Source: a virus. From it: a stretch of 64,000 nt of DNA. The first letter of the stretch is position 1. Each line of letters opens with the position of its first letter. The stretch spans positions 1 to 64,000 of the IMG/VR virus record IMGVR_UViG_3300031566_000001. One strand, 5' to 3'. Of the stretch, positions 1-64,000 are shown one piece after another. The notes beneath the pieces are model-generated. The model ran no database searches and was not told where the DNA came from. It saw nothing but the letters and a program-made list of their open reading frames with translations. Made by a program: the position numbers and the translations under genes.

Positions 1-1
1 C

Positions 2-400
2 AAGTACGGTGTGGAGCGTTGGACGTTCGCCACGGACAAGGTCGAAGGGTTTGCGACGGTGCGTTTCGAGATGGAGCCGGGCCGTTGGGTGCGGGTGACC
101 TTACGGGTCAGGGCTGATGAAGGGGCCGGTGCCGATATGAGGCGGAAGACTAAATGGCGGAACCTTTTGGGTTCATGGAATCTTCAGGTTGATGGCTATC
201 CTGGCGCACCCCATCCGATGAGCGGCCTGGTCAGCTTTGGGAGTGCCCTGTCCGCCAAGGCTACGAGTTCCTTCGAGGGGTTGTTGTCACTTGTCACCAC
301 GGGCTATCTCACGCAGAGCAAAGGGGCTTCTGTGGAGGTGTCCCGTCATGCCAATTGTAAGTGTGCAATTGTTGACGATGTGAAGGATGAGCTGGAGTAG
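2..400 (+). CDS. Hypothetical protein, 5'-truncated by window edge
   Basis: The reading frame is open from the first bases and ends at TAG 398-400, so the true start probably lies upstream. About 130 residues are visible. They are rich in basic and aromatic residues at the front (KTKWRNLLGSW) and in Ser/Gly later, and end in a Cys-containing acidic tail (HANCKCAIVDD). There is no membrane segment and I recognise no family. It is followed directly by the promoter and RNA element at 415-546, so it probably closes an upstream operon. Confidence 0.55.
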   Translation, partial: KYGVERWTFATDKVEGFATVRFEMEPGRWVRVTLRVRADEGAGADMRRKTKWRNLLGSWNLQVDGYPGAPHPMSGLVSFGSALSAKATSSFEGLLSLVTTGYLTQSKGASVEVSRHANCKCAIVDDVKDELE

Positions 401-414
401 TATTTGACCCCTAC

Positions 415-443
415 TTGACAAGCTGCTGGCTTTGTTGTATATT
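415..443 (+). promoter_or_regulatory. Sigma70-type promoter for structured RNA A / HNH gene
   Basis: Perfect -35 TTGACA (415-420), 17-bp spacer, and -10 TATATT (438-443). The expected start of transcription, about 449-451, falls on the first base of the pseudoknot RNA at 450. The same arrangement is repeated at 62283-62311. Confidence 0.85.
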
Positions 444-449
444 GATAGT

Positions 450-546
450 GCTACTGACAGCCACGGCTTTTTTGATTCAGAATAATAGGGGCCATGCGAG
501 AAGCCGGGCTAGTCAGTAGCAGACGGCAAGGCAAAGCGTGGCCCTT
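450..546 (+). ncRNA. Structured RNA A: H-type pseudoknot leader upstream of HNH gene
   Basis: Stem 1 pairs 450-458 (GCTACTGAC) with 512-520 (GTCAGTAGC) and extends through 459-469 with 501-510, with one bulged A on each side. The loop carries AGGGGCCATGC (487-497), which pairs outside the stem with GCGTGGCCCTT (536-546, two G-U pairs), making a pseudoknot. Between the strands lies ACGGCAAGGCAA, nearly identical in copy B at 62318-62407. Compensatory changes between the copies (for example C492-G541 here, U-A there; U455-A515 here, A-U there) support the fold. Function is unknown. Candidates are an RNA regulator, a put-like antitermination leader, or a guide/scaffold RNA for the downstream nuclease. 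Confidence 0.75.
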
Positions 547-552
547 ATGATT

Positions 553-614
553 GGGGGTGCGGGTAGCCCTCCGATGCCGTTGAGTCCTAAGGTCAACTTG
601 GCACCCGCATCCCC
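553..614 (+). promoter_or_regulatory. Long hairpin between RNA A and the HNH ribosome site
   Basis: GGGGGTGCGGGT (553-564) pairs with ACCCGCATCCCC (603-614): 12 base pairs with one G-U. An inner TTGA/TCAA stem sits in the loop. The hairpin ends 4 bases before the AGGGAG ribosome site (619-624), so it could modulate translation of the HNH gene. Copy B of the RNA has no equivalent stem. Confidence 0.5.
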
Positions 615-629
615 ATGAAGGGAGCAACA

Positions 630-1334
630 ATGAATTCACTCTGCGAGTGTGGTTGTGGCGAGCGGGTGAGCAAGCCAGGGAACCGGTTTGTCCTTGGGCA
701 CAACTGGCGTGGAAAGAGTGGCCCTAATACCCCCAACTGGCAGGGCGGCAAAAGGGAACTGGCTTGCCTCTTCTGTGGCGAGACGATTCTTCGGAAGAGG
801 AATCAGGCCGGCAAGTATAGCAAGCACTTCTGCCACATAGTATGCCGTGCCCAGTGGCTATCGGAAAATCGGACTGGCCGCAGCAATCCTGCTTGGACAG
901 GTGGCCCAATCGAAGTGAACTGCGCCGTCTGCGGTGAGACCATCCTCCGGACGAAGTATCAAGCCGACAGGTGTAGCGACCACTTCTGCGATATGGCGTG
1001 CAAAGCCCAGTGGCTATCGGAAAACCTGATTGGCCCCAACACTCCCAACTGGCAGGGCGGCAAGTCTTTTGAGCCGTATGGACTGGGGTTCAATGACGCA
1101 CTGAGATTGGCTGTCCGAGAACGCGATGAGTTCACTTGCCAACTGTGCGCCGTGCGGGAGAATGGCCGGGCGCATGACTGCCACCACGCGGACTATGTGA
1201 AAGTGAACAACGATCCTGAGAATCTTACTACGCTGTGTCAGGACTGTCATCGGAGAACGAACTACAACCGGGCCTTTTGGACGAACCTATTTCAAGCGCA
1301 GGTGAAGTTGAATGAATGGAGCTACCGGACCTGA
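630..1334 (+). CDS. NUMOD3/HNH homing-type endonuclease
   Basis: A 234-residue predicted DNA-cutting mobile-gene product. ATG 630 is preferred over ATG 615 because AGGGAG (619-624) is correctly spaced before it. Visible parts in order: an N-terminal CECGCGE Cys cluster, three NUMOD3-like DNA-binding repeats (GPNTPNWQGGK and variants), two tandem Cys zinc-finger repeats (CLFCGETILR... and CAVCGETILR...), then a C-terminal HNH nuclease (CQLC, DCHHAD, NLTTLCQDCH). Homing endonucleases of this kind spread themselves between phages. It sits next to the terminase genes, a common homing target, and downstream of a structured RNA. It looks intact. I see no intron splice core around it. Confidence 0.85.
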   Translation: MNSLCECGCGERVSKPGNRFVLGHNWRGKSGPNTPNWQGGKRELACLFCGETILRKRNQAGKYSKHFCHIVCRAQWLSENRTGRSNPAWTGGPIEVNCAVCGETILRTKYQADRCSDHFCDMACKAQWLSENLIGPNTPNWQGGKSFEPYGLGFNDALRLAVRERDEFTCQLCAVRENGRAHDCHHADYVKVNNDPENLTTLCQDCHRRTNYNRAFWTNLFQAQVKLNEWSYRT

Positions 1335-1337
1335 ATA

Positions 1338-1400
1338 TAAGGGCGCGGTGAGGCCTCGGGTAGACTGGAACCCATGTGCCCCGTTGCCCCCGCGCCCTTA
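1338..1400 (+). terminator. Stem-loop after HNH gene
   Basis: TAAGGGCGCGG (1338-1348) pairs perfectly with CCGCGCCCTTA (1390-1400) around a 41-base loop holding a GGGT/ACCC stem. It begins just after the HNH stop codon. There is no U tract, so it may be an mRNA 3' end, a processing structure or the edge of the mobile unit rather than an intrinsic terminator. Confidence 0.45.
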
Positions 1401-1447
1401 GAAATGTCGGTTCGATAGTTCAAGGTCATGGTGAATAGAATATAGAC

Positions 1448-1476
1448 TTGACAAACCCCTAAAGCTACTGTATACT
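1448..1476 (+). promoter_or_regulatory. Sigma70-type promoter upstream of nuclease-like gene
   Basis: TTGACA (1448-1453), 17-bp spacer, TATACT (1471-1476). The transcript would start near 1483. The leader up to 1545 can form a CTACCC/GGGTGG hairpin but does not match the pseudoknot RNA at 450. Confidence 0.8.
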
Positions 1477-1544
1477 ATTACGGATATCCCTGTCTACCCG
1501 GACGATGGGTGGGCGGGGCTTTGTCGTATATGGGGAAGAATCAG

Positions 1545-1991
1545 ATGGGTGTTTATGAGGCAACACCGGTGTCAACGGAGATGCAGACTCGTGAATGGTT
1601 TGTAGCTCACATTGGACAATTTGACTATGACATCGTGAAGTCACAAGGGCCGTTCCCTGATTATGTGTTGAGAGATAAATTTGGGACTATGGTCCGGTGT
1701 GAGATTGAGTATGAAAGCAAGAACTTCATAGCACATCAGCATGACCCTAGGGATTGTGACTTGATAGTCTGTTGGATTCACAATGCGAATCTTCCCTTGT
1801 CAGTATTGGAACTATCTACCAAGAAATTATATAGGGCAAGTTTCATGCCAAGAAGAATACCAAATCACCAAAAGTTTCTGCAGTCACTAGCTATTGTGGG
1901 AAGTCCTGTCACTTCTTTTGACTATGCTTGTGCTAGGTTGAAACGGGCAAAACGCCAAGGTCTACGAGGTCTGCCAGAAATACTGGTTTGA
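1545..1991 (+). CDS. Putative restriction-like (PD-(D/E)xK type) nuclease, cargo gene
   Basis: About 148 residues. ATG 1545 is chosen because GGGGAAG lies 7-9 bases upstream; ATG 1530 and 1509 are in frame but poorer. A central block, CEIEYESKNFIAHQHDP followed by DCDLIVCW, resembles the acidic/Lys and Asp core of small restriction-fold nucleases. This is a motif-level guess, not a firm family assignment. The gene is clearly AT-richer than terS/terL, has its own promoter, and neighbours an HNH endonuclease, so I read it as a recently acquired selfish or cargo gene. Confidence 0.5.
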   Translation: MGVYEATPVSTEMQTREWFVAHIGQFDYDIVKSQGPFPDYVLRDKFGTMVRCEIEYESKNFIAHQHDPRDCDLIVCWIHNANLPLSVLELSTKKLYRASFMPRRIPNHQKFLQSLAIVGSPVTSFDYACARLKRAKRQGLRGLPEILV

Positions 1992-2017
1992 GAATATCTG
2001 AATACACGTTGTATACA
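1988..2017 (+). promoter_or_regulatory. Possible promoter for terminase operon
   Basis: TTGAGA (1988-1993), 18-bp spacer, TATACA (2012-2017), ending about 30 bases before the terS start. The match to sigma70 is moderate. Confidence 0.4.
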
Positions 2018-2048
2018 GGGTAGATGAACATCATAAAGGACTGAACCG

Positions 2049-2531
2049 ATGGCACATGATAAGCAAAGCCCATTCACCGTATCGAGGAAGGCCGTCATCG
2101 ACAAACGCAGGCAGATGATAGCGCAGCTCAGGCTGCGGGGTATGACGCAGCGTGAAATTGTGGAGAAGCTTCCTGCGCTTGAGATCATTAACCGGAAGAC
2201 GAATCGGCCCTATTCCCTGGGGATCATCAACAAGGACCTCCAGGTCATCCACGAGCAGTGGCGCACTGAGGCCGTGCAGGACATCGCGGAGCACGTGGCC
2301 CGCGTCTTGGCGGAGCTTCGTGAGGTCAAGCGGGCGGCATGGTCCGAGAAGGCGTTTGGGGACATCCTGAGAGCCATCGAGAAGGAGTGCAAGATACTCG
2401 GGATAGACAGCCCCGACAAGCAGATCATCCTCAATGCCGAGCTAGAGGAGTTCCTGTCTATGCTCCCGGAGGAGCACCAGAATGCAATCCGCAAGCTCAT
2501 CATCGCCAACCTTGGCGGAGGCGGCGCTTAG
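2049..2531 (+). CDS. terS: Terminase small subunit
   Basis: 160 residues. An N-terminal helix-turn-helix (around residues 18-60, RRQMIAQLRLRGMTQREIVEKL) is followed by a helical oligomerisation region, the usual layout of DNA-recognising small terminases that choose the packaging start. The ribosome site AAGGAC precedes ATG 2049. Its 3' end overlaps the start of the large subunit by about 50 bases, indicating translational coupling. The assignment rests on position, size and the HTH; small terminases are too diverse for sequence recognition alone. Confidence 0.75.
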   Translation: MAHDKQSPFTVSRKAVIDKRRQMIAQLRLRGMTQREIVEKLPALEIINRKTNRPYSLGIINKDLQVIHEQWRTEAVQDIAEHVARVLAELREVKRAAWSEKAFGDILRAIEKECKILGIDSPDKQIILNAELEEFLSMLPEEHQNAIRKLIIANLGGGGA

Positions 2532-4128
2532 GGGTCTGGACCCTGACGACTTTGCCAAGACGCTCGTGGGTTCCTTAGGGCATAAGTCTCAGGGACGTGT
2601 CCATGAGTGGGCCTTGCGCGGCACTCAGCAAAGTGCAGCGGACTGGGGTGAGCGGTACTTCTACATTGAGGACCCCTGCGACCCGGCTAGTGGGGACCCG
2701 CTCACACCCGGTCCCATTCAACTGATCCCCTTGCAGAAGGCGTTGCTCAAGGCGGCCTTGGACATCGACCTTGAGCTGGGTTACCGTTGGCAGAGCATCG
2801 TCTACAGCGCTACCAAGAAGTCGGGCAAATCCCGCCTTGCAGCCATGGTGGACGCCTGGGTGGCGGACCAGATGGGACCCTACGCCGAGGTGTACCTGGC
2901 GGCCAATGACGGGAAGCAGTCGGGGGACCGGCTGCTCAACTGCATCAAGCGCAGCATGGAGCTTAACCAGAAACTGGGTACGGGATTGCGTATGGCCCGG
3001 TGGCGCAAGCGGGGCGAGACCGTGGTGCTGCCTAACGGCTCCGTCATTGAGGCCATCCCGGTGGACCCCACGGGGCAGGCTGGGGCCAACCCCGCCTGCG
3101 TCACGTTCTCAGAGCTTTGGGGATACCGCCTGGAGCACAAGGCCCGGCTGTGGGCGGCCCTGACGCTATCGCCTACCAAGCGGGGCATGTCCTTCCGGTG
3201 GGTGGACACCTATGCAGGCTACGAGGGTGAGAGCGAAACCTTGGAGAACCTGTATGAGCAGGGCGTGAACCAGGGCCGCTACTGGGTGGACTGGGCGCGG
3301 GAGAGTCATTGGGTTGAGATGGGCAAGCCGGAGGAAAGGAAGCAACGGGAGCAGGTCATAGCTACCTTGGATCAGGACGAGATACCCCTGTTCGTTAACG
3401 AGGCCTCGCGCTTGTGGTGCTACTGGGAGACTGAGCCCCGGTTCCCCTGGCAGACCGAGGCATACTATCAGGAGCAGGCCGCGGCCCTCACGGACATGGA
3501 GTACCGCCGGGTGCACAAGAACGAGTGGGTCACCTCGGAGGATGTGTTCGTGCCTATTGAGTGGTGGAAGGGGTGCCAGGCCGATGAGTTCCCACCCTTG
3601 CAGCCAGGTGAGCAGGTGGTCCTGGGTGTGGACGCGGCGGTAAGCGGCGACTCATTTGCGGTGGTGGGCGTTACGAGGCACCCTGCGGCCCCTGAGACCC
3701 ACGTAGCGGTGCGCTACAGCCGGGTATGGTATCCGCCCAAGGGTGGCAAGCTGGACTTCGAGCCTATCGATCAGGAGATAAGGCGCTTCTGTGCGGAGCA
3801 TAAGGTGGTGGAGGTGGCCTTCGACCGCTGGCAGATGCACAAGATGGCTACGGACCAGGTCAAGGACTACGTGGCCCACTGGCGCGAGTTCAGTCAGCAG
3901 GGGGAGCGCCTGGAGGCCGATGTGCAGTTGTATCAGCTCATCCGGGCACGAGAGATAGTCCATGACGGGACACATGGGGAACTGACCCAACACATCGCCA
4001 ATGCTAACAGCAAGATGAGCAAGGAGGAGGAGACCCGGCTGCGGATCGTCAAGAGTAAACGGGGTAAAATTGATGCGTGTGTGGCCCTGAGCATGGCGGC
4101 GCACCGGTGTTTGTACCTGAACTTATAG
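2482..4128 (+). CDS. terL: Terminase large subunit
   Basis: 548 residues; the ATP-driven DNA-packaging motor and nuclease. Visible are a Walker A (SATKKSGKSRL, about residues 109-119), a Walker B-like TFSELWGY, and RNase H-type nuclease acids: Asp384 in LGVDAAVSGDS, Asp448 in AFDRWQ and Asp531 in RGKIDACVAL. The length is normal. ATG 2482 has a GGAGGAG site inside the end of terS. All key residues are present, so it should be functional. Confidence 0.95.
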   Translation: MQSASSSSPTLAEAALRGLDPDDFAKTLVGSLGHKSQGRVHEWALRGTQQSAADWGERYFYIEDPCDPASGDPLTPGPIQLIPLQKALLKAALDIDLELGYRWQSIVYSATKKSGKSRLAAMVDAWVADQMGPYAEVYLAANDGKQSGDRLLNCIKRSMELNQKLGTGLRMARWRKRGETVVLPNGSVIEAIPVDPTGQAGANPACVTFSELWGYRLEHKARLWAALTLSPTKRGMSFRWVDTYAGYEGESETLENLYEQGVNQGRYWVDWARESHWVEMGKPEERKQREQVIATLDQDEIPLFVNEASRLWCYWETEPRFPWQTEAYYQEQAAALTDMEYRRVHKNEWVTSEDVFVPIEWWKGCQADEFPPLQPGEQVVLGVDAAVSGDSFAVVGVTRHPAAPETHVAVRYSRVWYPPKGGKLDFEPIDQEIRRFCAEHKVVEVAFDRWQMHKMATDQVKDYVAHWREFSQQGERLEADVQLYQLIRAREIVHDGTHGELTQHIANANSKMSKEEETRLRIVKSKRGKIDACVALSMAAHRCLYLNL

Positions 4129-4192
4129 AATCGCACCCAGGCTACTGTGGCGCGTTCTAAGGCGTTTGTGGATAGAATAAGGGGTATCCCAC

Positions 4193-4750
4193 ATGCCTAA
4201 CACGGTAATCATTGCGGGCAGGAACTACACTGACCCAGACAGGCCAGCACAGGCTCCGCACATTGACGCGGATGGTACTGCGTATATCAGGACGCTGGGT
4301 CAGAGCGACGTGGTGATGCTGTCCGAACCAGCACTAGCGGCCGCCAGGGCGGGAACGGCATTCTGCCGCAAGGTGAACAGTAAAGCGGGCATCAATGGTG
4401 CGCCAACGGTGCTGACGGATGCGGGCCTGCTCAGGGCAACGACGGCGGGCTACAGGGACGTTATCACTTGCCTCTATGCCTATCTGAGCACATTCAGCGA
4501 TTCGTGTGAGTTTGAGATAGGTTACACGGTAAACGCGGATGGCACCGGGGCATTTACGGCGATGACGATGATGTTTGGTCTTGATACTGGCGCTGCCTCT
4601 TCGGTGCCTTCACCAAGCCTTACGATGCTTAGTCCACCCATTGTCATCACGCCAGCCATGGGCGGGGCATGGACCATCAGGGCACAGACCAATGATGTAG
4701 GTGCAACGGTGACGTTCGGCATGAACGGGTGGCGAGAACCTATCACCTAA
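4193..4750 (+). CDS. Hypothetical virion-associated protein
   Basis: 185 residues with an AGGGG site upstream. It is rich in Ala, Thr and Gly with alternating beta-strand character, and has no signal or membrane segment. Its position between terL and the portal, next to other small beta-rich proteins, suggests a decoration or accessory structural protein. I do not recognise the family. Confidence 0.6.
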   Translation: MPNTVIIAGRNYTDPDRPAQAPHIDADGTAYIRTLGQSDVVMLSEPALAAARAGTAFCRKVNSKAGINGAPTVLTDAGLLRATTAGYRDVITCLYAYLSTFSDSCEFEIGYTVNADGTGAFTAMTMMFGLDTGAASSVPSPSLTMLSPPIVITPAMGGAWTIRAQTNDVGATVTFGMNGWREPIT

Positions 4751-4761
4751 GAGGACTAATC

Positions 4762-4806
4762 CTTTGTCAGCAAAAGAAGCTGGCTAGAATCCTTTTGCGC
4801 AAAAGG
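4762..4806 (+). promoter_or_regulatory. Operator/promoter site 1 (TTTTGC..GCAAAA family)
   Basis: A degenerate half-palindromic site CTTTGTCAGCAAAAG (4762-4776), a -10-like TAGAAT (4785-4790), then a perfect palindrome CCTTTTGCGCAAAAGG (4791-4806) lying at the expected transcription start. It sits 14 bases before the start of the gene at 4820. It belongs to a motif set also found near 24.95, 32.2, 33.4, 43.0, 54.7 and 62.2 kb, but here the geometry differs: the palindrome lies downstream of the -10. Confidence 0.6.
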
Positions 4807-4819
4807 AAGGGGACCTGAG

Positions 4820-5215
4820 ATGGCAAGGGTGGAGATAGCGGGGCGCGGCCAGGACAGTGCTACGCCCATCGGTGCTGTATTCAGTGAGCAGGGTATCATC
4901 ATCCCGCCTTATGATGACTTGGTTAGTTACGGACTGACCGATGTGCCTGCCGTCAACAAGGCGATATACACGCCCAGCGCCAGCTTCCGGTTCATCCCTC
5001 AGTTGGTCGTGATGTCCTGTGAGGGGGCGCAGGTCTTTACCTTCACTTGCGGGACCTGGCACATGACCATTTATATCTCTGGGCAGTCGGGGGGCACGGA
5101 GGTCGTTCCCTTCGTCGGTGGGGGCCTGCGGCTGGCTCGGCTGCCGTTGCTGTTGACCACGCCCAACGCGGTGAATCACTACGTGGGCTTTATGGGTAGG
5201 CAGGTGGCGGAATGA
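4820..5215 (+). CDS. Small virion-like protein, paralogue 1
   Basis: 131 residues beginning MARVEIAGRGQDSATPIGAVF. The next gene begins almost identically (RVEIAG.G.DS.TP.GAVF), so the two are tandem paralogues. Both are beta-rich and Gly-rich with no catalytic motif. Expressed from operator site 1 just upstream. Likely a capsid decoration or accessory structural protein, by location only. Confidence 0.65.
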   Translation: MARVEIAGRGQDSATPIGAVFSEQGIIIPPYDDLVSYGLTDVPAVNKAIYTPSASFRFIPQLVVMSCEGAQVFTFTCGTWHMTIYISGQSGGTEVVPFVGGGLRLARLPLLLTTPNAVNHYVGFMGRQVAE

Positions 5216-5598
5216 CCAGGGTAGAGATAGCGGGTGCGGGCGTAGACAGTAGGACACCGGTAGGGGCCGTGTTCGGTGAGAGCGGGCGCATCGAGAAGCC
5301 CTACAGGCACTACCAGTGGGACCGGCAGGCCCTGGCCCAGACAGACAAACTACTGTGGGGACCTGCACCGGGCCAGTCCATCGTGCTCATGGGGCTGATA
5401 GCCTCCAGTGACACGGCCATGACCGTCACCTTTTACCTGGGCGTGCGGCGGCTGTACTTGGACCTGCCCGCTAACGGCGGGGCCAATATCCTGTTTCCTG
5501 GGGGCGGGCTGAAGCTGCCCACCGGGGAGCGGATTATCTACACTTCCTCAGCGGCGGGGAATCACGGGGTAGCCGCTTACGGCGATGAGGAGCCATAA
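5212..5598 (+). CDS. Small virion-like protein, paralogue 2
   Basis: 128 residues; starts at ATG 5212, overlapping the previous stop as ATGA. It shares the N-terminal RVEIAG.G.DS.TP.GAVF signature and a late GGGL.L segment with its neighbour, so it arose by tandem duplication. The function is not recognisable; a structural role is inferred. Confidence 0.65.
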   Translation: MTRVEIAGAGVDSRTPVGAVFGESGRIEKPYRHYQWDRQALAQTDKLLWGPAPGQSIVLMGLIASSDTAMTVTFYLGVRRLYLDLPANGGANILFPGGGLKLPTGERIIYTSSAAGNHGVAAYGDEEP

Positions 5599-6336
5599 GT
5601 GCCTGAGTGGATGCGGAACAGGTTTTGGGGACCGAGTGGCAATGGGTTGCTGAACAACCTCATCGCCTACTGGCCTGGGAATGAGGTAGCGGGCAACGCA
5701 CTGGACCTCCACGTCAACGCCTTGCACCTTACTGATGTCAATACCGTCACAAGCAACCCTGGCCTGGTTTATCCGCTGGCAAGGCAGCATACAGCGGCGA
5801 CCAACGAATACTTTTGGAAGGTCGATGACCCCTTTCTTAGTACGGGGGATGTGGATTTTACCGCTGCGCAATGCCTATATATGGATTCCAAACCTGTTGC
5901 CAGCATGGCCTCCGCACAGAAATGGGATGGGGTAATGAACGAATGGCTAATGGGGTGGCAAGTGGCGTCCGACCGCTTTCGGTTCCGAGTTGTTGGAAAT
6001 GAAATAACGGCCAACTCATTCGGCGCACCGAATCTAGCGACATGGTATCTGGTGATAGGATGGTACGACTCGGTAGCGGACACCGCGAACGTTCAAGTGA
6101 ACAACGGAGTAGTGGATACGCTACCCGCCGTGGCTGCGCCAGCCGATACCGCAGCTAGGTTTGCAATAGGGTGTGTCAATCCGATTGCTGCACCTAGCCA
6201 ATATTGGGACGGTCGGATCGGCCCGACGATATTCTGGAAGAGCGCGGCTGGGGCAGGCGGGGTAAAAACGCCAGCGGAGCGGACGGCGCTTTGGAATGGC
6301 GGGGTTCCGTTACAATACACGGAGTTGACACTATGA
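5599..6336 (+). CDS. LamG/concanavalin-like domain protein
   Basis: 245 residues with a GTG start directly after the previous stop. The pattern NLIAYWPGNEVAGNALDLHV and later ATWYLVIGWYDS, NNGVVDT and YWDGRIGPTIFW fits the LamG/concanavalin-A jelly-roll fold, which often binds sugars on phage surfaces. It is coupled to the next gene (ATGA overlap at 6333-6336). A surface decoration or adhesion role is inferred. Confidence 0.65.
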   Translation: MPEWMRNRFWGPSGNGLLNNLIAYWPGNEVAGNALDLHVNALHLTDVNTVTSNPGLVYPLARQHTAATNEYFWKVDDPFLSTGDVDFTAAQCLYMDSKPVASMASAQKWDGVMNEWLMGWQVASDRFRFRVVGNEITANSFGAPNLATWYLVIGWYDSVADTANVQVNNGVVDTLPAVAAPADTAARFAIGCVNPIAAPSQYWDGRIGPTIFWKSAAGAGGVKTPAERTALWNGGVPLQYTELTL

Positions 6337-6920
6337 TAGATGAACTGAGGGAATTGGTCTCGATGCTAGAGTCCAGTATGAAGCCAGCTGAGGTTGTTGC
6401 CTATCTCCGGGCTAGGTATCCCGAGAAGGAGATCAAGCTCGTACTTGATGGGCTACCCTATCATGTGGACACGGATGTCAGCGTAGACGAGCACGGCAAC
6501 AGGGCGTGTCACGCCTATGACATCAAAAACTACTACGATGGGGAGCTGGTAGGCAGGCTCCGCACGATTTGGACCTACTGGGACGCCGAGAGAAGCATCG
6601 TGCGGGATATGATCGTTGATGACGGCGTGGGCAGTATGCGGCGGACCATTGTCCACCATCGCCCGAACGGTGAGCCGGAATCGGTCGAGACGCTGGCGAT
6701 TGAATCGCAGCTGGAGAAGACCAGTGAGGTCTCCCCAGGCATCGAGGGGCTGCCAGAACCGATCATCGAGGCCATATTGGAGCCGGTTGTTGTAGAGCAA
6801 CCCGTCATGGCTGTGGAGGTCATACAGGAGCCAGCTATCATCGAGGTGCCACTGACCAGGTGGCAGCGGTTCAAGAAGCGGGCGGAAAAGATATTCTTCC
6901 TGCTGCCGGACGACGTATAA
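6333..6920 (+). CDS. Hypothetical acidic protein with basic C-terminus
   Basis: 195 residues. ATG 6333 overlaps the stop of the LamG gene, so this start is preferred to the long upstream open frame. The N-terminal half is helix- and strand-mixed. There is a Pro/Glu/Val-rich linker around residues 130-175 (repeated EPIIE, EPVVVEQP, EPAIIEVP) and a basic end (RWQRFKKRAEK). No family is recognised. It lies just upstream of the portal gene. Confidence 0.6.
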   Translation: MIDELRELVSMLESSMKPAEVVAYLRARYPEKEIKLVLDGLPYHVDTDVSVDEHGNRACHAYDIKNYYDGELVGRLRTIWTYWDAERSIVRDMIVDDGVGSMRRTIVHHRPNGEPESVETLAIESQLEKTSEVSPGIEGLPEPIIEAILEPVVVEQPVMAVEVIQEPAIIEVPLTRWQRFKKRAEKIFFLLPDDV

Positions 6921-6929
6921 GGGGAAGGC

Positions 6930-9191
6930 ATGGCTAAGAAGCACAAAGCAGCTACAAGGGTCAAGGACAAGGAACTAGCACTCCTAGACAAGGACGCTAA
7001 GGCGCTTCTGGAGTCTGAGAAGAAGCGCGGGGTTCCTGAGGACGTGGCGGCTGCAGCCAAGGCGTCTGTGAAGGAACCTGCCCCTACAGGCTGGGGCGGC
7101 AGCCAGGTGTTCCTGTTCCAGATGGCCCTCAGGGCGGATGAGGCCCCTATGTGGTGGACCGTGGAACGCGATGCGTGGCTGCGGTCATTCTGGAGCACTG
7201 CGCCATTCCTGCCGGGGGTCATCTATTCCATCGCCACCCGCAACGCCGCCTTCCGCTTTGAGTTCACCGGGCCGGATGCGCAGGTGCAGTACGCCAAGGA
7301 CCTCACAGCTCAGGCGGACCTTGGGGCGGGCTGGCAATCATTCATCATGAAGCTCACACAGGACCTCTTGACGCAGGACAATGGGGCCTTCATCGAGGTT
7401 ATCCGGCCTGCCAGGGTACGCACCGAGAAGGGGCTGCTCCAAGCGGTCAAGGCCCTGGACAAGGACGGAGAGATGTCCTGGCACAAGGTGTGGCGGAACC
7501 AGTTGCTTCCCATCGACCTGGAGGAGTACAAGATTGAGGACTCACAACAGGACCCGCCGCTGGGCATAGCGCACCTGGACGCGGGCCGCTGCCAGAGGAC
7601 GGGGGACATTGACTTCCCTGTGGTCTACAGGGACCGCAAGAATAAGAAGCACAAGTTGGCATGGTGGCAGGTCATCACCCTGGAGGACATGCCCAGCCCT
7701 ATCGAGGACATGAACGACGTGGGCTTCTGCGCGGTGTCCCGGATACTGAGGGCGGCGCAGATCCTACGGGACGTGTCAGTCTACAAGCAGGAGAAAATCA
7801 GTGGCCGCTTTGCGGGTTCCGTGTGGCTCACTAACGTGGATGCGACGCGCATCACGGACGCGGTGAAGCAGGCTAAGACCAATGCGGACCAGTTGGGGCT
7901 GTCGCGGTATATGCCGCCCATCATCGCATCGGTCCTAGACCCAAAGGCTGACCCGAAGGCGATAGAGCTCGCCCTGGCCTCACTACCTGACGGCTTCGAT
8001 GAGGAGATCGCCCTTCGTTGGTACATCACGGAGGTGGCCTTGGGTACGGGGGTGGACTACACCTACCTGGCACCGTTACCGGGACAGGGGTTGGGCACGG
8101 CGAGCCAGGTGGAGACCATGGCCCGGCAGACCAAGGGCAAGTCGTCCCGGCTGTTCATGGCCATGCTGGAGTTCAAGTTCAGGTATCACGGTCTGTTGCC
8201 GGGCGACGTGAGCATGGAGTTCGTAGAGGTGGACGCGGAGGAGGAGGAGACCCGTGACGCAGCGGCGGAACGCAGGGCCAAGACACGCAGCACCCGCATC
8301 CTGAGCGGTGAGATCAATCCTCAGATCGCCCGGCAGATTGCGGTGGATGATGGGGACCTGAACCCGGACTACCTGGACCAGATATCAGAGGAGGATGCTA
8401 CCCCGGAGCTTACAGAATCACCGGAGGAAGAGGCCACGGACGTGGGGGACATCACTGAGGAGTCTCAGGAGAAGGGCTTCTGGACGCGCCTCAAGGCCCT
8501 GGGGGACCGGTTACAGCTAAGGCGCAAGGGTTCCGGCTACGAGGACGCGGTGAACGCCTACGCGGAGCGCCTGGTTGCCGCGTACGATGAATGGGCCGAG
8601 AAGTGGGCTGGGCTTATCGCTAAGGCGGACCTGCTGAACCGGGACCTGCTCATCAGGCAGGCGGCCAACGAGATAGACGACATCATGCAGAAGATCGCAA
8701 AAGAGGGCTTGCCGGAGGCGTACCTGTTGGGTTCTGACCAGGATGAGGATATGGAGGACGAAATATCCCAGGGCGGCAGCCTTGCCATAGAGGCCTACAC
8801 GGACCGCAACCTGCGCTTCCTGGAGTTCAGCCTGAATCCCGACGTGCAGACCAAGCTCAAGGGGCTGGGTGATGAAGGGTTAAAGGATGCGGGGGCCGTG
8901 CTGAGCGTCCTGGGCACCTTTAGAGGCCGTGTGGCGACGTATGCGGGTCCGTACTGGGTGATGATATGGAAAGGTACGGAAGAGCGAGTCAAGACGCAGG
9001 GGCAGGCTCAAGGGCGTGTGATTAAGGTGACGCGGCACTCGGACAATCGGGCAGAGCACTGTGATACCTGCCCGCCCAAGGCTGGTGCGTACAAGTCCTG
9101 GGATGAGATGATCGCAGAGTGCGGCGGGGTCCCGGCGGATGGGTCGGACGATTGCGGTTGTAATTGCAGGTGCTGGATCGCGCTAGGATAG
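6930..9191 (+). CDS. Portal protein fused to MuF-like head protein domain
   Basis: 753 residues, longer than most portals (about 450-550). The first 500 residues have portal character (LTQDLLTQDNGAFIEVI, the DVSVYKQEKISG region, then the long acidic segment ETRDAAAERRAKTRSTRIL and LNPDYLDQ). After an acidic linker (about 490-520) a second helical domain ends with HSDNRAEHCDTCPPKAG and a terminal CGCNCRCW. That His/Cys ending is typical of phage MuF-type minor head proteins. In most phages these are two genes, so this is a natural fusion. It would form the DNA-entry ring with an attached internal head protein. Start ATG 6930 with GGGGAAGG upstream. Confidence 0.85.
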   Translation: MAKKHKAATRVKDKELALLDKDAKALLESEKKRGVPEDVAAAAKASVKEPAPTGWGGSQVFLFQMALRADEAPMWWTVERDAWLRSFWSTAPFLPGVIYSIATRNAAFRFEFTGPDAQVQYAKDLTAQADLGAGWQSFIMKLTQDLLTQDNGAFIEVIRPARVRTEKGLLQAVKALDKDGEMSWHKVWRNQLLPIDLEEYKIEDSQQDPPLGIAHLDAGRCQRTGDIDFPVVYRDRKNKKHKLAWWQVITLEDMPSPIEDMNDVGFCAVSRILRAAQILRDVSVYKQEKISGRFAGSVWLTNVDATRITDAVKQAKTNADQLGLSRYMPPIIASVLDPKADPKAIELALASLPDGFDEEIALRWYITEVALGTGVDYTYLAPLPGQGLGTASQVETMARQTKGKSSRLFMAMLEFKFRYHGLLPGDVSMEFVEVDAEEEETRDAAAERRAKTRSTRILSGEINPQIARQIAVDDGDLNPDYLDQISEEDATPELTESPEEEATDVGDITEESQEKGFWTRLKALGDRLQLRRKGSGYEDAVNAYAERLVAAYDEWAEKWAGLIAKADLLNRDLLIRQAANEIDDIMQKIAKEGLPEAYLLGSDQDEDMEDEISQGGSLAIEAYTDRNLRFLEFSLNPDVQTKLKGLGDEGLKDAGAVLSVLGTFRGRVATYAGPYWVMIWKGTEERVKTQGQAQGRVIKVTRHSDNRAEHCDTCPPKAGAYKSWDEMIAECGGVPADGSDDCGCNCRCWIALG

Positions 9192-9204
9192 ATTGGAGGG
9201 CACA

Positions 9205-9540
9205 ATGGTTGCCGACAGCGTGAGGAGAAACGTGAGGAGAAAGAGATATGCGGTAGCAGCGCGTATGGTTGTATACCATACCATAGCCTATGGGTTGCTG
9301 CTGCCCCTAGCGGTGCTGACAGGCCTTCAGAAGATCTGGATACGGATCGCTGAGTGGGCATTCGGGTTGGTCGTCAGCCGGGAATATGCCGAGGACACAT
9401 ATCTGAGCTGGGTTCTTATTTGGCTGCGGGTAACGGGTTTCCGGGAGAACAAGCCTGGCATCCTTGGTTACATGCCACCAGGTCATAGCGTGTGGGACGT
9501 GTTGGATCAGTTTAAAGATCACTTTGGAGAGTTAACATGA
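9205..9540 (+). CDS. Small membrane protein
   Basis: 111 residues. ATG 9205 follows GGAGGG. Basic N-terminus (RRNVRRKRY), then a hydrophobic segment around residues 20-40 (VYHTIAYGLLLPLAVLTGL) consistent with one membrane helix. The next gene starts inside its stop (ATGA). AT-richer than the portal. Function unknown; probably cargo inserted among the head genes. Confidence 0.55.
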   Translation: MVADSVRRNVRRKRYAVAARMVVYHTIAYGLLLPLAVLTGLQKIWIRIAEWAFGLVVSREYAEDTYLSWVLIWLRVTGFRENKPGILGYMPPGHSVWDVLDQFKDHFGELT

Positions 9541-9890
9541 CAGACGCCCAAGGGCACAGCATAGACATCCCTGTGGCGAGCGTCATCAAGGACGTCAAGG
9601 TCAATGTGAAGCTCACGGGCTTCCGCCGCTGGCATATGCGTCTGCGGATTGGCCTGGTGCTGATGCGGCTCGCTATCTGGATATCAGGCATGGGATGCAA
9701 TGTGGAGGAACCGCCTGATGAGCCGGACGCCACACATGATGAATCCTTTGGCAGTGATGAGCATCTTACTGAGCGCGGCAAGGAATCTATTGGGACGCTC
9801 AGGCAGATGAGAGCCAAGGGCTATCCACGTTCACGGATTCAGCGTTTCTTAGATCACGATATAGGGAGATGTCATGCCAGCCACGATTAG
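9537..9890 (+). CDS. Hypothetical protein with one hydrophobic segment
   Basis: 117 residues, overlapping the gene before (ATGA) and the gene after by 17 bases. The middle holds a hydrophobic stretch (LRIGLVLMRLAIWISGMG) followed by an acidic region. The sequence at 9689-9709 recurs at 10307-10327 (20 of 21 bases), pointing to local duplication. No family is recognised. Confidence 0.5.
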   Translation: MTDAQGHSIDIPVASVIKDVKVNVKLTGFRRWHMRLRIGLVLMRLAIWISGMGCNVEEPPDEPDATHDESFGSDEHLTERGKESIGTLRQMRAKGYPRSRIQRFLDHDIGRCHASHD

Positions 9891-10299
9891 AGGGGTTGTT
9901 GGGAGATTAAGACTTCAGTACTATATCCTCAAGGACCCGCGTTTTGCTGCTTGGTACTCAGGCCGGATCATTCAAAAGGATTTTCACGTCCCGACCCGCC
10001 CATCGGATATCAGGTTCCCGATTCACCATCCACAAACTGGGGAGCCAATTAAGGATTGTATCCAGTATGCTGTTGTAGGAGTATTGCAAGCCGTTGAGCA
10101 AGCAGATGAACGCGGCAATAGTGGTGATCACATCCGGTTATGGTTACTCACGGAGCATTGGAGCTCAATGGTTGAGGCGTTCAAGGGCAATTTTGACTAT
10201 GCGCCCCAATATGATGGGCAGGAAACAGCCCAATTAATGTTTGATGGCAATATGGCTGAGGCCTGGAAGCTGGCTTTGGATGATAGAAATGCCCCCTAG
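9874..10299 (+). CDS. Hypothetical protein
   Basis: 141 residues, AT-rich relative to the portal and capsid genes. No membrane segment, signal or catalytic motif seen. It ends inside a 19-base sequence (10289-10307) that is exactly repeated at the start of the connector gene (10764-10782), so the intervening genes look like an insertion. Confidence 0.5.
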   Translation: MPATIRGVVGRLRLQYYILKDPRFAAWYSGRIIQKDFHVPTRPSDIRFPIHHPQTGEPIKDCIQYAVVGVLQAVEQADERGNSGDHIRLWLLTEHWSSMVEAFKGNFDYAPQYDGQETAQLMFDGNMAEAWKLALDDRNAP

Positions 10300-10332
10300 A
10301 ATCCGCCATGGGATGCAAAGTGGAGGAGCCAG

Positions 10333-10635
10333 GTGAAACAAGCGCTTCGGATTAAGTTCAATGCCTTGGGGAGATGGGAAGAAGAACCTGTTCATCCTAA
10401 AGAAGACTGGACGGGTCTAGGAGAACACAGTTTCTCGTACGGCGACTCCGGTGTTTTCTTCATTTGTTCATCATACTGCATGATGTGTGGAGAGAAGAAG
10501 GATGTTGCAGCATTTGACACATCCACTGGTGAGTATGCACCGTGCTTCATATGTCGGGATTGCATAAATGCCGCCTTTGACCGCTACGCAACAGGCGAAC
10601 GCACGGAGAAACCAGAAAATGGAGAGCATTCTTAG
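10333..10635 (+). CDS. Zinc-ribbon-like small protein
   Basis: 100 residues with GTG start 10333 after GGAGGAG. Two CxxC pairs (CMMCG and CFICRDC, about residues 50-82) suggest one structural zinc site. AT-richer than the surrounding head genes and bracketed by a direct repeat, so likely cargo. Function unknown. Confidence 0.55.
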   Translation: MKQALRIKFNALGRWEEEPVHPKEDWTGLGEHSFSYGDSGVFFICSSYCMMCGEKKDVAAFDTSTGEYAPCFICRDCINAAFDRYATGERTEKPENGEHS

Positions 10636-10774
10636 CGCGGTCAGTTGGTTATGGGTTTGTTGGAATAGGTTACTGTGCTTGTTTGGTCATCATGCCTGGA
10701 TAAATCGCGGTTCATGGCCTCGTTCATATTACCTTTGCGAGTGGTGCGAAAAGGAGCCACAGGATGCCCCCTAG
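10619..10774 (+). CDS. Tiny membrane/Cys protein
   Basis: 51 residues from ATG 10619 (GGAG 13 bases upstream), overlapping both neighbours. The front is hydrophobic and Trp-rich (AVSWLWVCWNRLLCLFG); the end has CEWC. It could be a small membrane peptide. No family is recognised. Confidence 0.4.
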   Translation: MESILSAVSWLWVCWNRLLCLFGHHAWINRGSWPRSYYLCEWCEKEPQDAP

Positions 10775-11270
10775 AATCCGCCTTGAGCGCATCGGGTCTG
10801 ACAAGCCCATCGTGGACACCGCCAAACTCCTGCGGGGCCTGGAGCGGGCCGTAGATGACACCACGGCCATAGTGGAGTCCAATTTCAAGGCCACGACCAA
10901 GACCTGGAGGCACAAGGTCCGGTTCAAGCGGCGCAAGGCAGCAAGGCGTGGCAACGTGATTGAGGGCGACGTGACCACAGACGATGAGATATACGGCTAT
11001 GTCACAGGTGGCACCAGGCGTCACCTCATACCGAAACGGCCCTTGCCACAGGGTAGGTCTCTCCGCTTCCGCGGTGGCAAGTACGGGGCCAAGACGCGGC
11101 CCAGGGTGCTCGGCTCGCACAAGGGCGGGGCGGGTGGTGCCTTTGTGTTCCGGAAGCAAGTTATGCACCCCGGCACGAAGGCCAGGGAGTTTGAGCAGGA
11201 GATCGCCTTGCGGCGTCAGAGGAACCTCCATAACTTCGTCATCAGGGCGTATGCGGAGGCCAGGAAGTGA
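10764..11270 (+). CDS. Head-tail connector, HK97 gp10-like (putative)
   Basis: 168 residues, strongly basic. The helical N-terminus (LLRGLERAVDDTTAIVESNFKA) and C-terminal motif VMHPGTKAREFEQE match the general form of HK97 gp10-like neck proteins, in which a conserved HPGT..xxF lies near the end. Its expected role is joining the portal-capped head to the tail. Here it lies before the capsid gene, slightly out of the common order. Confidence 0.6.
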   Translation: MPPRIRLERIGSDKPIVDTAKLLRGLERAVDDTTAIVESNFKATTKTWRHKVRFKRRKAARRGNVIEGDVTTDDEIYGYVTGGTRRHLIPKRPLPQGRSLRFRGGKYGAKTRPRVLGSHKGGAGGAFVFRKQVMHPGTKAREFEQEIALRRQRNLHNFVIRAYAEARK

Positions 11271-11512
11271 GCGGCCAAGTATGGTCAGATTCTTACATTG
11301 TGACCGATGAGCCGGGCATATTCAGACAAGGCAGCCGGTTCTTCACCCTAGCCCAGGTCATCAATGGGTTGTGCAACCTTCTGGTGGCGATATACTGGAA
11401 GGATTTGCGCCTGGGGCAGAACGAGTGGCTGCAAGTAACCTTCATGCCGGAAACTAAACGATGGAACTTCTGCGTCAAGGCAGAATGGACGGTAGGAGAG
11501 GCCAGGAAGTGA
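11267..11512 (+). CDS. Hypothetical small protein
   Basis: 81 residues with a GTG start overlapping the previous stop (GTGA). Mixed alpha/beta, with no Cys cluster or membrane segment. Coupled to both neighbours by 4-base overlaps, so it is co-translated with the connector gene. Confidence 0.5.
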   Translation: MSGQVWSDSYIVTDEPGIFRQGSRFFTLAQVINGLCNLLVAIYWKDLRLGQNEWLQVTFMPETKRWNFCVKAEWTVGEARK

Positions 11513-11703
11513 CGACAAAGGTTTGGAGTCCGGAGCTGGCTAAAGAGCTTGAGGAGAGTGATAGGCAGTTCCTAATGGAATGGCGGCGTACCTTGCTAGC
11601 TCAGGTAGACGCCATTGAGCGCAGGCTGAAACTCCAGCCCACGACAGCAGACTTGCGCAAGCAAGCAAAGTGTGATAAGGTCTTTGTCAAGTCAGGGCCA
11701 TAA
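11509..11703 (+). CDS. Hypothetical small helical protein
   Basis: 64 residues from GTG 11509, overlapping the preceding stop; an upstream in-frame ATG at 11461 lies inside that gene and lacks a ribosome site. Predicted helical and charged (ELAKELEESDRQFLMEWRRTLLAQ), with a possible coiled coil. Followed by an intrinsic terminator. Confidence 0.5.
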   Translation: MTTKVWSPELAKELEESDRQFLMEWRRTLLAQVDAIERRLKLQPTTADLRKQAKCDKVFVKSGP

Positions 11704-11758
11704 TCAATCCAGGCTTCCCGAAAGGTACGCCGTCTATCAGGTGGCCGTCCGCAAGGTG

Positions 11759-11783
11759 CGCCGCCAAGAGGCGGCGTTTTCTT
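11759..11783 (+). terminator. Intrinsic terminator ahead of protease gene
   Basis: Perfect 7-bp stem CGCCGCC-AAGA-GGCGGCG (11759-11776) followed by TTTTCTT. It ends immediately before the ATG at 11784, leaving no room for a Shine-Dalgarno site between them. The downstream gene must therefore be read through or use an unusual start. Confidence 0.75.
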
Positions 11784-14273
11784 ATGGAGCAGGGACCGCA
11801 GGGGTTGTACCTCAAGCCGCCACATGGGGAGCTATCCCACAGCGGCGTTAAGACCGCATTGGCCAAGGCGAGGGAGTTTGGTTTCGAGGGCCAGCCCTTT
11901 GCATTGTGCTCGGGATTGTACGGCTATGGTGATCTGGTCCTGGGAGACCCGGAGGCGGTGGGCGTCGATGAGTTCGATGCGCGGTTTAGTGAGCACCGGG
12001 TATCCGTCAAGGAGCGGTTGAAGTGGTGGCCTGATGTCACCGAGTTGTTCCTGTACGCCTACAAGGAATGGGTGCCCTATGGGAAGCCAAGGCGGGTCGA
12101 AGTACCCGCACAGGTGCAGACGCTGATGGGGCCGATACGGTTTCTGGACGAGGAGGCAGGCATGGGAGAGGGCGTGGTAATCAACGTCAACACAGCGGGC
12201 GCGGCTCCGAAGGTTACGGAGGACGTGGCCCTGATGAAGGCTATGGCTGGCGATGGTGAGGCCATAGCGGAGCTTGAAGAGGGGGAAGGCCTCAAGGTCT
12301 GGGCACCGGCAGATGCAACCGGGCACACGGAGGCAGCGGACACCCCCAAGAAGAAACGTCAATGGGCCAGCACGGCCAACAGTGCGCGGAGCACTTGCAT
12401 CGATGCCATATCCGGAAAGGCCACGGCTGCGCAGATAAAGGCGTGTGAGGGCAAAGCTGTCAGGATAGCCAACGATGCTGTCAAGAGTGCAAGTGAGAAT
12501 CCCGATGGGGAGAAGGACATCAAGGTCAAGGACCTGCGCAGTGAGAAGGCCCAAGGTGAGATGGACCTGATGGAGATTAACGAGGCGGTATGGGAGGCTA
12601 TAAATCCCCCCCGTTCATCTGACGCTACTGTTGGTGTGGTGAATAGACCCTACCCGCGGGACGTGGATGTCTACGACAGCTATGTCACGTATGAACTGGA
12701 GGGCAAGAACTACGTACGCACCTACACCATAGTAGACGGTAAGGCCCAGTTGGGTGAGGCGGTGGAGGCCGAAGTAATAGTCAGGCCGGTCGTCAAGGCT
12801 TTTGATGAAGGCTACAAGGCCGAGCTGATTCAGGAGTTTGACGCCCTGGAATTGGGCGACAAGGTCTTGGGTGATGATGAGAAGGCCGCATTGACCTCTG
12901 CACAGCGCCGGGCTTTGCCGAACAGTGCTTATGCCTGGGTAGAGACCGGTGAGGGCTGCGAGAAGGTAGACGGCAAGACGCCGGAGAAGTGCCGCCACCT
13001 CCCCTACAAGAAGGCCGACGGGAGCCTGGACTGTGCCAGGGTACGCAATGCCAGGGCCAGGATACCGCAGATGAGCGGGGTGCCTCAGGCTGCCACGGAT
13101 AAGATCGAGGGGGCACAGAAGAAGTGTACCAAGGAGAAGAGCTTGTCAACGTCACTGAGAGCCCAAGCGAACAAGGCACTAGAGGGCATGGTGGGCCTGT
13201 GGAGGGCTGTGACTGGTGACGACAAGCTCCTGGAGGGCGAGACCGGGTTCAAGGCATTTAAGGGAGTAGACGGCAAGACCTACATCCTCACGTGGACGAC
13301 TAATGCTTTCATGGACCGGGACGGTGAGATATTCACCACCAAGTCCATTGAGGACTATGCGGACCGGGCCTGGCAGGAGATTCAGACCACGGGCAGCAAG
13401 GGGCAATATGACTGCTGGCACATACCCGGCAGTGAGTTCGCTGACATCATGTGGGCCGGAGCAGAGGGCCGGTATCTGGTGGAGATGGGCACCTTTCATA
13501 ACGACGGGGTAGGGAAGGCGTTCGAGACATTCTTCACGGAGTGCCCGGAGGCCCAGAAGGAGATTGCCCCTGACGGCTGGGGGGTCTCCCACAAGTTCAC
13601 TTTCAGGCCTGGGGATCGGGACGATGGGGTGTTCGATTGGTTTGACAAGAGCCGTACTTCGGTTCTGTCAATTCACCGGGCTGCCAATCCGTACACAGCT
13701 ATGGAGGTGCTTCAAATGAGTTTGGATGAAGAACAAATCAACGTACTCAAGACAATTGGTGAGGCCGCGGACGTGGACTTGCTGAGCATGGTGCAGGAGG
13801 CCGGGGCCGCATCTAAGACCCTTGAGGAGGCCGGGGTGGCTCACAAGAGCGCCGATGAGAAGCCTGCGGGGGAGCAGGAAGCGGCAGAGAAGCCAGCCAG
13901 TGAAGACAGTGATGAGACCGCCGACGTGCCGGTCAATGATGTAGCGCAGCGTGTGGCCCAAATCATGGGCTTGAAGGAGCTGAGCGAGATGCTCCAGGAC
14001 ATCAACGGACGCCTGACCGAAGTGGAGAAGGGCGACGAAGAGAAGGGGAAGCGCCTGATCGAAGTAGAGAAGGGCGACGATACGAGGTTAGCGGAAAAGA
14101 AAGCCTGGCAGCCAAGTGTGGTGTGGCTCCGTCCCTCCACGGCTAACAGTACCCTCCTTGATGAGAGCAAGGACAAGGGTTTGACCGACAAAAAGCCGAG
14201 GGTCCCCAATGCCATTCAGCAAGTTTCCAAGACGATATTGGGGAACCCAGTAGCGGGAGGTAGGACATCATGA
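11784..14273 (+). CDS. Putative capsid maturation protease/scaffold protein
   Basis: 829 residues just before the major capsid gene, with which it overlaps (ATGA). Regions in order: an N-terminal conserved-looking domain to about residue 125; Cys-containing repeats of the type found in phage head-protease polyproteins (QWASTANSARSTC...ACEGKAVRIAN near 190-240 and SAQRRALPNSAYAW...VRNARARIPQ near 370-430); a protease-like domain (about 490-640) with TTNAFMDRDGE, DCWHIPG and GWGVSHKF, where His and Ser could be catalytic; then a long Glu/Lys coiled coil (about 660-790) suited to scaffolding. Start ATG 11784 has no clear ribosome site because the terminator abuts it. The protease assignment is by context and motif, not proven. 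Confidence 0.65.
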   Translation: MEQGPQGLYLKPPHGELSHSGVKTALAKAREFGFEGQPFALCSGLYGYGDLVLGDPEAVGVDEFDARFSEHRVSVKERLKWWPDVTELFLYAYKEWVPYGKPRRVEVPAQVQTLMGPIRFLDEEAGMGEGVVINVNTAGAAPKVTEDVALMKAMAGDGEAIAELEEGEGLKVWAPADATGHTEAADTPKKKRQWASTANSARSTCIDAISGKATAAQIKACEGKAVRIANDAVKSASENPDGEKDIKVKDLRSEKAQGEMDLMEINEAVWEAINPPRSSDATVGVVNRPYPRDVDVYDSYVTYELEGKNYVRTYTIVDGKAQLGEAVEAEVIVRPVVKAFDEGYKAELIQEFDALELGDKVLGDDEKAALTSAQRRALPNSAYAWVETGEGCEKVDGKTPEKCRHLPYKKADGSLDCARVRNARARIPQMSGVPQAATDKIEGAQKKCTKEKSLSTSLRAQANKALEGMVGLWRAVTGDDKLLEGETGFKAFKGVDGKTYILTWTTNAFMDRDGEIFTTKSIEDYADRAWQEIQTTGSKGQYDCWHIPGSEFADIMWAGAEGRYLVEMGTFHNDGVGKAFETFFTECPEAQKEIAPDGWGVSHKFTFRPGDRDDGVFDWFDKSRTSVLSIHRAANPYTAMEVLQMSLDEEQINVLKTIGEAADVDLLSMVQEAGAASKTLEEAGVAHKSADEKPAGEQEAAEKPASEDSDETADVPVNDVAQRVAQIMGLKELSEMLQDINGRLTEVEKGDEEKGKRLIEVEKGDDTRLAEKKAWQPSVVWLRPSTANSTLLDESKDKGLTDKKPRVPNAIQQVSKTILGNPVAGGRTS

Positions 14274-15769
14274 GCGGTCAATTGGACCAGAGCCAAATGG
14301 TAGCCCTGGGGCAGGCCATTGCCCAGGGAATGATGCAGAGCGGCCTGGTGCAGGGCCAGAAGTACGCCACCGGGACGCCGACGACCAACTGGATCCACGG
14401 TCCGGGCGGCATTTTGGGTTCGTCTGCTCTGGACCAGCAGATTATCAGCGCACGCATCACGCCGATGGGTCTCAGCTCGGTGCTCCCGGTGAATATGAGC
14501 CGGGATACCAACCCCGAGTACGGGTTCATCACGGGCATGTCGTCTAGCGGTGAGGCGGAGCCAAGCGGGGTTTGCGCGGACTGCCCTTCGGGGATCACAC
14601 AGTCCTGCATCCAGACCACACAGTTTGGGCGCGTCTGCCGCGAGACCAAGGAGCTGGACATCGACCGGACCATCGAACGCATCAATCGTGGCGAGATCGA
14701 CTACCAGCTCATCAATGACATCCTGGGCCTCCAGCCCGCAGACGTCTTCCGAGCCATCACCCAGCCGGACTACCGGACCGTGCTCAATGTCGCTACGGCC
14801 TGGGGCATGGTGGAGGTCGGAGGCCAATTTCAGCAGGTGCTGGTGCCCATGACCTTCCAGGGCAACCCGGTAAACAACACAGCCGGGGGAGGGTACAAGG
14901 AGTTCGCGGGGCTGGATCTGCTCATCAGCACCAACTACGTTGACGCCTACACGGGAGCCAATTGCGCGGCCTTGGACGCGGATGTCAAGACATTCAATTG
15001 GGCGGACGTGAACTCCGTGGACGCCAACGGGAACTTCACCATCGTGTCTCAACTGTCCTGGATGGAGGAGTACGTTCACCGCAACGCCAGGCGCATGGGA
15101 CTCATGCCCGCTTCTTGGGTATGGGTGATGCGTGAGGAGTTGTGGTATATGCTCACGGAGATTTGGCCTACGGCATACTACACCAGCCGTGGCCTGACGG
15201 CGGTGCCGCCGGGGGTTTCCGTGAACGTGGACGGGGTAGACCTGACCCAGTTGCGCGATACCATGCGCGCCGGGATGTTCCTTGAGATCAATGGGCGCAG
15301 GCACCCCGTGGTCATAGATGACGGGATCGTGGAGTACAATGAGGCCACCGGCCAGGGCAACCTTGTGGCCGGCGACTTCGCCAGCACCATTTACCTGGTG
15401 CCCGTTACCGTTGCAGGTGGCACGCAGGCCACCTTCTACGAGACCAAGGATTATCGGTTCACGGCGGCGGAGATGGCCGCTGCGCCGGGCGGACTGCTCC
15501 AGGACCAGTTCTGGACGGACGATGGCCGGTTCCTGTGGACCCTGGACCGCCAGTTGTGGTGCTACATCCTGGCGGGCAAGATCGAGCCGCGGATCATACT
15601 GCGGACTCCCATGCTGTCGGGCAAGCTAGAATACGTGAAGTACACGCCTGTGCAGCACTTCAGGGATTTCGATGAGGACAGCGACTACTTCCTCAAGGGT
15701 GGTGTACCTTCCAGGCCAGCCCCGAGTTTCTGGGGTACTTGGAACCTGCCTGCGACCTATAGTCGCTAG
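14270..15769 (+). CDS. Major capsid protein (HK97-fold, putative)
   Basis: 499 residues directly after the protease/scaffold gene. It has the composition of an HK97-type coat: helical N-terminal arm, then a long alpha/beta body, with the spine-like segment around EEYVHRNARRMGLMPASWVWVM and a C-terminal strand region (LDRQLWCYILAGKIEPRIILRTP). It carries an unusual Cys cluster (GVCADCPSG..QSC) near residues 99-112. Followed by a hairpin at 15787, as expected for a highly expressed coat gene. Confidence 0.85.
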   Translation: MSGQLDQSQMVALGQAIAQGMMQSGLVQGQKYATGTPTTNWIHGPGGILGSSALDQQIISARITPMGLSSVLPVNMSRDTNPEYGFITGMSSSGEAEPSGVCADCPSGITQSCIQTTQFGRVCRETKELDIDRTIERINRGEIDYQLINDILGLQPADVFRAITQPDYRTVLNVATAWGMVEVGGQFQQVLVPMTFQGNPVNNTAGGGYKEFAGLDLLISTNYVDAYTGANCAALDADVKTFNWADVNSVDANGNFTIVSQLSWMEEYVHRNARRMGLMPASWVWVMREELWYMLTEIWPTAYYTSRGLTAVPPGVSVNVDGVDLTQLRDTMRAGMFLEINGRRHPVVIDDGIVEYNEATGQGNLVAGDFASTIYLVPVTVAGGTQATFYETKDYRFTAAEMAAAPGGLLQDQFWTDDGRFLWTLDRQLWCYILAGKIEPRIILRTPMLSGKLEYVKYTPVQHFRDFDEDSDYFLKGGVPSRPAPSFWGTWNLPATYSR

Positions 15770-15786
15770 TGACGGTTGACAAAGAT

Positions 15787-15807
15787 GGGGGCGGTTCTTC
15801 CGCCCCC
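15787..15807 (+). terminator. GC-rich hairpin after capsid gene
   Basis: GGGGGCGG (15787-15794) pairs with CCGCCCCC (15800-15807) around TTCTT. No U tract follows, so it may attenuate transcription or protect the capsid mRNA 3' end rather than fully terminate. Confidence 0.55.
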
Positions 15808-15830
15808 ACATACCCAAAGGAGCGGGTCTG

Positions 15831-25043: not shown

Positions 25044-27386
25044 ATGGTCAAGAAGCGATTGGCTCTTGCGAGTGCCCTGCTACTGGCGGTGCTCATAGTC
25101 GCCGTGGTGGTGGGGGGTAGGGACATGGGCATTTGTGACATCAAGTATGAGCTGATAACGCCGGACGGCCAGACGTTTAACTTCTGGGGCGTGGGCCGTG
25201 CGCCAGGCTCAGAGGCCACCTTGCAGGCCCACGAGGGCTTTGGCCTGCCACCGGTGCGGCATGTCACCCAGGACATCTACAACGTGCCGGGCAACCTCCT
25301 GGTAGACGTGGTGGTGCAGGGCCGTACCGTGACCATCACCGAATCGGTCTATGCCACGGACGCAACGCGCAAGGGGCTACACAAGGCCCTGGCGGAGATA
25401 TGGGATGCCGTGCGTTGGGACCGTGGGGCCACAAGGACCACGCCAAGCATCCTGCGGTACACAGTGGACGGCAACAGTTGGGACCTGTACGTCGTCCTGT
25501 CAGGCGTCGTAGAGGGGCGCCAGGGCCGCTATGGCCGCAATGAGATCGTGGGCCTGCGGTTTGAGGCACACGACCCGCTGTGGTGGGACGACGCGGAAAG
25601 CCTATTGACGCTGGACTGGCAGGATGCGTTTACAAGTCGCTACATCCTGGGCAAGATCGGCGGGGTTTGGGATCCGATGGGGCCGCCAACCGCAGGCGGG
25701 ACCGTGAGCACGATCGCCGTCAACCCGGACACGGGCGATGTCGTGGTCGGTGGCACGTTTGCGGCCTGGGATGGGTTGCCGGGTGTCACCGGTGACAACG
25801 TCGTTATGTGGGACGTGTCGGCGCAGGCGTGGGTAGCGATTGGCGGGGGCCTGAATAGCTCAGTTCGCGTCCTGTACTTTGCGACGGACGGCACATTGTA
25901 CGCTGGCGGTGCATTCACCGACGGGTCGGGCGGCGCAGGTGATCCGGCGGCGGACTACATCGCACAGTATGACGTGCTCACGGACACCTGGGTCAACGTG
26001 GGCGGCGGTCCTGGGGTTGGAGCCGTCACCGACGTTTGGGACATCGTAGAGGGGTACGACGGCCAGCTATACGTTATAGGCGACTTTACGAACTGGGACG
26101 GCCTGGGTTCGCCAACAGGAGATCACATCGTCCAGTTGCCGCTAGGTGGGGCCTGGGCCACTGTGGGCAACGGCTTAAATCAAATGGCCTATACCGGGGT
26201 GATCGCGCTTAATGGCAACCTGATCGTCGGGGGCTTCTTTGGCATAGCGGGGGGCGTCCCGTGTAGCTATATCGCAGAGTGGGACGGCACCGCGTGGGCA
26301 CCATTGGGGGCCGGGACCAACGGCACGGTCCTGGACGCGGTCTTTGGACTAGACGGCACACTGTTCGCCTGCGGCGTGTTCACCACGGCGGGCGGGCAGA
26401 CCGTGAACTACGTCGCGTCTTGGAATGGCACAAGCTGGAGCGACTTAGACGGCGGTTTTGATTCGCAGGCGTGGAGAATGGCGGTCGCCGATGATGGGAC
26501 ATTATACGTGGTGGGGGCATTCGCACAGGCGGGTGCATTGACGTTGACTGACCGGGCGGCGCGTTGGAACGGGTTTTCCTGGGCACACCTGGCGTTTGAC
26601 TTGCCGGGTGCGCCAACAGTGCGGGCCGTGGCCGTGGATGGTGAGGACTTGTACTTCGGTTGGGACAACGTGGGCACGGTTCTAGTAGCCGGGGACAACA
26701 GCGTTGTCACCACAGGATCGGCGGCGACGTTGCCAGTTATTGAGATCAAGAATCAAGGGCTTGTGCGGTCCATCCGCAACGAGACCACCGGTGATGAACT
26801 ACTTTTCGACATGCAGATGCTTGACGGCGAGATCGTCATTGTGGACCTGAGCACAGGCCGCAAAACCGTCACATCAAACCGGCGGGGCAACCGTCTGAAT
26901 GGGTTGATACCGCCAGGCGTAGGGGCCTTCGAGCTGGAGTCCTACCCACGGGCCTACTATGGGGGGACTGTGAAGGGCACGAACCTCATAACCGTGTTCA
27001 TCACGGACGCGGATCCCAGGGAGCACAACGATGACAACAACCAGCTCTCCGATTGGGCTAACGTCACCGGGATTAAGCAGACCAACACGGACCTGGGGCG
27101 GTTGTACGTGACAATCGTGGACGAAGGGGCCGGGGCGAACTTTCACGTGGAGTTTTACCAGGATGCGGCTAGGACTGAGCTTGTGGGCCACACGGGCAGT
27201 TATCCGAACTTGTTTGCAGGACCTATAGCGATCGTGGCTGACAACACAAGCGGTCTGGGGGGGTCTATCACAGTGGACGCCACGGTCGCTGCGGACGTTG
27301 ACATTGAGGTCTATTTTACGATTGTCACCATGACCTGGCACAACAAGTGGTGGTCGGTGGATGAGGCCATTCTAGCCGCAGAATGA
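25044..27386 (+). CDS. Distal tail (Dit-like) protein with inserted beta-propeller
   Basis: 780 residues from ATG 25044 (GGAGGG upstream). Residues about 30-180 (YELITPDGQTFNFWG, GNLLVDVVVQGRTV, RFEAHDPLWW) are Dit-like tail-component sequence, and the same fold resumes near 570 (IEIKNQGLVRSIRN, DGEIVIVDLSTGRKT). Between them lie about six repeats of the form GTLYVVGAF...W.G..W, a Kelch-like beta-propeller. A C-terminal beta domain follows. The first 25 residues are very hydrophobic (LALASALLLAVLIVAVVV), odd for a virion protein. ATG 25125 with GGGGGGTAGGGAC upstream would remove them and is a real alternative, although the promoter position favours 25044. Confidence 0.7.
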   Translation: MVKKRLALASALLLAVLIVAVVVGGRDMGICDIKYELITPDGQTFNFWGVGRAPGSEATLQAHEGFGLPPVRHVTQDIYNVPGNLLVDVVVQGRTVTITESVYATDATRKGLHKALAEIWDAVRWDRGATRTTPSILRYTVDGNSWDLYVVLSGVVEGRQGRYGRNEIVGLRFEAHDPLWWDDAESLLTLDWQDAFTSRYILGKIGGVWDPMGPPTAGGTVSTIAVNPDTGDVVVGGTFAAWDGLPGVTGDNVVMWDVSAQAWVAIGGGLNSSVRVLYFATDGTLYAGGAFTDGSGGAGDPAADYIAQYDVLTDTWVNVGGGPGVGAVTDVWDIVEGYDGQLYVIGDFTNWDGLGSPTGDHIVQLPLGGAWATVGNGLNQMAYTGVIALNGNLIVGGFFGIAGGVPCSYIAEWDGTAWAPLGAGTNGTVLDAVFGLDGTLFACGVFTTAGGQTVNYVASWNGTSWSDLDGGFDSQAWRMAVADDGTLYVVGAFAQAGALTLTDRAARWNGFSWAHLAFDLPGAPTVRAVAVDGEDLYFGWDNVGTVLVAGDNSVVTTGSAATLPVIEIKNQGLVRSIRNETTGDELLFDMQMLDGEIVIVDLSTGRKTVTSNRRGNRLNGLIPPGVGAFELESYPRAYYGGTVKGTNLITVFITDADPREHNDDNNQLSDWANVTGIKQTNTDLGRLYVTIVDEGAGANFHVEFYQDAARTELVGHTGSYPNLFAGPIAIVADNTSGLGGSITVDATVAADVDIEVYFTIVTMTWHNKWWSVDEAILAAE

Positions 27387-27398
27387 TTGTGAGGGGCT

Positions 27399-28517
27399 AT
27401 GCCCGCTGAATATGAGGTACACCTGCTGGAGGCCGCCAGGGACAACCTTCTGGATGTCATTGACGATTTCGAGACCCTGTCCTATGCTCAGCGGGTCAAT
27501 GAGGTGGGCGCATTTGGCCTCTCGGTGTGGGCGGATAGCTTCAACATCACCTTTGCACACCTGGACGGGCGGATCGTAGTATGGCGGAAGCCGGAAGGCG
27601 GACGCCGCTACATCGACTTTGCGGGCCTCATTCGGGGCGTGACCCGCCAGTATCGAGGGGGCAAGCAGCAGGTCACGCTCTCCGGCGTAGGGTACAATGA
27701 CCTTCTGCGGCGTCGTGTGGTGGCGTATGCAGCTACTACCTCGGGGGCCAGGAAGGCGGACCAGGCCGACGACATGATGAAGGTTGTCGTGAGGGAGAAC
27801 CTGGGCGCCTCCGCCGTTGCGGGCCGGGACCTCTCAGGCTGGGGCTTCACGGTGCAGGCCGACGTGTCAGCCGGGACCATCGTGCGGGGCGACTTTGCCT
27901 ACCAGGTCGTGCTGGACACGCTACAGGGCATCTCAGACGCCAGTCGTCAGACCCCGGCGACGCAGAGCTTCTTTGGCATCGTGCCCATCAACAGCGGATG
28001 GGAGATGCAGTTTCGTACCAACGTGCCGCAGTGGGGACAGGACCACAGCCACCCCAGCGGTGAGCATGGCCCCGTGGTGTTCTCCCAGGAGTACGAGAAC
28101 ATGGCCAACCCGGTGCTGGAGTGGGACCGGCACGATGAGGTAACAGTGGTTTACGGCGGGGGGCAGGGTGAGGACCTGGCCAAGCCGGTCATCTGGGTGG
28201 CCGATGCAGCACGCGAGGGCGAAAGCCCGCTCAACCGCTGCGAGACCTTTAAGAGCATCACCAGCGGGGCGGGAACTACATTGGAGCTGATAGATGGGGC
28301 CAATGCCCGACTGGATGAGGGCCAGGGCAAGCGGCGGTTCACCTTCGATGTGGTAGAGATCCCCAGCACATTGTACGGCCTGCACTGGGGCTTTGGGGAC
28401 CTGGTAACGGCGGTCTACGCGGGCGAGCAGTGGGACCTGCATGTGGCAGCGGTGGAGGTCACAGTGGAGGGCAAGGTGGAGACCATCACTCCGAGATTTG
28501 AGGAGTTTGCAGGGTGA
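27399..28517 (+). CDS. Tail-tip/hub protein, Gp37-like family
   Basis: 372 residues. The start YEVHLLEAARDNLLDVIDDFETLSYAQRVNEVGAF fits the ReqiPepy6 Gp37-like siphovirus tail proteins that follow Dit. The beta-rich body (VWRKPEGGRRYIDFAGLIRG, VTLSGVGYNDLL) is hub-like. The next gene begins inside its stop codon (GTGA), so production is coupled. Confidence 0.75.
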   Translation: MPAEYEVHLLEAARDNLLDVIDDFETLSYAQRVNEVGAFGLSVWADSFNITFAHLDGRIVVWRKPEGGRRYIDFAGLIRGVTRQYRGGKQQVTLSGVGYNDLLRRRVVAYAATTSGARKADQADDMMKVVVRENLGASAVAGRDLSGWGFTVQADVSAGTIVRGDFAYQVVLDTLQGISDASRQTPATQSFFGIVPINSGWEMQFRTNVPQWGQDHSHPSGEHGPVVFSQEYENMANPVLEWDRHDEVTVVYGGGQGEDLAKPVIWVADAAREGESPLNRCETFKSITSGAGTTLELIDGANARLDEGQGKRRFTFDVVEIPSTLYGLHWGFGDLVTAVYAGEQWDLHVAAVEVTVEGKVETITPRFEEFAG

Positions 28518-29197
28518 GCGCTACCGTAGAGCAACTGATAGCCGGGGTGACCACGTTGGAGCAGGGCATCAGGGCGCTTGAGGTCCGGGAACGTCCCTTG
28601 GCCTTGCGTGGCTGGCGCGATGACTTTTTGGGTGATGCCTTCCACGAGCAATATGACCTGCGCACCGTTGGTGCTGCAAGCTCTATACTACTCCAGAACA
28701 ACGCCCACGGCGGTGTGGTCAGGCTCCAGACCGATGCCAATATAGCCGACTACGCCCGCATCATGCTTGGGGACCAGGCCTATGCCTTCAACACCCTGGA
28801 TGCAGACGAAGGCTGGTGCATGATAGGGCGCTACAAACTATCGCACACCACGAACATCCTGGTTGATATGTTCGTGACGGATGCCTTGTTGAACCGCATC
28901 CACGTCACCGCCGATACCACTGTCGGGGCCAACTGGTATCTGCGCACGTACGACAATATTGGCCTGGAAAACTGGGCCGACAGTGGCGTGGCTATTGACA
29001 CTGACTGGCACGTTCACCGCCTGGAGGTTACGTCGGGCCGTGCGGAGCACTTCATGGATGGGGCGCTCATCAACTACACGACTGTCAAGATCCCAACGGT
29101 GGTCGAGACGGGCAACGTCCGCTGCTTAGCCAGGGCGGCGGCGGTACGCTACATGGACCTGGATTATTGGGATGTGATACCGAGAAACCTGCAATGA
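28514..29197 (+). CDS. Fibre/baseplate-like protein, paralogue 1
   Basis: 227 residues, GTG start overlapping the hub gene. A short helical N-terminus (TVEQLIAGVTTLEQGIRALE) that could trimerise is followed by RPLALRGWRDDFLG and a jelly-roll-like beta domain, ending DYWDVIPRNL. The next gene repeats the same layout and signatures, so they are tandem paralogues. A receptor- or glycan-contacting tail-tip part is likely. Confidence 0.65.
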   Translation: MSATVEQLIAGVTTLEQGIRALEVRERPLALRGWRDDFLGDAFHEQYDLRTVGAASSILLQNNAHGGVVRLQTDANIADYARIMLGDQAYAFNTLDADEGWCMIGRYKLSHTTNILVDMFVTDALLNRIHVTADTTVGANWYLRTYDNIGLENWADSGVAIDTDWHVHRLEVTSGRAEHFMDGALINYTTVKIPTVVETGNVRCLARAAAVRYMDLDYWDVIPRNLQ

Positions 29198-29895
29198 GCA
29201 ACACGACTGAGCAGTTGATAGCGCGTCTCAGTGCGGCACAGAAGAAGCTGAACGCCCTGGAGGCCCAGGAGCGGCCTTTGGCCTTGCGCGGTTGGCGTGA
29301 TGACTTTCTTGGGAAAAGTATTCACGAGCAGTACACCGCCGTGTCCGCCGGCGTAGGCAGTGGCGGTGCCTTGCTGAATAACTTCCATGGCGGGATGTAC
29401 GTGCTGACCGCAGGCGCTGGGGCAGGACGCTTTCACTACTTGTGGCTGGGCGATGCTGCTGATGGCTTTGCCACACTGGACGCGGATCTTGGTTGGGAGA
29501 TGATTGCGCGAATGAATATCAGTCACCTGACGAATATTGCGGGTGACTTCGGTGCAATTGATTCTGCGTCCAATAATGTCATTTTGGCTGGTATGAATAC
29601 GACTGCAGTAGCGAACAATTGGTTGCTACAGACCAGAACGGGTGGGGGTGTAGTCAATAGCGTGGACAGCGGGGTCGCTGCGGACACGGATCCCCACGTA
29701 CACAGGATAATGGCCTACCCTATTACTGGCGGGCTCAGGCAAGTAGACTACTTCCTGGATGGAACACGGATAGCCACTACCACGGTCTCCGTGCCTATAG
29801 CTGTATTGACGCCGTTAGCGCGTGCCTACGCGGCTGCTGCTGCCGCGCGTGCGTTGGGGTTGGACTTTTGGGCTGTGATACCAAGGAACCTATGA
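29194..29895 (+). CDS. Fibre/baseplate-like protein, paralogue 2
   Basis: 233 residues from ATG 29194 (ATGA overlap). It shares with the previous protein a TEQLIARL coiled N-terminus, RPLALRGWRDDFLGKSIHEQY, the LDADLGWEMIARMNISHLTNI block and the ending DFWAVIPRNL. The middle differs, as expected if the pair diversified to bind different surface targets. Confidence 0.65.
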   Translation: MSNTTEQLIARLSAAQKKLNALEAQERPLALRGWRDDFLGKSIHEQYTAVSAGVGSGGALLNNFHGGMYVLTAGAGAGRFHYLWLGDAADGFATLDADLGWEMIARMNISHLTNIAGDFGAIDSASNNVILAGMNTTAVANNWLLQTRTGGGVVNSVDSGVAADTDPHVHRIMAYPITGGLRQVDYFLDGTRIATTTVSVPIAVLTPLARAYAAAAAARALGLDFWAVIPRNL

Positions 29896-29925
29896 TGAGC
29901 GCTCTCGAAATGGAGGAGGTGCGTT

Positions 29926-30390
29926 TTGAATGGTGAAGGCGTCAGGAAAAAGAAGGAACTATTTGACGAAGAGCAATCAGTCAGTGATGTCTCCAATGAG
30001 GACCTGCGCTGGATGATGCTGTTCTGGCGCAAGGATTTCCAGACCGGCATCACGTCTGTTAGGGAATCCGTTGGCAGGATGGAGGCCAGCCATCAAACTG
30101 TGTCTGAGCAGGTGCAGGGGAATACCTTGGCGGTGGGTCGCATCCAGCAGGCCCACGATGATTGCCCCTTGTCTGGTCAAGAGGGACGGGACAATTTCAT
30201 GACCAATATCACAGCGACTTGCCTGGATGCAGTCAAGAAAGGCGTAGAGAAGGCTAATGGTGCCAAGAATATCTTTGGCGGCCTGAACAGGACAGAAATC
30301 ATCAATGTCCTGGTGGGGGCGATCGTTATTCTGGTAGTCGCTATTGTATACCTGGCAACCAACGGGAAGATACAGATTCCAATACCGTAG
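29926..30390 (+). CDS. Membrane-anchored coiled-coil protein (lysis-associated candidate)
   Basis: 154 residues. TTG 29926 with an excellent GGAGGAGGT site five bases upstream decides the start. Charged helical body, then one C-terminal membrane helix (IINVLVGAIVILVVAIVYLA, about 122-141). This layout recalls XhlA-type accessory lysis proteins or a tail-end membrane contact protein. It lies between the fibres and the lysis genes. Confidence 0.55.
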   Translation: MNGEGVRKKKELFDEEQSVSDVSNEDLRWMMLFWRKDFQTGITSVRESVGRMEASHQTVSEQVQGNTLAVGRIQQAHDDCPLSGQEGRDNFMTNITATCLDAVKKGVEKANGAKNIFGGLNRTEIINVLVGAIVILVVAIVYLATNGKIQIPIP

Positions 30391-30408
30391 CGGTTAAGGA
30401 GGTGCATC

Positions 30409-32124
30409 ATGACTGTCCCATGGTCCGTACCGGTGGGTGACACCGGGATCGGTTTTCACGCCAACCCTGATGCCTACGAGAAGCCTCCAAACTTCCGGGA
30501 GTTCGCGCGGGACGTCAAGGCCCACGGTGGCACTTGGTGGCTGGCATGGCTTTTCGACGAGAACAAAGCGGATTTCATACGTGTGATGCGCGAGGAGGGC
30601 ATCGAGGTCATAGCCCGGTTCGGCCCGGCGCAGATGCCCCGGCCTGGAATACAGACCGCGCACATCGATGCCTACGTTGCGGCGGGTGTTCGCTGGTTCG
30701 TGCTCATGAACGAGCTAAACCTGCGCGAGGAGTGGACTGAGGAGTGGAGCAAGTTCGAGAAGCCCGTGCGTATGTGCGCAGACCAGTTCATCCGCTATGC
30801 CGACATCATCCGGGGCAAGGGTGATGACCTGTGGGTGCTGACCCCGCCGCCTTCGTTGGGCGGGCACATGAATCACAGGGAGTGGTTTACCCGGTTCATG
30901 TACGCGCTCCAGAACATCGCAGCGGAGCGCGGGCAGACCATGGAGCAGCTTCTATGGCACTGCGGTATTGGGCTGCATTGCCGGTCTGTGGGCAACCCCC
31001 TAGAGGCAGGGCCTGACTGGTACGATTGTTCTGCAAGGGAATGGGAGTGGTTTGACGCCACGGTCAAGGCGTTCGTGGGCCACAGCCTGCCTATGGCCAA
31101 TACTGAGGCCTATGACGAAGTGCAGTGGTGCCTCCCAAAGCTGGGCAGCAACTACAACTGGGGTCTGTGGGATAGCCGGAACCTGGCGCAGATGCGGTGG
31201 TTCAACCCCGACAATCCGGGGTACCGATACCCGAACAACGTCATCTGCAATACGTTCTGGGTGCACAGCGCTCACAGGCTGAGTCCGTGGCCGCAGTGCG
31301 GCCTCGTGGGCAACTACATCCACTACCTGCAAAGGGGCGACTACACAACGGGCCTCTGGAACGCCTTGCCGGAGGCTATTAACTGGAAGAGGAGGGACGA
31401 CGTGACACCAGGACCGACGCCGGAGCCACCGGAGATCAAACTGAGGGTCTATGACGCGGAAGGGACCAAGCAGAGCCTAGAGTGGGCGCAGGGCAAGTAC
31501 GGGGTGAAACTGGAGCAGTGCAAGGGCCAGGGCTGGCACGTGGCTCAGATGTGGGAGCGCGTGAACGCAGCCGCGGGTATGGAGATGTTCTTCTACGATG
31601 ACAACGGCGCAGTGCAGGGGGTGCCCGTAGAGTTCCACTGGCCGGGCGGGTGCGACTGTGACAAGCGCACGGAGGTCGATGGCAAGGTGGGGTTTGCCTA
31701 CAATGCGTGGGTTTGGGATCCCGCGATTGGAGGCCCATACTGGATCGAGATACCCGTTGATGAGCCGAGCGATAAGCTGGGCGGTCTGGGTATGAAGGCC
31801 ATGACCTTTCACGATCACCTGGACTTTGTATGGAAGTTCGGGGTGCTGGAAGGCACAGAGCCGGAGGACCCCCTGGAGGTCATCTTGCCCTTGGCTGAGG
31901 AGAAGCTGGGGGCCATGCCTGTGCCGGGGGACTGGGCCTATCCCTCGAAGGCCAGGGAGCAAGGGTTTGGGTACCAAGTGGGGGGCTACGCGCAGGTGGA
32001 GATCGGCGGGGTGCTATGGGCGTACCAGACCTTCACCAACGATGACCAGAGCGCCTACGGCGTGGCGTATTCGCCTGAGGGTGAGTACGACAAGACAGAG
32101 TGGGCCATCATCGAGCGGAACTGA
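30409..32124 (+). CDS. Glycoside hydrolase-like (TIM barrel) protein
   Basis: 571 residues. The N-terminal ~330 residues look like a TIM-barrel glycosidase, with candidate catalytic acids Glu102 in LMNELNLRE and Glu233 in ANTEAYDE, at the end of barrel strands as in clan GH-A. A Pro-rich linker (TPGPTPEPPE, near 345) leads to a C-terminal beta-rich region. Next to amidase and holin genes, it may degrade cell-wall or capsule glycan. The substrate is unknown, and it could be a virion depolymerase rather than a lysis enzyme. Confidence 0.65.
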   Translation: MTVPWSVPVGDTGIGFHANPDAYEKPPNFREFARDVKAHGGTWWLAWLFDENKADFIRVMREEGIEVIARFGPAQMPRPGIQTAHIDAYVAAGVRWFVLMNELNLREEWTEEWSKFEKPVRMCADQFIRYADIIRGKGDDLWVLTPPPSLGGHMNHREWFTRFMYALQNIAAERGQTMEQLLWHCGIGLHCRSVGNPLEAGPDWYDCSAREWEWFDATVKAFVGHSLPMANTEAYDEVQWCLPKLGSNYNWGLWDSRNLAQMRWFNPDNPGYRYPNNVICNTFWVHSAHRLSPWPQCGLVGNYIHYLQRGDYTTGLWNALPEAINWKRRDDVTPGPTPEPPEIKLRVYDAEGTKQSLEWAQGKYGVKLEQCKGQGWHVAQMWERVNAAAGMEMFFYDDNGAVQGVPVEFHWPGGCDCDKRTEVDGKVGFAYNAWVWDPAIGGPYWIEIPVDEPSDKLGGLGMKAMTFHDHLDFVWKFGVLEGTEPEDPLEVILPLAEEKLGAMPVPGDWAYPSKAREQGFGYQVGGYAQVEIGGVLWAYQTFTNDDQSAYGVAYSPEGEYDKTEWAIIERN

Positions 32125-32155
32125 GTTGAAATCAGCGGCCCCCTATGTATACTTC

Positions 32156-32182
32156 TTAGTTCTAAGAGTATTAACTAACTAA
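32156..32182 (+). promoter_or_regulatory. AT-rich inverted repeat TTAGTT/AACTAA
   Basis: In the 156-base gap after the hydrolase, TTAGTT (32156-32161) faces AACTAA (32173-32178, repeated 32177-32182), followed by a -10-like TATAGT near 32188. Possible regulator site; weak evidence. Confidence 0.3.
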
Positions 32183-32231
32183 AGGTGTATAGTATATGAC
32201 GGACTTTTCGCGCGGACGACATGTCGTGATT

Positions 32232-32265
32232 CTTTTGCTCCCAAAACATCGTGCCGGGGTATAAT
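32232..32265 (+). promoter_or_regulatory. Operator/promoter site 3
   Basis: CTTTTGCTCCCAAAAC (32232-32247), then TATAAT (32260-32265), with 19 bp between TTGCTC and the -10. The palindrome occupies the -35 region. The implied transcript starts near 32272, giving a very short leader for the gene at 32281. Confidence 0.75.
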
Positions 32266-32280
32266 GAGGTAAACAGGTGT

Positions 32281-32484
32281 ATGGATATGGCTCGTTACTT
32301 CATGGCAGGGGGTAAACTCGTTATAGCAGTAGCGCGTGACGACAATGACGCGCAGGTCCTTGAGCGTGAGGGCTACGTTGAATGCACGCAAGAGGAGTAT
32401 GAGCGGCTGCTGGCGGTGCTCCAGGCTAATGAGAAGGGCACCGTTGAGATAGTGGGTGAGATACGCGACATCCACGGGGATTGA
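32281..32484 (+). CDS. Small hypothetical protein at head of lysis operon
   Basis: 67 residues from ATG 32281 (ATG 32287 also possible); GTG 32251 lies upstream of the predicted transcription start and is rejected. Contents: a beta-strand front (GGKLVIAVARDDNDA), then an acidic helix (CTQEEYERLLAVLQANEKG). No family is recognised. First gene under operator site 3, so it may be co-expressed with endolysin and holin. Confidence 0.55.
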   Translation: MDMARYFMAGGKLVIAVARDDNDAQVLEREGYVECTQEEYERLLAVLQANEKGTVEIVGEIRDIHGD

Positions 32485-32487
32485 CCT

Positions 32488-33033
32488 ATGGGCGCTCTGA
32501 CGGACATCTTGATAGCGGGCGGTGTGCACCTGAAGGACAAGCGGGCTACGCTCCCGGTGAACCCGAAGCAGAAGTGGCCCTATCGGGAGCTTCCGGATGT
32601 CAAGGGAGGCATTATTCATCATACCGTCGGCAAGTCCTGGTACACATCGAAGGCTATCGCCCTGATGCACATTGGTCTTGGCTGGCCGGGCATGGCCTAT
32701 ACGTTCTACATTCACGAGGAAGGCCCGCAGTACGGCTCACCTATCGTGACGGACTTCGACCACCGGTTGTGTGATTGGGGTCCGCAGGCAGGCGCAGGGC
32801 CGCATTCCGTCAATGCGGAGACCTTCGGGGTGGCGCTGGGAGGAAACTTCGTGCGGGTTGCGCCTGCGCCGGAGATGATCGTGGAGCTGGTTCATCTGAT
32901 GTGCGGGTTGCAGATATTCTTCGTTCAGGAGGTCGGACATTCATTGTACGTCAAGCCGCACTTCCAGGTGGGCAAGACGCAGTGTCCAGGGTTGGCCTGG
33001 GCATCATACCTCGCGGCCATAGGCTGCGTGTAG
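32488..33033 (+). CDS. N-acetylmuramoyl-L-alanine amidase endolysin (amidase_2/PGRP fold)
   Basis: 181 residues. Zinc-amidase hallmarks are visible: GGIIHHTVG (His44/His45, first zinc ligands), MAYTFYIHEEG, NAETFGVALGGNF, and a late PHFQVGKTQCPG with the last His and Cys ligands. It cleaves the amide bond between muramic acid and the peptide stem of peptidoglycan, releasing progeny. No separate wall-binding domain is present. It starts 3 bases after the previous stop and precedes the holin. Confidence 0.9.
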   Translation: MGALTDILIAGGVHLKDKRATLPVNPKQKWPYRELPDVKGGIIHHTVGKSWYTSKAIALMHIGLGWPGMAYTFYIHEEGPQYGSPIVTDFDHRLCDWGPQAGAGPHSVNAETFGVALGGNFVRVAPAPEMIVELVHLMCGLQIFFVQEVGHSLYVKPHFQVGKTQCPGLAWASYLAAIGCV

Positions 33034-33043
33034 GGAGGAAGAC

Positions 33044-33409
33044 ATGATAGAGTTTGCGGGGCTGCTCAGGAACCCAGTAGTGCTAGGTGCTGTCGCGATG
33101 GCACTGGTGTGGCTCCTGCGCAAGTTGCAGTGGTCTGACGGCGTGTATCTTGTAGCGATAAACGGCCCGAAGGCTATCTGGCTAACCTATATTGTGGCCC
33201 TGTGTATCGCTGTCGGGGAGAAGCTACTCCTGGAGGGCTTCCCCGTCGTGGTCACCTGCGGATTGGTGCCCACTGAGCCGCCCGCTTTCGTGGTCTGCGT
33301 GTTCCAGATCATTGAGAACGTCTTGGCCTGGTCTGGTGTTGTGTTTGCGGCGGCGACGGTGATATACAAGATTCTGCGCAGCAAGATGCTGCTCGGTGAG
33401 CGCATCTGA
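33044..33409 (+). CDS. Holin (putative)
   Basis: 121 residues with GGGAGG upstream. Three hydrophobic segments (about 9-24, 43-62, 79-106) and a short charged tail (KILRSKMLLGERI) fit a class I-like holin that opens the inner membrane for the endolysin encoded just before it. Assigned by topology and neighbourhood; holins are not recognisable by sequence. Confidence 0.7.
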   Translation: MIEFAGLLRNPVVLGAVAMALVWLLRKLQWSDGVYLVAINGPKAIWLTYIVALCIAVGEKLLLEGFPVVVTCGLVPTEPPAFVVCVFQIIENVLAWSGVVFAAATVIYKILRSKMLLGERI

Positions 33410-33443
33410 CCTTGATGTGTGTTGGGGCGGGGTCGGCATCGGT

Positions 33444-33506
33444 CTTTTGCGCAAAAGGATGAGTCCCACGTTCTTTTGCTAGCAAAGGTTTGAGTCCGGC
33501 TATACT
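33444..33506 (+). promoter_or_regulatory. Operator/promoter site 4, double palindrome
   Basis: CTTTTGCGCAAAAG (33444-33457) and CTTTTGCTAGCAAAG (33473-33487), 29 bases start to start as at site 2, then TATACT (33501-33506) 19 bp after TTGCTA. It lies in the 157-base gap after the holin and would drive the glycan cassette. Confidence 0.75.
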
Positions 33507-33566
33507 GAGGGCGGTGGTATATGCTGGCACGGCCCCGCTCCCCTTAGAGCTTTCCCGGAGGATGCG

Positions 33567-34601
33567 ATGTCTTACTGGAAGAATCGCCGTGTAATCGTGA
33601 CTGGCGGCGCTGGATTTCTCGGTTCCCACTTGGTTGATGCCCTGCGCCTTCTGGATTGCAAGCCGTTTGTGCCCCGTTCGGAGCAGTACGATCTGACGAC
33701 GGTTGATGGCGTGTGTGCTATGTTTGGGGATGCGATGACGCTGTGGGGCGAGCAAGGCTGTGAGACGCTGTTTCACCTGGCTGCGACCTGTGGGGGCATC
33801 GGCCTCAATCGCAAGCAGCCCGCTACGATGTGGCGGGATAATCTGCTGATGGGTTCAAACCTGCTGGATGCGGCCCACTTCTTCGATGTGAGTAAGTTCG
33901 TGGGTGTGGGTACGGTGTGCTCGTACCCGAAGCACTGCCCGACGCCGTTCTCGGAGCGGTCCTTTTGGGACGGTTACCCTGAGGAGACCAACGCACCCTA
34001 CGGCCTGGCCAAGAAGATGCTGCTGGTGGGCTTGCAGGCTTATGGGGCGCAGTTCGGCTTGCCGTGGGTGTACGTGGTGCCCACGAACCTCTATGGGCCG
34101 CGGGACCACTTCGACCCTGAAAGCTCCCACGTCATCCCGGCGATGATCCGCAAGTTCCTGGAGGCTAAGAGGGCGGGCGATCATGTGGTGTCGTTATGGG
34201 GTACGGGCAAACCGACGCGCGACTTCCTGTACGTGGGGGATTGTGTGAGGGCGCTCCTGTCAGCGGGGGAGCTGCTGGTGTCCGGTCCCTACAACGTGGG
34301 CTCAGGCCGTGAGGTCAGTATTGTGGACCTGGCTCATGTGGTGGCTAAGGCCGTGAACTACCAGGGCGATGTCAGCTTTGACGCCTCTATGCCCGATGGC
34401 CAGCCCAGGCGCGTGTTGGATAGTTCCAAGTTTGCGAAACTTACGGGGTGGCAGCCGGAGGTATCTCTGGAGGAGGGCCTGGACCGTATAGTGAAGTGGT
34501 ATGACATGGTCCAGCGCCTTGAGGATGACGAACGGGATATGACCACCAGTTGTATTGCCAAGGGGCAGCGCGCCCCTGCGGGCGCATCACCCTCGGTGTA
34601 A
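33567..34601 (+). CDS. fcl: GDP-L-fucose synthase
   Basis: 344 residues, short-chain dehydrogenase/reductase fold. NAD(P) motif TGGAGFLGSH (about 12-21), FHLAATCGGIGLNRKQP, GTVCSYPKHCPTPFSE, catalytic YGLAKK (about 145-150) and NLYGPRDHFDPESSHVIPAM closely follow the GDP-fucose synthase pattern, as does TRDFLYVGD. The enzyme turns GDP-4-keto-6-deoxy-mannose into GDP-L-fucose. No GDP-mannose dehydratase is visible in the window, so the substrate would come from the host or from outside this region. It pairs with the GT10 fucosyltransferase at 37164. Confidence 0.88.
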   Translation: MSYWKNRRVIVTGGAGFLGSHLVDALRLLDCKPFVPRSEQYDLTTVDGVCAMFGDAMTLWGEQGCETLFHLAATCGGIGLNRKQPATMWRDNLLMGSNLLDAAHFFDVSKFVGVGTVCSYPKHCPTPFSERSFWDGYPEETNAPYGLAKKMLLVGLQAYGAQFGLPWVYVVPTNLYGPRDHFDPESSHVIPAMIRKFLEAKRAGDHVVSLWGTGKPTRDFLYVGDCVRALLSAGELLVSGPYNVGSGREVSIVDLAHVVAKAVNYQGDVSFDASMPDGQPRRVLDSSKFAKLTGWQPEVSLEEGLDRIVKWYDMVQRLEDDERDMTTSCIAKGQRAPAGASPSV

Positions 34602-34626
34602 GCAAAAACATAGAAGGAGACAAGGC

Positions 34627-35295
34627 ATGAATGAGATTGCCGTATTTCAGATGGGGAAGTGTGGCTCGTCTACGGTCATCGAGTTGGCGCGGAAGTTGGG
34701 TATACACGCCTCGCGGGCGTACCATCCGATGAACCCGGTGCAGGCGCAGTACCCCAATGTCATCAGCATGGTCCGGGAGCCGGTGATCCGGAACGTCTCG
34801 GCATTCTTTTACGAAATGGCGGGCACCCTAGCGGTGACCGGCGAGGGGTACAGCCAGGTACTCCTTGACGAGTTCCTGATGTCCTGGGACAAGCACGACG
34901 TGCCGTTGACGTGGTTCTCTGAGCTGTTTCAGCCGGAGACCGGTATCAACGTCTATGCGGAGAAGTTTAACCGCAAGCGGGGCTGGTCCATCTACGAGAG
35001 CGGCGGTAGGCGCGTCCTGGTCATCAGGGCTGAGGCCCTGACGGGTAGCCTAGTGGCGGCCTTCGAGGCCTTGCTGGAGATGGACCTGGGAGTTAAGGAC
35101 GGCTTCGAGGTTGAGCACCGGGCCAGTGATGCCGAGCGGCCACACGGCGTGGGCGACCTGTACAAGGCGTTTGTGCAGCAGGCCGTGATGCCTGAGGCGT
35201 ATCTGGACCGCATGTATGGGAGCCGATACGCCAAACACTTCTACTATGCGAAGGAGCTTGATGCCTTCCGTGGATTCTGGAGTGCACCAAGATGA
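34627..35295 (+). CDS. Sulfotransferase-like P-loop protein 1
   Basis: 222 residues from ATG 34627 (GGAG upstream). FQMGKCGSSTV near the N-terminus is a PAPS-binding-type loop, and MVREPVIRNVSAFFYEM matches the 3'-phosphate-binding R...S segment of sulfotransferases. It would transfer sulfate to a sugar or other acceptor. Family-level call; capsule-type relatives are also possible. Confidence 0.65.
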   Translation: MNEIAVFQMGKCGSSTVIELARKLGIHASRAYHPMNPVQAQYPNVISMVREPVIRNVSAFFYEMAGTLAVTGEGYSQVLLDEFLMSWDKHDVPLTWFSELFQPETGINVYAEKFNRKRGWSIYESGGRRVLVIRAEALTGSLVAAFEALLEMDLGVKDGFEVEHRASDAERPHGVGDLYKAFVQQAVMPEAYLDRMYGSRYAKHFYYAKELDAFRGFWSAPR

Positions 35296-36011
35296 GGGTG
35301 TTCGTGACTACCAATGACCGGCACCTGTGGATTCTGCCGGCCTTTGCGCACCTGTTCAATCGCTACTGGAGCGAGCTGCAGCCTGTGGTGGTGGCGGGGT
35401 ACTCACAGCCGAACTTCGAGCTGCCCCCCAACTTCACATTCCACCAGATTGCCCCGCAGAACTACCCCGTGGAGAGGTGGTCTGATGGCGTGATTGAGTT
35501 CCTGCGGTCCATGGATGATGAGCTGTTCATCTGGATGCTGGAGGATATGTTGCTTCTGCGTACCGTGGACGTGCGGGCCATAGGGACCCTGGCGGAGTAC
35601 ATGATGATACACCACGAGGTCATCAGGATGGACCTCACCACGGATCGGCTCTATGCGGGGGCCTCACCGGGCCAGAGGCCCGATTATGAGTACTACGGGA
35701 GCATGGACCTGGTATGGTCTGAGCCGCACAGCCCGTATCACCTGAGCCTCCAGGCGGCGATTTGGAGGCGTGACTACTTATTGCACTACATGATTCCCGG
35801 TGAGACGCCCTGGAACCTGGAGATGGCGGGCACGGACCGGCTTTCGAGCACCCCGGAGGTGGTGGTCCTGGGCACGAGGCAGTTCCCTGTGCGGTACACG
35901 CTGGCACTAAAGAGCGACAAGCCTACGGAGCCGAGCATCACCGGGATGAGGGACGAGGACTATCGGGAACTGGTGGAGCGCGGCTGGTTGCCGGAGGGGT
36001 GTTTGACATGA
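35292..36011 (+). CDS. Putative glycosyltransferase-like protein
   Basis: 239 residues, ATGA overlap with the sulfotransferase. MRVFVTTNDRHLWILPAFAHLFNRYW at the front, LRSMDDELFIWMLEDMLLLRTVD in the middle (an acidic EDM in place of the usual DxD) and SPYHLSLQAAIWRRDYL suggest a GT-A-like fold. No firm family. Its C-terminal peptide GWLPEGCLT recurs in the tiny ORF at 36523, a trace of local duplication. Confidence 0.5.
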   Translation: MRVFVTTNDRHLWILPAFAHLFNRYWSELQPVVVAGYSQPNFELPPNFTFHQIAPQNYPVERWSDGVIEFLRSMDDELFIWMLEDMLLLRTVDVRAIGTLAEYMMIHHEVIRMDLTTDRLYAGASPGQRPDYEYYGSMDLVWSEPHSPYHLSLQAAIWRRDYLLHYMIPGETPWNLEMAGTDRLSSTPEVVVLGTRQFPVRYTLALKSDKPTEPSITGMRDEDYRELVERGWLPEGCLT

Positions 36012-36148
36012 AGGGCTGCGGCCAGAAGATAGGGCCATACGATTGCTGCACCATCGTTACAAGTGATGCCAAGGAGGTCGCTGCGGAGATTGAGAGTTTG
36101 GGATTGGTCTACTGTCAAGTACCGAGTGCCTTTGTAGGCGAAATCTGA
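36008..36148 (+). pseudogene. Fragment related to DNA methyltransferase N-terminus
   Basis: A 46-residue ORF starting at ATG 36008 (ATGA overlap). Its front (GCGQKIGPYDCCTIVTSDAKE) matches the first 30 residues of the methyltransferase at 49027 (GCGRFIGPYPCCTIITGDAKE), then diverges and stops before any DPPY motif. Either a decayed duplicate or a start-region fusion left by recombination. It may still be translated as a short peptide. Confidence 0.6.
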
Positions 36149-36174
36149 GGCGAAATCTGAATGGAGGTTAGGAA

Positions 36175-36465
36175 ATGTCAGACGAAGTAAGAAAAGCGAC
36201 AGTGAAAGAGCAAGCGCGAGATGCGTTGCGCATCGGTACCGTCTTTGAGTTGGAATGCGCACTGAGGCGGGCGCTGGTAGAGCTACCGGGCGAAGGCAAG
36301 GTGAGCAACCAGGGACCCTGTTGCGTTGTTGGTTGCGAGAAGGAAGCCGAATGGATGATCGAGATACATCCTTACAAGCAAGACGATTTTACGACGGCCT
36401 GCACAGGACATGTGGGCGAATTACTGACTGATGCGCCGGAACATATCGTCCATAGGCCCGAGTAG
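36175..36465 (+). CDS. Hypothetical protein with Cys motif
   Basis: 96 residues with GGAGGTTAGG upstream. The helical N-terminus is followed by PCCVVGCEKEAEW and TACTGHVGE, giving a C..C...C.H pattern that could hold zinc. No family is recognised. Expressed within the glycan cassette. Confidence 0.5.
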   Translation: MSDEVRKATVKEQARDALRIGTVFELECALRRALVELPGEGKVSNQGPCCVVGCEKEAEWMIEIHPYKQDDFTTACTGHVGELLTDAPEHIVHRPE

Positions 36466-36496
36466 TAGGGGGATTCAAAACCCCTAGTTCCTACTA
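36463..36496 (+). terminator. Hairpin after Cys-motif gene
   Basis: TAGTAGG (36463-36469) pairs with CCTACTA (36490-36496) and an inner GGG/CCC stem closes the loop. The following bases are AAAAGG rather than T, so termination on this strand is doubtful. Confidence 0.3.
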
Positions 36497-36522
36497 AAAG
36501 GCACTCGGCAGAGGCCTGAACC

Positions 36523-36615
36523 ATGTGCGGTGTCATAGATATCCTGATGTGTGAGCACAGGAGGTATTGGCAAAAGCGCCTGGGCCGCTGGCTGCCGGAG
36601 GGGTGTTTGACGTGA
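36523..36615 (+). CDS. Tiny ORF, duplicated C-terminal peptide
   Basis: 30 residues. It contains RRYWQKRLGRWLPEGCLT, which combines the end of the protein at 35292 (GWLPEGCLT) with a segment of the following protein (RRYWQERLGRWL). It is probably recombination debris or a short leader peptide. The stop overlaps the next start (TGATG). Confidence 0.35.
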   Translation: MCGVIDILMCEHRRYWQKRLGRWLPEGCLT

Positions 36616-36905
36616 TGCGCAGGCTAGCCAGTTCAATGAGGGCTTGGTATGAGTATCATCATCCCCGTACCTTTGAGGATGTTGCTCCAGTCAATTGTTT
36701 TAATAGGCCGTACCTGAGCTATACCTGGGATGGTGATGTGATGTTTTGGCGGAGGCATACCTATATGGTAGAGTGGAGGCTTTGGTACGCTAATTGCATG
36801 AAGGGGCCGGTGCCCCTTTTTGAGAATAGGCGTTACTGGCAGGAGCGGCTAGGGCGGTGGCTAGCAGTTCCGTGGGCTAATAAGAGGAGAATAAGTAATG
36901 ACTGA
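36615..36905 (+). CDS. Hypothetical basic/aromatic protein
   Basis: 96 residues from ATG 36615 (GGAGGGG upstream); a longer in-frame TTG start at 36567 would overlap the tiny ORF. Rich in Trp, Tyr and Arg (FWRRHTYMVEWRLWYANCM). It ends with RRYWQERLGRWLAVPW, related to the tiny ORF before it. AT-rich. Unknown function. Confidence 0.45.
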   Translation: MRRLASSMRAWYEYHHPRTFEDVAPVNCFNRPYLSYTWDGDVMFWRRHTYMVEWRLWYANCMKGPVPLFENRRYWQERLGRWLAVPWANKRRISND

Positions 36906-37167
36906 TGAAATGAGTCCCCCCGTTGAAGTTCGGTTGCGTGATTTAGAAAGTCAGAAGCTGGGTGAGGCTTTAATTCTCTGGAAGGAAAGTGGATATCCTG
37001 AGAGTGGGCATACCATTAATATATTGCGTCAATGCGTTATCAACTATACGGCGGCACAAAAGCTTGTAGAGACTAAGGTTCAATCAATGAAAATAAGTGC
37101 TGAGCTAGAAGCGATACTTGCGCGCCAACGGGCCCATGATAAGCTGGGAGTAAGGCTAGGACTGTGA
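36898..37167 (+). CDS. Hypothetical helical protein
   Basis: 89 residues, AT-rich, overlapping both neighbours. Mostly helical and charged, with no motif recognised. The downstream fucosyltransferase starts at its stop (GTGA), so the two are co-translated. Confidence 0.45.
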   Translation: MTDEMSPPVEVRLRDLESQKLGEALILWKESGYPESGHTINILRQCVINYTAAQKLVETKVQSMKISAELEAILARQRAHDKLGVRLGL

Positions 37168-38066
37168 TAACCGTCCCCCTCCGCGATGGCACCTTTCAGG
37201 GCGAGTCAATGTCCCTAAGCAGTGAGAACGCTGACGAGGCCCCGAAGTCCTTGCGCTGGCGCCACGTGCCGGATATTCCGGATGACGTGCCTGTGATGGT
37301 GTTCACGGATATGTGCCTGGATGAGGTTCTGCTGAGCCGGGCACCCACGAACATCGCCATCCTCATCGAGCCACCCGCACTCACTGCCACGCACTATGAG
37401 CAGGCCGTGATGCTGGAGGACCGTTTTGATGCCATATTCACCTACAGTCTGGAGCACCTACGGCGCGGGGGTCCGTGGCGGTTCTATCCCTATGGCGGTT
37501 CGAGGATCCGCGAGTGGGGCGTGTTTGACAAGAGCGCGGACGTGAGCATCATCGTATCGGTCAAGGCGGTCACGGAGGGCCACCGGCTGAGGCATGAGAT
37601 CGTCAAGCAGTTCGGTGAGTGCCTGTCTGTGTTTGGGGAGCCCTATACCGAGTACCTGGACCCTAAGCCGCCGGGGCTGAGGCCCTTCCGCTATTCCGTC
37701 GTCATCGAGTCCGGGCGTTCTGACTACTATTTCACGGAGAAGCTGATTGACTGCTTCTCGCAGGGCACGGTGCCGATCTATTGGGGGTGCCCTGGCATTG
37801 ATGGATTCTTCGACGAAGATGGAATTATCAGCTTTGAGACCCCGGACGACCTGGCATACATCCTGGCGTCCATCTCGGAGCAGGACTATTACGACCGTTT
37901 GCCTGCGATTTGCAGGAACCTGGAGCTGGCGCGCGGGTTCCGGTGTGCTGAGGACCATCTGGCGGCGGAGTACGGCTGGCTCTTCGAGGATAGTGAGGAG
38001 GCGGCCATGATGCGTGCACAGCGCAAAGAGCAATGGGGGGCTTTGTGTGAGAACCAACCTCACTGA
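37164..38066 (+). CDS. GT10 family alpha-fucosyltransferase
   Basis: 300 residues with GTG start. The GT10 signature is clear around residues 178-208: YSVVIESGRSDYYFTEKL followed by IDCFSQGTVPIYWG. The family transfers L-fucose from GDP-fucose, usually alpha-1,3. Upstream, RFYPYGGSRIREW resembles the family's conserved entry loop. With the GDP-fucose synthase at 33567 it gives the phage both synthesis and transfer of fucose. Cytoplasmic, with no membrane anchor seen. Confidence 0.85.
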   Translation: MITVPLRDGTFQGESMSLSSENADEAPKSLRWRHVPDIPDDVPVMVFTDMCLDEVLLSRAPTNIAILIEPPALTATHYEQAVMLEDRFDAIFTYSLEHLRRGGPWRFYPYGGSRIREWGVFDKSADVSIIVSVKAVTEGHRLRHEIVKQFGECLSVFGEPYTEYLDPKPPGLRPFRYSVVIESGRSDYYFTEKLIDCFSQGTVPIYWGCPGIDGFFDEDGIISFETPDDLAYILASISEQDYYDRLPAICRNLELARGFRCAEDHLAAEYGWLFEDSEEAAMMRAQRKEQWGALCENQPH

Positions 38067-38093
38067 CAAACGACTATTCTTGGAGGTATTCAC

Positions 38094-38366
38094 ATGACGA
38101 AGATACCAGAACCGATGAGTGACGATGGCAAGAGGCGCGGTGATTGCTACCTGCATTTCAGCTTCATTCCGGACCCGGATCCTGACTGCTGTGAGTTATG
38201 TCACAAGAGAAAAATGAAGAGTCATCGGCTGGCGAAGGTGGAGTTCTGGACGGGTATGGATGAGGAAACTGGACTGTGTGAGGTTTGTGGACCAGTAGCA
38301 GAGAGGCTTCGTGGCCTGGGTTACGTATTTCAGGATGAAGGAAGTTGCCTCACGGCACCACTATGA
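38094..38366 (+). CDS. Zinc-ribbon-like small protein
   Basis: 90 residues with GGAGG upstream. CCELCHKRK (about 33-41) and LCEVCG (about 61-66) give two Cys pairs for a zinc ribbon. The surrounding sequence is not recognised. AT-richer than the flanking transferases. Confidence 0.5.
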   Translation: MTKIPEPMSDDGKRRGDCYLHFSFIPDPDPDCCELCHKRKMKSHRLAKVEFWTGMDEETGLCEVCGPVAERLRGLGYVFQDEGSCLTAPL

Positions 38367-38399
38367 GAACTGATCTAACTGATAGGAGGTACTTCTGAC

Positions 38400-38807
38400 G
38401 TGCTAAAGATTATCTATGATAATGGTCATGTAAGGATTGATGAACAGGAGAATTTGTACTGGCATGGCCCGACGCTTGGCCAAGAAGGCGGAACATGGTG
38501 GAGACAATGGTACTCGCACCCCGACATTTTCATTAAGGGTTCTGGCCCGTGTCGGTGTTACATACATTGGGTCGAAATCAAGACAGGTAAGCACATCGTC
38601 TTGGCTTACGATTTGGCTGCCCAGAGGGAGCAACCTTTAGTAATGTCTTCGGCGCATGGGTGTCAACTGGTAGCCTTTGACGAATTGCTTTTTCCAGAAG
38701 GTTCACTATTGAATGTCAATGATAGGGAGGTCAGGGATATAGGATATAATGGCCCGCATCTGAAGGAGCCGCCGGAGTGGTTCAATGCAGACGACTTTAC
38801 TGGATAG
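38400..38807 (+). CDS. Hypothetical protein
   Basis: 135 residues. GTG 38400 is set by GGAGGT upstream. Beta-rich and aromatic (GGTWWRQWYSHPDIFIKG, CYIHWVEIKTGKHIV). No family. AT-rich, and its end overlaps the sulfotransferase start by 23 bases. Confidence 0.5.
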   Translation: MLKIIYDNGHVRIDEQENLYWHGPTLGQEGGTWWRQWYSHPDIFIKGSGPCRCYIHWVEIKTGKHIVLAYDLAAQREQPLVMSSAHGCQLVAFDELLFPEGSLLNVNDREVRDIGYNGPHLKEPPEWFNADDFTG

Positions 38808-39516
38808 TGATAAGCGCCTATTCTTCATCATCGGCCCGCCCCGGTCTGGTACGACCATCGTAGCCAGCGTGTTCAACTCCCTAGAGGATGGGTTCTGCCT
38901 TGGGGAACCGCACTGGCTCCACGAGGCCGAGAAAGGCGAGGCGGACGCGCAGACTTACGGGAAGGTAGAACAGTGGCGCAGGCCTGTGGATGATTATCAG
39001 CTCATCATGCAGGTCAACGTGATACCGATTCTAAACCGGGGGCCGTTTCACGTTGGGGGCTACAAGGAGACCTGGCAATACTTCCGTCATACCTGCGAGC
39101 CGCTGTTGGCGGCGCACGTTCCGTTGGTGGACTTCTTCGTGGTGGTGCTGAGGGACCCGAGGCTGGCCTTGGCCTCACAGCGGGCCTTGGGCTGGCAACA
39201 CCTGAGGCCCAGGGATACCAGCAAGGACTATCTGCGGTTGGGCGAACTGGCGCAGCACCCAAAGGCTGTGCTGGTGATCCTGGAGGACTTCGTGGTGGAC
39301 CCGCTGGGGTATCTGAATACGAGGCTCCCCTTCCAGATTGAGGGGCCTTTGGAGCTGCAACCTACAGGGCACAGGTTTGGGGATACGGTTGCCAATGAGA
39401 GTGAAACGGTGAACGCGGATGCGCCGGGGCAGAGGGTTATGGACCTGAATGAGAAATGGGTCCGGGCACTGGCCCCGGCTATGGGGGTATGGGAGCGATG
39501 GAAGAGCAAGACCTGA
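38785..39516 (+). CDS. Sulfotransferase family protein 2
   Basis: 243 residues. RLFFIIGPPRSGTTIVASVF (about 11-30) is a textbook 5'-phosphosulfate loop, and FVVVLRDPRLALASQRAL is the 3'-phosphate-binding segment. It should use PAPS to sulfate a glycan or lipid. No PAPS synthesis genes are visible here, so the donor would come from the host. Tightly overlaps the methyltransferase that follows. Confidence 0.82.
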   Translation: MQTTLLDSDKRLFFIIGPPRSGTTIVASVFNSLEDGFCLGEPHWLHEAEKGEADAQTYGKVEQWRRPVDDYQLIMQVNVIPILNRGPFHVGGYKETWQYFRHTCEPLLAAHVPLVDFFVVVLRDPRLALASQRALGWQHLRPRDTSKDYLRLGELAQHPKAVLVILEDFVVDPLGYLNTRLPFQIEGPLELQPTGHRFGDTVANESETVNADAPGQRVMDLNEKWVRALAPAMGVWERWKSKT

Positions 39517-40325
39517 GAGCATTGATGAGACGATACACGGTGGAGCACCTGGATCCTGGGGAGCACCTGGATCCTGGCTGGTTTGGCACCTTCTACGGCA
39601 CTGCGGCGGCTCAGTTTCAGCGGCACATTGAGTCCCTGCCGGGTACGGTATACGGCGATGACCCCAAGCAGAGGCCGTTTGATAACGTATTCACCTGGGG
39701 CCACGATCATGACTTCGGGGCCTTTCAGATGAAGGGCCAGATGGGAGACCGGCACATCCGGGTCATTGAGGCCTTCCTGGAGATGGGCGCGGAGTTCAAG
39801 GGCCATGTGCTAGATGTGGGCTGCTGGACGGGTGGCACGTCGCTCCTACTGGCAGCGATGGGGTGCACGGTGACGGCCATTGAGGAGGCAGTGCAATATG
39901 CCGATGTGGTTTCATACTTGGGCCACGTTTTCCAGGTGCAGGGCCTTGTTGTCATCCCTAATTCTATTTATGATGAGGGCCGCTTCGCTGAGCCTTATGA
40001 TATGATCCTGTGTGCGGGCGTCCTGTATCACGTCACTGATCCGGTGCGTGCTCTGCGCATCATATTTGAGAAGTTGGTGGACGGCGGCACGCTGCTGCTG
40101 GAGACCGCGGTTCATCAGGGTGGCGGCAAGCTCCTGACCTATTGTGGCCCTACCGCGCCAGGCTATCGATGGTTCCTGCCTACGGCGGAAACGCTGGTTG
40201 CGATGTTGATTGACGTGGGGTTTACAGACCTAGAGTATGGGTTGCGTGCCGACGGTAGCCGGATTGTCGTGGTTGCTACAAGGAAGGAGTACACGACCAT
40301 GATGACGGCGGGGGTATCAAGATAA
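39498..40325 (+). CDS. SAM-dependent methyltransferase (class I)
   Basis: 275 residues from ATG 39498. SAM motif VLDVGCWTGGTSLLLAAMG (about 104-122), acidic end of strand 2 at TAIEEA, and YDMILCAGVLYHVTDPVRAL as motif IV. The N-terminus holds an exact tandem repeat (HLDPGEHLDPG). Within a sugar-modifying cassette, a glycan O- or C-methyltransferase is likely; the acceptor is unknown. Confidence 0.75.
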   Translation: MEEQDLRALMRRYTVEHLDPGEHLDPGWFGTFYGTAAAQFQRHIESLPGTVYGDDPKQRPFDNVFTWGHDHDFGAFQMKGQMGDRHIRVIEAFLEMGAEFKGHVLDVGCWTGGTSLLLAAMGCTVTAIEEAVQYADVVSYLGHVFQVQGLVVIPNSIYDEGRFAEPYDMILCAGVLYHVTDPVRALRIIFEKLVDGGTLLLETAVHQGGGKLLTYCGPTAPGYRWFLPTAETLVAMLIDVGFTDLEYGLRADGSRIVVVATRKEYTTMMTAGVSR

Positions 40326-40336
40326 GGGGAAAGGAT

Positions 40337-40540
40337 ATGAGAACGTGGGAGTATAAGCGCGTTGGCTTACCTGACAAGCCAGACATTTCTGATTGGTTGG
40401 ATTCACTGGATAAAGAAGGCTGGGAATTGGTTCAGATATATCAGGACCCCCGATATCTTAATGATATGTTTAAGCTATATCCAGTAGGGATTTTTAGACG
40501 AGCCTTTGTTAAGCAATCTGAACGGGTGGAGGCCCCATGA
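40337..40540 (+). CDS. DUF4177-like small protein
   Basis: 67 residues. The pattern WEYKRVGLPDKPD...LDSLDKEGWELVQI fits DUF4177, a small domain of unknown role. AT-rich relative to its neighbours. Overlaps the next gene (ATGA). Confidence 0.6.
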   Translation: MRTWEYKRVGLPDKPDISDWLDSLDKEGWELVQIYQDPRYLNDMFKLYPVGIFRRAFVKQSERVEAP

Positions 40541-41076
40541 CCATAACTGCGTTTGACCTCTCGGACGGGAACGAGCCGATGAGCTACGGCGAGATCAATT
40601 TCTTGGTCTCATTGGTTAAGAAGCTCCCTGCGGAACCGATCATCGTCAACATTGGGGCTGCGGACGGCGTGTCTACCGTGGCCATGCTGGAGGCCCGTAG
40701 GGATGCCTTCATTTTCTCTGTGGACATCGGCGAGTGCCCGCAGGAACGCGCCAACCTGGAGGCTGCGGGTCTGGATACGGCCCGCGTGATACGGCTCCTG
40801 GGCCGTAGTCAGGACATCGGCAAAGAGTTCCCCTGCGAGGCCGATATGGTGCTTGTGGACGGCGGGCATGATTACAAGTCGGTGAAGGGTGATATCGAGG
40901 TTTGGCCCTGGAAGGTCAAGGTGGGCGGCACTTTGGCCTTTCACGACTACATCGAGCCGCCCCGTCCCGCTAACAACCCCAGTGAAGCGTACGAGGCGGT
41001 GAATGAGAACCTGCCTGCTGAGTTTGAACTGACCGGCCAGGTGGACAGGCTGATTGCGTTTCAGAGGATGTCGTGA
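40537..41076 (+). CDS. Class I SAM methyltransferase
   Basis: 179 residues. IIVNIGAADGVSTVAMLEAR (about 35-54) is the SAM motif; MVLVDGGHDYKSVKGDIEVW is the motif IV metal-site region typical of the Methyltransf_24/O-methyltransferase group. It closely resembles the C-terminal domain of the fusion at 43041 (VNIGACFGTSALALLEARED), so the two are paralogous. Confidence 0.75.
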   Translation: MTITAFDLSDGNEPMSYGEINFLVSLVKKLPAEPIIVNIGAADGVSTVAMLEARRDAFIFSVDIGECPQERANLEAAGLDTARVIRLLGRSQDIGKEFPCEADMVLVDGGHDYKSVKGDIEVWPWKVKVGGTLAFHDYIEPPRPANNPSEAYEAVNENLPAEFELTGQVDRLIAFQRMS

Positions 41077-41309
41077 GAGGGTTTGCATTTGGGAGGCGGA
41101 AGGCGCCTCGGATTCCTATTGGCACCTCGGCGGATGATGTATTGAAGCGGTGGGGCCGTGCGTTGCGTACCCGGAGCTTGGGCAAGGACAGCGAGGGCTT
41201 CATCGTGGAGTGCGAGTACCGCTGGGGGTTCCTGGTGTTCAAGAGAGGCCGTGGGCCTGATGGGACTGGGGCGCGTTGTTACCGCGTGGTGGAGAAGAGG
41301 GCAAGATGA
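41073..41309 (+). CDS. Hypothetical basic protein
   Basis: 78 residues, GTG start overlapping the methyltransferase. Arg/Lys-rich beta-strand protein (ECEYRWGFLVFKRGRG). No family is recognised. Confidence 0.45.
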   Translation: MRGFAFGRRKAPRIPIGTSADDVLKRWGRALRTRSLGKDSEGFIVECEYRWGFLVFKRGRGPDGTGARCYRVVEKRAR

Positions 41310-41701
41310 CACAGAGAGAATGGGATGCGGATAAGTGGGGACCTCCGACAATTGTGATCTACGTAGACGCGCAGCGGTATCTATGGAATCGGGCATCGAG
41401 TCAAACGCTGGCGATCCTTCGGGATATGCGTCATCTCTACCACGACATTGTTTCTGAGGTGAAGAAAACTGAACAGGGAAACTATCTTCGGCTAGACTTT
41501 CCTCCAGGGGAGTTACCGCAGTATGAGTTGCTAGATGCCCCTGCGTGTTTGGCTAGTCTTATTGAAATTGATCGGTATACGGAAGCTAATCGTCAGGGTG
41601 GTGGCCATACTCCGCTAAGGGGAAAGTTGACGGAAGAGGGCAAGACCGAGTATGCCAAACTTATGGGCCTTGGCTCATTTGATGAGATTCCTGGGATTTA
41701 G
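41306..41701 (+). CDS. Hypothetical protein
   Basis: 131 residues from ATG 41306 (ATGA overlap). AT-rich, with no catalytic or zinc motif. Helical middle (SSQTLAILRDMRHLYHDIVSEV). Probably cargo between methyltransferase genes. Confidence 0.45.
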   Translation: MTQREWDADKWGPPTIVIYVDAQRYLWNRASSQTLAILRDMRHLYHDIVSEVKKTEQGNYLRLDFPPGELPQYELLDAPACLASLIEIDRYTEANRQGGGHTPLRGKLTEEGKTEYAKLMGLGSFDEIPGI

Positions 41702-41709
41702 GAGAAATT

Positions 41710-42234
41710 GTGCCCTTTGACCCCATGACTACCGGCCCTGCATATCAGGGTTGGGCGATAGATTTCCTGAACCCGCGGATTGAACCACACTTCCGCGCCT
41801 TCGAGTGGGGTAGCGGCTGGAGCACCATCTGGCTGGGCGCACGGTGCGGGAGCGTAGTCAGTGTCGAGCATGATGTGGAGTGGCACGCGACGGCGGCGCA
41901 GCGGTTGCGGGAGTATGGCCTGGGGAACGTGAAGCTGTTCCACATACCAAAGGAACAGGGCGCGTCGGAGTATGCGGACTATGCCGATGCCATCCTGAGT
42001 TATCCTGATGAGCACTTTCACCTGATTTGCGTGGACGGGCGCAATCGTGCAGGGTGCATCAGGAACGCTATGGTGAAGTTGGTGAGGCCCGGTGGGATGA
42101 TGGTGGTGGATGACTACCCCAGGTCGCAGTATCAACCTGCTCTGCGGTTATTGGATGGCTGGAGCCGGGCGTTGTTCAACCGGGCTAGTGAGATCATGGC
42201 TACGGGCGTGTGGTTCAGGCCAACGGAGGGGTGA
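41710..42234 (+). CDS. SAM methyltransferase-like protein
   Basis: 174 residues with GTG start. AFEWGSGWSTIWLGARCGSV (about 30-49) replaces the usual motif I glycines with WGSGWST, a form seen in FkbM-adjacent methyltransferases. VSVEHDVEWH gives the strand-2 acid and LICVDGRNRAGCI motif IV. Glycan acceptor inferred. Confidence 0.7.
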   Translation: MPFDPMTTGPAYQGWAIDFLNPRIEPHFRAFEWGSGWSTIWLGARCGSVVSVEHDVEWHATAAQRLREYGLGNVKLFHIPKEQGASEYADYADAILSYPDEHFHLICVDGRNRAGCIRNAMVKLVRPGGMMVVDDYPRSQYQPALRLLDGWSRALFNRASEIMATGVWFRPTEG

Positions 42235-42235
42235 G

Positions 42236-42985
42236 ATGACCCTTTTCGCTCATACTCACTGCGTAGCGTTTGAGCTTTCCAACACTTGCCCTTACGCATG
42301 GCTGCACAAGGAGTGTCCCTTGAACTTGGAAGTGGCCTCACCCTTTCGGTTGAGGGAGACAAAGCACCTATCTGGCGACGTTGTGCGGAAGGTACTGGAT
42401 ACCCTGGGAGAGCATGGGTACGTGAGCACGATTAGCTTTCATCAGTACAATGAGTCGCTAGTTGACCCACGCCTGTTCGAGTTCGTCCGCTATGCTAGGA
42501 AGCGGTGCCCGGAGGCCAGGATCATAATCTTGACCAACGGGGTTTTCCTGTCGCGGCAACTGGCGCTGGAGCTGGAGGAGGCCGGGTTGTCGGGTCTGTG
42601 GGTGACGCTCTATGGCAGCCAGGAGGACCGCACGATCACATGGGAATGGATGAAACGTGAGATCATACCCATCTTTTCAGAGAGCAATGTTCAGACGTGG
42701 GGGCTGGATGACAGGTTGTGCATCTATGACCGGGAGTACCAGAAGGACCAGGGCGGCAATTGTTATGCCCCCTTGAGTGCTATCATCGTCACCAGGGACG
42801 CGGAGTGGGGCCTGTGTTGTATGGACTGGAAACGCACAGTATCCTTCGGGAGCCTCAAGGAGCATAGCCTGGAGGAACTGTTACAGGCTGAGGAGCCGCA
42901 TCGCATCTATGCGGCCCTGAGCGAGGGGGACCGGACGGTATTGGATTTGTGCCGCCGCTGCACGTTCGCTATCACACCAAGGTGA
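42236..42985 (+). CDS. Atypical radical-SAM/SPASM-like protein
   Basis: 249 residues from ATG 42236. LSNTCPYAWLHKECPLN near the start replaces the standard CxxxCxxC cluster motif with Cys spaced eight apart. A TIM-barrel-like body follows (STISFHQYNESLVDPRLFEF, IIILTNGVFLSRQLALEL). The C-terminal Cys set (GGNCYAPL, WGLCCMDWK, DLCRRCTF) looks like a SPASM auxiliary cluster site. It could modify a sugar or peptide. The cluster chemistry is uncertain because of the altered spacing. Confidence 0.65.
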   Translation: MTLFAHTHCVAFELSNTCPYAWLHKECPLNLEVASPFRLRETKHLSGDVVRKVLDTLGEHGYVSTISFHQYNESLVDPRLFEFVRYARKRCPEARIIILTNGVFLSRQLALELEEAGLSGLWVTLYGSQEDRTITWEWMKREIIPIFSESNVQTWGLDDRLCIYDREYQKDQGGNCYAPLSAIIVTRDAEWGLCCMDWKRTVSFGSLKEHSLEELLQAEEPHRIYAALSEGDRTVLDLCRRCTFAITPR

Positions 42986-42987
42986 AT

Positions 42988-43021
42988 CTTTTGCTGGCAA
43001 AAGGAAGCGGCGTGGTATCAT
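42988..43021 (+). promoter_or_regulatory. Operator/promoter site 5
   Basis: CTTTTGCTGGCAAAAG (42988-43003), then TATCAT (43016-43021) 19 bp after TTGCTG. It lies in the gap before the transferase/methyltransferase fusion. Confidence 0.7.
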
Positions 43022-43040
43022 TTGTGCAGAAGGAAGGTTA

Positions 43041-44219
43041 ATGGAGCCGCGGGGCATTCTCTACTTTGCAATAGGTGACGAATATCTGATGCGGGCGCAG
43101 AAGGCTGTAGCTCGCGTGCGGGATGTGTGGCCGGGTATGGCCTGCGCCATCTGGACCGAACGCTCGCCGGGGCCGGTGATGCTCTCGCGGATGGAGGCCT
43201 GGCGGCAATCACCTTTTGAGCGGACCTTGGCTCTGGATGCGGACGTATGGCTGGCGGAACCTGTACCAGAGCTGTTTGACCTGTTGGACCGGTTTGACCT
43301 GGCGGCGACCCTTGCGCCATGGCGTGAGGGACATCCTGTAGCTGTCCCTGCGGCGTTTCCAGAGCATAACTGTGGCGTGGTAGCCTTTCGCAAGAATGGC
43401 CTGTTACTGAGCCTTGTGGACGACTGGGAGCAGCGGTTCGGACGACGTTATGAGGGGTTGGAGGAGACCAAAAGCGTTCACAATGACCAACCGGCCTTCC
43501 GGGAGGCCCTGTATCATTCTGTTCTGCGTATTGCTACCTTGCCCGCGGAATACAACTGGCGGGGCGTGGGCTATGTTTGGGGCAAGGTGAAAGTGTTGCA
43601 TACCCGGAGACCGCCACAGAGGGTAGCACACGAAATCAACGAGCAGCTTGGGCCAAGGGTGTGTATGAACTGGCAGATACACCATGGAGATAATTCGGCA
43701 ATGATGCTGGAAGCGACCGACCTTACAGGTGAGGAATATCACCACGAGGTGGAGGACGTGCTTACGTTGCAGCACCTGGCGGGGCTGCTCCCGGCGGACC
43801 CGGTGGTGGTGAACATCGGGGCCTGCTTCGGCACATCGGCCTTGGCGCTCCTGGAGGCCCGTGAGGACCTGTTTGTGTTCAGCATTGACATCAAGCCTTG
43901 CCTTGAGGAGCGGGAGAACCTGGCGCGGTCGGGCGTGGACCCGGCGCGGTGCGTGCGGGTGCTGGGGCGGTCTCAGGAGGTCGGGCAGTATTGGCCGCGT
44001 GCGGTGGATATGGTTTTCATGGACGGTTCCCATGCCCGCTCTGACGTGGTGGCGGACCTGGAGGCCTGGCTGCCCCGAATCAAGCCGGGGGGTATCGTGG
44101 CCTGCGACGACTATGCGAAAGGGTGCACTCCGGCGGTGAAGCCTGTGGTGGATGAGATGCTGATGGACAAGTACGAGATGGTCCTTCACGTGGGGGACAT
44201 CGTGGCGTTCAGGGTGTAA
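43041..44219 (+). CDS. Glycosyltransferase-methyltransferase fusion (GT first)
   Basis: 392 residues. Residues 1-225 form a GT-A transferase: ILYFAIGDEYLMRAQKAV, DxD in TLALDADVWLAEPV (about 63-76), NCGVVAFRKN, and a late VKVLHTRRPPQRVAHEIN. Residues 245-392 form a class I methyltransferase (VVVNIGACFGTSALALLEAR near 254-273, DMVFMDGSHARSDVVADL). One chain could add and then methylate a sugar. The opposite domain order occurs in the gene at 47754. Confidence 0.8.
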   Translation: MEPRGILYFAIGDEYLMRAQKAVARVRDVWPGMACAIWTERSPGPVMLSRMEAWRQSPFERTLALDADVWLAEPVPELFDLLDRFDLAATLAPWREGHPVAVPAAFPEHNCGVVAFRKNGLLLSLVDDWEQRFGRRYEGLEETKSVHNDQPAFREALYHSVLRIATLPAEYNWRGVGYVWGKVKVLHTRRPPQRVAHEINEQLGPRVCMNWQIHHGDNSAMMLEATDLTGEEYHHEVEDVLTLQHLAGLLPADPVVVNIGACFGTSALALLEAREDLFVFSIDIKPCLEERENLARSGVDPARCVRVLGRSQEVGQYWPRAVDMVFMDGSHARSDVVADLEAWLPRIKPGGIVACDDYAKGCTPAVKPVVDEMLMDKYEMVLHVGDIVAFRV

Positions 44220-44228
44220 AGGGGGATT

Positions 44229-44435
44229 ATGAGAGACATCGCTGTGGACTTGGGTATAGTCGCGCCGTGCGGGTGCATCTTCCCACAACATATCTGCAAG
44301 GAAGCGAAGCACCTTTGGGCCAGAGCCGTGGCATTCTTCGAGAAGAGCAGGGAGGCCGGATTTGATGATGAGTCTTGGGCCAAGTATCTGGAGGTCCTGG
44401 AGGACTATAAGAAGCACTTTGGCAGGGAGGTATGA
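44229..44435 (+). CDS. Hypothetical small protein
   Basis: 68 residues after GGGGG. A short Cys-His front (APCGCIFPQHIC) then a helical body. Unknown; zinc binding is possible. Confidence 0.45.
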   Translation: MRDIAVDLGIVAPCGCIFPQHICKEAKHLWARAVAFFEKSREAGFDDESWAKYLEVLEDYKKHFGREV

Positions 44436-44438
44436 CCA

Positions 44439-44669
44439 ATGCCCGAAGACAAAGAGGAAGCAAGAGAGGAAACGCTGGAGCAGTTGGGGCTCCGGTACTT
44501 GGCCGCGCAGGAGCAACGTCTGCGGGTCTGCCAGCGCGAGAAGGCCCTAAAGAAGGAACTTGCAGCGGCTATGCGAGATGCCGGGAAGGAAGCCGTGATA
44601 GTGGGGCCGAAGGTGGTGATTTTGCACCCCGGTATAGATTATGACAGTCTGGAAGTGGCAGACCTGTGA
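44439..44669 (+). CDS. Hypothetical coiled-coil protein
   Basis: 76 residues, strongly helical and charged (EEAREETLEQLGLRYLAAQEQ), ending in a beta hairpin (AVIVGPKVVILHPGID). No family is recognised. It ends at the start of the next gene (GTGATG). Confidence 0.45.
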   Translation: MPEDKEEAREETLEQLGLRYLAAQEQRLRVCQREKALKKELAAAMRDAGKEAVIVGPKVVILHPGIDYDSLEVADL

Positions 44670-45478
44670 TGAACGAACAGCAACTCAAAGACGCCTTTGC
44701 ATCACTGGAGCCGATGAGTGACGAGGCCCCGCCCCGGTACACGTGGGAGCGGCACAGGTGGGAGATGCGGCGCCATGTGCGTCGGGATCCCATCGCGGTA
44801 TTCCTGAGCTGGCCCACGGTGACGGCCACCATGTTTGCGGGGGAGACCCCCTTCATCCGGTCTGAGCTGGAGGCCCTGCGGGCGCAGCCTGATTGGGAGA
44901 CCCTTTGGCTTCCGGCCATTGAGGACAGCGGCGTGGGCCAGGCCCCGAGGATGTCAGGGGAGCCGTCTACGAACGCCAATATGGTGCATCAGGCGTTTCA
45001 CCTGATGATGTGGAACAAGGCTACGCTCAAGGAACTGCGGGATCTGGAGACCATCACGGAGTTCGGCGGGGGCTATGGGGCTATGGCCCTGATTGCCTCA
45101 CGGCTGGGGTTCCGCGGGACCTACCGGATGGTGGACTTTCCGGAGATGTGCCTGCTTCAGAGCTACTACCTGTCGCGGCATGAGCTGGGCTGTGCGGTGG
45201 AGTTCCTGGAGGCCATCGGGCCGCCACGTTCGGACCTGTTGGTGGCCTGTTATTCATTGAGTGAAGTCCCGTTGGCGGACCGTAAGCCCTACCTTGGCGG
45301 GGGCCGTACGGATCATGGAGCGGCCAGTTACCTCTTTGCCATGCAGGACCGTTGGGATGACGTGGACAACCTGGATTGGGTATATGATTTTGAGATGAAT
45401 GAGAGGGATGACCTGCTGTGGTCCATCTTCCCGATGGTGAGGCCGGGGCACTGGTACGCGATGGGGGGAATGAAGTGA
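44669..45478 (+). CDS. Putative sugar O-methyltransferase
   Basis: 269 residues. ITEFGGGYGAMALIASRLG (about 130-148) is motif I of the putative sugar O-methyltransferase group; RMVDFPEMCLLQSYYLSR and LLVACYSLSEVPLADR fit the following motifs. It would methylate a sugar hydroxyl, consistent with its glycan-gene neighbours. The stop overlaps the GTG start of the helicase fusion. Confidence 0.72.
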   Translation: MNEQQLKDAFASLEPMSDEAPPRYTWERHRWEMRRHVRRDPIAVFLSWPTVTATMFAGETPFIRSELEALRAQPDWETLWLPAIEDSGVGQAPRMSGEPSTNANMVHQAFHLMMWNKATLKELRDLETITEFGGGYGAMALIASRLGFRGTYRMVDFPEMCLLQSYYLSRHELGCAVEFLEAIGPPRSDLLVACYSLSEVPLADRKPYLGGGRTDHGAASYLFAMQDRWDDVDNLDWVYDFEMNERDDLLWSIFPMVRPGHWYAMGGMK

Positions 45479-47757
45479 CCTATGATTCATTTCTTAAATC
45501 GAAGAGGATGATTAGGCGTGATCGGGGCAAAGAGTTTACTACCGATGACGTGCATTCTAAGCTGTTTGCTTTCCAGCGGGATATTACGCTCTGGGCAGTA
45601 CGGAAGGGCATGGCAGCGGTATTCGCTGATACCGGGCTGGGCAAGACCTTCATTCAATTGGAATGGGCCAGGTTGCTAGGGGAGAAAACGCTCATTATTG
45701 CCCCGCTCAGTGTGGCCAGGCAAACGGTAAGAGAAGCTCGCAAGATTGATCTTGAAATAGGTTATGTTCGTAGTCAAGATGCGGTTGTGGGCGACGGTCA
45801 GCTCTGGATAACGAACTATGAAATGGTGAACGCCTTTGATGTATCGGCATTCGGCGCGGTGGTGCTGGACGAATCCAGTATATTGAAATGCATCTCAGGC
45901 AAGACGCGCCGCAAGCTGACGGAGGCTTGTCAGGCTGTTCCCTATCGCCTGTGTTGCACAGCAACGCCTGCCCCGAATGACTTCATAGAGCTGGGCAATC
46001 ATGCGGAGTTTTTGGGCGTGTGTTCGCGTGCTGAGATGCTGGCTATGTTCTTCGTCAATGCTAACAAAGAGCATACTATGTTTGTCAATGGAAAGTCGTA
46101 TCGCAGGAAGGGGAGCAATAAGGGCGGCCAGGAGTGGCGGTTGAAGCACCATGCCGAAGAGCCTTTCTTCCGCTGGTTGGCATCTTGGGCTATGGCCATA
46201 CGGAAGCCGTCTGACTTGGGATATGACGATATGGATTTCAGACTTCCTGCACTTAGGCTGCATAAGCACTTTGAGCAGGCGAAGTATGAGCCGGGTGATA
46301 GGCTGTTTTTCACTCGCGCTAGGGGTATAAGGGAGCATTCGGCTATTCGTAGAGCGACGCTTGGCCCACGCCTTGAACGGCTTCAGGAGATCATTGACGG
46401 AGACGGCCAACAGTGGATAGTCTGGGTGGGGCTGGATGAGGAAGGCCGGGCTGCGACGGAGGCTCTGGACGGTGCGGTAGAAGTCAAGGGTAGTGATTCG
46501 CCTGACTACAAGGCCAGTTCCTTTGAGGACTTTCAGGATGGCAAGTTTCGTGTGCTTGTGACCAAACCTACTATCGGCGGGTTCGGCATGAACTTCCAGA
46601 ATGCCCACAAGATGGCGTTCCTGGGGCTTTCGCACTCGTGGGAACAATACTATCAGTGTGTGCGCAGGGAGTGGAGGTATCTTCAGGAGCACCCTGTAGA
46701 CGTGCACCTGATTATGTCGGATATCGAGGCTGATGTGTACCGCAACGTGATGCGTAAGGATGCCCAGGCCAGGCGGCTACGGGAAGGTTTGATTGGCAAG
46801 ATGCATCTTTATGAGAGGGAGGAATTGGGGATGGGAACGTCTGTAGTGCAAGATCAGGCAGGATGTGTTGTCAAAGGCAATACTTGGAAAGCGTTGCGGG
46901 GCGACTCCTGCGAGAGGCTGGCGGAACTTGACAATGATTCGGTAGACCTGTGCATATACTCACCGCCGTTTGCTGATCTCTATACGTATAGTGATAGCCC
47001 CCGCGACCTGGGCAATTCGCGTGATTGGAAGGAGTTCTTGTGTCACTATTCTTTTGTGATCCGGGAGGTTTTGCGTGTAGTCAAGCCGGGGCGCTTGTGC
47101 TGCGTTCACACCTCAGACATCCCGGCGTTGGCGCAGAAGGATGGGTATATCGGCATCAAGGATTTTCCTGGCGCGGTGATCGCTGCGCACGAGGCGGAGG
47201 GATGGGTATTCCATGGACGCATTCTAGTCGGCAAAAACCCGCAGGCCCAGGCCATACGGACGCACTCTAAGGCGCTGTTGTTTGTCCAGTTGCGTAAGGA
47301 CTCAGCGGACAGTCGCCCGGCGCTTGTCGATCATGTTCTGTTGTTCAAGAAACCCGGTGAGAACGCTGTGCCGGTGACTCCGGTAGAAAACGGTGAGATG
47401 GACAATGACCTATGGGTACAGTGGGCTAATGGGATCTGGACTGATATTCAGGAGACGGATACTCTTCAGTACCAGCACGCGCGGGAGGCCGATGATGAGA
47501 AGCATATTTGCCCCTTGCAATTGCCGACGATCCGGCGGTGCGTGATGCTCTATTCCAATCCTGGAGAGACAATACTATCACCGTTTGCGGGCATCGGTAG
47601 TGAGGGTTTTGAGTCTGTCAAGGCCGGGCGGGGTTTCGTGGGTATAGAGCTGAAACCAGAGTATTTCGAGGTCATGGTCGGAAACCTCCAGAAAGCGGAG
47701 GCTGTAGCGAATCAGCCTGATTTGTTTTCGTTAGTCAATGAGGAGTCAGCGCAATGA
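45475..47757 (+). CDS. SNF2-type helicase / DNA methyltransferase fusion
   Basis: 760 residues with GTG 45475 after GGGGGGAA. The N-terminal half is an SF2/SNF2-like ATPase: Walker A ADTGLGKTF (about 51-59), VVLDESSILK as motif II, LCCTATPAPNDF as motif III, and YQCVRREWR near motif VI. The C-terminal half is an amino-methyltransferase: catalytic SPPFADLY (about 496-503) and SAM motif LSPFAGIGSEG (about 702-712), a beta-class order. It probably moves along and methylates phage DNA to resist restriction. Less GC-rich than neighbours, suggesting transfer. No nuclease partner is seen. Confidence 0.85.
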   Translation: MTYDSFLKSKRMIRRDRGKEFTTDDVHSKLFAFQRDITLWAVRKGMAAVFADTGLGKTFIQLEWARLLGEKTLIIAPLSVARQTVREARKIDLEIGYVRSQDAVVGDGQLWITNYEMVNAFDVSAFGAVVLDESSILKCISGKTRRKLTEACQAVPYRLCCTATPAPNDFIELGNHAEFLGVCSRAEMLAMFFVNANKEHTMFVNGKSYRRKGSNKGGQEWRLKHHAEEPFFRWLASWAMAIRKPSDLGYDDMDFRLPALRLHKHFEQAKYEPGDRLFFTRARGIREHSAIRRATLGPRLERLQEIIDGDGQQWIVWVGLDEEGRAATEALDGAVEVKGSDSPDYKASSFEDFQDGKFRVLVTKPTIGGFGMNFQNAHKMAFLGLSHSWEQYYQCVRREWRYLQEHPVDVHLIMSDIEADVYRNVMRKDAQARRLREGLIGKMHLYEREELGMGTSVVQDQAGCVVKGNTWKALRGDSCERLAELDNDSVDLCIYSPPFADLYTYSDSPRDLGNSRDWKEFLCHYSFVIREVLRVVKPGRLCCVHTSDIPALAQKDGYIGIKDFPGAVIAAHEAEGWVFHGRILVGKNPQAQAIRTHSKALLFVQLRKDSADSRPALVDHVLLFKKPGENAVPVTPVENGEMDNDLWVQWANGIWTDIQETDTLQYQHAREADDEKHICPLQLPTIRRCVMLYSNPGETILSPFAGIGSEGFESVKAGRGFVGIELKPEYFEVMVGNLQKAEAVANQPDLFSLVNEESAQ

Positions 47758-49019
47758 TCTTTTCCAATCGTCACGAGGTGGAGACACACCTGGCTGAGCA
47801 GGCTGACGGCGGCGTGATTGTAGAGGTTGGGGTGGGCAAGGGTGACGGGTTGGTGGCCCTGCTCAACGGCACCCGTTACGGAAGGCTCTTGCCCGTGTAT
47901 GCCGTGGATCCCTACGCGCCATACGTGGACAAATTGGGTGGCACCTACGGCCCGGAGTGCAAGCAGGAAGCCGTCGATCAGGTGGTGGGTACGGGCCTGG
48001 GGCGTTTGGTGGCCTTCGTCGAAGAGGACGGCGTGCTGGTGGGCGAGAATTGGGACTTGCCTACGGCCCTGGTGTGGATTGACGTGTCTATGGAGTACGA
48101 CGGTCTCAAATGCGTCTGGGATGCCTGGGCGGACAAGGTTATGGAGGACGGGCACATCGCCATCGCGGGGCTGGGTTACAGTAGCTTGGGCACGGCGCGG
48201 GTGATGCAGGAGGCCGTGGACTCAGGGAACTTCGTGCGGGTACTGGAGGGGCAAGACCGGGTGGCCGTGCTGCGCAGGAATCCACGGCACAGGAGGGCCG
48301 CGTTCTACATCGTGGATGGTGAGCCGTATGCAGATGAGGCGGCCTATAGCGCGTCCAGCCTCAAGGAGCACATGCCCAGGGTGGAGACCTTCCTGTTCGC
48401 TGTGGGGGGCACGAAGGACAGGGATTGCATTGACCACGTAGTGACGTTGCCCCCTCGGGAGAGCGAACTGTGGTACCTGGACAGCACGCGGTACTTCAAT
48501 TGGGCTGTGGGGCAGCTTCATGAGTACAACCGGCTCTTGTACCTTGATACGGATACGTGGGTGTCCTGGGATTGCCTGGATATGTGGTGGCTCCTGGAGC
48601 AGTTCGACGTGTGCCTGGGTCATTCTGCGGGCCGGGAGGCCATGCCCAGTGCTATCGGAACGCCGCCTGCGTTCACCACGCTGTCCATCGGGGTGAGCCT
48701 CTTCTGCAACAACGCGAAGGTCCGGGCCACACTGGCGGACTGGCAGGCATTCTATGAGAAGTACGCGCATATCTACGGCGACAATGACGAGTCGCCCCTG
48801 CGGGACGTGCTGTGGCTCAACCGTCACGGGCTGAAAATGTATATCCTGCCCCCGGAGTACAATGCGCGTGTGGGCTTCGGGTGCTGGCTCTATGGGCGGG
48901 TCCGGGTAGTCCATGCCCGGCTGCCCCGGCTTCGGCATGTGGCGGAGGAGCTGAATGAGCACACGGTCATGCGCATGTGGCGTCCTGATGATGGGTTCCT
49001 GTGGTATCACCAGAAGTGA
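47754..49019 (+). CDS. Methyltransferase-glycosyltransferase fusion (MT first)
   Basis: 421 residues. Residues 1-170 are a class I methyltransferase-like domain (GVIVEVGVGKGDGLVALL, AVDPYAPY, ALVWIDVSMEYDGLKCV). Residues 185-421 are a GT-A transferase: FLFAVGGTKDRDCID, RLLYLDTDTWVSWDCL with the DxD, and RVRVVHARLPRLRHVAEELN, closely echoing the transferase domain at 43041. The same two activities are thus fused in opposite order in two genes. Confidence 0.78.
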   Translation: MIFSNRHEVETHLAEQADGGVIVEVGVGKGDGLVALLNGTRYGRLLPVYAVDPYAPYVDKLGGTYGPECKQEAVDQVVGTGLGRLVAFVEEDGVLVGENWDLPTALVWIDVSMEYDGLKCVWDAWADKVMEDGHIAIAGLGYSSLGTARVMQEAVDSGNFVRVLEGQDRVAVLRRNPRHRRAAFYIVDGEPYADEAAYSASSLKEHMPRVETFLFAVGGTKDRDCIDHVVTLPPRESELWYLDSTRYFNWAVGQLHEYNRLLYLDTDTWVSWDCLDMWWLLEQFDVCLGHSAGREAMPSAIGTPPAFTTLSIGVSLFCNNAKVRATLADWQAFYEKYAHIYGDNDESPLRDVLWLNRHGLKMYILPPEYNARVGFGCWLYGRVRVVHARLPRLRHVAEELNEHTVMRMWRPDDGFLWYHQK

Positions 49020-49026
49020 GGGGGAC

Positions 49027-49770
49027 GTGAGCGACGGCTGCGGGCGGTTCATAGGGCCATATCCTTGCTGCACCATCATCACGGGTGACGCTAAGGAGCT
49101 TACTCCGGCGATACCGGATGAGAGCGTGGACTTGATAGTGACTGACCCGCCCTACTTCTTGCCAGTTCAGTCCTATGTTGGGGTGCGTGGTGAGGGCTAT
49201 ACGAGGAGGACGCTGGCTGACACGTCGATACTTTCTGGATTCTTTGGGGATCTATTTGCGGATTTGGGCCGTGTTCTAAAGCAGACGGGAAGCGCCTATG
49301 TCTTCTGTGATGGGCAGAGTTACCCGCTGTTCTATCCAGCCATGTTTCCGCACTTCAAGTATGTGCGGCCCCTGATATGGGACAAGATTGTTTCCTACAA
49401 CGGATACACGTGGCGACACCAGCATGAGTTGATTGCGTGGGGCGAAGGAGTGGGGGCGCAGAGGGTTCCCACGGGCGATGGGGACATTCTGAGATGTAGG
49501 GGGGTTCTCCAGAAAGACAGAAGGCATCCCGCAGAAAAGCCACTCGCTCTATTGCAGCAACTCATAGCCAAGCATGAACGGGGGCGGGTTGTATTGGACC
49601 CATTTGTTGGCTCAGGGACCACCCCCATAGCCGCATGGCTAGAGGGCGATCACTACCTCGCCTTCGAGATAGACCCCGACGTAGCAGAGCGGGCGAGGGA
49701 GCGGGTGAGGAACACCCAGCCACCCCTCTTCGTGATGCAGCCAGAGCAGACAATACTAGAACTGGAATGA
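49027..49770 (+). CDS. DNA adenine/cytosine-N4 methyltransferase
   Basis: 247 residues from GTG 49027. DLIVTDPPYFLPVQS (catalytic DPPY, about 33-36) comes first and LDPFVGSGTTPIAAWLEGDH (SAM site) near the end, the beta-class order of phage-borne amino-methyltransferases. HPAEKPLALLQQLI is also typical. It would protect phage DNA. Its first 30 residues are duplicated in the fragment at 36008. No cognate restriction enzyme is visible. Confidence 0.88.
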   Translation: MSDGCGRFIGPYPCCTIITGDAKELTPAIPDESVDLIVTDPPYFLPVQSYVGVRGEGYTRRTLADTSILSGFFGDLFADLGRVLKQTGSAYVFCDGQSYPLFYPAMFPHFKYVRPLIWDKIVSYNGYTWRHQHELIAWGEGVGAQRVPTGDGDILRCRGVLQKDRRHPAEKPLALLQQLIAKHERGRVVLDPFVGSGTTPIAAWLEGDHYLAFEIDPDVAERARERVRNTQPPLFVMQPEQTILELE

Positions 49771-49780
49771 GGTGTAACCA

Positions 49781-50074
49781 ATGGATAGTAACGTACTCAC
49801 TCACAGCGCGGTGCTCCCAAGGCGCAACGTCAAGCGGCTGCGGCGTTGCCTGAACCCTCAATGCCTCTACGTGGCGGGCGGCGGCAAGATGCCTTTGAAG
49901 ATCACTCGCATTGGCGAGTATACCCGGCTTGGTTGCTCCAAGTGCGGGTCCGTAAGTGTGTTCAACCCGGTAGCGACGGTAAGGCCTGACAAGGCCAGGC
50001 ACATCTTCGTGGCTCGTGACCGTGGGGGCGTGGTGGAGCACATCTTCCCCAAGGCGAGGGTATTGGTACCGTGA
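49781..50074 (+). CDS. Zinc-ribbon-like protein
   Basis: 97 residues. RRCLNPQCLYVAGGG and LGCSKCGSVSV supply two Cys pairs for a zinc ribbon. Unknown role. The next gene begins at its stop (GTGA). Confidence 0.55.
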   Translation: MDSNVLTHSAVLPRRNVKRLRRCLNPQCLYVAGGGKMPLKITRIGEYTRLGCSKCGSVSVFNPVATVRPDKARHIFVARDRGGVVEHIFPKARVLVP

Positions 50075-50550
50075 GAAGGCGTTACTTCGAGTGGGACTAT
50101 GTCGCCAACAGGGTCATTGAGTGGGTGCGTGTGGGTACGTGCTGCCGGTGCGGTGCGTGTTGCCGGGGGTCCATCGGTTACAATTTCGAGAATGTTAAGA
50201 CGTACCATGCGAATAAGGCGGGCGGCTATTATACCACTGGCAGGGGTGTCTGGCAGGAGATCCGTGCGGGCCGGTATCGGCACTTTTTCCGGATGGAGTA
50301 CATGGCCGTGAAGGGGCGGGGGTGGTGTGGCAGTTTCGAGAATGGCCTTTGTGCTGAGTATGAGCATCGGTCCTGGATTTGCCGGGAGTGGCCCTTCTCG
50401 CCCCGGTGCATTGCGCCGTTTGCGGAGTGCACCTATGGGTTCCGTGAGGTAGACCGCTGGCCGTTCGTGGTGGATGTCCCCAAGGATCCGGCAAAAGAGG
50501 GGAAGGATGCTGGCGGTTTTGTTCATGTGCCGCGGAGAGGGGTCCCGTGA
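50071..50550 (+). CDS. YkgJ-like Cys-cluster protein
   Basis: 159 residues. GTCCRCGACCRG (about 22-33) followed by CAEYEHRSWICREWPFSPRC (about 97-116) fits the YkgJ family (CxxCxxCC plus C..Y..RP.xC..[FY]P), thought to bind a metal or Fe-S cluster. The biochemical role of the family is poorly defined. Overlaps the sulfotransferase that follows. Confidence 0.7.
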   Translation: MRRRYFEWDYVANRVIEWVRVGTCCRCGACCRGSIGYNFENVKTYHANKAGGYYTTGRGVWQEIRAGRYRHFFRMEYMAVKGRGWCGSFENGLCAEYEHRSWICREWPFSPRCIAPFAECTYGFREVDRWPFVVDVPKDPAKEGKDAGGFVHVPRRGVP

Positions 50551-51215
50551 TCACTAAGCGCCTGGTTTACATCCACGTCTTCCGGACCGGCGGGTACATG
50601 GTGCAGGGGGTCTTGCGAAAGGTCCCTGGCCTGGTGATGGTCTCTGACAGGCCCACGGAGCACCTCACCTATGCACAGATGACCACGGTATGCGCTCAGC
50701 AGCGCATGTCGAGGCCACTGGCTGCTGTGTTCGTTCGCAACCCGTTTGACTGGTACGTGTCGATGTGGTGCTGGGTCAATACGGCCCCGAATGTGCCTTC
50801 CTTCCCTAGCTTCCGGGCATACCTGGGGGCGATTGATGAGAGGCGCTTTGGCATCACGGGAACGGGGCGCAACTACAGCAGATTCACCGACCATTGGAAG
50901 GACATGGGTGCTGACTCAGCAAAGTGGACGGGACGTTTCGAGCGCCTGCAGGAGGACTTCGTGGCCATCATGCTGGAGGCCATGCCTGAACTGGTGAACG
51001 AGAAGATGCTGAGGCGCCTTATAGTCAAGGAACCCATCCATCACCCCAGCAGGCATCCCCAGACCGGCAAGCACCCAGGGGCCTATCAGCAGTACTACGA
51101 TGCGGAGACGAGGGCGCTGGTAGAGGGGTGGGACGGCGCGCTGTTGGAGCGCTTCGGCTACAATTTCGAGGGGGAGGAGGCGGATGATGAAGATTTATCC
51201 CATACCGGTGCCTGA
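50547..51215 (+). CDS. Sulfotransferase family protein 3
   Basis: 222 residues. YIHVFRTGGYMVQGVLRKV (about 8-26) matches the loop of carbohydrate sulfotransferases (HIxRTGGTxL-like), and VFVRNPFDWYVSMWCW (about 61-76) the 3'-phosphate site. The C-terminal LLERFGYNFE is typical of the family. Third sulfotransferase-like gene in the cassette; overlaps the exostosin-like gene. Confidence 0.78.
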   Translation: MITKRLVYIHVFRTGGYMVQGVLRKVPGLVMVSDRPTEHLTYAQMTTVCAQQRMSRPLAAVFVRNPFDWYVSMWCWVNTAPNVPSFPSFRAYLGAIDERRFGITGTGRNYSRFTDHWKDMGADSAKWTGRFERLQEDFVAIMLEAMPELVNEKMLRRLIVKEPIHHPSRHPQTGKHPGAYQQYYDAETRALVEGWDGALLERFGYNFEGEEADDEDLSHTGA

Positions 51216-52083
51216 CGAGTTCCGGCCTGCCAGTCAGGGCTATGCCATGCCGCCACACTGCCCGGTGGAGGGTTACGGCGTGGAGCAGGACTTCGACCTG
51301 TGGCTCCGGCAGCGCCCTACCATTCTGGCCCCAAGTATTGAGGAAGCTGATTGGTACTACCTACCGGTGTACTGGAATCGTCTTTTTATCGCTACCTGGA
51401 AGTGGGCTCAGGATGAGGCCGCTATTGAGCGGTGCACCCGGTATATCGAGGACCTCCGGGGGGCCTTGGACTTCTCGCGGGTGTTCACCGTCTGCGAGTG
51501 GGACCTGACCACGGAACGGCAGGAGATCGGGATTGGGGAGATGACCGTGCTCACGGCAGGGCGGCGGGACCACACGGGCATCGATGTCCCTTTGCTCTGC
51601 GCGCCCCATGGTGTCCCTCCCATGCAATATGCCAAGCGGCACCTGGCGTCGTTCGTGGGCAACGTCGGAACCTCCGGCTGGCGTCAGGCCATGCAGGAGG
51701 CCCTAGAGGTCTATGACGGGTGCCTGATTGAGCACGCGCAGAACGGTTCCGCCTACTTCCGGGACGTGATGACTGAGAGCTACGTAGCCCTGGCCCCCAG
51801 GGGGCACCGGGGTCAATCGTTCAGGTTCTACGAGGCCATGGACATGGGCGTGGCCCCGGTGCTGATCGGCGACATGGACACGCGGCCCTTCAAGAACTGG
51901 ATTGATTGGGACTCATGCTCGTACTACGTGCCTGACGCCTCGGAGTTGCCGGGGTTCCTAGACGGCCTTGATTTGGAGGACGCGCTTCGTCGCGGTGTAC
52001 GGGCGGCGCAGGTGTATCATGAGGAGCTGCGGTTTGGAAGGTGGTGCCGGTTCGTTGTGCCGGAGCTTTTGAGCGTGCCGTGA
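51184..52083 (+). CDS. Exostosin-like (GT47) glycosyltransferase
   Basis: 299 residues. The donor-site region SYVALAPRGHRGQSFRFYEA followed by MDMGVAPVLIGD (about 198-229) is the exostosin hallmark, with SFVGNVGTSGWRQAMQEAL upstream as the family's F.G......R segment. It would extend or cap a glycan. Last gene of the cassette, followed by strong hairpins. Confidence 0.8.
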   Translation: MMKIYPIPVPDEFRPASQGYAMPPHCPVEGYGVEQDFDLWLRQRPTILAPSIEEADWYYLPVYWNRLFIATWKWAQDEAAIERCTRYIEDLRGALDFSRVFTVCEWDLTTERQEIGIGEMTVLTAGRRDHTGIDVPLLCAPHGVPPMQYAKRHLASFVGNVGTSGWRQAMQEALEVYDGCLIEHAQNGSAYFRDVMTESYVALAPRGHRGQSFRFYEAMDMGVAPVLIGDMDTRPFKNWIDWDSCSYYVPDASELPGFLDGLDLEDALRRGVRAAQVYHEELRFGRWCRFVVPELLSVP

Positions 52084-52089
52084 ACTCCT

Positions 52090-52297
52090 GCCGCCTTGCC
52101 AGGGGCGGCGCGTTTCCTCCTTTCTTTGGGGGGCAGGGCCGGGCCTGCCCCCCGCTTCATTACTGGTGATTCCCGGCGATAAGGATTCTGGCCTGTTTCT
52201 CCCTCTGGACTTGCATGTAAACGACGCTATTCTGTTTTGTTTGCGACCTTGCTTTTGGGCGTCATTAGCGGCGCCCTGGCGGGCGCTGGCGGTTTTT
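52090..52297 (+). terminator. Cluster of three terminator-like hairpins
   Basis: GCCGCC/GGCGGC (52090-52109) followed by CGCGTTT; a perfect 10-bp stem GGGGGGCAGG/CCTGCCCCCC (52128-52153); and CGCCC/GGGCG around 52267-52287 followed by GGCGGTTTTT. Together they isolate the late/glycan region from the promoter at 52377. The rest of the 350-base gap holds no ORF I support. Confidence 0.75.
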
Positions 52298-52376
52298 GTG
52301 GCAGAATAGGTCTCTTGGTATCCTCGAAACGGCAGAACGACGCACAGTGAATCATGTTATAATAGCAAACTGGTAC

Positions 52377-52405
52377 TTGACAAAAAACAAACAACCTGTT
52401 ATAAT
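52377..52405 (+). promoter_or_regulatory. Consensus sigma70 promoter (early-type)
   Basis: TTGACA (52377-52382), 17-bp spacer, TATAAT (52400-52405): a complete consensus match. A second TGTTATAATA sits 42 bases upstream (52358-52363 TATAAT) in the same sequence context, possibly an alternative -10. It drives the 52.4-62.2 kb module. Confidence 0.88.
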
Positions 52406-52435
52406 ATAAGTAGAATGAAGAAGCAGGAGGGGGCA

Positions 52436-52930
52436 ATGGGGAGCGAGATCAAGGACCTGAGGGTTTGGAAGAGAAACGGCGGCAAAGAAGTCAGATATTA
52501 TGTCCACACGGTCGATGGCCGCGAAGGTTGCCACTACGTGACCGGCAATCACTGGAATGAGGCGGGGAGTTACAGCGGCGATATGACCGAGGCGGAGTGG
52601 GCAGAAGCTCTTGAGATCGCAACCTGGGACGGTACAGTTCACACGGTTTACGAAGACCGGGTGAACCAGGCCAAAGCCAATGCAGATGTCGGGGAACCGG
52701 TGAAGCGGGAATCGCAGTCGCGCAAGAACGCCTACGCGGGGGTTTGCATCTACTGTGGTCGATCAGTTCCGGCGCGGTCAGGCGAATTGCTCTACATCGG
52801 CGAGGGCGACGAATACGCATTTCAGAATGCCCGGTTCGGTGGTTTTGGCTGGCAAGTCAAGTGTGCCGGTGGTTGTCTCTCGGTAGCGTCGGGAGCAGCG
52901 ACGGGCAGCGAAGAATCAATCACAGCATAG
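52436..52930 (+). CDS. Early hypothetical protein with zinc-ribbon end
   Basis: 164 residues. ATG 52436 is favoured by GGAGGGGG just upstream; ATG 52415 would leave almost no leader after the promoter. The N-terminal half is beta-rich (EVRYYVHTVDGREGCHYVTG). The C-terminal half has CIYCGRSVPARSGELLY and a later CAGGC, a probable zinc ribbon. Unknown function. Confidence 0.6.
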   Translation: MGSEIKDLRVWKRNGGKEVRYYVHTVDGREGCHYVTGNHWNEAGSYSGDMTEAEWAEALEIATWDGTVHTVYEDRVNQAKANADVGEPVKRESQSRKNAYAGVCIYCGRSVPARSGELLYIGEGDEYAFQNARFGGFGWQVKCAGGCLSVASGAATGSEESITA

Positions 52931-52949
52931 CAATGAGGAGGAGAGGACA

Positions 52950-53159
52950 ATGGCACAGAGAGTCTATCGCAATCCCGATGCAGTTCTCAGGGCCGCGCAA
53001 CGCAAGCTAGGGGGCAGGCTGGCAACTGACACCGGCTCGCCAGTTCTGCATCTCTCGCAGCGCAGCTCAGTCCACGGCGCAGTTGTAGACACATATCTAT
53101 CGCCTAGCCAGGCGGCTGAGTGCGCTGGACTGGACTACCTGCCACATGACCAAGCATAG
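52950..53159 (+). CDS. Small early protein
   Basis: 69 residues after GAGGAGGAGAGGAC. Basic front (AQRVYRNPDAVLRAAQRKLGG). No motif recognised. Confidence 0.5.
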   Translation: MAQRVYRNPDAVLRAAQRKLGGRLATDTGSPVLHLSQRSSVHGAVVDTYLSPSQAAECAGLDYLPHDQA

Positions 53160-53196
53160 CCACGGCGGAACCTATACATAGAGAGGAGAAGATACA

Positions 53197-53379
53197 ATGA
53201 CACACCCTTGGGAAGATGTGGGGGGAACGCTCTGCCCTGAGTGCGGAGAGCCAACGGGTACTGTGATGCGTTCGGCTAGGGAGGAGAGGCCGAGTGGCCC
53301 GCTTGGGTTGCTTATCATGATGAGAAGTACCTGGTCGATGCTGTTCGCGAGAAGGTCGAGAGGGCCGCATGGGCAGTAG
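53197..53379 (+). CDS. Small early protein, zinc-ribbon start
   Basis: 60 residues with GAGAGGAGAAG upstream. LCPECGEPTG near the front suggests half a zinc ribbon. The C-terminal half becomes Arg-rich and irregular, so a frameshift or truncation is possible. Confidence 0.4.
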   Translation: MTHPWEDVGGTLCPECGEPTGTVMRSAREERPSGPLGLLIMMRSTWSMLFARRSRGPHGQ

Positions 53380-53403
53380 CCGATGCCAAGATGGAGGGAA
53401 ACG

Positions 53404-53616
53404 ATGGCTAACGTGTCGCAGGAAGAGTTCGACAGGGTCCTGGCGGAGGTGGAGCGCAAGACCTGCTTCCGGTTCACGGCGGGTACGCGGAACCCCACGT
53501 CAACTGCGTTCATGGTGCCAGTCGCGTCCGACGGCAAAACTCCCATGGGCAGCGCCACAGAGTTTTCCTGGAAGCAGTTGGTGGGTATGTCCAAACTTCC
53601 CGAGAGACCCAAGTAG
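53404..53616 (+). CDS. Small early protein
   Basis: 70 residues from ATG 53404 (GGAGGG upstream). Helical N-terminus (SQEEFDRVLAEVERKT), then a beta-rich part. No family is recognised. Confidence 0.5.
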   Translation: MANVSQEEFDRVLAEVERKTCFRFTAGTRNPTSTAFMVPVASDGKTPMGSATEFSWKQLVGMSKLPERPK

Positions 53617-53622
53617 CCGATA

Positions 53623-53664
53623 ACCGGGGGCAACCCCGGTCACCCGCGATGCCGCCGTGCGGGT
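53623..53664 (+). other. Tandem hairpins between early genes
   Basis: ACCGGGG/CCCCGGT (53623-53640) and ACCCGC/GCGGGT (53642-53664) lie back to back with no U tract. Possible mRNA processing or stability element before the gene at 53709. Confidence 0.4.
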
Positions 53665-53708
53665 CCGATGAGGCAGAGGGCGGCAACGGAGGACAGAGGA
53701 GGCTACCA

Positions 53709-54362
53709 ATGACTGCACTGACTCTCGATGAACAAAGTCTCAAGACATGGCAGCGGCTGCGCCCCACGCACAAGCAGATACTGAGCCTGGGCACCAACCC
53801 CAAGCAGTTCATGCACGTGCAGATGGGCCAACTGGAGGCCTGGGGCAATGGCTTTATGCTACTGGTGGGGAACTCGCCGGATGTGCCGTGCGTGGACGAG
53901 AGAGAACGCACGGACTGGACCAACAAGCAGCATCTCCTGAAGCCGGGTTCTTGCCCTATGGATCCGCTGCTCTACGTGGAGGCCGACGGCTACAGCACGC
54001 GGGATAGGTCCCTGCTCATCATGGCTATGCTGTCGCCCACGGATGGGGCCGTGCTGGAGCACCTGACCGTCAATGCCCGCATGGCGCTCTTCATAGAACG
54101 CGAGTACAGAGCACGGTTCCCCGAGGACTGGATACTTGGCTGGCGGGGTAACTTATCGGCGGAGGCGCACATGCACGGCTGCGCCAAGGTACACCCGAGG
54201 CCGCTGACGTACTGCGTGCGGGGTCCGGCGGAGGATGGCTGGATTGGGGCAGGGGTGCTCATGCCCAGGACGGCGGGCTTTGTGAGGGCTAGGGACGGCT
54301 CCCAGGCGGTGCGGTATGATAGTGGGACTAGGATGTATCATCGTGAGGCACCTGGCGTATAG
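53709..54362 (+). CDS. Hypothetical early protein
   Basis: 217 residues from ATG 53709 (GAGGAGG upstream). The middle (STRDRSLLIMAMLSPTDGAVLEHLTVNARMALF) is helical and hydrophobic but not clearly membrane. HMHGCAKVHPRP gives a His/Cys-rich loop. No family is recognised. Confidence 0.5.
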   Translation: MTALTLDEQSLKTWQRLRPTHKQILSLGTNPKQFMHVQMGQLEAWGNGFMLLVGNSPDVPCVDERERTDWTNKQHLLKPGSCPMDPLLYVEADGYSTRDRSLLIMAMLSPTDGAVLEHLTVNARMALFIEREYRARFPEDWILGWRGNLSAEAHMHGCAKVHPRPLTYCVRGPAEDGWIGAGVLMPRTAGFVRARDGSQAVRYDSGTRMYHREAPGV

Positions 54363-54399
54363 GAAGGCTTTGAGATTATGAGAGAGGGAGGATGGTGAT

Positions 54400-54657
54400 A
54401 TGACCCGCATGATAGAACCGTATAATGCGAGATCTCTGGAACCTGGCGATGTGATGGTGCGCACAGTGGCAGTGCATGTACTTCCGGGGCGTCAGGATGG
54501 TGAGCTGCTATATCGTGTGTACGTTTGCGCGTGGTCTGACCCGCCCCTGAGTGATGGGGTGCCGCAGGGTACGCGCATCTATGATGAGGGGGGCAAGGTA
54601 GCACAACAGCTATGCCCGATCATCGGCTACGTCGGGGCCAAACCTGACCTGGGCTGA
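54400..54657 (+). CDS. Hypothetical small protein
   Basis: 85 residues after GGGAGGATGG. Beta-rich (PGDVMVRTVAVHVLPGRQDG, LYRVYVCAW). Followed at once by operator site 6. Unknown. Confidence 0.5.
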   Translation: MTRMIEPYNARSLEPGDVMVRTVAVHVLPGRQDGELLYRVYVCAWSDPPLSDGVPQGTRIYDEGGKVAQQLCPIIGYVGAKPDLG

Positions 54658-54659
54658 TG

Positions 54660-54703
54660 TTTTGCTGGCAAAGGAAACTGTGGGCTGCGCTTTTGCGCAA
54701 AAG
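54660..54703 (+). promoter_or_regulatory. Operator site 6, double palindrome without clear -10
   Basis: TTTTGCTGGCAAAGG (54660-54674) and CTTTTGCGCAAAAG (54690-54703), 31 bases start to start. Unlike sites 2-5 and 7, no -10 box lies 19 bp after either TTGC. It may be a regulator site only, sitting within 10 bases of the next gene's start. Confidence 0.55.
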
Positions 54704-54712
54704 GAGGGAGAG

Positions 54713-55075
54713 ATGGACTGCTTTCTGGAATCACTAAGTGTGGCAATGAGCTGTGGGGTGGTTCTCGGTCTTTTGCTACTAGCGGCTGTACTCGGGTTTG
54801 GCATAGCGGGTGAGCTGGGCCTCATTGCCCCAATAGGAAATGAGAAGCCAAACCGGCGCTGGCTTGAGAGGCAACGGGGTTATAACCTGCCCAACATGCC
54901 CAACAGGACCCCGGCACAGATAATCCGGTTCCTTTGTCATGAGTATGCCGCGTGCCGCAAAAACGAGAGGTACTTCAAGGCGAAGGGTTATTCTGCAGAG
55001 GCTCATCAGTATCGCATGTGGGCAGGCTATCTCAGGATAGCGATTGTAGATCTCAAGAGAGGCCGCACGAAATAG
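54713..55075 (+). CDS. Small membrane protein
   Basis: 120 residues from ATG 54713 (GGAGGGAG upstream). One N-terminal membrane helix (GVVLGLLLLAAVLGFGIAG, about 15-33), then a basic cytoplasmic-like region. Expressed directly behind operator site 6. Confidence 0.55.
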   Translation: MDCFLESLSVAMSCGVVLGLLLLAAVLGFGIAGELGLIAPIGNEKPNRRWLERQRGYNLPNMPNRTPAQIIRFLCHEYAACRKNERYFKAKGYSAEAHQYRMWAGYLRIAIVDLKRGRTK

Positions 55076-55086
55076 GGAGATGGGCG

Positions 55087-55314
55087 ATGCCAGATAAGTT
55101 TCGGGGCCAGTATCCGACGGTGCCCTGTGTGGAACAGCGCCTTGAGGAGTACCTGGATAAAGAGGACCGCTGCGTCCTGGAGGACGACTACTGGTGGGAG
55201 ATGCAGGACGCGGCGGCTGACAGCGGGGTGGACGTGATGATCCTGGTGGAGGAGATACCGTTTGAGAAGTGGCTGCGGGCCAGGAGGGAGGGGCGTGGTG
55301 ACCGCGAAAGCTAG
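55087..55314 (+). CDS. Small acidic protein
   Basis: 75 residues from ATG 55087 (GGGAG upstream). Acidic helices (EQRLEEYLDKEDRCVLEDDYWWEM). No family is recognised. Confidence 0.5.
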   Translation: MPDKFRGQYPTVPCVEQRLEEYLDKEDRCVLEDDYWWEMQDAAADSGVDVMILVEEIPFEKWLRARREGRGDRES

Positions 55315-55807
55315 TCGTGTCAAGAGGGCGCGGGCCATGGTGGACCTGGGTGCGGTGTCGGTCCTGCGGAAGAAGAAAGGGAACCGGCAACGGGCCTGGC
55401 GTATGCCCAGCGCCTCCGTGATGGGTAGCTGGTACGAGGTCTTTGCCAAGTTCGTGGCGGACAATGGCATAGTCCGGGCGTGGTTCTTCTGCAACCATAT
55501 TCACCCGTGGGGTGACTGCGAACCTGATTCTAGCCCTACGCTCCCTACAGAGTTGGGCGGAAACTACGCATCTATGGAGAAGTGCGACGGCAACCGCAAC
55601 ACGGTCTGCTATCACTGCCTGGCGGCCATGGTCAAACTGGCCAAAGGCCGCCGGATGACCGTGCAGTTTGTGGACAGCCGCCGGAAGGCTCAGGCGCTTG
55701 CGCGGCTGGGGACGGTGGTGGAGATGTGTGGGGAGGGGCAGGTGAAGCCGAAGGTGTGGGCTGTGATGCGCAAGCGAGGAAGGAAGAGGAGGAAGTGCAG
55801 TGGCTAA
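55298..55807 (+). CDS. Hypothetical basic protein with Cys/His pairs
   Basis: 169 residues, GTG start (55295 or 55298) after GGAGGGAGGGG. FFCNHIHPWGDCEP and KCDGNRNTVCYHCLAAM suggest a zinc-binding fold. The C-terminus is highly basic (RKRGRKRRK), consistent with nucleic acid contact. Unknown. Confidence 0.5.
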   Translation: MTAKASRVKRARAMVDLGAVSVLRKKKGNRQRAWRMPSASVMGSWYEVFAKFVADNGIVRAWFFCNHIHPWGDCEPDSSPTLPTELGGNYASMEKCDGNRNTVCYHCLAAMVKLAKGRRMTVQFVDSRRKAQALARLGTVVEMCGEGQVKPKVWAVMRKRGRKRRKCSG

Positions 55808-56201
55808 ACCGCGGTTCCGGCGCGGGTTCAAGCAGCACCGCCTCCGTGCTCGGTACGTATGTCCCAAGTGCAGGCGCGTGGCTTACTACCCGTGCTACCT
55901 AGACGGGCCGGGGGAGCGGATTCGTGGGCGTCCCAAGGAAGACTACTGCACCTGCGGGGCGCTCACCGAGTATTGGGGATTCACGAGCCGCTACAAGGGC
56001 ACGGTGCCCTACGCCTGGGGTGGGCGGTGGATGCGGGATTGTAAGGACTGTAAGAAGTCTACGGAGCATGCCCGCATGGACGAAGGGGGCAAGTTGTGCC
56101 GCTGTATGGAGTGTGGCCAGCAGCGGCATCTCGACGATGAAGAGGAGAAGCGTCGGGAGGAGTCCCAGAATTGGACCGCAACAGACATTTGGGGAGAGTG
56201 A
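55800..56201 (+). CDS. Zinc-ribbon protein
   Basis: 133 residues with GTG start. Three Cys pairs: YVCPKCRRVAYYPC, DYCTCGAL and DCKDCKKST, then CRCMECGQQRH. Two zinc sites are likely. Immediately upstream of the MoxR ATPase. Confidence 0.55.
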   Translation: MAKPRFRRGFKQHRLRARYVCPKCRRVAYYPCYLDGPGERIRGRPKEDYCTCGALTEYWGFTSRYKGTVPYAWGGRWMRDCKDCKKSTEHARMDEGGKLCRCMECGQQRHLDDEEEKRREESQNWTATDIWGE

Positions 56202-56210
56202 GGAAACGTG

Positions 56211-57407
56211 ATGAAAGAGTACTCAATCTGGCAAGAGCAGACCTTAGCTGTAATGACGGCTATGCAGGCCAACGTGCCTGCGCTCATCTTAGGGGTGCCC
56301 GGCATCGCCAAGACGGCGTTCCTGAAAGCGGCTACGAAGGCCCTGGGATGGGATTTGTACGTGTTTATGGGCAGTATCCGGCAGCCCTCGGACATCATTG
56401 GCTACCTGGCCCCGGACTTGGAGCGCCGGGTGACTTTGGAGCTGCCCCTGGAGTGGGCGCGTAGCATCAGCGACCGCGCCACCGAGGGTCATGTGACTGT
56501 GGTGTTTCTTGAGGAGCTGACTACGGTGTTCCCTGCGATGCAGGCGGCACAACTCCGGTTCGTGCATGAGCGGTGCGTAGGCGATTGCTACCTTGGTGAT
56601 AGCACCCGCATTGTGGCGGCTGCGAACCCGCCGGAGATGGCCCCTGGGGGATTTCAACTGTCACCGCCTATGGCTAACCGGTTGCTGCATCTGGGGTGGC
56701 AGGAGGACGCGGCGCATTGGGCCGACAATATGCTGCTAGACTTCCCGGCCCCGGTGCTGCCTACGTTTGATGCGGCCAAGGCGGCGGAGTCCCGTGAGCG
56801 GTGGAAGGGGTTGATTTACGCCTACATCATGGGATACCGTCGGCAGCACTTGGTGGTCATGCCTGTGGATCGGGAGGGCCGTGTGGATGAGGAGAAGGCG
56901 TCTGGGCCGTGGGCCAGTGAGCGGTCCTGGTATGAGTACCTGCTGCCCTGTTTGTCCTGGCTGGATGCTGTGCGGGGCATCTCTAAGCAACTCTATGAGA
57001 GCGTGCGGGAGCGGTTGGCGGTGGGGTCTATTGGTGCAGTGGGTGCGGAGTTCCTTCTGTGGTCCGATAACCTGGACCTCACCTCGGCGGAGGACATGCT
57101 CAAGCAGGGGTCCAAGTACGTGGTGCCGGACCGCCAGGACAGGGCCTATGCGGAGCTGGCGAACCTGGCGATTTACGTGTCCGGCAAGAAGATCACGCCG
57201 AAGATTTGGGTAGCGGCCTGGAATGTATTTGCGGCTGCGGCGGACCAGGGCAAGACGGGCACGGCTGCGGCTGCGGCGCGGTCCCTAGCGTCCAAGGCCA
57301 GGGCTGACCTACCCCCGGTTTACGAACAGATAGCGCGGTTTCAACCTTTGCTGGAGCGTGCGAAGATGATACCGAAACTGGATGATGACGCGGCGATGGA
57401 ACTGTGA
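56211..57407 (+). CDS. MoxR-type AAA+ ATPase
   Basis: 398 residues from ATG 56211. LILGVPGIAKTAFLKAATKA (Walker A, about 25-44), VTVVFLEELTTVFP (Walker B, about 96-109), RIVAAANPPEMAPGGFQL (sensor region). MoxR ATPases act as chaperone-like remodelers and usually pair with a VWA-domain protein; the gene at 58552 is that partner type. Only a DUF5131 gene and one small ORF lie between them. Confidence 0.85.
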   Translation: MKEYSIWQEQTLAVMTAMQANVPALILGVPGIAKTAFLKAATKALGWDLYVFMGSIRQPSDIIGYLAPDLERRVTLELPLEWARSISDRATEGHVTVVFLEELTTVFPAMQAAQLRFVHERCVGDCYLGDSTRIVAAANPPEMAPGGFQLSPPMANRLLHLGWQEDAAHWADNMLLDFPAPVLPTFDAAKAAESRERWKGLIYAYIMGYRRQHLVVMPVDREGRVDEEKASGPWASERSWYEYLLPCLSWLDAVRGISKQLYESVRERLAVGSIGAVGAEFLLWSDNLDLTSAEDMLKQGSKYVVPDRQDRAYAELANLAIYVSGKKITPKIWVAAWNVFAAAADQGKTGTAAAAARSLASKARADLPPVYEQIARFQPLLERAKMIPKLDDDAAMEL

Positions 57408-57421
57408 GGAGGTAGGAGAAG

Positions 57422-58300
57422 ATGGGCAAGACGAGGATTGAGTGGGCTGATGAGAGCTGGAATCCAATCACGGGCTGCACCCATGCGGGTACTCCCGGCT
57501 GCGACAACTGCTATGCCCGGCGCATGGCACAGAGACTGGCGGGGCGGTTCGGGTATCCCGAGAAGCCACATCAGTTCGACGTGACGTTTCACCAGGACAA
57601 GCTGGATGAACCGCTGAGTTGGAGGAAGCCGAGAGTGGTGTTCGTGTGCTCGATGGGGGACCTGTTTCACCAGGATGTGACCTGGGAGCAGAGGGGCGAT
57701 GTGTGGCAGGCGATGTATGAGGCTCCACAGCATACCTTCTTGGTACTGACCAAGCGGCCAGCGGAGATGCGCGATTGGTTCATTGGCTATTGGCAAGAGG
57801 CAGTTGCGACCAGCGACGAGCTAATTCTATCCAACGTCTACCTCGGCGTCTCGGTCGAAACCCAAGACCAGATGTGGCGGGTCGAGGAGCTGGTCAAGAT
57901 ACCGGGCAAGCACTGGGTGAACTTCGGCCCGCTGTTGGGGCCCGTCACGATCCCCCCTGAGCTACTAGCACGACTTGCTGGCGCAGCCGTGGAGGGCGAA
58001 TCAGGGCCAGGGGCTAGGCCAATGCACCCCGACTGGGCACGAAACATCAGAGATCAATGCGTAGCAGCAGAGATTCCATTTTCGTTCAAGCAATGGGGGG
58101 AGTGGGGGCCAACTTCCTACGGTGGTTCCTATGAGCGCTATCACGCATTCACAAGACCACTACCGCCGGATCCTGCACGTATGATGGTTGAGGCTCAGGT
58201 ATACCGTGTTGGAAAGGCCCAGGCAGGCCGACTACTCGACGGGCAGCTCTGGAATCAGTGGCCGTGGGATGTGATAGGGGACATGGAGCATGGTGAGTGA
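57422..58300 (+). CDS. DUF5131 / phage Gp37-Gp68-type protein
   Basis: 292 residues. The start TRIEWADESWNPITGCTHA, then PGCDNCYARRMAQRL (C-x(7)-C-x(2)-C), VFVCSMGDLFH and TFLVLTKRP are the hallmarks of the DUF5131 family found in many phages. It is proposed to be radical-SAM-like because of the Cys cluster, but its reaction is unknown to me. The C-terminal FSFKQWGEWGP is also typical. Confidence 0.82.
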   Translation: MGKTRIEWADESWNPITGCTHAGTPGCDNCYARRMAQRLAGRFGYPEKPHQFDVTFHQDKLDEPLSWRKPRVVFVCSMGDLFHQDVTWEQRGDVWQAMYEAPQHTFLVLTKRPAEMRDWFIGYWQEAVATSDELILSNVYLGVSVETQDQMWRVEELVKIPGKHWVNFGPLLGPVTIPPELLARLAGAAVEGESGPGARPMHPDWARNIRDQCVAAEIPFSFKQWGEWGPTSYGGSYERYHAFTRPLPPDPARMMVEAQVYRVGKAQAGRLLDGQLWNQWPWDVIGDMEHGE

Positions 58301-58565
58301 GGAAGAAATGAGGAAGATCATGAGGGGTGTGCAAGCCATCGGTCGAAATAATACGGGCGTGGAAGAGGCCGCTCAGCTCCTCGCCGAAGCGATGAAGGAA
58401 GATGTGGTGTACGAAAGCACAGGGGTTGCTGACTATGATGGATGCTGTGTTCGCCTGGGCTGTGGAACTGAGCTTATCTTAGGTCCTGATGATGAGTGGG
58501 ACATTCTTGACGGCCGGCAGTACCACGTGACCGTGACGGAAGAACCTACCAATGACCAACCGTGA
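58290..58565 (+). CDS. Hypothetical small protein
   Basis: 91 residues, overlapping both neighbours. Helical front (EEEMRKIMRGVQAIGRNN), beta-rich end. AT-richer than its neighbours. Unknown. Confidence 0.5.
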   Translation: MVSEEEMRKIMRGVQAIGRNNTGVEEAAQLLAEAMKEDVVYESTGVADYDGCCVRLGCGTELILGPDDEWDILDGRQYHVTVTEEPTNDQP

Positions 58566-59913
58566 TGCTACTTTGGCGATGGACGCGGCAAGGGTGCGGC
58601 TCAACTATCTGCGTGGCTACCTTCGGGCTGTGTTGTGGACTATGCGCATGGTGCCCACTGGAGAGGTGCCCAGTATGGCTATGTCCAAGGACGCGGTGAT
58701 CTACTACAACCCGGAGGAGGTAGCCAAGTGGCCCTTGGAGGCCTGCGTGACGGTCCTGTACCATGAGGTGTGCCACTGGATGCGGCGTCACTATGAGCGC
58801 ATGGCAGACTTCCCGGACGAACAGTGCGCGCTCATTGCGGCGGAATTGGAACTCCAGGGTGACATCGAGGATGAGATCAACGGTGACTCGAATCTGGATT
58901 GGCCCCCACAGGGATACATTGCACCGGGCAAGCCGCCTTTCGAGAGCTTGCTCAAGGGCCTCCTGGCTGAGGAGTATTATCGACTTCTGGAGCGGCAACA
59001 GCAGCAATCCGGTGGCGCAGGGGGCCAGCAGCAGGGCAAGGGGCGGCAACAAGGTCAAGGCCAGGGGCAGAGTCAACAGGGGCAGAGTCAACAGCAAGGT
59101 AAGGGCCAAGGCAAGGGCCAGCAAGGTCAAGACCAGCAACCAGGCCAGGGCCAGGGTTCTGTGTCTGATGGGCACTGGAAGGACTGGGAGCAGCAGGACC
59201 ATCCGGAGGGCATCACTGAGGCCCAGGGGCGGCTCATTGCCCGCAAGCTGGCCCAGGACATCCAGGAGGCCGCGGAGCGTGATAAGTCGCAGCGGGGCAT
59301 CGGCTCAGTACCCGGCTGGATGAAGCGTTGGGCAGAGATGCAGCTTTACTCCAAGGTGCCCTGGTACAAGGTTCTAGACCGCTGGATACGTCAGTCCATT
59401 GGGCACGTCCTGGGGTTCTCAGACTACTCATTCAGGACACCGAACCGTAGGGCTGCGTTGAGCGGCCTCATCCTGCCGGGTTTGGTGAAGCCTGTGCCGA
59501 GGATCGCTGTGGTTCTGGACACATCAGGGTCCATGTCCGGTCATCAGGTTGGGTTGGCCCTCACGGAGATTGGCGGCGTGCTCAGGGCTATGGGGATGCT
59601 GGAGGGCGTGTGGGTACTGGCTACGGATGCGGAGGCCCATACCTGCCAGCGTGTGTTCAATCCCCGCCAGGTGGACGTTGTGGGCGGTGGGGGAACCATC
59701 CTGGAGTCGGGCATTGCACGAGCCATGAAGCTGCGGCCCCGGCCTGAGATCGTGGTCGTCATCTCGGACTGCCTGAACTATTGGGATGAGGTCAAGCCTG
59801 CCAGGGTGAGCATCGTGATCGTGCGTGTGGGCACGGGCAAGCCGCCTACGTGGGCCGACAAGGTGATTGACGTGGAGGATGTGGTAGAGGACTGGACGGT
59901 GTGGACAAGATGA
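58552..59913 (+). CDS. VWA-domain protein with zinc-protease-like N-terminus (DUF2201 type)
   Basis: 453 residues. HEVCHWMRRH (from His71) is an HExxH zinc motif in the N-terminal domain. A long Gln/Gly/Lys linker occupies about 148-205. A VWA domain begins near 315 with the MIDAS motif LDTSGSMSG and includes VVGGGGTILESGI and VVISDC. This matches the DUF2201 putative metallopeptidases encoded with MoxR ATPases. The pair may remodel or cleave a host or phage complex. The metal sites look intact. Confidence 0.85.
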   Translation: MTNRDATLAMDAARVRLNYLRGYLRAVLWTMRMVPTGEVPSMAMSKDAVIYYNPEEVAKWPLEACVTVLYHEVCHWMRRHYERMADFPDEQCALIAAELELQGDIEDEINGDSNLDWPPQGYIAPGKPPFESLLKGLLAEEYYRLLERQQQQSGGAGGQQQGKGRQQGQGQGQSQQGQSQQQGKGQGKGQQGQDQQPGQGQGSVSDGHWKDWEQQDHPEGITEAQGRLIARKLAQDIQEAAERDKSQRGIGSVPGWMKRWAEMQLYSKVPWYKVLDRWIRQSIGHVLGFSDYSFRTPNRRAALSGLILPGLVKPVPRIAVVLDTSGSMSGHQVGLALTEIGGVLRAMGMLEGVWVLATDAEAHTCQRVFNPRQVDVVGGGGTILESGIARAMKLRPRPEIVVVISDCLNYWDEVKPARVSIVIVRVGTGKPPTWADKVIDVEDVVEDWTVWTR

Positions 59914-60215
59914 CCACTGAGCTTCGTCTGTACGTGGTTCCTAATGGCCGGGGCGGTAGCGCCGTATCGTGCCCGGAGTGCCGAGAGCACGTGTTCCCCA
60001 GCGAGGACTACGTGATCCGCTGCGACGTGGGGCTGAGGCACGTGTACGCCTGCGAGTCTGTGACGCGGGGGTGGCTGGTGGGACGCCGGGTGTGTAACCT
60101 CTATGAGCGAGTGGGCCTGGTGGTGCACATTCGGCGGCTGAGGGGGGTATTGACCGGAAGGGACCGGAAAGTGCTGGAGGGTTTTCTGAACCTGATCGGT
60201 TTGGCAAGGGGGTGA
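59910..60215 (+). CDS. Small zinc-binding protein
   Basis: 101 residues from ATG 59910 (ATGA overlap with the VWA gene). SCPECREHVFPSEDYVIRCD gives three Cys for a zinc site. The C-terminus is helical and basic. Coupled to the MoxR/VWA operon; role unknown. Confidence 0.5.
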   Translation: MTTELRLYVVPNGRGGSAVSCPECREHVFPSEDYVIRCDVGLRHVYACESVTRGWLVGRRVCNLYERVGLVVHIRRLRGVLTGRDRKVLEGFLNLIGLARG

Positions 60216-61546
60216 TGGTGGCTACAAGCGATTTGATGGGACTGTTTGGCACCAGACCCTTCCTGGAGGTCCGCAACGAGTTTCGTGCGGCCTTGCAGGC
60301 TGGGGCGCGTGAGGTTCGTTTCCGTGAGGATGACTATTCAGACGTGATACGGCTCCTGGCAGCAGCCAGTAACGGCGTGCCCGTGTTCCTGGATGAGGAG
60401 CGGCTGCCGGGTTTGAGGAAGGGCAGCCTGCGCATGAATCTCGAATGGTGCCGCCTGTTCGTGGAGGCCAACGGGACTGCGTTTCCGGGGGTCATGATCG
60501 TTAGGGAGAACGGGACGGCGATGTTTGTGAGGCTCTTGCCTGGCGTGCCTGTGCAGGTCACCTTGGATGTGACGGAGCTGGGGGCCTTCAATGAGGCTGG
60601 GGACGCGCTGCGGGGCATGTGGGCGGTGCAGTTAGATCACATGGCGGCATCGGTGCTACTCAACCCCTGGACTGTGACCAGGCCCCTCACGGACCCGGCG
60701 CAGGTAGACTTTCATGCAGCCCACAGGACGCCTCCGGCAATGGGGGCCGGGAGGCTGGAAGAAATCGGTGCCCCATCGGCGGACCTGCTTATGCGGCCCG
60801 TGAGGGTGACCGTAGCAGCCCCGGACCCGGTGGATACAAAGCGTGCCTGTGAGGCTCTGATGGGCGTGGTGGATTCCTACAACTGCTCCAAGCCGTCTTA
60901 TGGGCACCTCTATGGCCTTCTGGAAGAGGCAGGGAGGACTGGTATTGGTGATGCAGTCTTTGAGCGCGTTTTGGATTCCTTCCCTCTTAGTGGTCAGGAT
61001 ACCTTTGGTGAGATCATAGACGGCCTGATTGATGAGGGCTATGAGTGGGCTGGGTTCCTGCCTCGCCCCGATCCGGACTGGACCTATCGTGAGGACTACG
61101 TGGTCAAGTGGGCGGGAGGGGAGACCGGTATCAACCTGCAGATCGCTAAGTACCAGCGATTATTGAGGGCATGGGCCTTCATGGTCCGGGCTATGGGCAA
61201 GCTGTTGGGCCTCAACGGGTGGGCCTTCACGCCGGGCCTGTTGGTGGGGGATGAGGACTATCTGGCTGAGATTTCAGAGTGGGGTGGTAGAACCTTCGTG
61301 CTGTTGAACCCGCAGGGGTTGCGCGTCAGTGCGGCCAATAGTGAGATGGTTTTGATGTTACGGGACCGGGCGGCGCATGTGGTGGCCCATGTGGGCCAGC
61401 CGAATCATGACGAGAGTTGGGCCAGGCGGTACGAGTTCCTGCTGGAGGAGAGTGCGTCCCTGCTATCGAAGTGGGGGCGGGAAGAGTTGTCTTGGCTGAA
61501 TTCCTATGGATCGAGCATGGCTACCAAGAAAGGGGTGCAGAGATGA
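60215..61546 (+). CDS. Large hypothetical protein with degenerate HExxH-like motif
   Basis: About 443 residues (ATG 60215; GTG 60212 also possible). The C-terminal region RDRAAHVVAHVGQPNHDESW (about 388-407) has the His spacing of small zinc proteases (HExxH...GH/NHDExF), but the catalytic Glu is Val. The rest is alpha/beta, with no family I recognise. It follows the MoxR/VWA genes and may be a third component of that set. Confidence 0.55.
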   Translation: MVATSDLMGLFGTRPFLEVRNEFRAALQAGAREVRFREDDYSDVIRLLAAASNGVPVFLDEERLPGLRKGSLRMNLEWCRLFVEANGTAFPGVMIVRENGTAMFVRLLPGVPVQVTLDVTELGAFNEAGDALRGMWAVQLDHMAASVLLNPWTVTRPLTDPAQVDFHAAHRTPPAMGAGRLEEIGAPSADLLMRPVRVTVAAPDPVDTKRACEALMGVVDSYNCSKPSYGHLYGLLEEAGRTGIGDAVFERVLDSFPLSGQDTFGEIIDGLIDEGYEWAGFLPRPDPDWTYREDYVVKWAGGETGINLQIAKYQRLLRAWAFMVRAMGKLLGLNGWAFTPGLLVGDEDYLAEISEWGGRTFVLLNPQGLRVSAANSEMVLMLRDRAAHVVAHVGQPNHDESWARRYEFLLEESASLLSKWGREELSWLNSYGSSMATKKGVQR

Positions 61547-61851
61547 AGGAGACCGAGGTTCAGTTGAAGGATGTAGATATGAAGGTGGTGGACCCGCATC
61601 TTACGCTGGTGCAGTCGTTGGACCTGAAGAACAGGCTGGCTAGCGCCATGCAGGGCATCGGGAGGCAGGGTTTCGCCGATATCCTGGGCATGGGGCGACC
61701 GCGCTGGTGGCGTTGGCGGACCAAGGGCCAGGCCCCGGTGAAGGTGGAGGAGTACCTGCACATCATCGCCCGGTTCCCGGAGCTGCGGGGCAAGGTATGG
61801 CGGCACCTGTTGCACCGGGCGCAGACGGAGATTGATAGCAGGAAGGGATAG
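61543..61851 (+). CDS. Small HTH-like protein
   Basis: 102 residues from ATG 61543. SAMQGIGRQGFADILGMGRP followed by RWWRWRTKG looks like a helix-turn-helix recognition unit, suggesting DNA binding. If so, it is a candidate reader of the TTTTGC..GCAAAA operators; that link is speculative. Confidence 0.45.
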   Translation: MKETEVQLKDVDMKVVDPHLTLVQSLDLKNRLASAMQGIGRQGFADILGMGRPRWWRWRTKGQAPVKVEEYLHIIARFPELRGKVWRHLLHRAQTEIDSRKG

Positions 61852-61854
61852 GTT

Positions 61855-62220
61855 GTGAAGCAGGTACTCGTGTTGCCTACCTTTGAAATTCGCAACGATG
61901 GTGTATGCCGTAAATGTCTAAAGGAGTTGTCCTGCCACAATGATGATGCCATTGTGATAAGGGTGCAAAATATATATTGGTCTGGTTTCAAGAGTCACGT
62001 TTTCAATATTGTGAAGGTGGCAAATCCTTGGAACCATTCGAATCTTACATGGCGCGTCTACGGTCAACCGTTGTGTGGGTGTACATTGTCTAGTATACGA
62101 AGAGATGAGCCCCCTTATGAGTTGCTGTGGCTGCCAAGGTTGTTTCAGTTCGTCAACCCGGAGGACCGGCAGGCATTAGAAGAGGCGTTGGTATTGATGG
62201 CCCTGGCGGGGGAGATGTGA
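61855..62220 (+). CDS. Hypothetical Cys-rich protein
   Basis: 121 residues with GTG start, AT-rich. DGVCRKCLKELSCH and later PLCGCTLSS suggest a zinc site. The last gene before the operator, RNA B and TnpB block. Unknown. Confidence 0.5.
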   Translation: MKQVLVLPTFEIRNDGVCRKCLKELSCHNDDAIVIRVQNIYWSGFKSHVFNIVKVANPWNHSNLTWRVYGQPLCGCTLSSIRRDEPPYELLWLPRLFQFVNPEDRQALEEALVLMALAGEM

Positions 62221-62226
62221 TGCTTT

Positions 62227-62260
62227 CTTTTGCTCCCAAAAGGTTTTAGCGATCTATAAT
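62227..62260 (+). promoter_or_regulatory. Operator/promoter site 7
   Basis: CTTTTGCTCCCAAAAG (62227-62242), then TATAAT (62255-62260), with 19 bp between TTGCTC and the -10. Near-identical to site 3. It lies 23 bases before the separate consensus promoter of RNA B. Confidence 0.75.
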
Positions 62261-62282
62261 GAGTGAGTGAAGTAAATGAGGC

Positions 62283-62311
62283 TTGACAAACCGGAAGGAA
62301 TCTGCTATACT
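62283..62311 (+). promoter_or_regulatory. Sigma70-type promoter for RNA B / tnpB
   Basis: TTGACA (62283-62288), 17-bp spacer, TATACT (62306-62311). The start of transcription near 62318 coincides with the first base of RNA B, as in copy A. Confidence 0.88.
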
Positions 62312-62317
62312 GATAAT

Positions 62318-62407
62318 GCTACAGGTGCGGCGTGGTTGTTTTGTTATAGAAGGGGTCATGCAGGCCACGCGCACCTGTAGCGGGACGCAAGGCAATGTGT
62401 GACCCCT
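62318..62407 (+). ncRNA. Structured RNA B: pseudoknot leader upstream of tnpB
   Basis: Stem 1 pairs 62318-62328 (GCTACAGGTGC) with 62371-62381 (GCACCTGTAGC) and continues through 62329-62335 with 62365-62370, with one bulged G. The loop element AGGGGTCATGC (62351-62361) pairs with GTGTGACCCCT (62397-62407), completing the pseudoknot. The joining strand GGGACGCAAGGCAA matches AGACGGCAAGGCAA in copy A. The tnpB start lies 13 bases downstream. TnpB guide RNAs normally come from the 3' end of tnpB, so a 5' RNA is not the standard arrangement. Confidence 0.75.
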
Positions 62408-62420
62408 TTGACATAGGGCG

Positions 62421-63632
62421 ATGATTGTACAGAAGAGCCATAGGATACAACTGAGACCCAACAATGAGCACCGAAGCGGTTTCAACCGCTGGGTTGGTGC
62501 TTACCGTTGGACCTACAACTGGGCGCTAGAACAGAAGAAGACAGCCTATGAGCAAGAGGGCAAGTCACTGAGTAAGTACGATGTGCAGAAACTCTTGACT
62601 ATTGAGAAACACACGCTGGAAAGGGCGTGGCTCAATGATATCCTGCGAGACACGCTTGTCAATGCAATATGGAACATGGACAGGGCATACCAGAACTTCT
62701 TCCGGCGGGTCAAGAATGGAGAGGCCAAAAAGGGTTTCCCAAAGTTCAAGTCAAGACGGACGGCGCGGCGCGTTTTCCACGTCACGGCGTACCTCGTGCA
62801 ATTGAGCGAAGACCGACGGAGCGTCAAGTTGCCTAAACTTGGATGGGTTAGGATGAGCAAGGCCCTGCGATTTGAGGGCAAGATGGTTGGGACAGTGGCT
62901 GTCAGTGAAGAGGCGGGGCGGTGGTATGCATCCTTCGTCGTTGAGACTGAGATACCCGATCCTCCGGATCGTAGTGCTGACCCTGTGGTGGGCATCGACG
63001 TCGGTATCAAAACGCTAATGACGCTTTCTGATGGGAAGCGATATGAGAATCCAAAGGCTACCTATGAGCTAGAGAAGCTACTGGCGCGGTCACAGCGCCA
63101 ACTATCCCGCAAGACTAAGGGGAGTAAGCGGCGGGCTAGGGCAAAGCTGAGAGTCCAGCGGATACAGAAGCGCATCAAGGATACACGGGTGAACGCGGCG
63201 CACCAAGCCACGGCGGAGGTGGTAAGGGACTATGGACTGGTGGCTATGGAGGACTTGAATGTCAAAGGCATGGTCAAGAATCGTCACTTGGCAAAGGCCG
63301 TGTCAGACTCCAATTTCAATCGGTTACGCCAGCAGTTGACGTACAAGACCGCGTGGAGCGGCAGTGAACTGAGGTTTGTGGACCGTTGGTTCCCGTCCAG
63401 TAAGCTGTGCTCCGAGTGCGGTTGCATCAATGATAATCTGACGCTTTCAGATAGGAGGTGGACTTGCGATTGTGGGGCTGTTCATGACAGGGACCTAAAC
63501 GCTGCCCAGAACATTCTTGCGGCGGCGCTAAAGTTGGCCGACGAATCGGCGGTCACTGGGCGTGGAGGGATAGGGGCCTTAAGTCCTCCCGATGAAGCGT
63601 CAAGCGGGCAGCAGGAGGTTTTAGATGCATAG
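62421..63632 (+). CDS. tnpB: TnpB-type RNA-guided nuclease (IS605 OrfB family), no TnpA
   Basis: 403 residues, complete. RuvC-like acids: Asp193 in VGIDVGIKTL, Glu277 in AMEDLNVKGM, and the terminal Asp in VHDRDLNAAQNIL. Zinc ribbon CSECGCI...CDCG precedes the last motif. The N-terminal AYRWTYNWALEQKKTAYEQ is typical. TnpB proteins are RNA-guided DNA nucleases, ancestors of Cas12, that maintain their element. No tnpA transposase is present, so this is a lone copy that may act as a homing-type gene in the phage. The ribosome site is weak (AGGGCG). Confidence 0.92.
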   Translation: MIVQKSHRIQLRPNNEHRSGFNRWVGAYRWTYNWALEQKKTAYEQEGKSLSKYDVQKLLTIEKHTLERAWLNDILRDTLVNAIWNMDRAYQNFFRRVKNGEAKKGFPKFKSRRTARRVFHVTAYLVQLSEDRRSVKLPKLGWVRMSKALRFEGKMVGTVAVSEEAGRWYASFVVETEIPDPPDRSADPVVGIDVGIKTLMTLSDGKRYENPKATYELEKLLARSQRQLSRKTKGSKRRARAKLRVQRIQKRIKDTRVNAAHQATAEVVRDYGLVAMEDLNVKGMVKNRHLAKAVSDSNFNRLRQQLTYKTAWSGSELRFVDRWFPSSKLCSECGCINDNLTLSDRRWTCDCGAVHDRDLNAAQNILAAALKLADESAVTGRGGIGALSPPDEASSGQQEVLDA

Positions 63633-63692
63633 GACCCGCAACCCCGAAATGACGGGGTCTCCACAGCGCGTGGGCAATCGCTATTGTGAAGG
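63633..63692 (+). other. tnpB 3' flank, possible guide-RNA scaffold end or array leader
   Basis: Contains a hairpin ACCCCG/CGGGGT (63641-63658) just after the tnpB stop. In known TnpB systems the guide RNA scaffold overlaps the 3' end of the gene and this flank; here the same 60 bases also directly precede the first CRISPR-like repeat. Confidence 0.4.
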
Positions 63693-63845
63693 GTGCACCC
63701 CATGCGCATGTGGGGGATTCGTCCGGTCGCCGGCACTCCAGGAAGGCTCCGAAGCGTGCACCCCATGCGCATGTGGGGGATTCGTACATCATGCAAAAGG
63801 GGCTTGCCGTGGTGGCGTGCACCCCATGGGCGTATGGGGGATTCG
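63693..63845 (+). CRISPR. Mini CRISPR-like array, 3 repeats and 2 spacers
   Basis: A 29-base palindromic repeat starting GTGCACCCCATGCGCATG (then TGGGGGATTCG) at 63693-63721 and identically at 63756-63784; a third copy at 63817-63845 has three changes, all in the centre. Spacers are 34 bases (63722-63755) and 32 bases (63785-63816) and are unlike each other. Repeat length, CCCC..GGGG dyad and spacer size resemble type I-E arrays, and the degenerate last repeat is usual at an array end. No cas gene lies in the window. Confidence 0.78.
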
Positions 63846-63856
63846 TTCTAACGGTC

Positions 63857-63862
63857 TATAAT
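63857..63862 (+). promoter_or_regulatory. -10 box just after the array
   Basis: TATAAT directly after the third repeat, without a recognisable -35. It could start a transcript through the pentamer array into a gene beyond the window. Confidence 0.35.
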
Positions 63863-63881
63863 GAGAGTGTATTGTGGCTAA

Positions 63882-63966
63882 GGTGTGGCGAGGTACGGTG
63901 AGGCCGGGTGTGGCGAGGTCTGGCGGGGTTCGGTCTGGCCTGGCATGGCGAGGTAGGGTAGGGTTT
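63882..63966 (+). repeat. Tandem GGYNN pentamer array (17 units)
   Basis: From 63882 every fifth base begins GG followed by a pyrimidine: GGTGT GGCGA GGTAC GGTGA and on for 17 units, ending GGTAG GGTAG GGTTT. Units vary at the last two positions, so the period rather than the sequence is kept. It is non-coding in appearance and probably lies upstream of a gene outside the window. A pyrimidine run (CTTTTATCTTCTTT) follows. Confidence 0.7.
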
Positions 63967-64000
63967 CTTTTATCTTCTTTGGGGCGTGATGATGGATGTT

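What the first reader, a model, noticed from the sequence alone, without database searches (positions are those of the whole stretch)
450..546. A covarying pseudoknot RNA occurs twice, each at +1 of a perfect promoter and leading into a nuclease gene (copy A)
Copy A (450-546) and copy B (62318-62407) share the architecture long stem, loop strand AGGGGnCATGC, closing strand, ACG(G)CAAGGCAA joiner, and downstream strand pairing back into the loop. Stem sequences differ but pairing is kept (U455-A515 versus A-U; A457-U513 versus G-C; C458-G512 versus U-A; C492-G541 versus U-A). Both begin exactly where transcription should start from TTGACA-17-TATAxT. The genes behind them, NUMOD3/HNH and TnpB, are unrelated except that both are mobile nucleases. 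I do not recognise it as a named RNA family. Possibilities are a put-like antitermination leader, a shared regulator of selfish genes, or a scaffold/guide RNA.
Basis: partly seen in the sequence, partly recalled or inferred. Interest (0 to 1): 0.88.

Follow-up and report, generated by a model that had tools for sequence, protein, structure and literature searches.

The report
Portable pseudoknot leader of phage nucleases
Several phage 'selfish' DNA-cutting genes of unrelated types each begin with their own strong promoter followed by the same kind of knotted RNA, which looks like a transferable control switch at the start of their messages; its exact action is not shown.

Summary
Copies A (449-548) and B (62317-62409) each start 6 nt after a TTGACA-17-TATAnT promoter. 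They form a long 5'-terminal stem (P1) plus a loop-to-downstream helix (P2). P2 beats shuffles in A and B (0-2 of 3000). I found three more copies. B' lies in the sister phage joined into this record. Copies C and D lie in an unrelated phage (IMG/VR 3300033141_004211), each in front of tnpB.

B and B' are identical for about 775 of 790 bp and differ only in a 15-nt patch covering the joiner and P2's 3' strand. All three P2 changes keep pairing. The C-G pair of A is U-A in B and U-G in B'. Rfam has no match.

A TnpB tree forces at least two separate associations, and the HNH gene is a third, so promoter plus RNA is a portable module. TnpB's own guide RNA lies at the gene's 3' end (weak Rfam matches), so a scaffold/guide role is unlikely. 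put-like antitermination is not supported structurally, nor excluded.

Best reading: a cis-acting pseudoknotted 5' leader controlling expression of mobile nucleases, like the RNA leaders of T4-type homing endonucleases but a different fold. The mechanism is inferred, not shown.

The parts
415..443 (+). sigma70-type promoter of copy A (TTGACA, 17 nt, TATATT)
450..520 (+). copy A stem P1 (450-458/512-520, 460-462/507-509, 464-469/501-506), 5'-terminal
485..497 (+). copy A P2 5' strand (loop strand AUAGGGGCCAUGC)
521..535 (+). copy A joiner (AGACGGCAAGGCAAA)
536..548 (+). copy A P2 3' strand (GCGUGGCCCUUAU), pairs with 485-497
553..614 (+). further hairpin between pseudoknot and HNH gene (arms 553-564 and 603-614)
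   Evidence: sequence
630..1334 (+). HNH endonuclease gene behind copy A (alternative start 615)
415..1447 (+). inserted cassette: promoter + RNA A + HNH gene, between two TTGACA boxes; absent from two related phages
62283..62311 (+). sigma70-type promoter of copy B (TTGACA, 17 nt, TATACT)
62318..62381 (+). copy B stem P1 (62318-62328/62371-62381 and 62330-62337/62363-62370), 5'-terminal
62349..62362 (+). copy B P2 5' strand (GAAGGGGUCAUGCA)
62388..62402 (+). 15-nt patch holding all differences between B and B' in a stretch of about 790 bp
62396..62409 (+). copy B P2 3' strand (UGUGUGACCCCUUU), pairs with 62349-62362
62421..63632 (+). tnpB gene (403 aa; OrfB_IS605, TNB and HTH domains), 11 nt after P2
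63594..63660 (+). candidate omegaRNA at tnpB 3' end (Rfam Transposase-2, 21.5 bits, below cut-off, E 0.92)

Best explanation
The element is a cis-acting, pseudoknotted 5' leader of the nuclease mRNA. It is built into a portable 'promoter + leader + nuclease' cassette that phages carry for free-standing homing-type nucleases (HNH, TnpB). Shown: the fold, its position next to the promoter, and re-use in front of at least three different nuclease coding sequences. Inferred: the leader folds as soon as it is made. The 5'-terminal P1 closes the mRNA end and shields it from end-dependent decay. P2 and a small hairpin over the ribosome-binding site set how much, or when, nuclease is translated. The nuclease is thus made at a limited level from its own host-type promoter wherever the cassette lands.
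For: P1 starts 5-6 nt after the -10 box in all five copies. Pairing is kept through complete sequence change in P1 and P2. Helices hold 14 G-U and 0 A-C pairs, and the sense strand folds better than antisense in 5 of 5 copies, which points to selection on the transcript (helices were found allowing G-U, so the count is biased). B and B' differ only in a patch that preserves P2. Every copy lies directly before a nuclease gene on the same strand. Two separate TnpB lineages plus HNH carry it. P2 ends 11-19 nt before the start codon in the TnpB copies. A mini-hairpin covers the SD-like region in 4 of 4 genes against 38 of 141 control genes. Structured leaders on phage homing-nuclease genes are an established kind (I-TevI, segB, mobE, seg43: PMC2988022).
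Against: In copy A the pseudoknot ends 66-81 nt before the start codon, so RBS masking cannot be the same in all copies. The RBS-hairpin test was post hoc. P2 of C and D taken alone is only marginal against shuffles (75-102 and 185-488 of 3000). There are no transcript or expression data. If the leader only stabilised mRNA, a pseudoknot would hardly be needed.
Confidence: 0.5

Rival explanations
1. C4-like antisense unit: the leader is cut off the mRNA and its loop strand pairs, in cis or in trans, with the P2 target upstream of the RBS of its own or a sister nuclease mRNA, silencing it.
For: In phage G002 nuclease genes have the same layout (TTGACA promoter, then leader RNA), and one leader matches Rfam c4-2 (32.9 bits, E 1.2e-4, below the cut-off of 41). 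The loop strand of A (AGGGGCCAUGC) is a perfect Watson-Crick complement of the P2 target of B' (GCAUGGCCCCU), so cross-pairing is possible.
Against: The copies themselves do not match c4 families and the fold differs (hairpin plus pseudoknot). In A the target lies far from the start codon. No processing evidence.
Confidence: 0.17
2. put-like antiterminator: the nascent RNA binds RNA polymerase and lets it pass terminators or pauses downstream.
For: Located directly after a sigma70 promoter, as putL is (PMC9378689). Several other promoters of G001 and G002 are followed by terminators. The U-rich loop and purine joiner could form triples, as in put stem I.
Against: put is about 73 nt with two stem-loops and no pseudoknot. 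No common terminator was found downstream of the copies. Only nuclease genes carry it, not the early operons.
Confidence: 0.13
3. A second scaffold/tracr-like RNA that works with the nuclease protein.
For: Directly next to tnpB; pseudoknots occur in guide scaffolds; a CRISPR-like mini-array follows tnpB.
Against: The omegaRNA candidate is at the 3' end of tnpB in B, C and D. Copy A serves a zinc-finger HNH protein with no RuvC part. Most phage TnpBs examined lack the 5' RNA.
Confidence: 0.06
4. A DNA-level element (transposon end or recombination hairpin) rather than an RNA.
For: It lies at the left edge of the mobile cassettes, and breakpoints lie near the promoter.
Against: Wobble pairs all favour the sense strand. 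Spacing to the promoter is fixed. P2 covaries through U-G.
Confidence: 0.06
5. Chance or ordinary inverted repeats; C and D unrelated to A and B.
For: C and D share architecture but little sequence with A and B; their P2 alone is weak.
Against: Top 4 of 1372 promoter sites; B/B' pattern; B and D TnpBs are 52% identical and form one clade, so a shared leader is expected.
Confidence: 0.08

Closest known systems
RNA leaders of T4-type homing endonucleases (I-TevI, T4 segB, Aeh1 mobE, seg43 of Aeromonas phage 25; PMC2988022)
   Same: Structured RNA in front of free-standing or intron-encoded phage homing nucleases, limiting or timing their expression; own promoter nearby
   Different: Those are simple hairpins over or next to the RBS, each specific to its gene. 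Here a pseudoknot is anchored at +1 and shared by unrelated nucleases and phages
HK022 put RNA (PMC9378689)
   Same: RNA directly downstream of a strong phage promoter
   Different: put has two stem-loops in a V shape, no pseudoknot, and acts on early operons
C4 antisense / c4-2 RNA (Rfam RF01695, RF02944)
   Same: Phage RNA at the start of an mRNA; a c4-2-like RNA sits in front of a nuclease gene in G002
   Different: No sequence or structure match of our copies to any c4 family
TnpB omegaRNA (Rfam Transposase-2, RAGATH-18) and HEARO
   Same: Structured RNA tied to a mobile nuclease gene
   Different: omegaRNA overlaps the 3' end of tnpB; HEARO (upstream of IscB) gave no match here; copy A has neither TnpB nor IscB

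Membership tests
put antiterminator RNA | located just downstream of a phage promoter | tested here: met
put antiterminator RNA | about 70 nt folding as two adjacent stem-loops | tested here: not met
   one long stem plus pseudoknot; put fold from PMC9378689
put antiterminator RNA | suppresses termination and pausing through the RNAP beta' zinc-binding domain | not testable with these tools
   needs transcription assays
C4 antisense / c4-2 RNA | match to the Rfam covariance models | tested here: not met
   no c4 match at any E-value up to 10 for A, B, D
C4 antisense / c4-2 RNA | released from the mRNA and pairs with the target gene's leader | not testable with these tools
   a P2 target upstream of the RBS exists; processing unknown
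TnpB omegaRNA / HEARO | match to Rfam model | tested here: not met
   leader; the 3' ends of tnpB match Transposase-2 or RAGATH-18 weakly instead
TnpB omegaRNA / HEARO | belongs to an RNA-guided nuclease gene in all copies | tested here: not met
   copy A precedes an HNH endonuclease
T4-type homing-nuclease leader (functional kind) | structured RNA in the 5' leader of a phage homing-type nuclease gene | tested here: met
   homing activity itself not tested
T4-type homing-nuclease leader (functional kind) | structure sequesters the RBS | tested here: inconclusive
   small SD hairpins 4 of 4 vs 27% of controls, post hoc; main pseudoknot does not cover the SD
T4-type homing-nuclease leader (functional kind) | leader changes nuclease expression during infection | not testable with these tools
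   no expression data

The most novel reading that the evidence does not exclude
A previously undescribed RNA family that travels between unrelated phage nuclease genes as a common control module. Through interchangeable P2 strands, leaders of one cassette can also act on the mRNAs of others, so that co-resident selfish nucleases regulate or silence each other.
Probability: 0.15. Interest if true: 0.8.

Novelty: new variant of a known kind. Interest (0 to 1): 0.5.

Why it matters
Regulation of mobile nucleases in phages is known mainly from T4-like phages, where each gene has its own hairpin. A single knotted leader recruited by HNH and by two TnpB lineages suggests that expression control is itself a transferable part of selfish cassettes, and that compact RNA-guided nucleases in phages are under leader control. 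It gives a defined element of about 100 nt for reporter and structure-probing tests.

Tried and rejected
Pattern scan of IMG/VR for the A/B motif: 87 stretches, all chance or coding except contigs of these same phages. Relatives of the three TnpBs and of HNH in viral contigs, and of the window's TnpB in bacterial genomes: no further leader. 400 genomes of the phylum of Thermoflexus: 12 genomes with motif matches; the eight sites that were read show no P1 plus P2. Terminase relatives: two contigs, one the same phage Q and one with an empty A site. A third helix P3 (GCGG/CCGC, GGCGG/CCGCC) fits C and D; its U-rich/purine counterpart in A and B is weak, so I do not claim it as general. MAFFT misaligned the five RNAs, so no covariance model was built. 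RBS switch by mutual exclusion of P2 and an SD hairpin fits only B. The idea that P2 followed by U's is a terminator fits only C and D.

Full report
What is there. Copy A and copy B are real and have the described anatomy. Each starts 6 nt after the -10 box of a consensus promoter. P1 is a stem of 18-19 pairs that closes the 5' end. The loop strand pairs over 13-14 bp with a strand that starts 15 nt (A) or 14 nt (B) behind P1 (P2), giving an H-type pseudoknot with an unusually long first stem. P2 is far better than shuffled controls in A, B and B'.

More copies. The window belongs to a virus record of 143 kb that reads as two related phages of about 70 kb each, here called P and Q. Other IMG/VR contigs run from P-left through tnpB into P-right, and a third contig carries Q sequence on its own, so this record crosses from P to Q and back inside tnpB, most simply an assembly crossover in an identical stretch. 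Q carries a third copy, B', in front of the same tnpB. Between 62263 and 63052, B and B' differ only in 62388-62402, that is, in the joiner and part of the P2 3' strand. The three changes in P2 convert G-U to G-C, U-G to U-A and U-A to U-G. At one pair A has C-G, B has U-A and B' has U-G, the expected intermediate of a compensatory change. The patch of B' resembles A, so it was probably exchanged with an A-like RNA.

Distant copies. The nearest relatives of this TnpB include two in a phage of no detectable terminase kinship (G001). Both have TTGACA-17-TATAnT, a 5'-terminal stem of 12-15 pairs and a loop-downstream helix interrupted by a 2x2 internal loop (copies C and D). The TnpB behind D is 52% identical to that behind B, the one behind C 40%. 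A scan for promoter + P1 + P2 over 474 loci ranks these four RNAs first, with a clear gap. Taken alone, P2 of C and D is only marginal against shuffles, so their kinship rests on position, architecture and the kinship of B and D.

A portable module. In the TnpB tree, B/B'/D form one clade and C sits beside an IS607-type TnpB of the same phage that has a resolvase gene upstream and no RNA; well-supported branches force two changes. Copy A and its HNH gene are an insertion of about 1 kb between two TTGACA boxes, absent from phage Q and from a third relative. Promoter plus RNA has therefore been joined to at least three different nuclease genes.

What it does. No common terminator, and no fixed distance to the start codon, unites the copies; the fixed anchor is the transcription start. 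In the three TnpB leaders P2 ends 11-19 nt before the start codon, in A 66-81 nt. A small hairpin over the SD-like region is present in all four genes against 27% of controls (post hoc). The choice that fits best is a cis leader that protects the mRNA end and limits or times nuclease translation, as structured leaders do for T4-type homing nucleases (PMC2988022). This step is inferred. TnpB's own guide RNA candidate is at the 3' end of its gene, so the 5' RNA is an addition to it, not the omegaRNA.

Comparison. Rfam has no family for it. put differs in fold. A c4-2-like RNA stands at the same place, between a TTGACA promoter and an endonuclease-VII-like gene, in the TnpB-bearing phage G002. 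That makes an antisense or processed role a serious rival, and suggests that RNA leaders on nuclease cassettes may be common in such phages.

Limits. Sample: five copies, four independent, from two phage groups. No transcripts. Host unknown.

Noticed in passing
window 63693-63845; G000 137489-137762: CRISPR-like mini-arrays (29-nt repeat GTGCACCCCATGCGCATGTGGGGGATTCG, 31-34 nt spacers) directly behind tnpB and its omegaRNA candidate; phages P and Q have the same repeat and different spacers. Two spacers searched have no convincing hit in known phages.
   Followed up: partly
L204 17600-17929 and L205 19847-20000 (G002): An omegaRNA-like scaffold sequence (CTGTGGAG...GTGAAGCAGGAACC) is followed by CRISPR-like repeats directly upstream of tnpB, and again as an orphan with its own promoter at G002:39847. 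Possibly a TnpB-to-CRISPR transitional arrangement.
   Followed up: partly
L204 9772-11745 (G002): Two endonuclease-VII/HNH-like genes each behind a TTGACA promoter and a leader closed by a 12-bp stem with a U-rich 3' end; the first matches Rfam c4-2 below cut-off.
   Followed up: partly
window 1448-1520, G000 77842-77910, L344 2004-2075: Another promoter with a conserved GC-rich leader hairpin (CCCCGTCTACCC/GGGTGGGCGGGG plus CTTTG) upstream of the small gene(s) before the terminase gene.
   Followed up: no
G000 whole record, crossover around window 62403-63052: The 143-kb record joins two related phages through identical tnpB sequence; the last kilobase of the window belongs to the other phage. 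Probable assembly crossover.
   Followed up: yes
window 62229-62262: Palindrome CTTTTGCTCCCAAAAG followed by TATAATGAG upstream of promoter B; a similar element occurs elsewhere (L348 18800), perhaps a phage-type promoter.
   Followed up: no
window 63183-63242: A second dense patch of differences between the two tnpB copies, suggesting mosaic exchange with a further tnpB.
   Followed up: no

What the first reader, a model, noticed from the sequence alone, without database searches (positions are those of the whole stretch)
33567..52083. An 18-kb phage glycan-modification cassette: fucose, sulfate and methyl chemistry
In one region the phage encodes GDP-L-fucose synthase, a GT10 fucosyltransferase, an exostosin-like transferase, three sulfotransferase-like enzymes, several likely sugar methyltransferases, GT/MT fusions and a radical-SAM-like protein. 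That is enough to build a fucosylated, sulfated and methylated glycan, on virion proteins, host surface or possibly hypermodified DNA. GDP-mannose dehydratase and PAPS synthesis are missing here, so host supply is implied. I know of few phages with such a combined set.
Basis: partly seen in the sequence, partly recalled or inferred. Interest (0 to 1): 0.78.

Follow-up and report, generated by a model that had tools for sequence, protein, structure and literature searches.

The report
Soil phages' conserved glycan-building gene cassette
Two related uncultured phages share an 18-kb block of about fourteen sugar-, sulfate- and methyl-transferring enzymes, kept under strong selection, which most likely decorates their own particles with a fucosylated, sulfated, methylated glycan; sugar decoration of phages is known, but this enzyme combination appears unusual.

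Summary
Window 33,567-52,083 encodes a GDP-L-fucose-synthase-like enzyme, a GT10-like and a GT47-like glycosyltransferase, three sulfotransferase-like proteins, several methyltransferases, two GT/methyltransferase fusions and a radical-SAM/SPASM protein. Correction: two genes inside it are DNA methyltransferases, not glycan enzymes.

New facts. (1) The 143-kb source record is an assembly chimera of two related phages (A and B) joined at a shared IS605 tnpB gene. (2) Both carry the cassette in the same place and order; fifteen of the seventeen compared pairs are 69-90% identical with dN/dS 0.09-0.26, like their head and tail genes. (3) The glycan genes are shared one-for-one, while the DNA methyltransferases differ. 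Pontimonas phage phiPsal1, a relative by terminase, has GT/methyltransferase genes in that same slot. (5) No gmd, APS kinase or thymidylate synthase was found.

Best reading: cytosolic glycosylation of virion proteins using host GDP-sugar and PAPS. Target and chemistry are inferred, not shown. It is a new variant of known phage glycan cassettes (cyanophages, mycobacteriophages).

The parts
33567..34601 (+). GDP-L-fucose synthase-like SDR (GMER/Fcl)
   Evidence: Tyr145/Lys149, Cys118 and His188 equivalents kept in A and B, Ser107 position is Thr. Ortholog in B 70% identical.
34627..35295 (+). sulfotransferase-like (Pfam NKWYS), P-loop GKCGSST and R50...S58 motif
   Evidence: Pfam 1e-8 over cut-off, B 1.4e-10; alignment; dN/dS 0.155.
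35292..36011 (+). unassigned, probably glycosyltransferase-like (WMLEDM acidic motif, by eye); no family match
   Evidence: No Pfam, NCBIfam, PHROG or phage match; 85% identical in B, dN/dS 0.145; structure model unusable, pLDDT 42.
37164..38066 (+). GT10-like fucosyltransferase
   Evidence: E182, E192-K193 of the donor motif kept in both phages.
38785..39516 (+). sulfotransferase (Sulfotransfer_3), GPPRSGTT and LRDPR...S motifs
39456..40325 (+). SAM methyltransferase (Methyltransf_23 type)
   Evidence: Pfam 8e-13.
40537..41076 (+). SAM methyltransferase (Methyltransf_24)
   Evidence: Pfam 1.5e-14; 40% identical to the methyltransferase half of 43041-44219.
41710..42234 (+). SAM methyltransferase (Methyltransf_24)
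   Evidence: Pfam 8e-6.
42110..42985 (+). radical SAM/SPASM protein; the true start is probably near 42236; non-canonical Cys spacing NTCPYAWLHKEC
   Evidence: SPASM 5e-8, Radical_SAM 2e-5 in A and 8e-8 in B.
43041..44219 (+). fusion: N-terminal glycosyltransferase-like (LDADVW, by eye) and C-terminal Methyltransf_24
   Evidence: Pfam 2e-17 for the methyltransferase.
44666..45478 (+). putative sugar O-methyltransferase (TIGR04371-like, weak)
   Evidence: NCBIfam 3.5e-5, 23.5 bits against a cut-off of 44; 87% identical in B, dN/dS 0.13.
45418..47757 (+). SNF2/DEAD helicase fused to N6/N4 DNA methylase; not a glycan gene, no ortholog in phage B
47754..49019 (+). fusion in reverse order: N-terminal Methyltransf_24 and C-terminal glycosyltransferase-like (LDTDTW, by eye); most conserved cassette protein
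   Evidence: 90% identical in B, dN/dS 0.095.
48955..49770 (+). N6/N4 DNA methylase; not a glycan gene
   Evidence: Pfam 1e-21.
50071..50550 (+). CxxCxxCC putative metal-chelating protein, role unknown
   Evidence: Pfam 2e-4, just under cut-off.
50547..51215 (+). sulfotransferase-like (Sulfotransfer_2 / PHROG galactose-3-O-sulfotransferase), HVFRTGG and VRNP...S motifs
51184..52083 (+). exostosin-like glycosyltransferase (GT47)
   Evidence: Pfam 5e-12 over cut-off; PDB exostosin-1 2.8e-4.
15831..18470 (+). fused GT4-GT2-GT2 glycosyltransferase, 879 aa, directly after the putative capsid gene; probably part of the same system
   Evidence: Pfam Glycos_transf_2 1e-48 (two stretches), Glycos_transf_1 3.5e-13; kept in B (83%) and strain C (99.4%).
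14270..15769 (+). putative major capsid protein (by position only); possible glycan acceptor
   Evidence: Most conserved large virion-module protein, 91% A/B; no family match; structure model unusable.

Best explanation
The cassette is a phage-encoded, cytosolic glycosylation pathway that decorates the phage's own virion proteins. The GMER-like enzyme turns host-derived GDP-4-keto-6-deoxymannose into GDP-L-fucose. The fused GT4-GT2-GT2 protein beside the capsid gene starts and extends a glycan on a head or tail protein. The GT10-like, GT47-like and the two GT/methyltransferase fusion enzymes add further sugars, including fucose. The three sulfotransferases sulfate it with host PAPS and the methyltransferases cap it. 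Shown here: the enzyme families, the fixed gene order, purifying selection and the gene neighbourhood. Inferred: the substrates, the order of reactions, the virion target and the benefit (most plausibly protection, adhesion or masking of particles).
For: Family assignments. Same cassette, same order and place in two phages, with dN/dS 0.09-0.26 for all compared proteins but the two smallest, matching 0.07-0.30 for head and tail genes: the enzymes are used and the glycan is probably stable between the phages. Glycan genes are shared one-for-one while the DNA methyltransferases differ. Multi-domain GT directly after the putative capsid gene in three strains. Pontimonas phage phiPsal1, the best terminase hit by E-value among deposited phages, carries group-1 GT, methyltransferase and GT2 genes between its annotated capsid and neck genes. 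No cassette enzyme shows a clear membrane segment (19-residue hydropathy at most 1.82) and the proteins scanned match no flippase, polymerase or oligosaccharyltransferase family. Cluster O mycobacteriophages carry three GTs and an O-methyltransferase that modify capsid and tail tube (PMC11600133 citing Freeman 2023).
Against: No glycan, acceptor or activity is demonstrated. The capsid identity of 14,270-15,769 rests on position; no family match and the structure model failed. The GT fusion is about 15 kb away from the cassette, so their functional link is inferred. GT10, two of the three sulfotransferase calls in phage A and the sugar O-methyltransferase fall below curated cut-offs. The fusion and GT4/GT2 enzymes could also act on a host glycan before export.
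Confidence: 0.55

Rival explanations
1. The enzymes remodel a host surface glycan (capsule, teichoic acid, LPS or glycolipid) before export, for superinfection exclusion or cell-surface camouflage.
For: The fucose, sulfate and methyl chemistry is typical of bacterial surface glycans; NKWYS is named for capsular polysaccharide synthesis; cyanophage fucose cassettes were interpreted by their authors as cell-wall modification (PMC9602691). Cytosolic GTs could act on lipid-linked intermediates.
Against: No membrane GT, flippase, polymerase or ligase found among the cassette proteins scanned. The gene set is the same in the two phages, whereas surface-converting modules usually differ between related phages (general knowledge). 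A GT fusion sits in the head module.
Confidence: 0.25
2. The cassette hypermodifies phage DNA bases with sugars, sulfate and methyl groups.
For: GTs and sulfotransferases have been linked to phage nucleotide modification (statement in PMC10829341); DNA methylases are interspersed.
Against: No thymidylate-synthase-family gene in either phage, with the control ringing in 9 genomes. No TET/JBP match either, but that search had no positive control. GT10 and GT47 families are not known DNA glycosyltransferases (general knowledge).
Confidence: 0.07
3. A loose collection of auxiliary genes with separate roles rather than one pathway.
For: DNA methyltransferases and small unknown ORFs are mixed in; some family assignments are weak.
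Against: Conserved order, overlapping ORFs and uniform purifying selection in A and B; GC and GC3 match the rest of each genome.
Confidence: 0.13

Closest known systems
Mycobacteriophage cluster O virion glycosylation genes (three GTs plus an O-methyltransferase; PMC11600133, citing Freeman et al. 2023)
   Same: Phage-encoded GTs and a methyltransferase in a tailed actinobacteriophage, reported to modify capsid and tail-tube proteins.
   Different: No fucose synthase, GT10, GT47 or sulfotransferase is mentioned there; the cassette proteins tested had no mycobacteriophage match in the phage collection.
Cyanophage S-SCSM1 and other cyanophages with GDP-fucose genes (PMC9602691)
   Same: GDP-L-fucose synthase, fucosyltransferases and several GTs in one phage; GMER (36.6%) and GT10-like (30-39%) homologues occur in cyanophages.
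   Different: S-SCSM1 also has gmd and GDP-mannose 3,5-epimerase; the word sulfotransferase does not occur in that paper; a T4-like phage.
Uncultured huge phage LR756501 (735 kb)
   Same: GT10-like, GT47-like and Methyltransf_24-like genes within 5 kb, plus GMER elsewhere.
   Different: No match to our sulfotransferases in the two stretches examined; unannotated.
Pontimonas phage phiPsal1 (MG835450)
   Same: GT, methyltransferase and GT2 genes between capsid and neck genes; related terminase, 26% identity.
   Different: Small set; no fucose or sulfate genes annotated; capsid genes not detectably homologous.
Chlorovirus PBCV-1 capsid glycan (A111/114R three-domain GT, A064R GT-GT-methyltransferase; PMC7826918)
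   Same: Virus-encoded multi-domain GTs and a GT/methyltransferase fusion; fucose and methylated sugar on a capsid protein.
   Different: Virus of algae; that glycan is described as made of neutral sugars, without sulfate; an analogy, not a relative.

Membership tests
GDP-L-fucose synthase (GMER/Fcl) | Full-length extended SDR similarity to characterised GMERs | tested here: met
   PDB GDP-fucose synthases 8e-61 to 1e-54 over residues 6-312; NF047922 1.6e-75 but below its equivalog cut-off.
GDP-L-fucose synthase (GMER/Fcl) | Catalytic Ser/Tyr/Lys plus Cys and His of the epimerase step | tested here: met
   Tyr145, Lys149, Cys118, His188 conserved in A and B; the Ser position is Thr in both. 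Residue roles from general knowledge.
GDP-L-fucose synthase (GMER/Fcl) | Activity on GDP-4-keto-6-deoxymannose | not testable with these tools
   Needs enzyme assay.
GT10 fucosyltransferase | Pfam PF00852 above curated cut-off | tested here: not met
   20.3 bits against 23.9 in A, 12.6 in B. Filed as GT10-like only.
GT10 fucosyltransferase | GDP-fucose donor motif (FEN...YVTEK...P.YWG) | tested here: met
   Aligned with 2nzw over that motif, E 1.2e-4; phage GT10-like relatives to 2e-41.
GT47 exostosin | PF03016 above cut-off | tested here: met
   46.1 and 49.7 bits against 33.4.
PAPS-dependent sulfotransferases (three genes) | Family match over cut-off | tested here: inconclusive
   NKWYS met in A and B; Sulfotransfer_3 met in B only; third gene below cut-off.
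PAPS-dependent sulfotransferases (three genes) | 5'-phosphosulfate loop and 3'-phosphate Arg...Ser motif | tested here: met
   By eye in the alignments, conserved in A and B for all three.
Phage virion glycosylation system | Glycosyltransferase genes linked to virion structural genes | tested here: met
   GT4-GT2-GT2 fusion after the putative capsid gene in three strains; the large cassette itself follows the lysis genes.
Phage virion glycosylation system | Glycosylated head or tail proteins | not testable with these tools
   Uncultured phages; needs virions.
DNA base hypermodification system | A dedicated base-modifying initiator such as a thymidylate-synthase homologue | tested here: not met
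   PF00303 absent, control rings; other initiators not tested with a control.

The most novel reading that the evidence does not exclude
Tailed phages that coat their capsid or tail with a fucosylated, sulfated and O-methylated oligosaccharide, an anionic, heparinoid- or fucoidan-like coat, built by their own enzymes in the bacterial cytosol.
Probability: 0.35. Interest if true: 0.75.

Novelty: new variant of a known kind. Interest (0 to 1): 0.5.

Why it matters
Phage particles are usually treated as bare protein. A conserved enzyme set for a sulfated glycan would extend known virion glycosylation to charged, sulfated decorations, suggest a role for unannotated GTs and sulfotransferases in phage metagenomes, and offer soluble enzymes for making sulfated fucosyl glycans. 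The near-equal selection on cassette and virion genes argues that the product is part of the phage's basic biology, not an optional extra.

Tried and rejected
Structure prediction of the putative capsid protein (pLDDT 29) and of 35,292-36,011 (pLDDT 42) gave unusable models, so no fold search was run. tnpB homologues in bacterial genomes did not point to a host: best 42% to a Thermoflexus MAG, then many phyla. Relatives by cassette, terminase or capsid protein in IMG/VR were only near strains from three metagenomes. Strain C and one B fragment did not help on the cassette: no GMER match in those incomplete contigs. TET/JBP search had no working control. Corndog record not held, Freeman 2023 not held. 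The idea of a 143-kb genome with an internal duplication was rejected: separate contigs show two phages. Capsid homology to phiPsal1 was tested and not found; only the terminase matches. PDB searches for the Sulfotransfer_3 and NKWYS proteins and the 47,754 fusion gave nothing useful.
Full report
Check of the observation. The strongest assignment is the GDP-L-fucose synthase-like enzyme. GT47 is above its Pfam cut-off. GT10 is slightly below its cut-off but matches the donor-binding motif of solved fucosyltransferases and phage GT10-like proteins with E-values to 2e-41. The three sulfotransferase-like proteins differ in strength: NKWYS over cut-off, Sulfotransfer_3 over cut-off in the phage B copy, and the third supported by a PHROG named galactose-3-O-sulfotransferase. 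All three keep both PAPS-binding motifs in two phages (by eye). Two genes in the stretch are DNA methylases, one fused to a helicase.

The source record is a chimera. The 143,142-base record contains two diverged copies of one phage genome. A separate 69,345-base contig matches record positions 1-63,787 and 136,022-143,142 at over 99.7%. The stretch between is a second phage, B, confirmed at 100% over 21.6 kb by another contig. The switch is at an IS605-type tnpB gene that is 98% identical between the phages. Entering and leaving B at the same gene implies that its 73.8-kb unit was closed in the assembly graph (inference). The cassette at issue lies wholly in phage A and is confirmed by two separate contigs.

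Conservation. Phage B carries the cassette at record positions 108,499-125,927, in the same order after the lysis genes. Fifteen of the seventeen compared cassette pairs are 69-90% identical with dN/dS 0.09-0.26; two very small ones are less alike and higher (0.42, 0.55). Head and tail genes give 0.07-0.30 (Nei-Gojobori, dS near 1, so values are approximate). GC and GC3 do not stand out. The DNA methyltransferases are the exception: the A helicase-methylase is missing in B, which has other N6/N4 methylases at two other places in the block. The glycan set is therefore stable while the DNA methylation set turns over.

At 15,831-18,470 lies an 879-aa protein with one GT4-type and two GT2-type domains, 61 bases after the putative capsid gene. 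It is 83% identical in B and 99.4% in strain C, where its neighbours on either side are 98-100% identical to those of A. The best terminase match by E-value among deposited phages, Pontimonas phage phiPsal1, has annotated capsid, group-1 GT, methyltransferase, GT2 and neck genes in a row. Apart from the terminase, the structural proteins tested show no detectable homology to phiPsal1, so this is a resemblance of layout. The capsid call in our phages rests on position only, since profile searches and structure prediction failed.

Mechanism. The proposed pathway is sequential, cytosolic glycosylation of virion protein. GDP-mannose dehydratase was not found (the only two matches are the A and B fucose-synthase-like genes) and neither was APS kinase (control rings in 11 genomes), so GDP-4-keto-6-deoxymannose and PAPS must come from the host. 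Phage A's contig may be missing some sequence, but the B unit appears complete. No cassette enzyme has a clear membrane segment by a simple hydropathy scan, and no family for export or polymerisation was found among the proteins scanned. This favours an acceptor inside the cell, such as a virion protein, over a host surface polysaccharide. DNA hypermodification is disfavoured by the lack of a thymidylate-synthase-family gene.

Comparison with the known. Fucose genes in phages are published for cyanophage S-SCSM1, and GMER and GT10-like relatives occur in many cyanophages and in a 735-kb uncultured phage that also has GT47-like and Methyltransf_24-like genes nearby. Virion glycosylation by GTs with an O-methyltransferase is reported for mycobacteriophages. 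The sulfotransferases and the methyltransferase-GT fusion at 47,754 found no tblastn match in 50,697 phage records, though a phage protein family named galactose-3-O-sulfotransferase exists in PHROGs. Full-text searches found no paper describing a phage with this combination, within a library that lacks most subscription journals.

Caveat on the title: that the source is soil is my recollection of these IMG metagenome identifiers, not a tool result; nothing in the argument depends on it.

Verdict. A real, selected, coherent cassette; a new variant of phage glycan cassettes with an unusual sulfation component. The virion target is the best reading at about 0.55.

Noticed in passing
window 62421-63632 and record 136218-137429: An IS605-type tnpB gene, 98% identical between two phages whose other genes are mostly 65-90% identical, apparently caused the assembler to join them into one 143-kb record; window bases beyond about 63,787 belong to the other phage.
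   Followed up: yes
window 42236-42985: Radical SAM/SPASM protein lacks the usual CxxxCxxC; the conserved N-terminus reads HTHCVAFELSNTCPYAWLHKECP in A and nearly the same in B, suggesting an unusual cluster-binding pattern (Cx5HxxC or Cx8C).
   Followed up: partly
window 45418-47757, 48955-49770; record 110864-112090, 120996-122393: N6/N4 DNA methylases turn over between the two phages inside an otherwise conserved block; one is fused to a SNF2-like helicase, another to a ParB-like domain.
   Followed up: partly
window 56211-59913: AAA ATPase, DUF5131 and a DUF2201 metallopeptidase/VWA protein in a row, resembling a MoxR/CoxE-type pair, between the cassette and the replication genes.
   Followed up: no
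window 19754-21265 and 25032-27386: Two virion-module proteins match beta-propeller repeats (BNR/YCF48-like and Rax2-like), which seems unusual for a tail module.
   Followed up: no
L106 (3300031566_000161): Strain C shares 98-100% identical capsid-side proteins with phage A but its terminase differs much more (86% best match), which points to recombination between these phages.
   Followed up: partly
L104 (LR756501 325,455-337,529): An unannotated 735-kb huge phage holds a dense run of ORFs on one strand with GT10-, GT47- and methyltransferase-like matches.
   Followed up: partly
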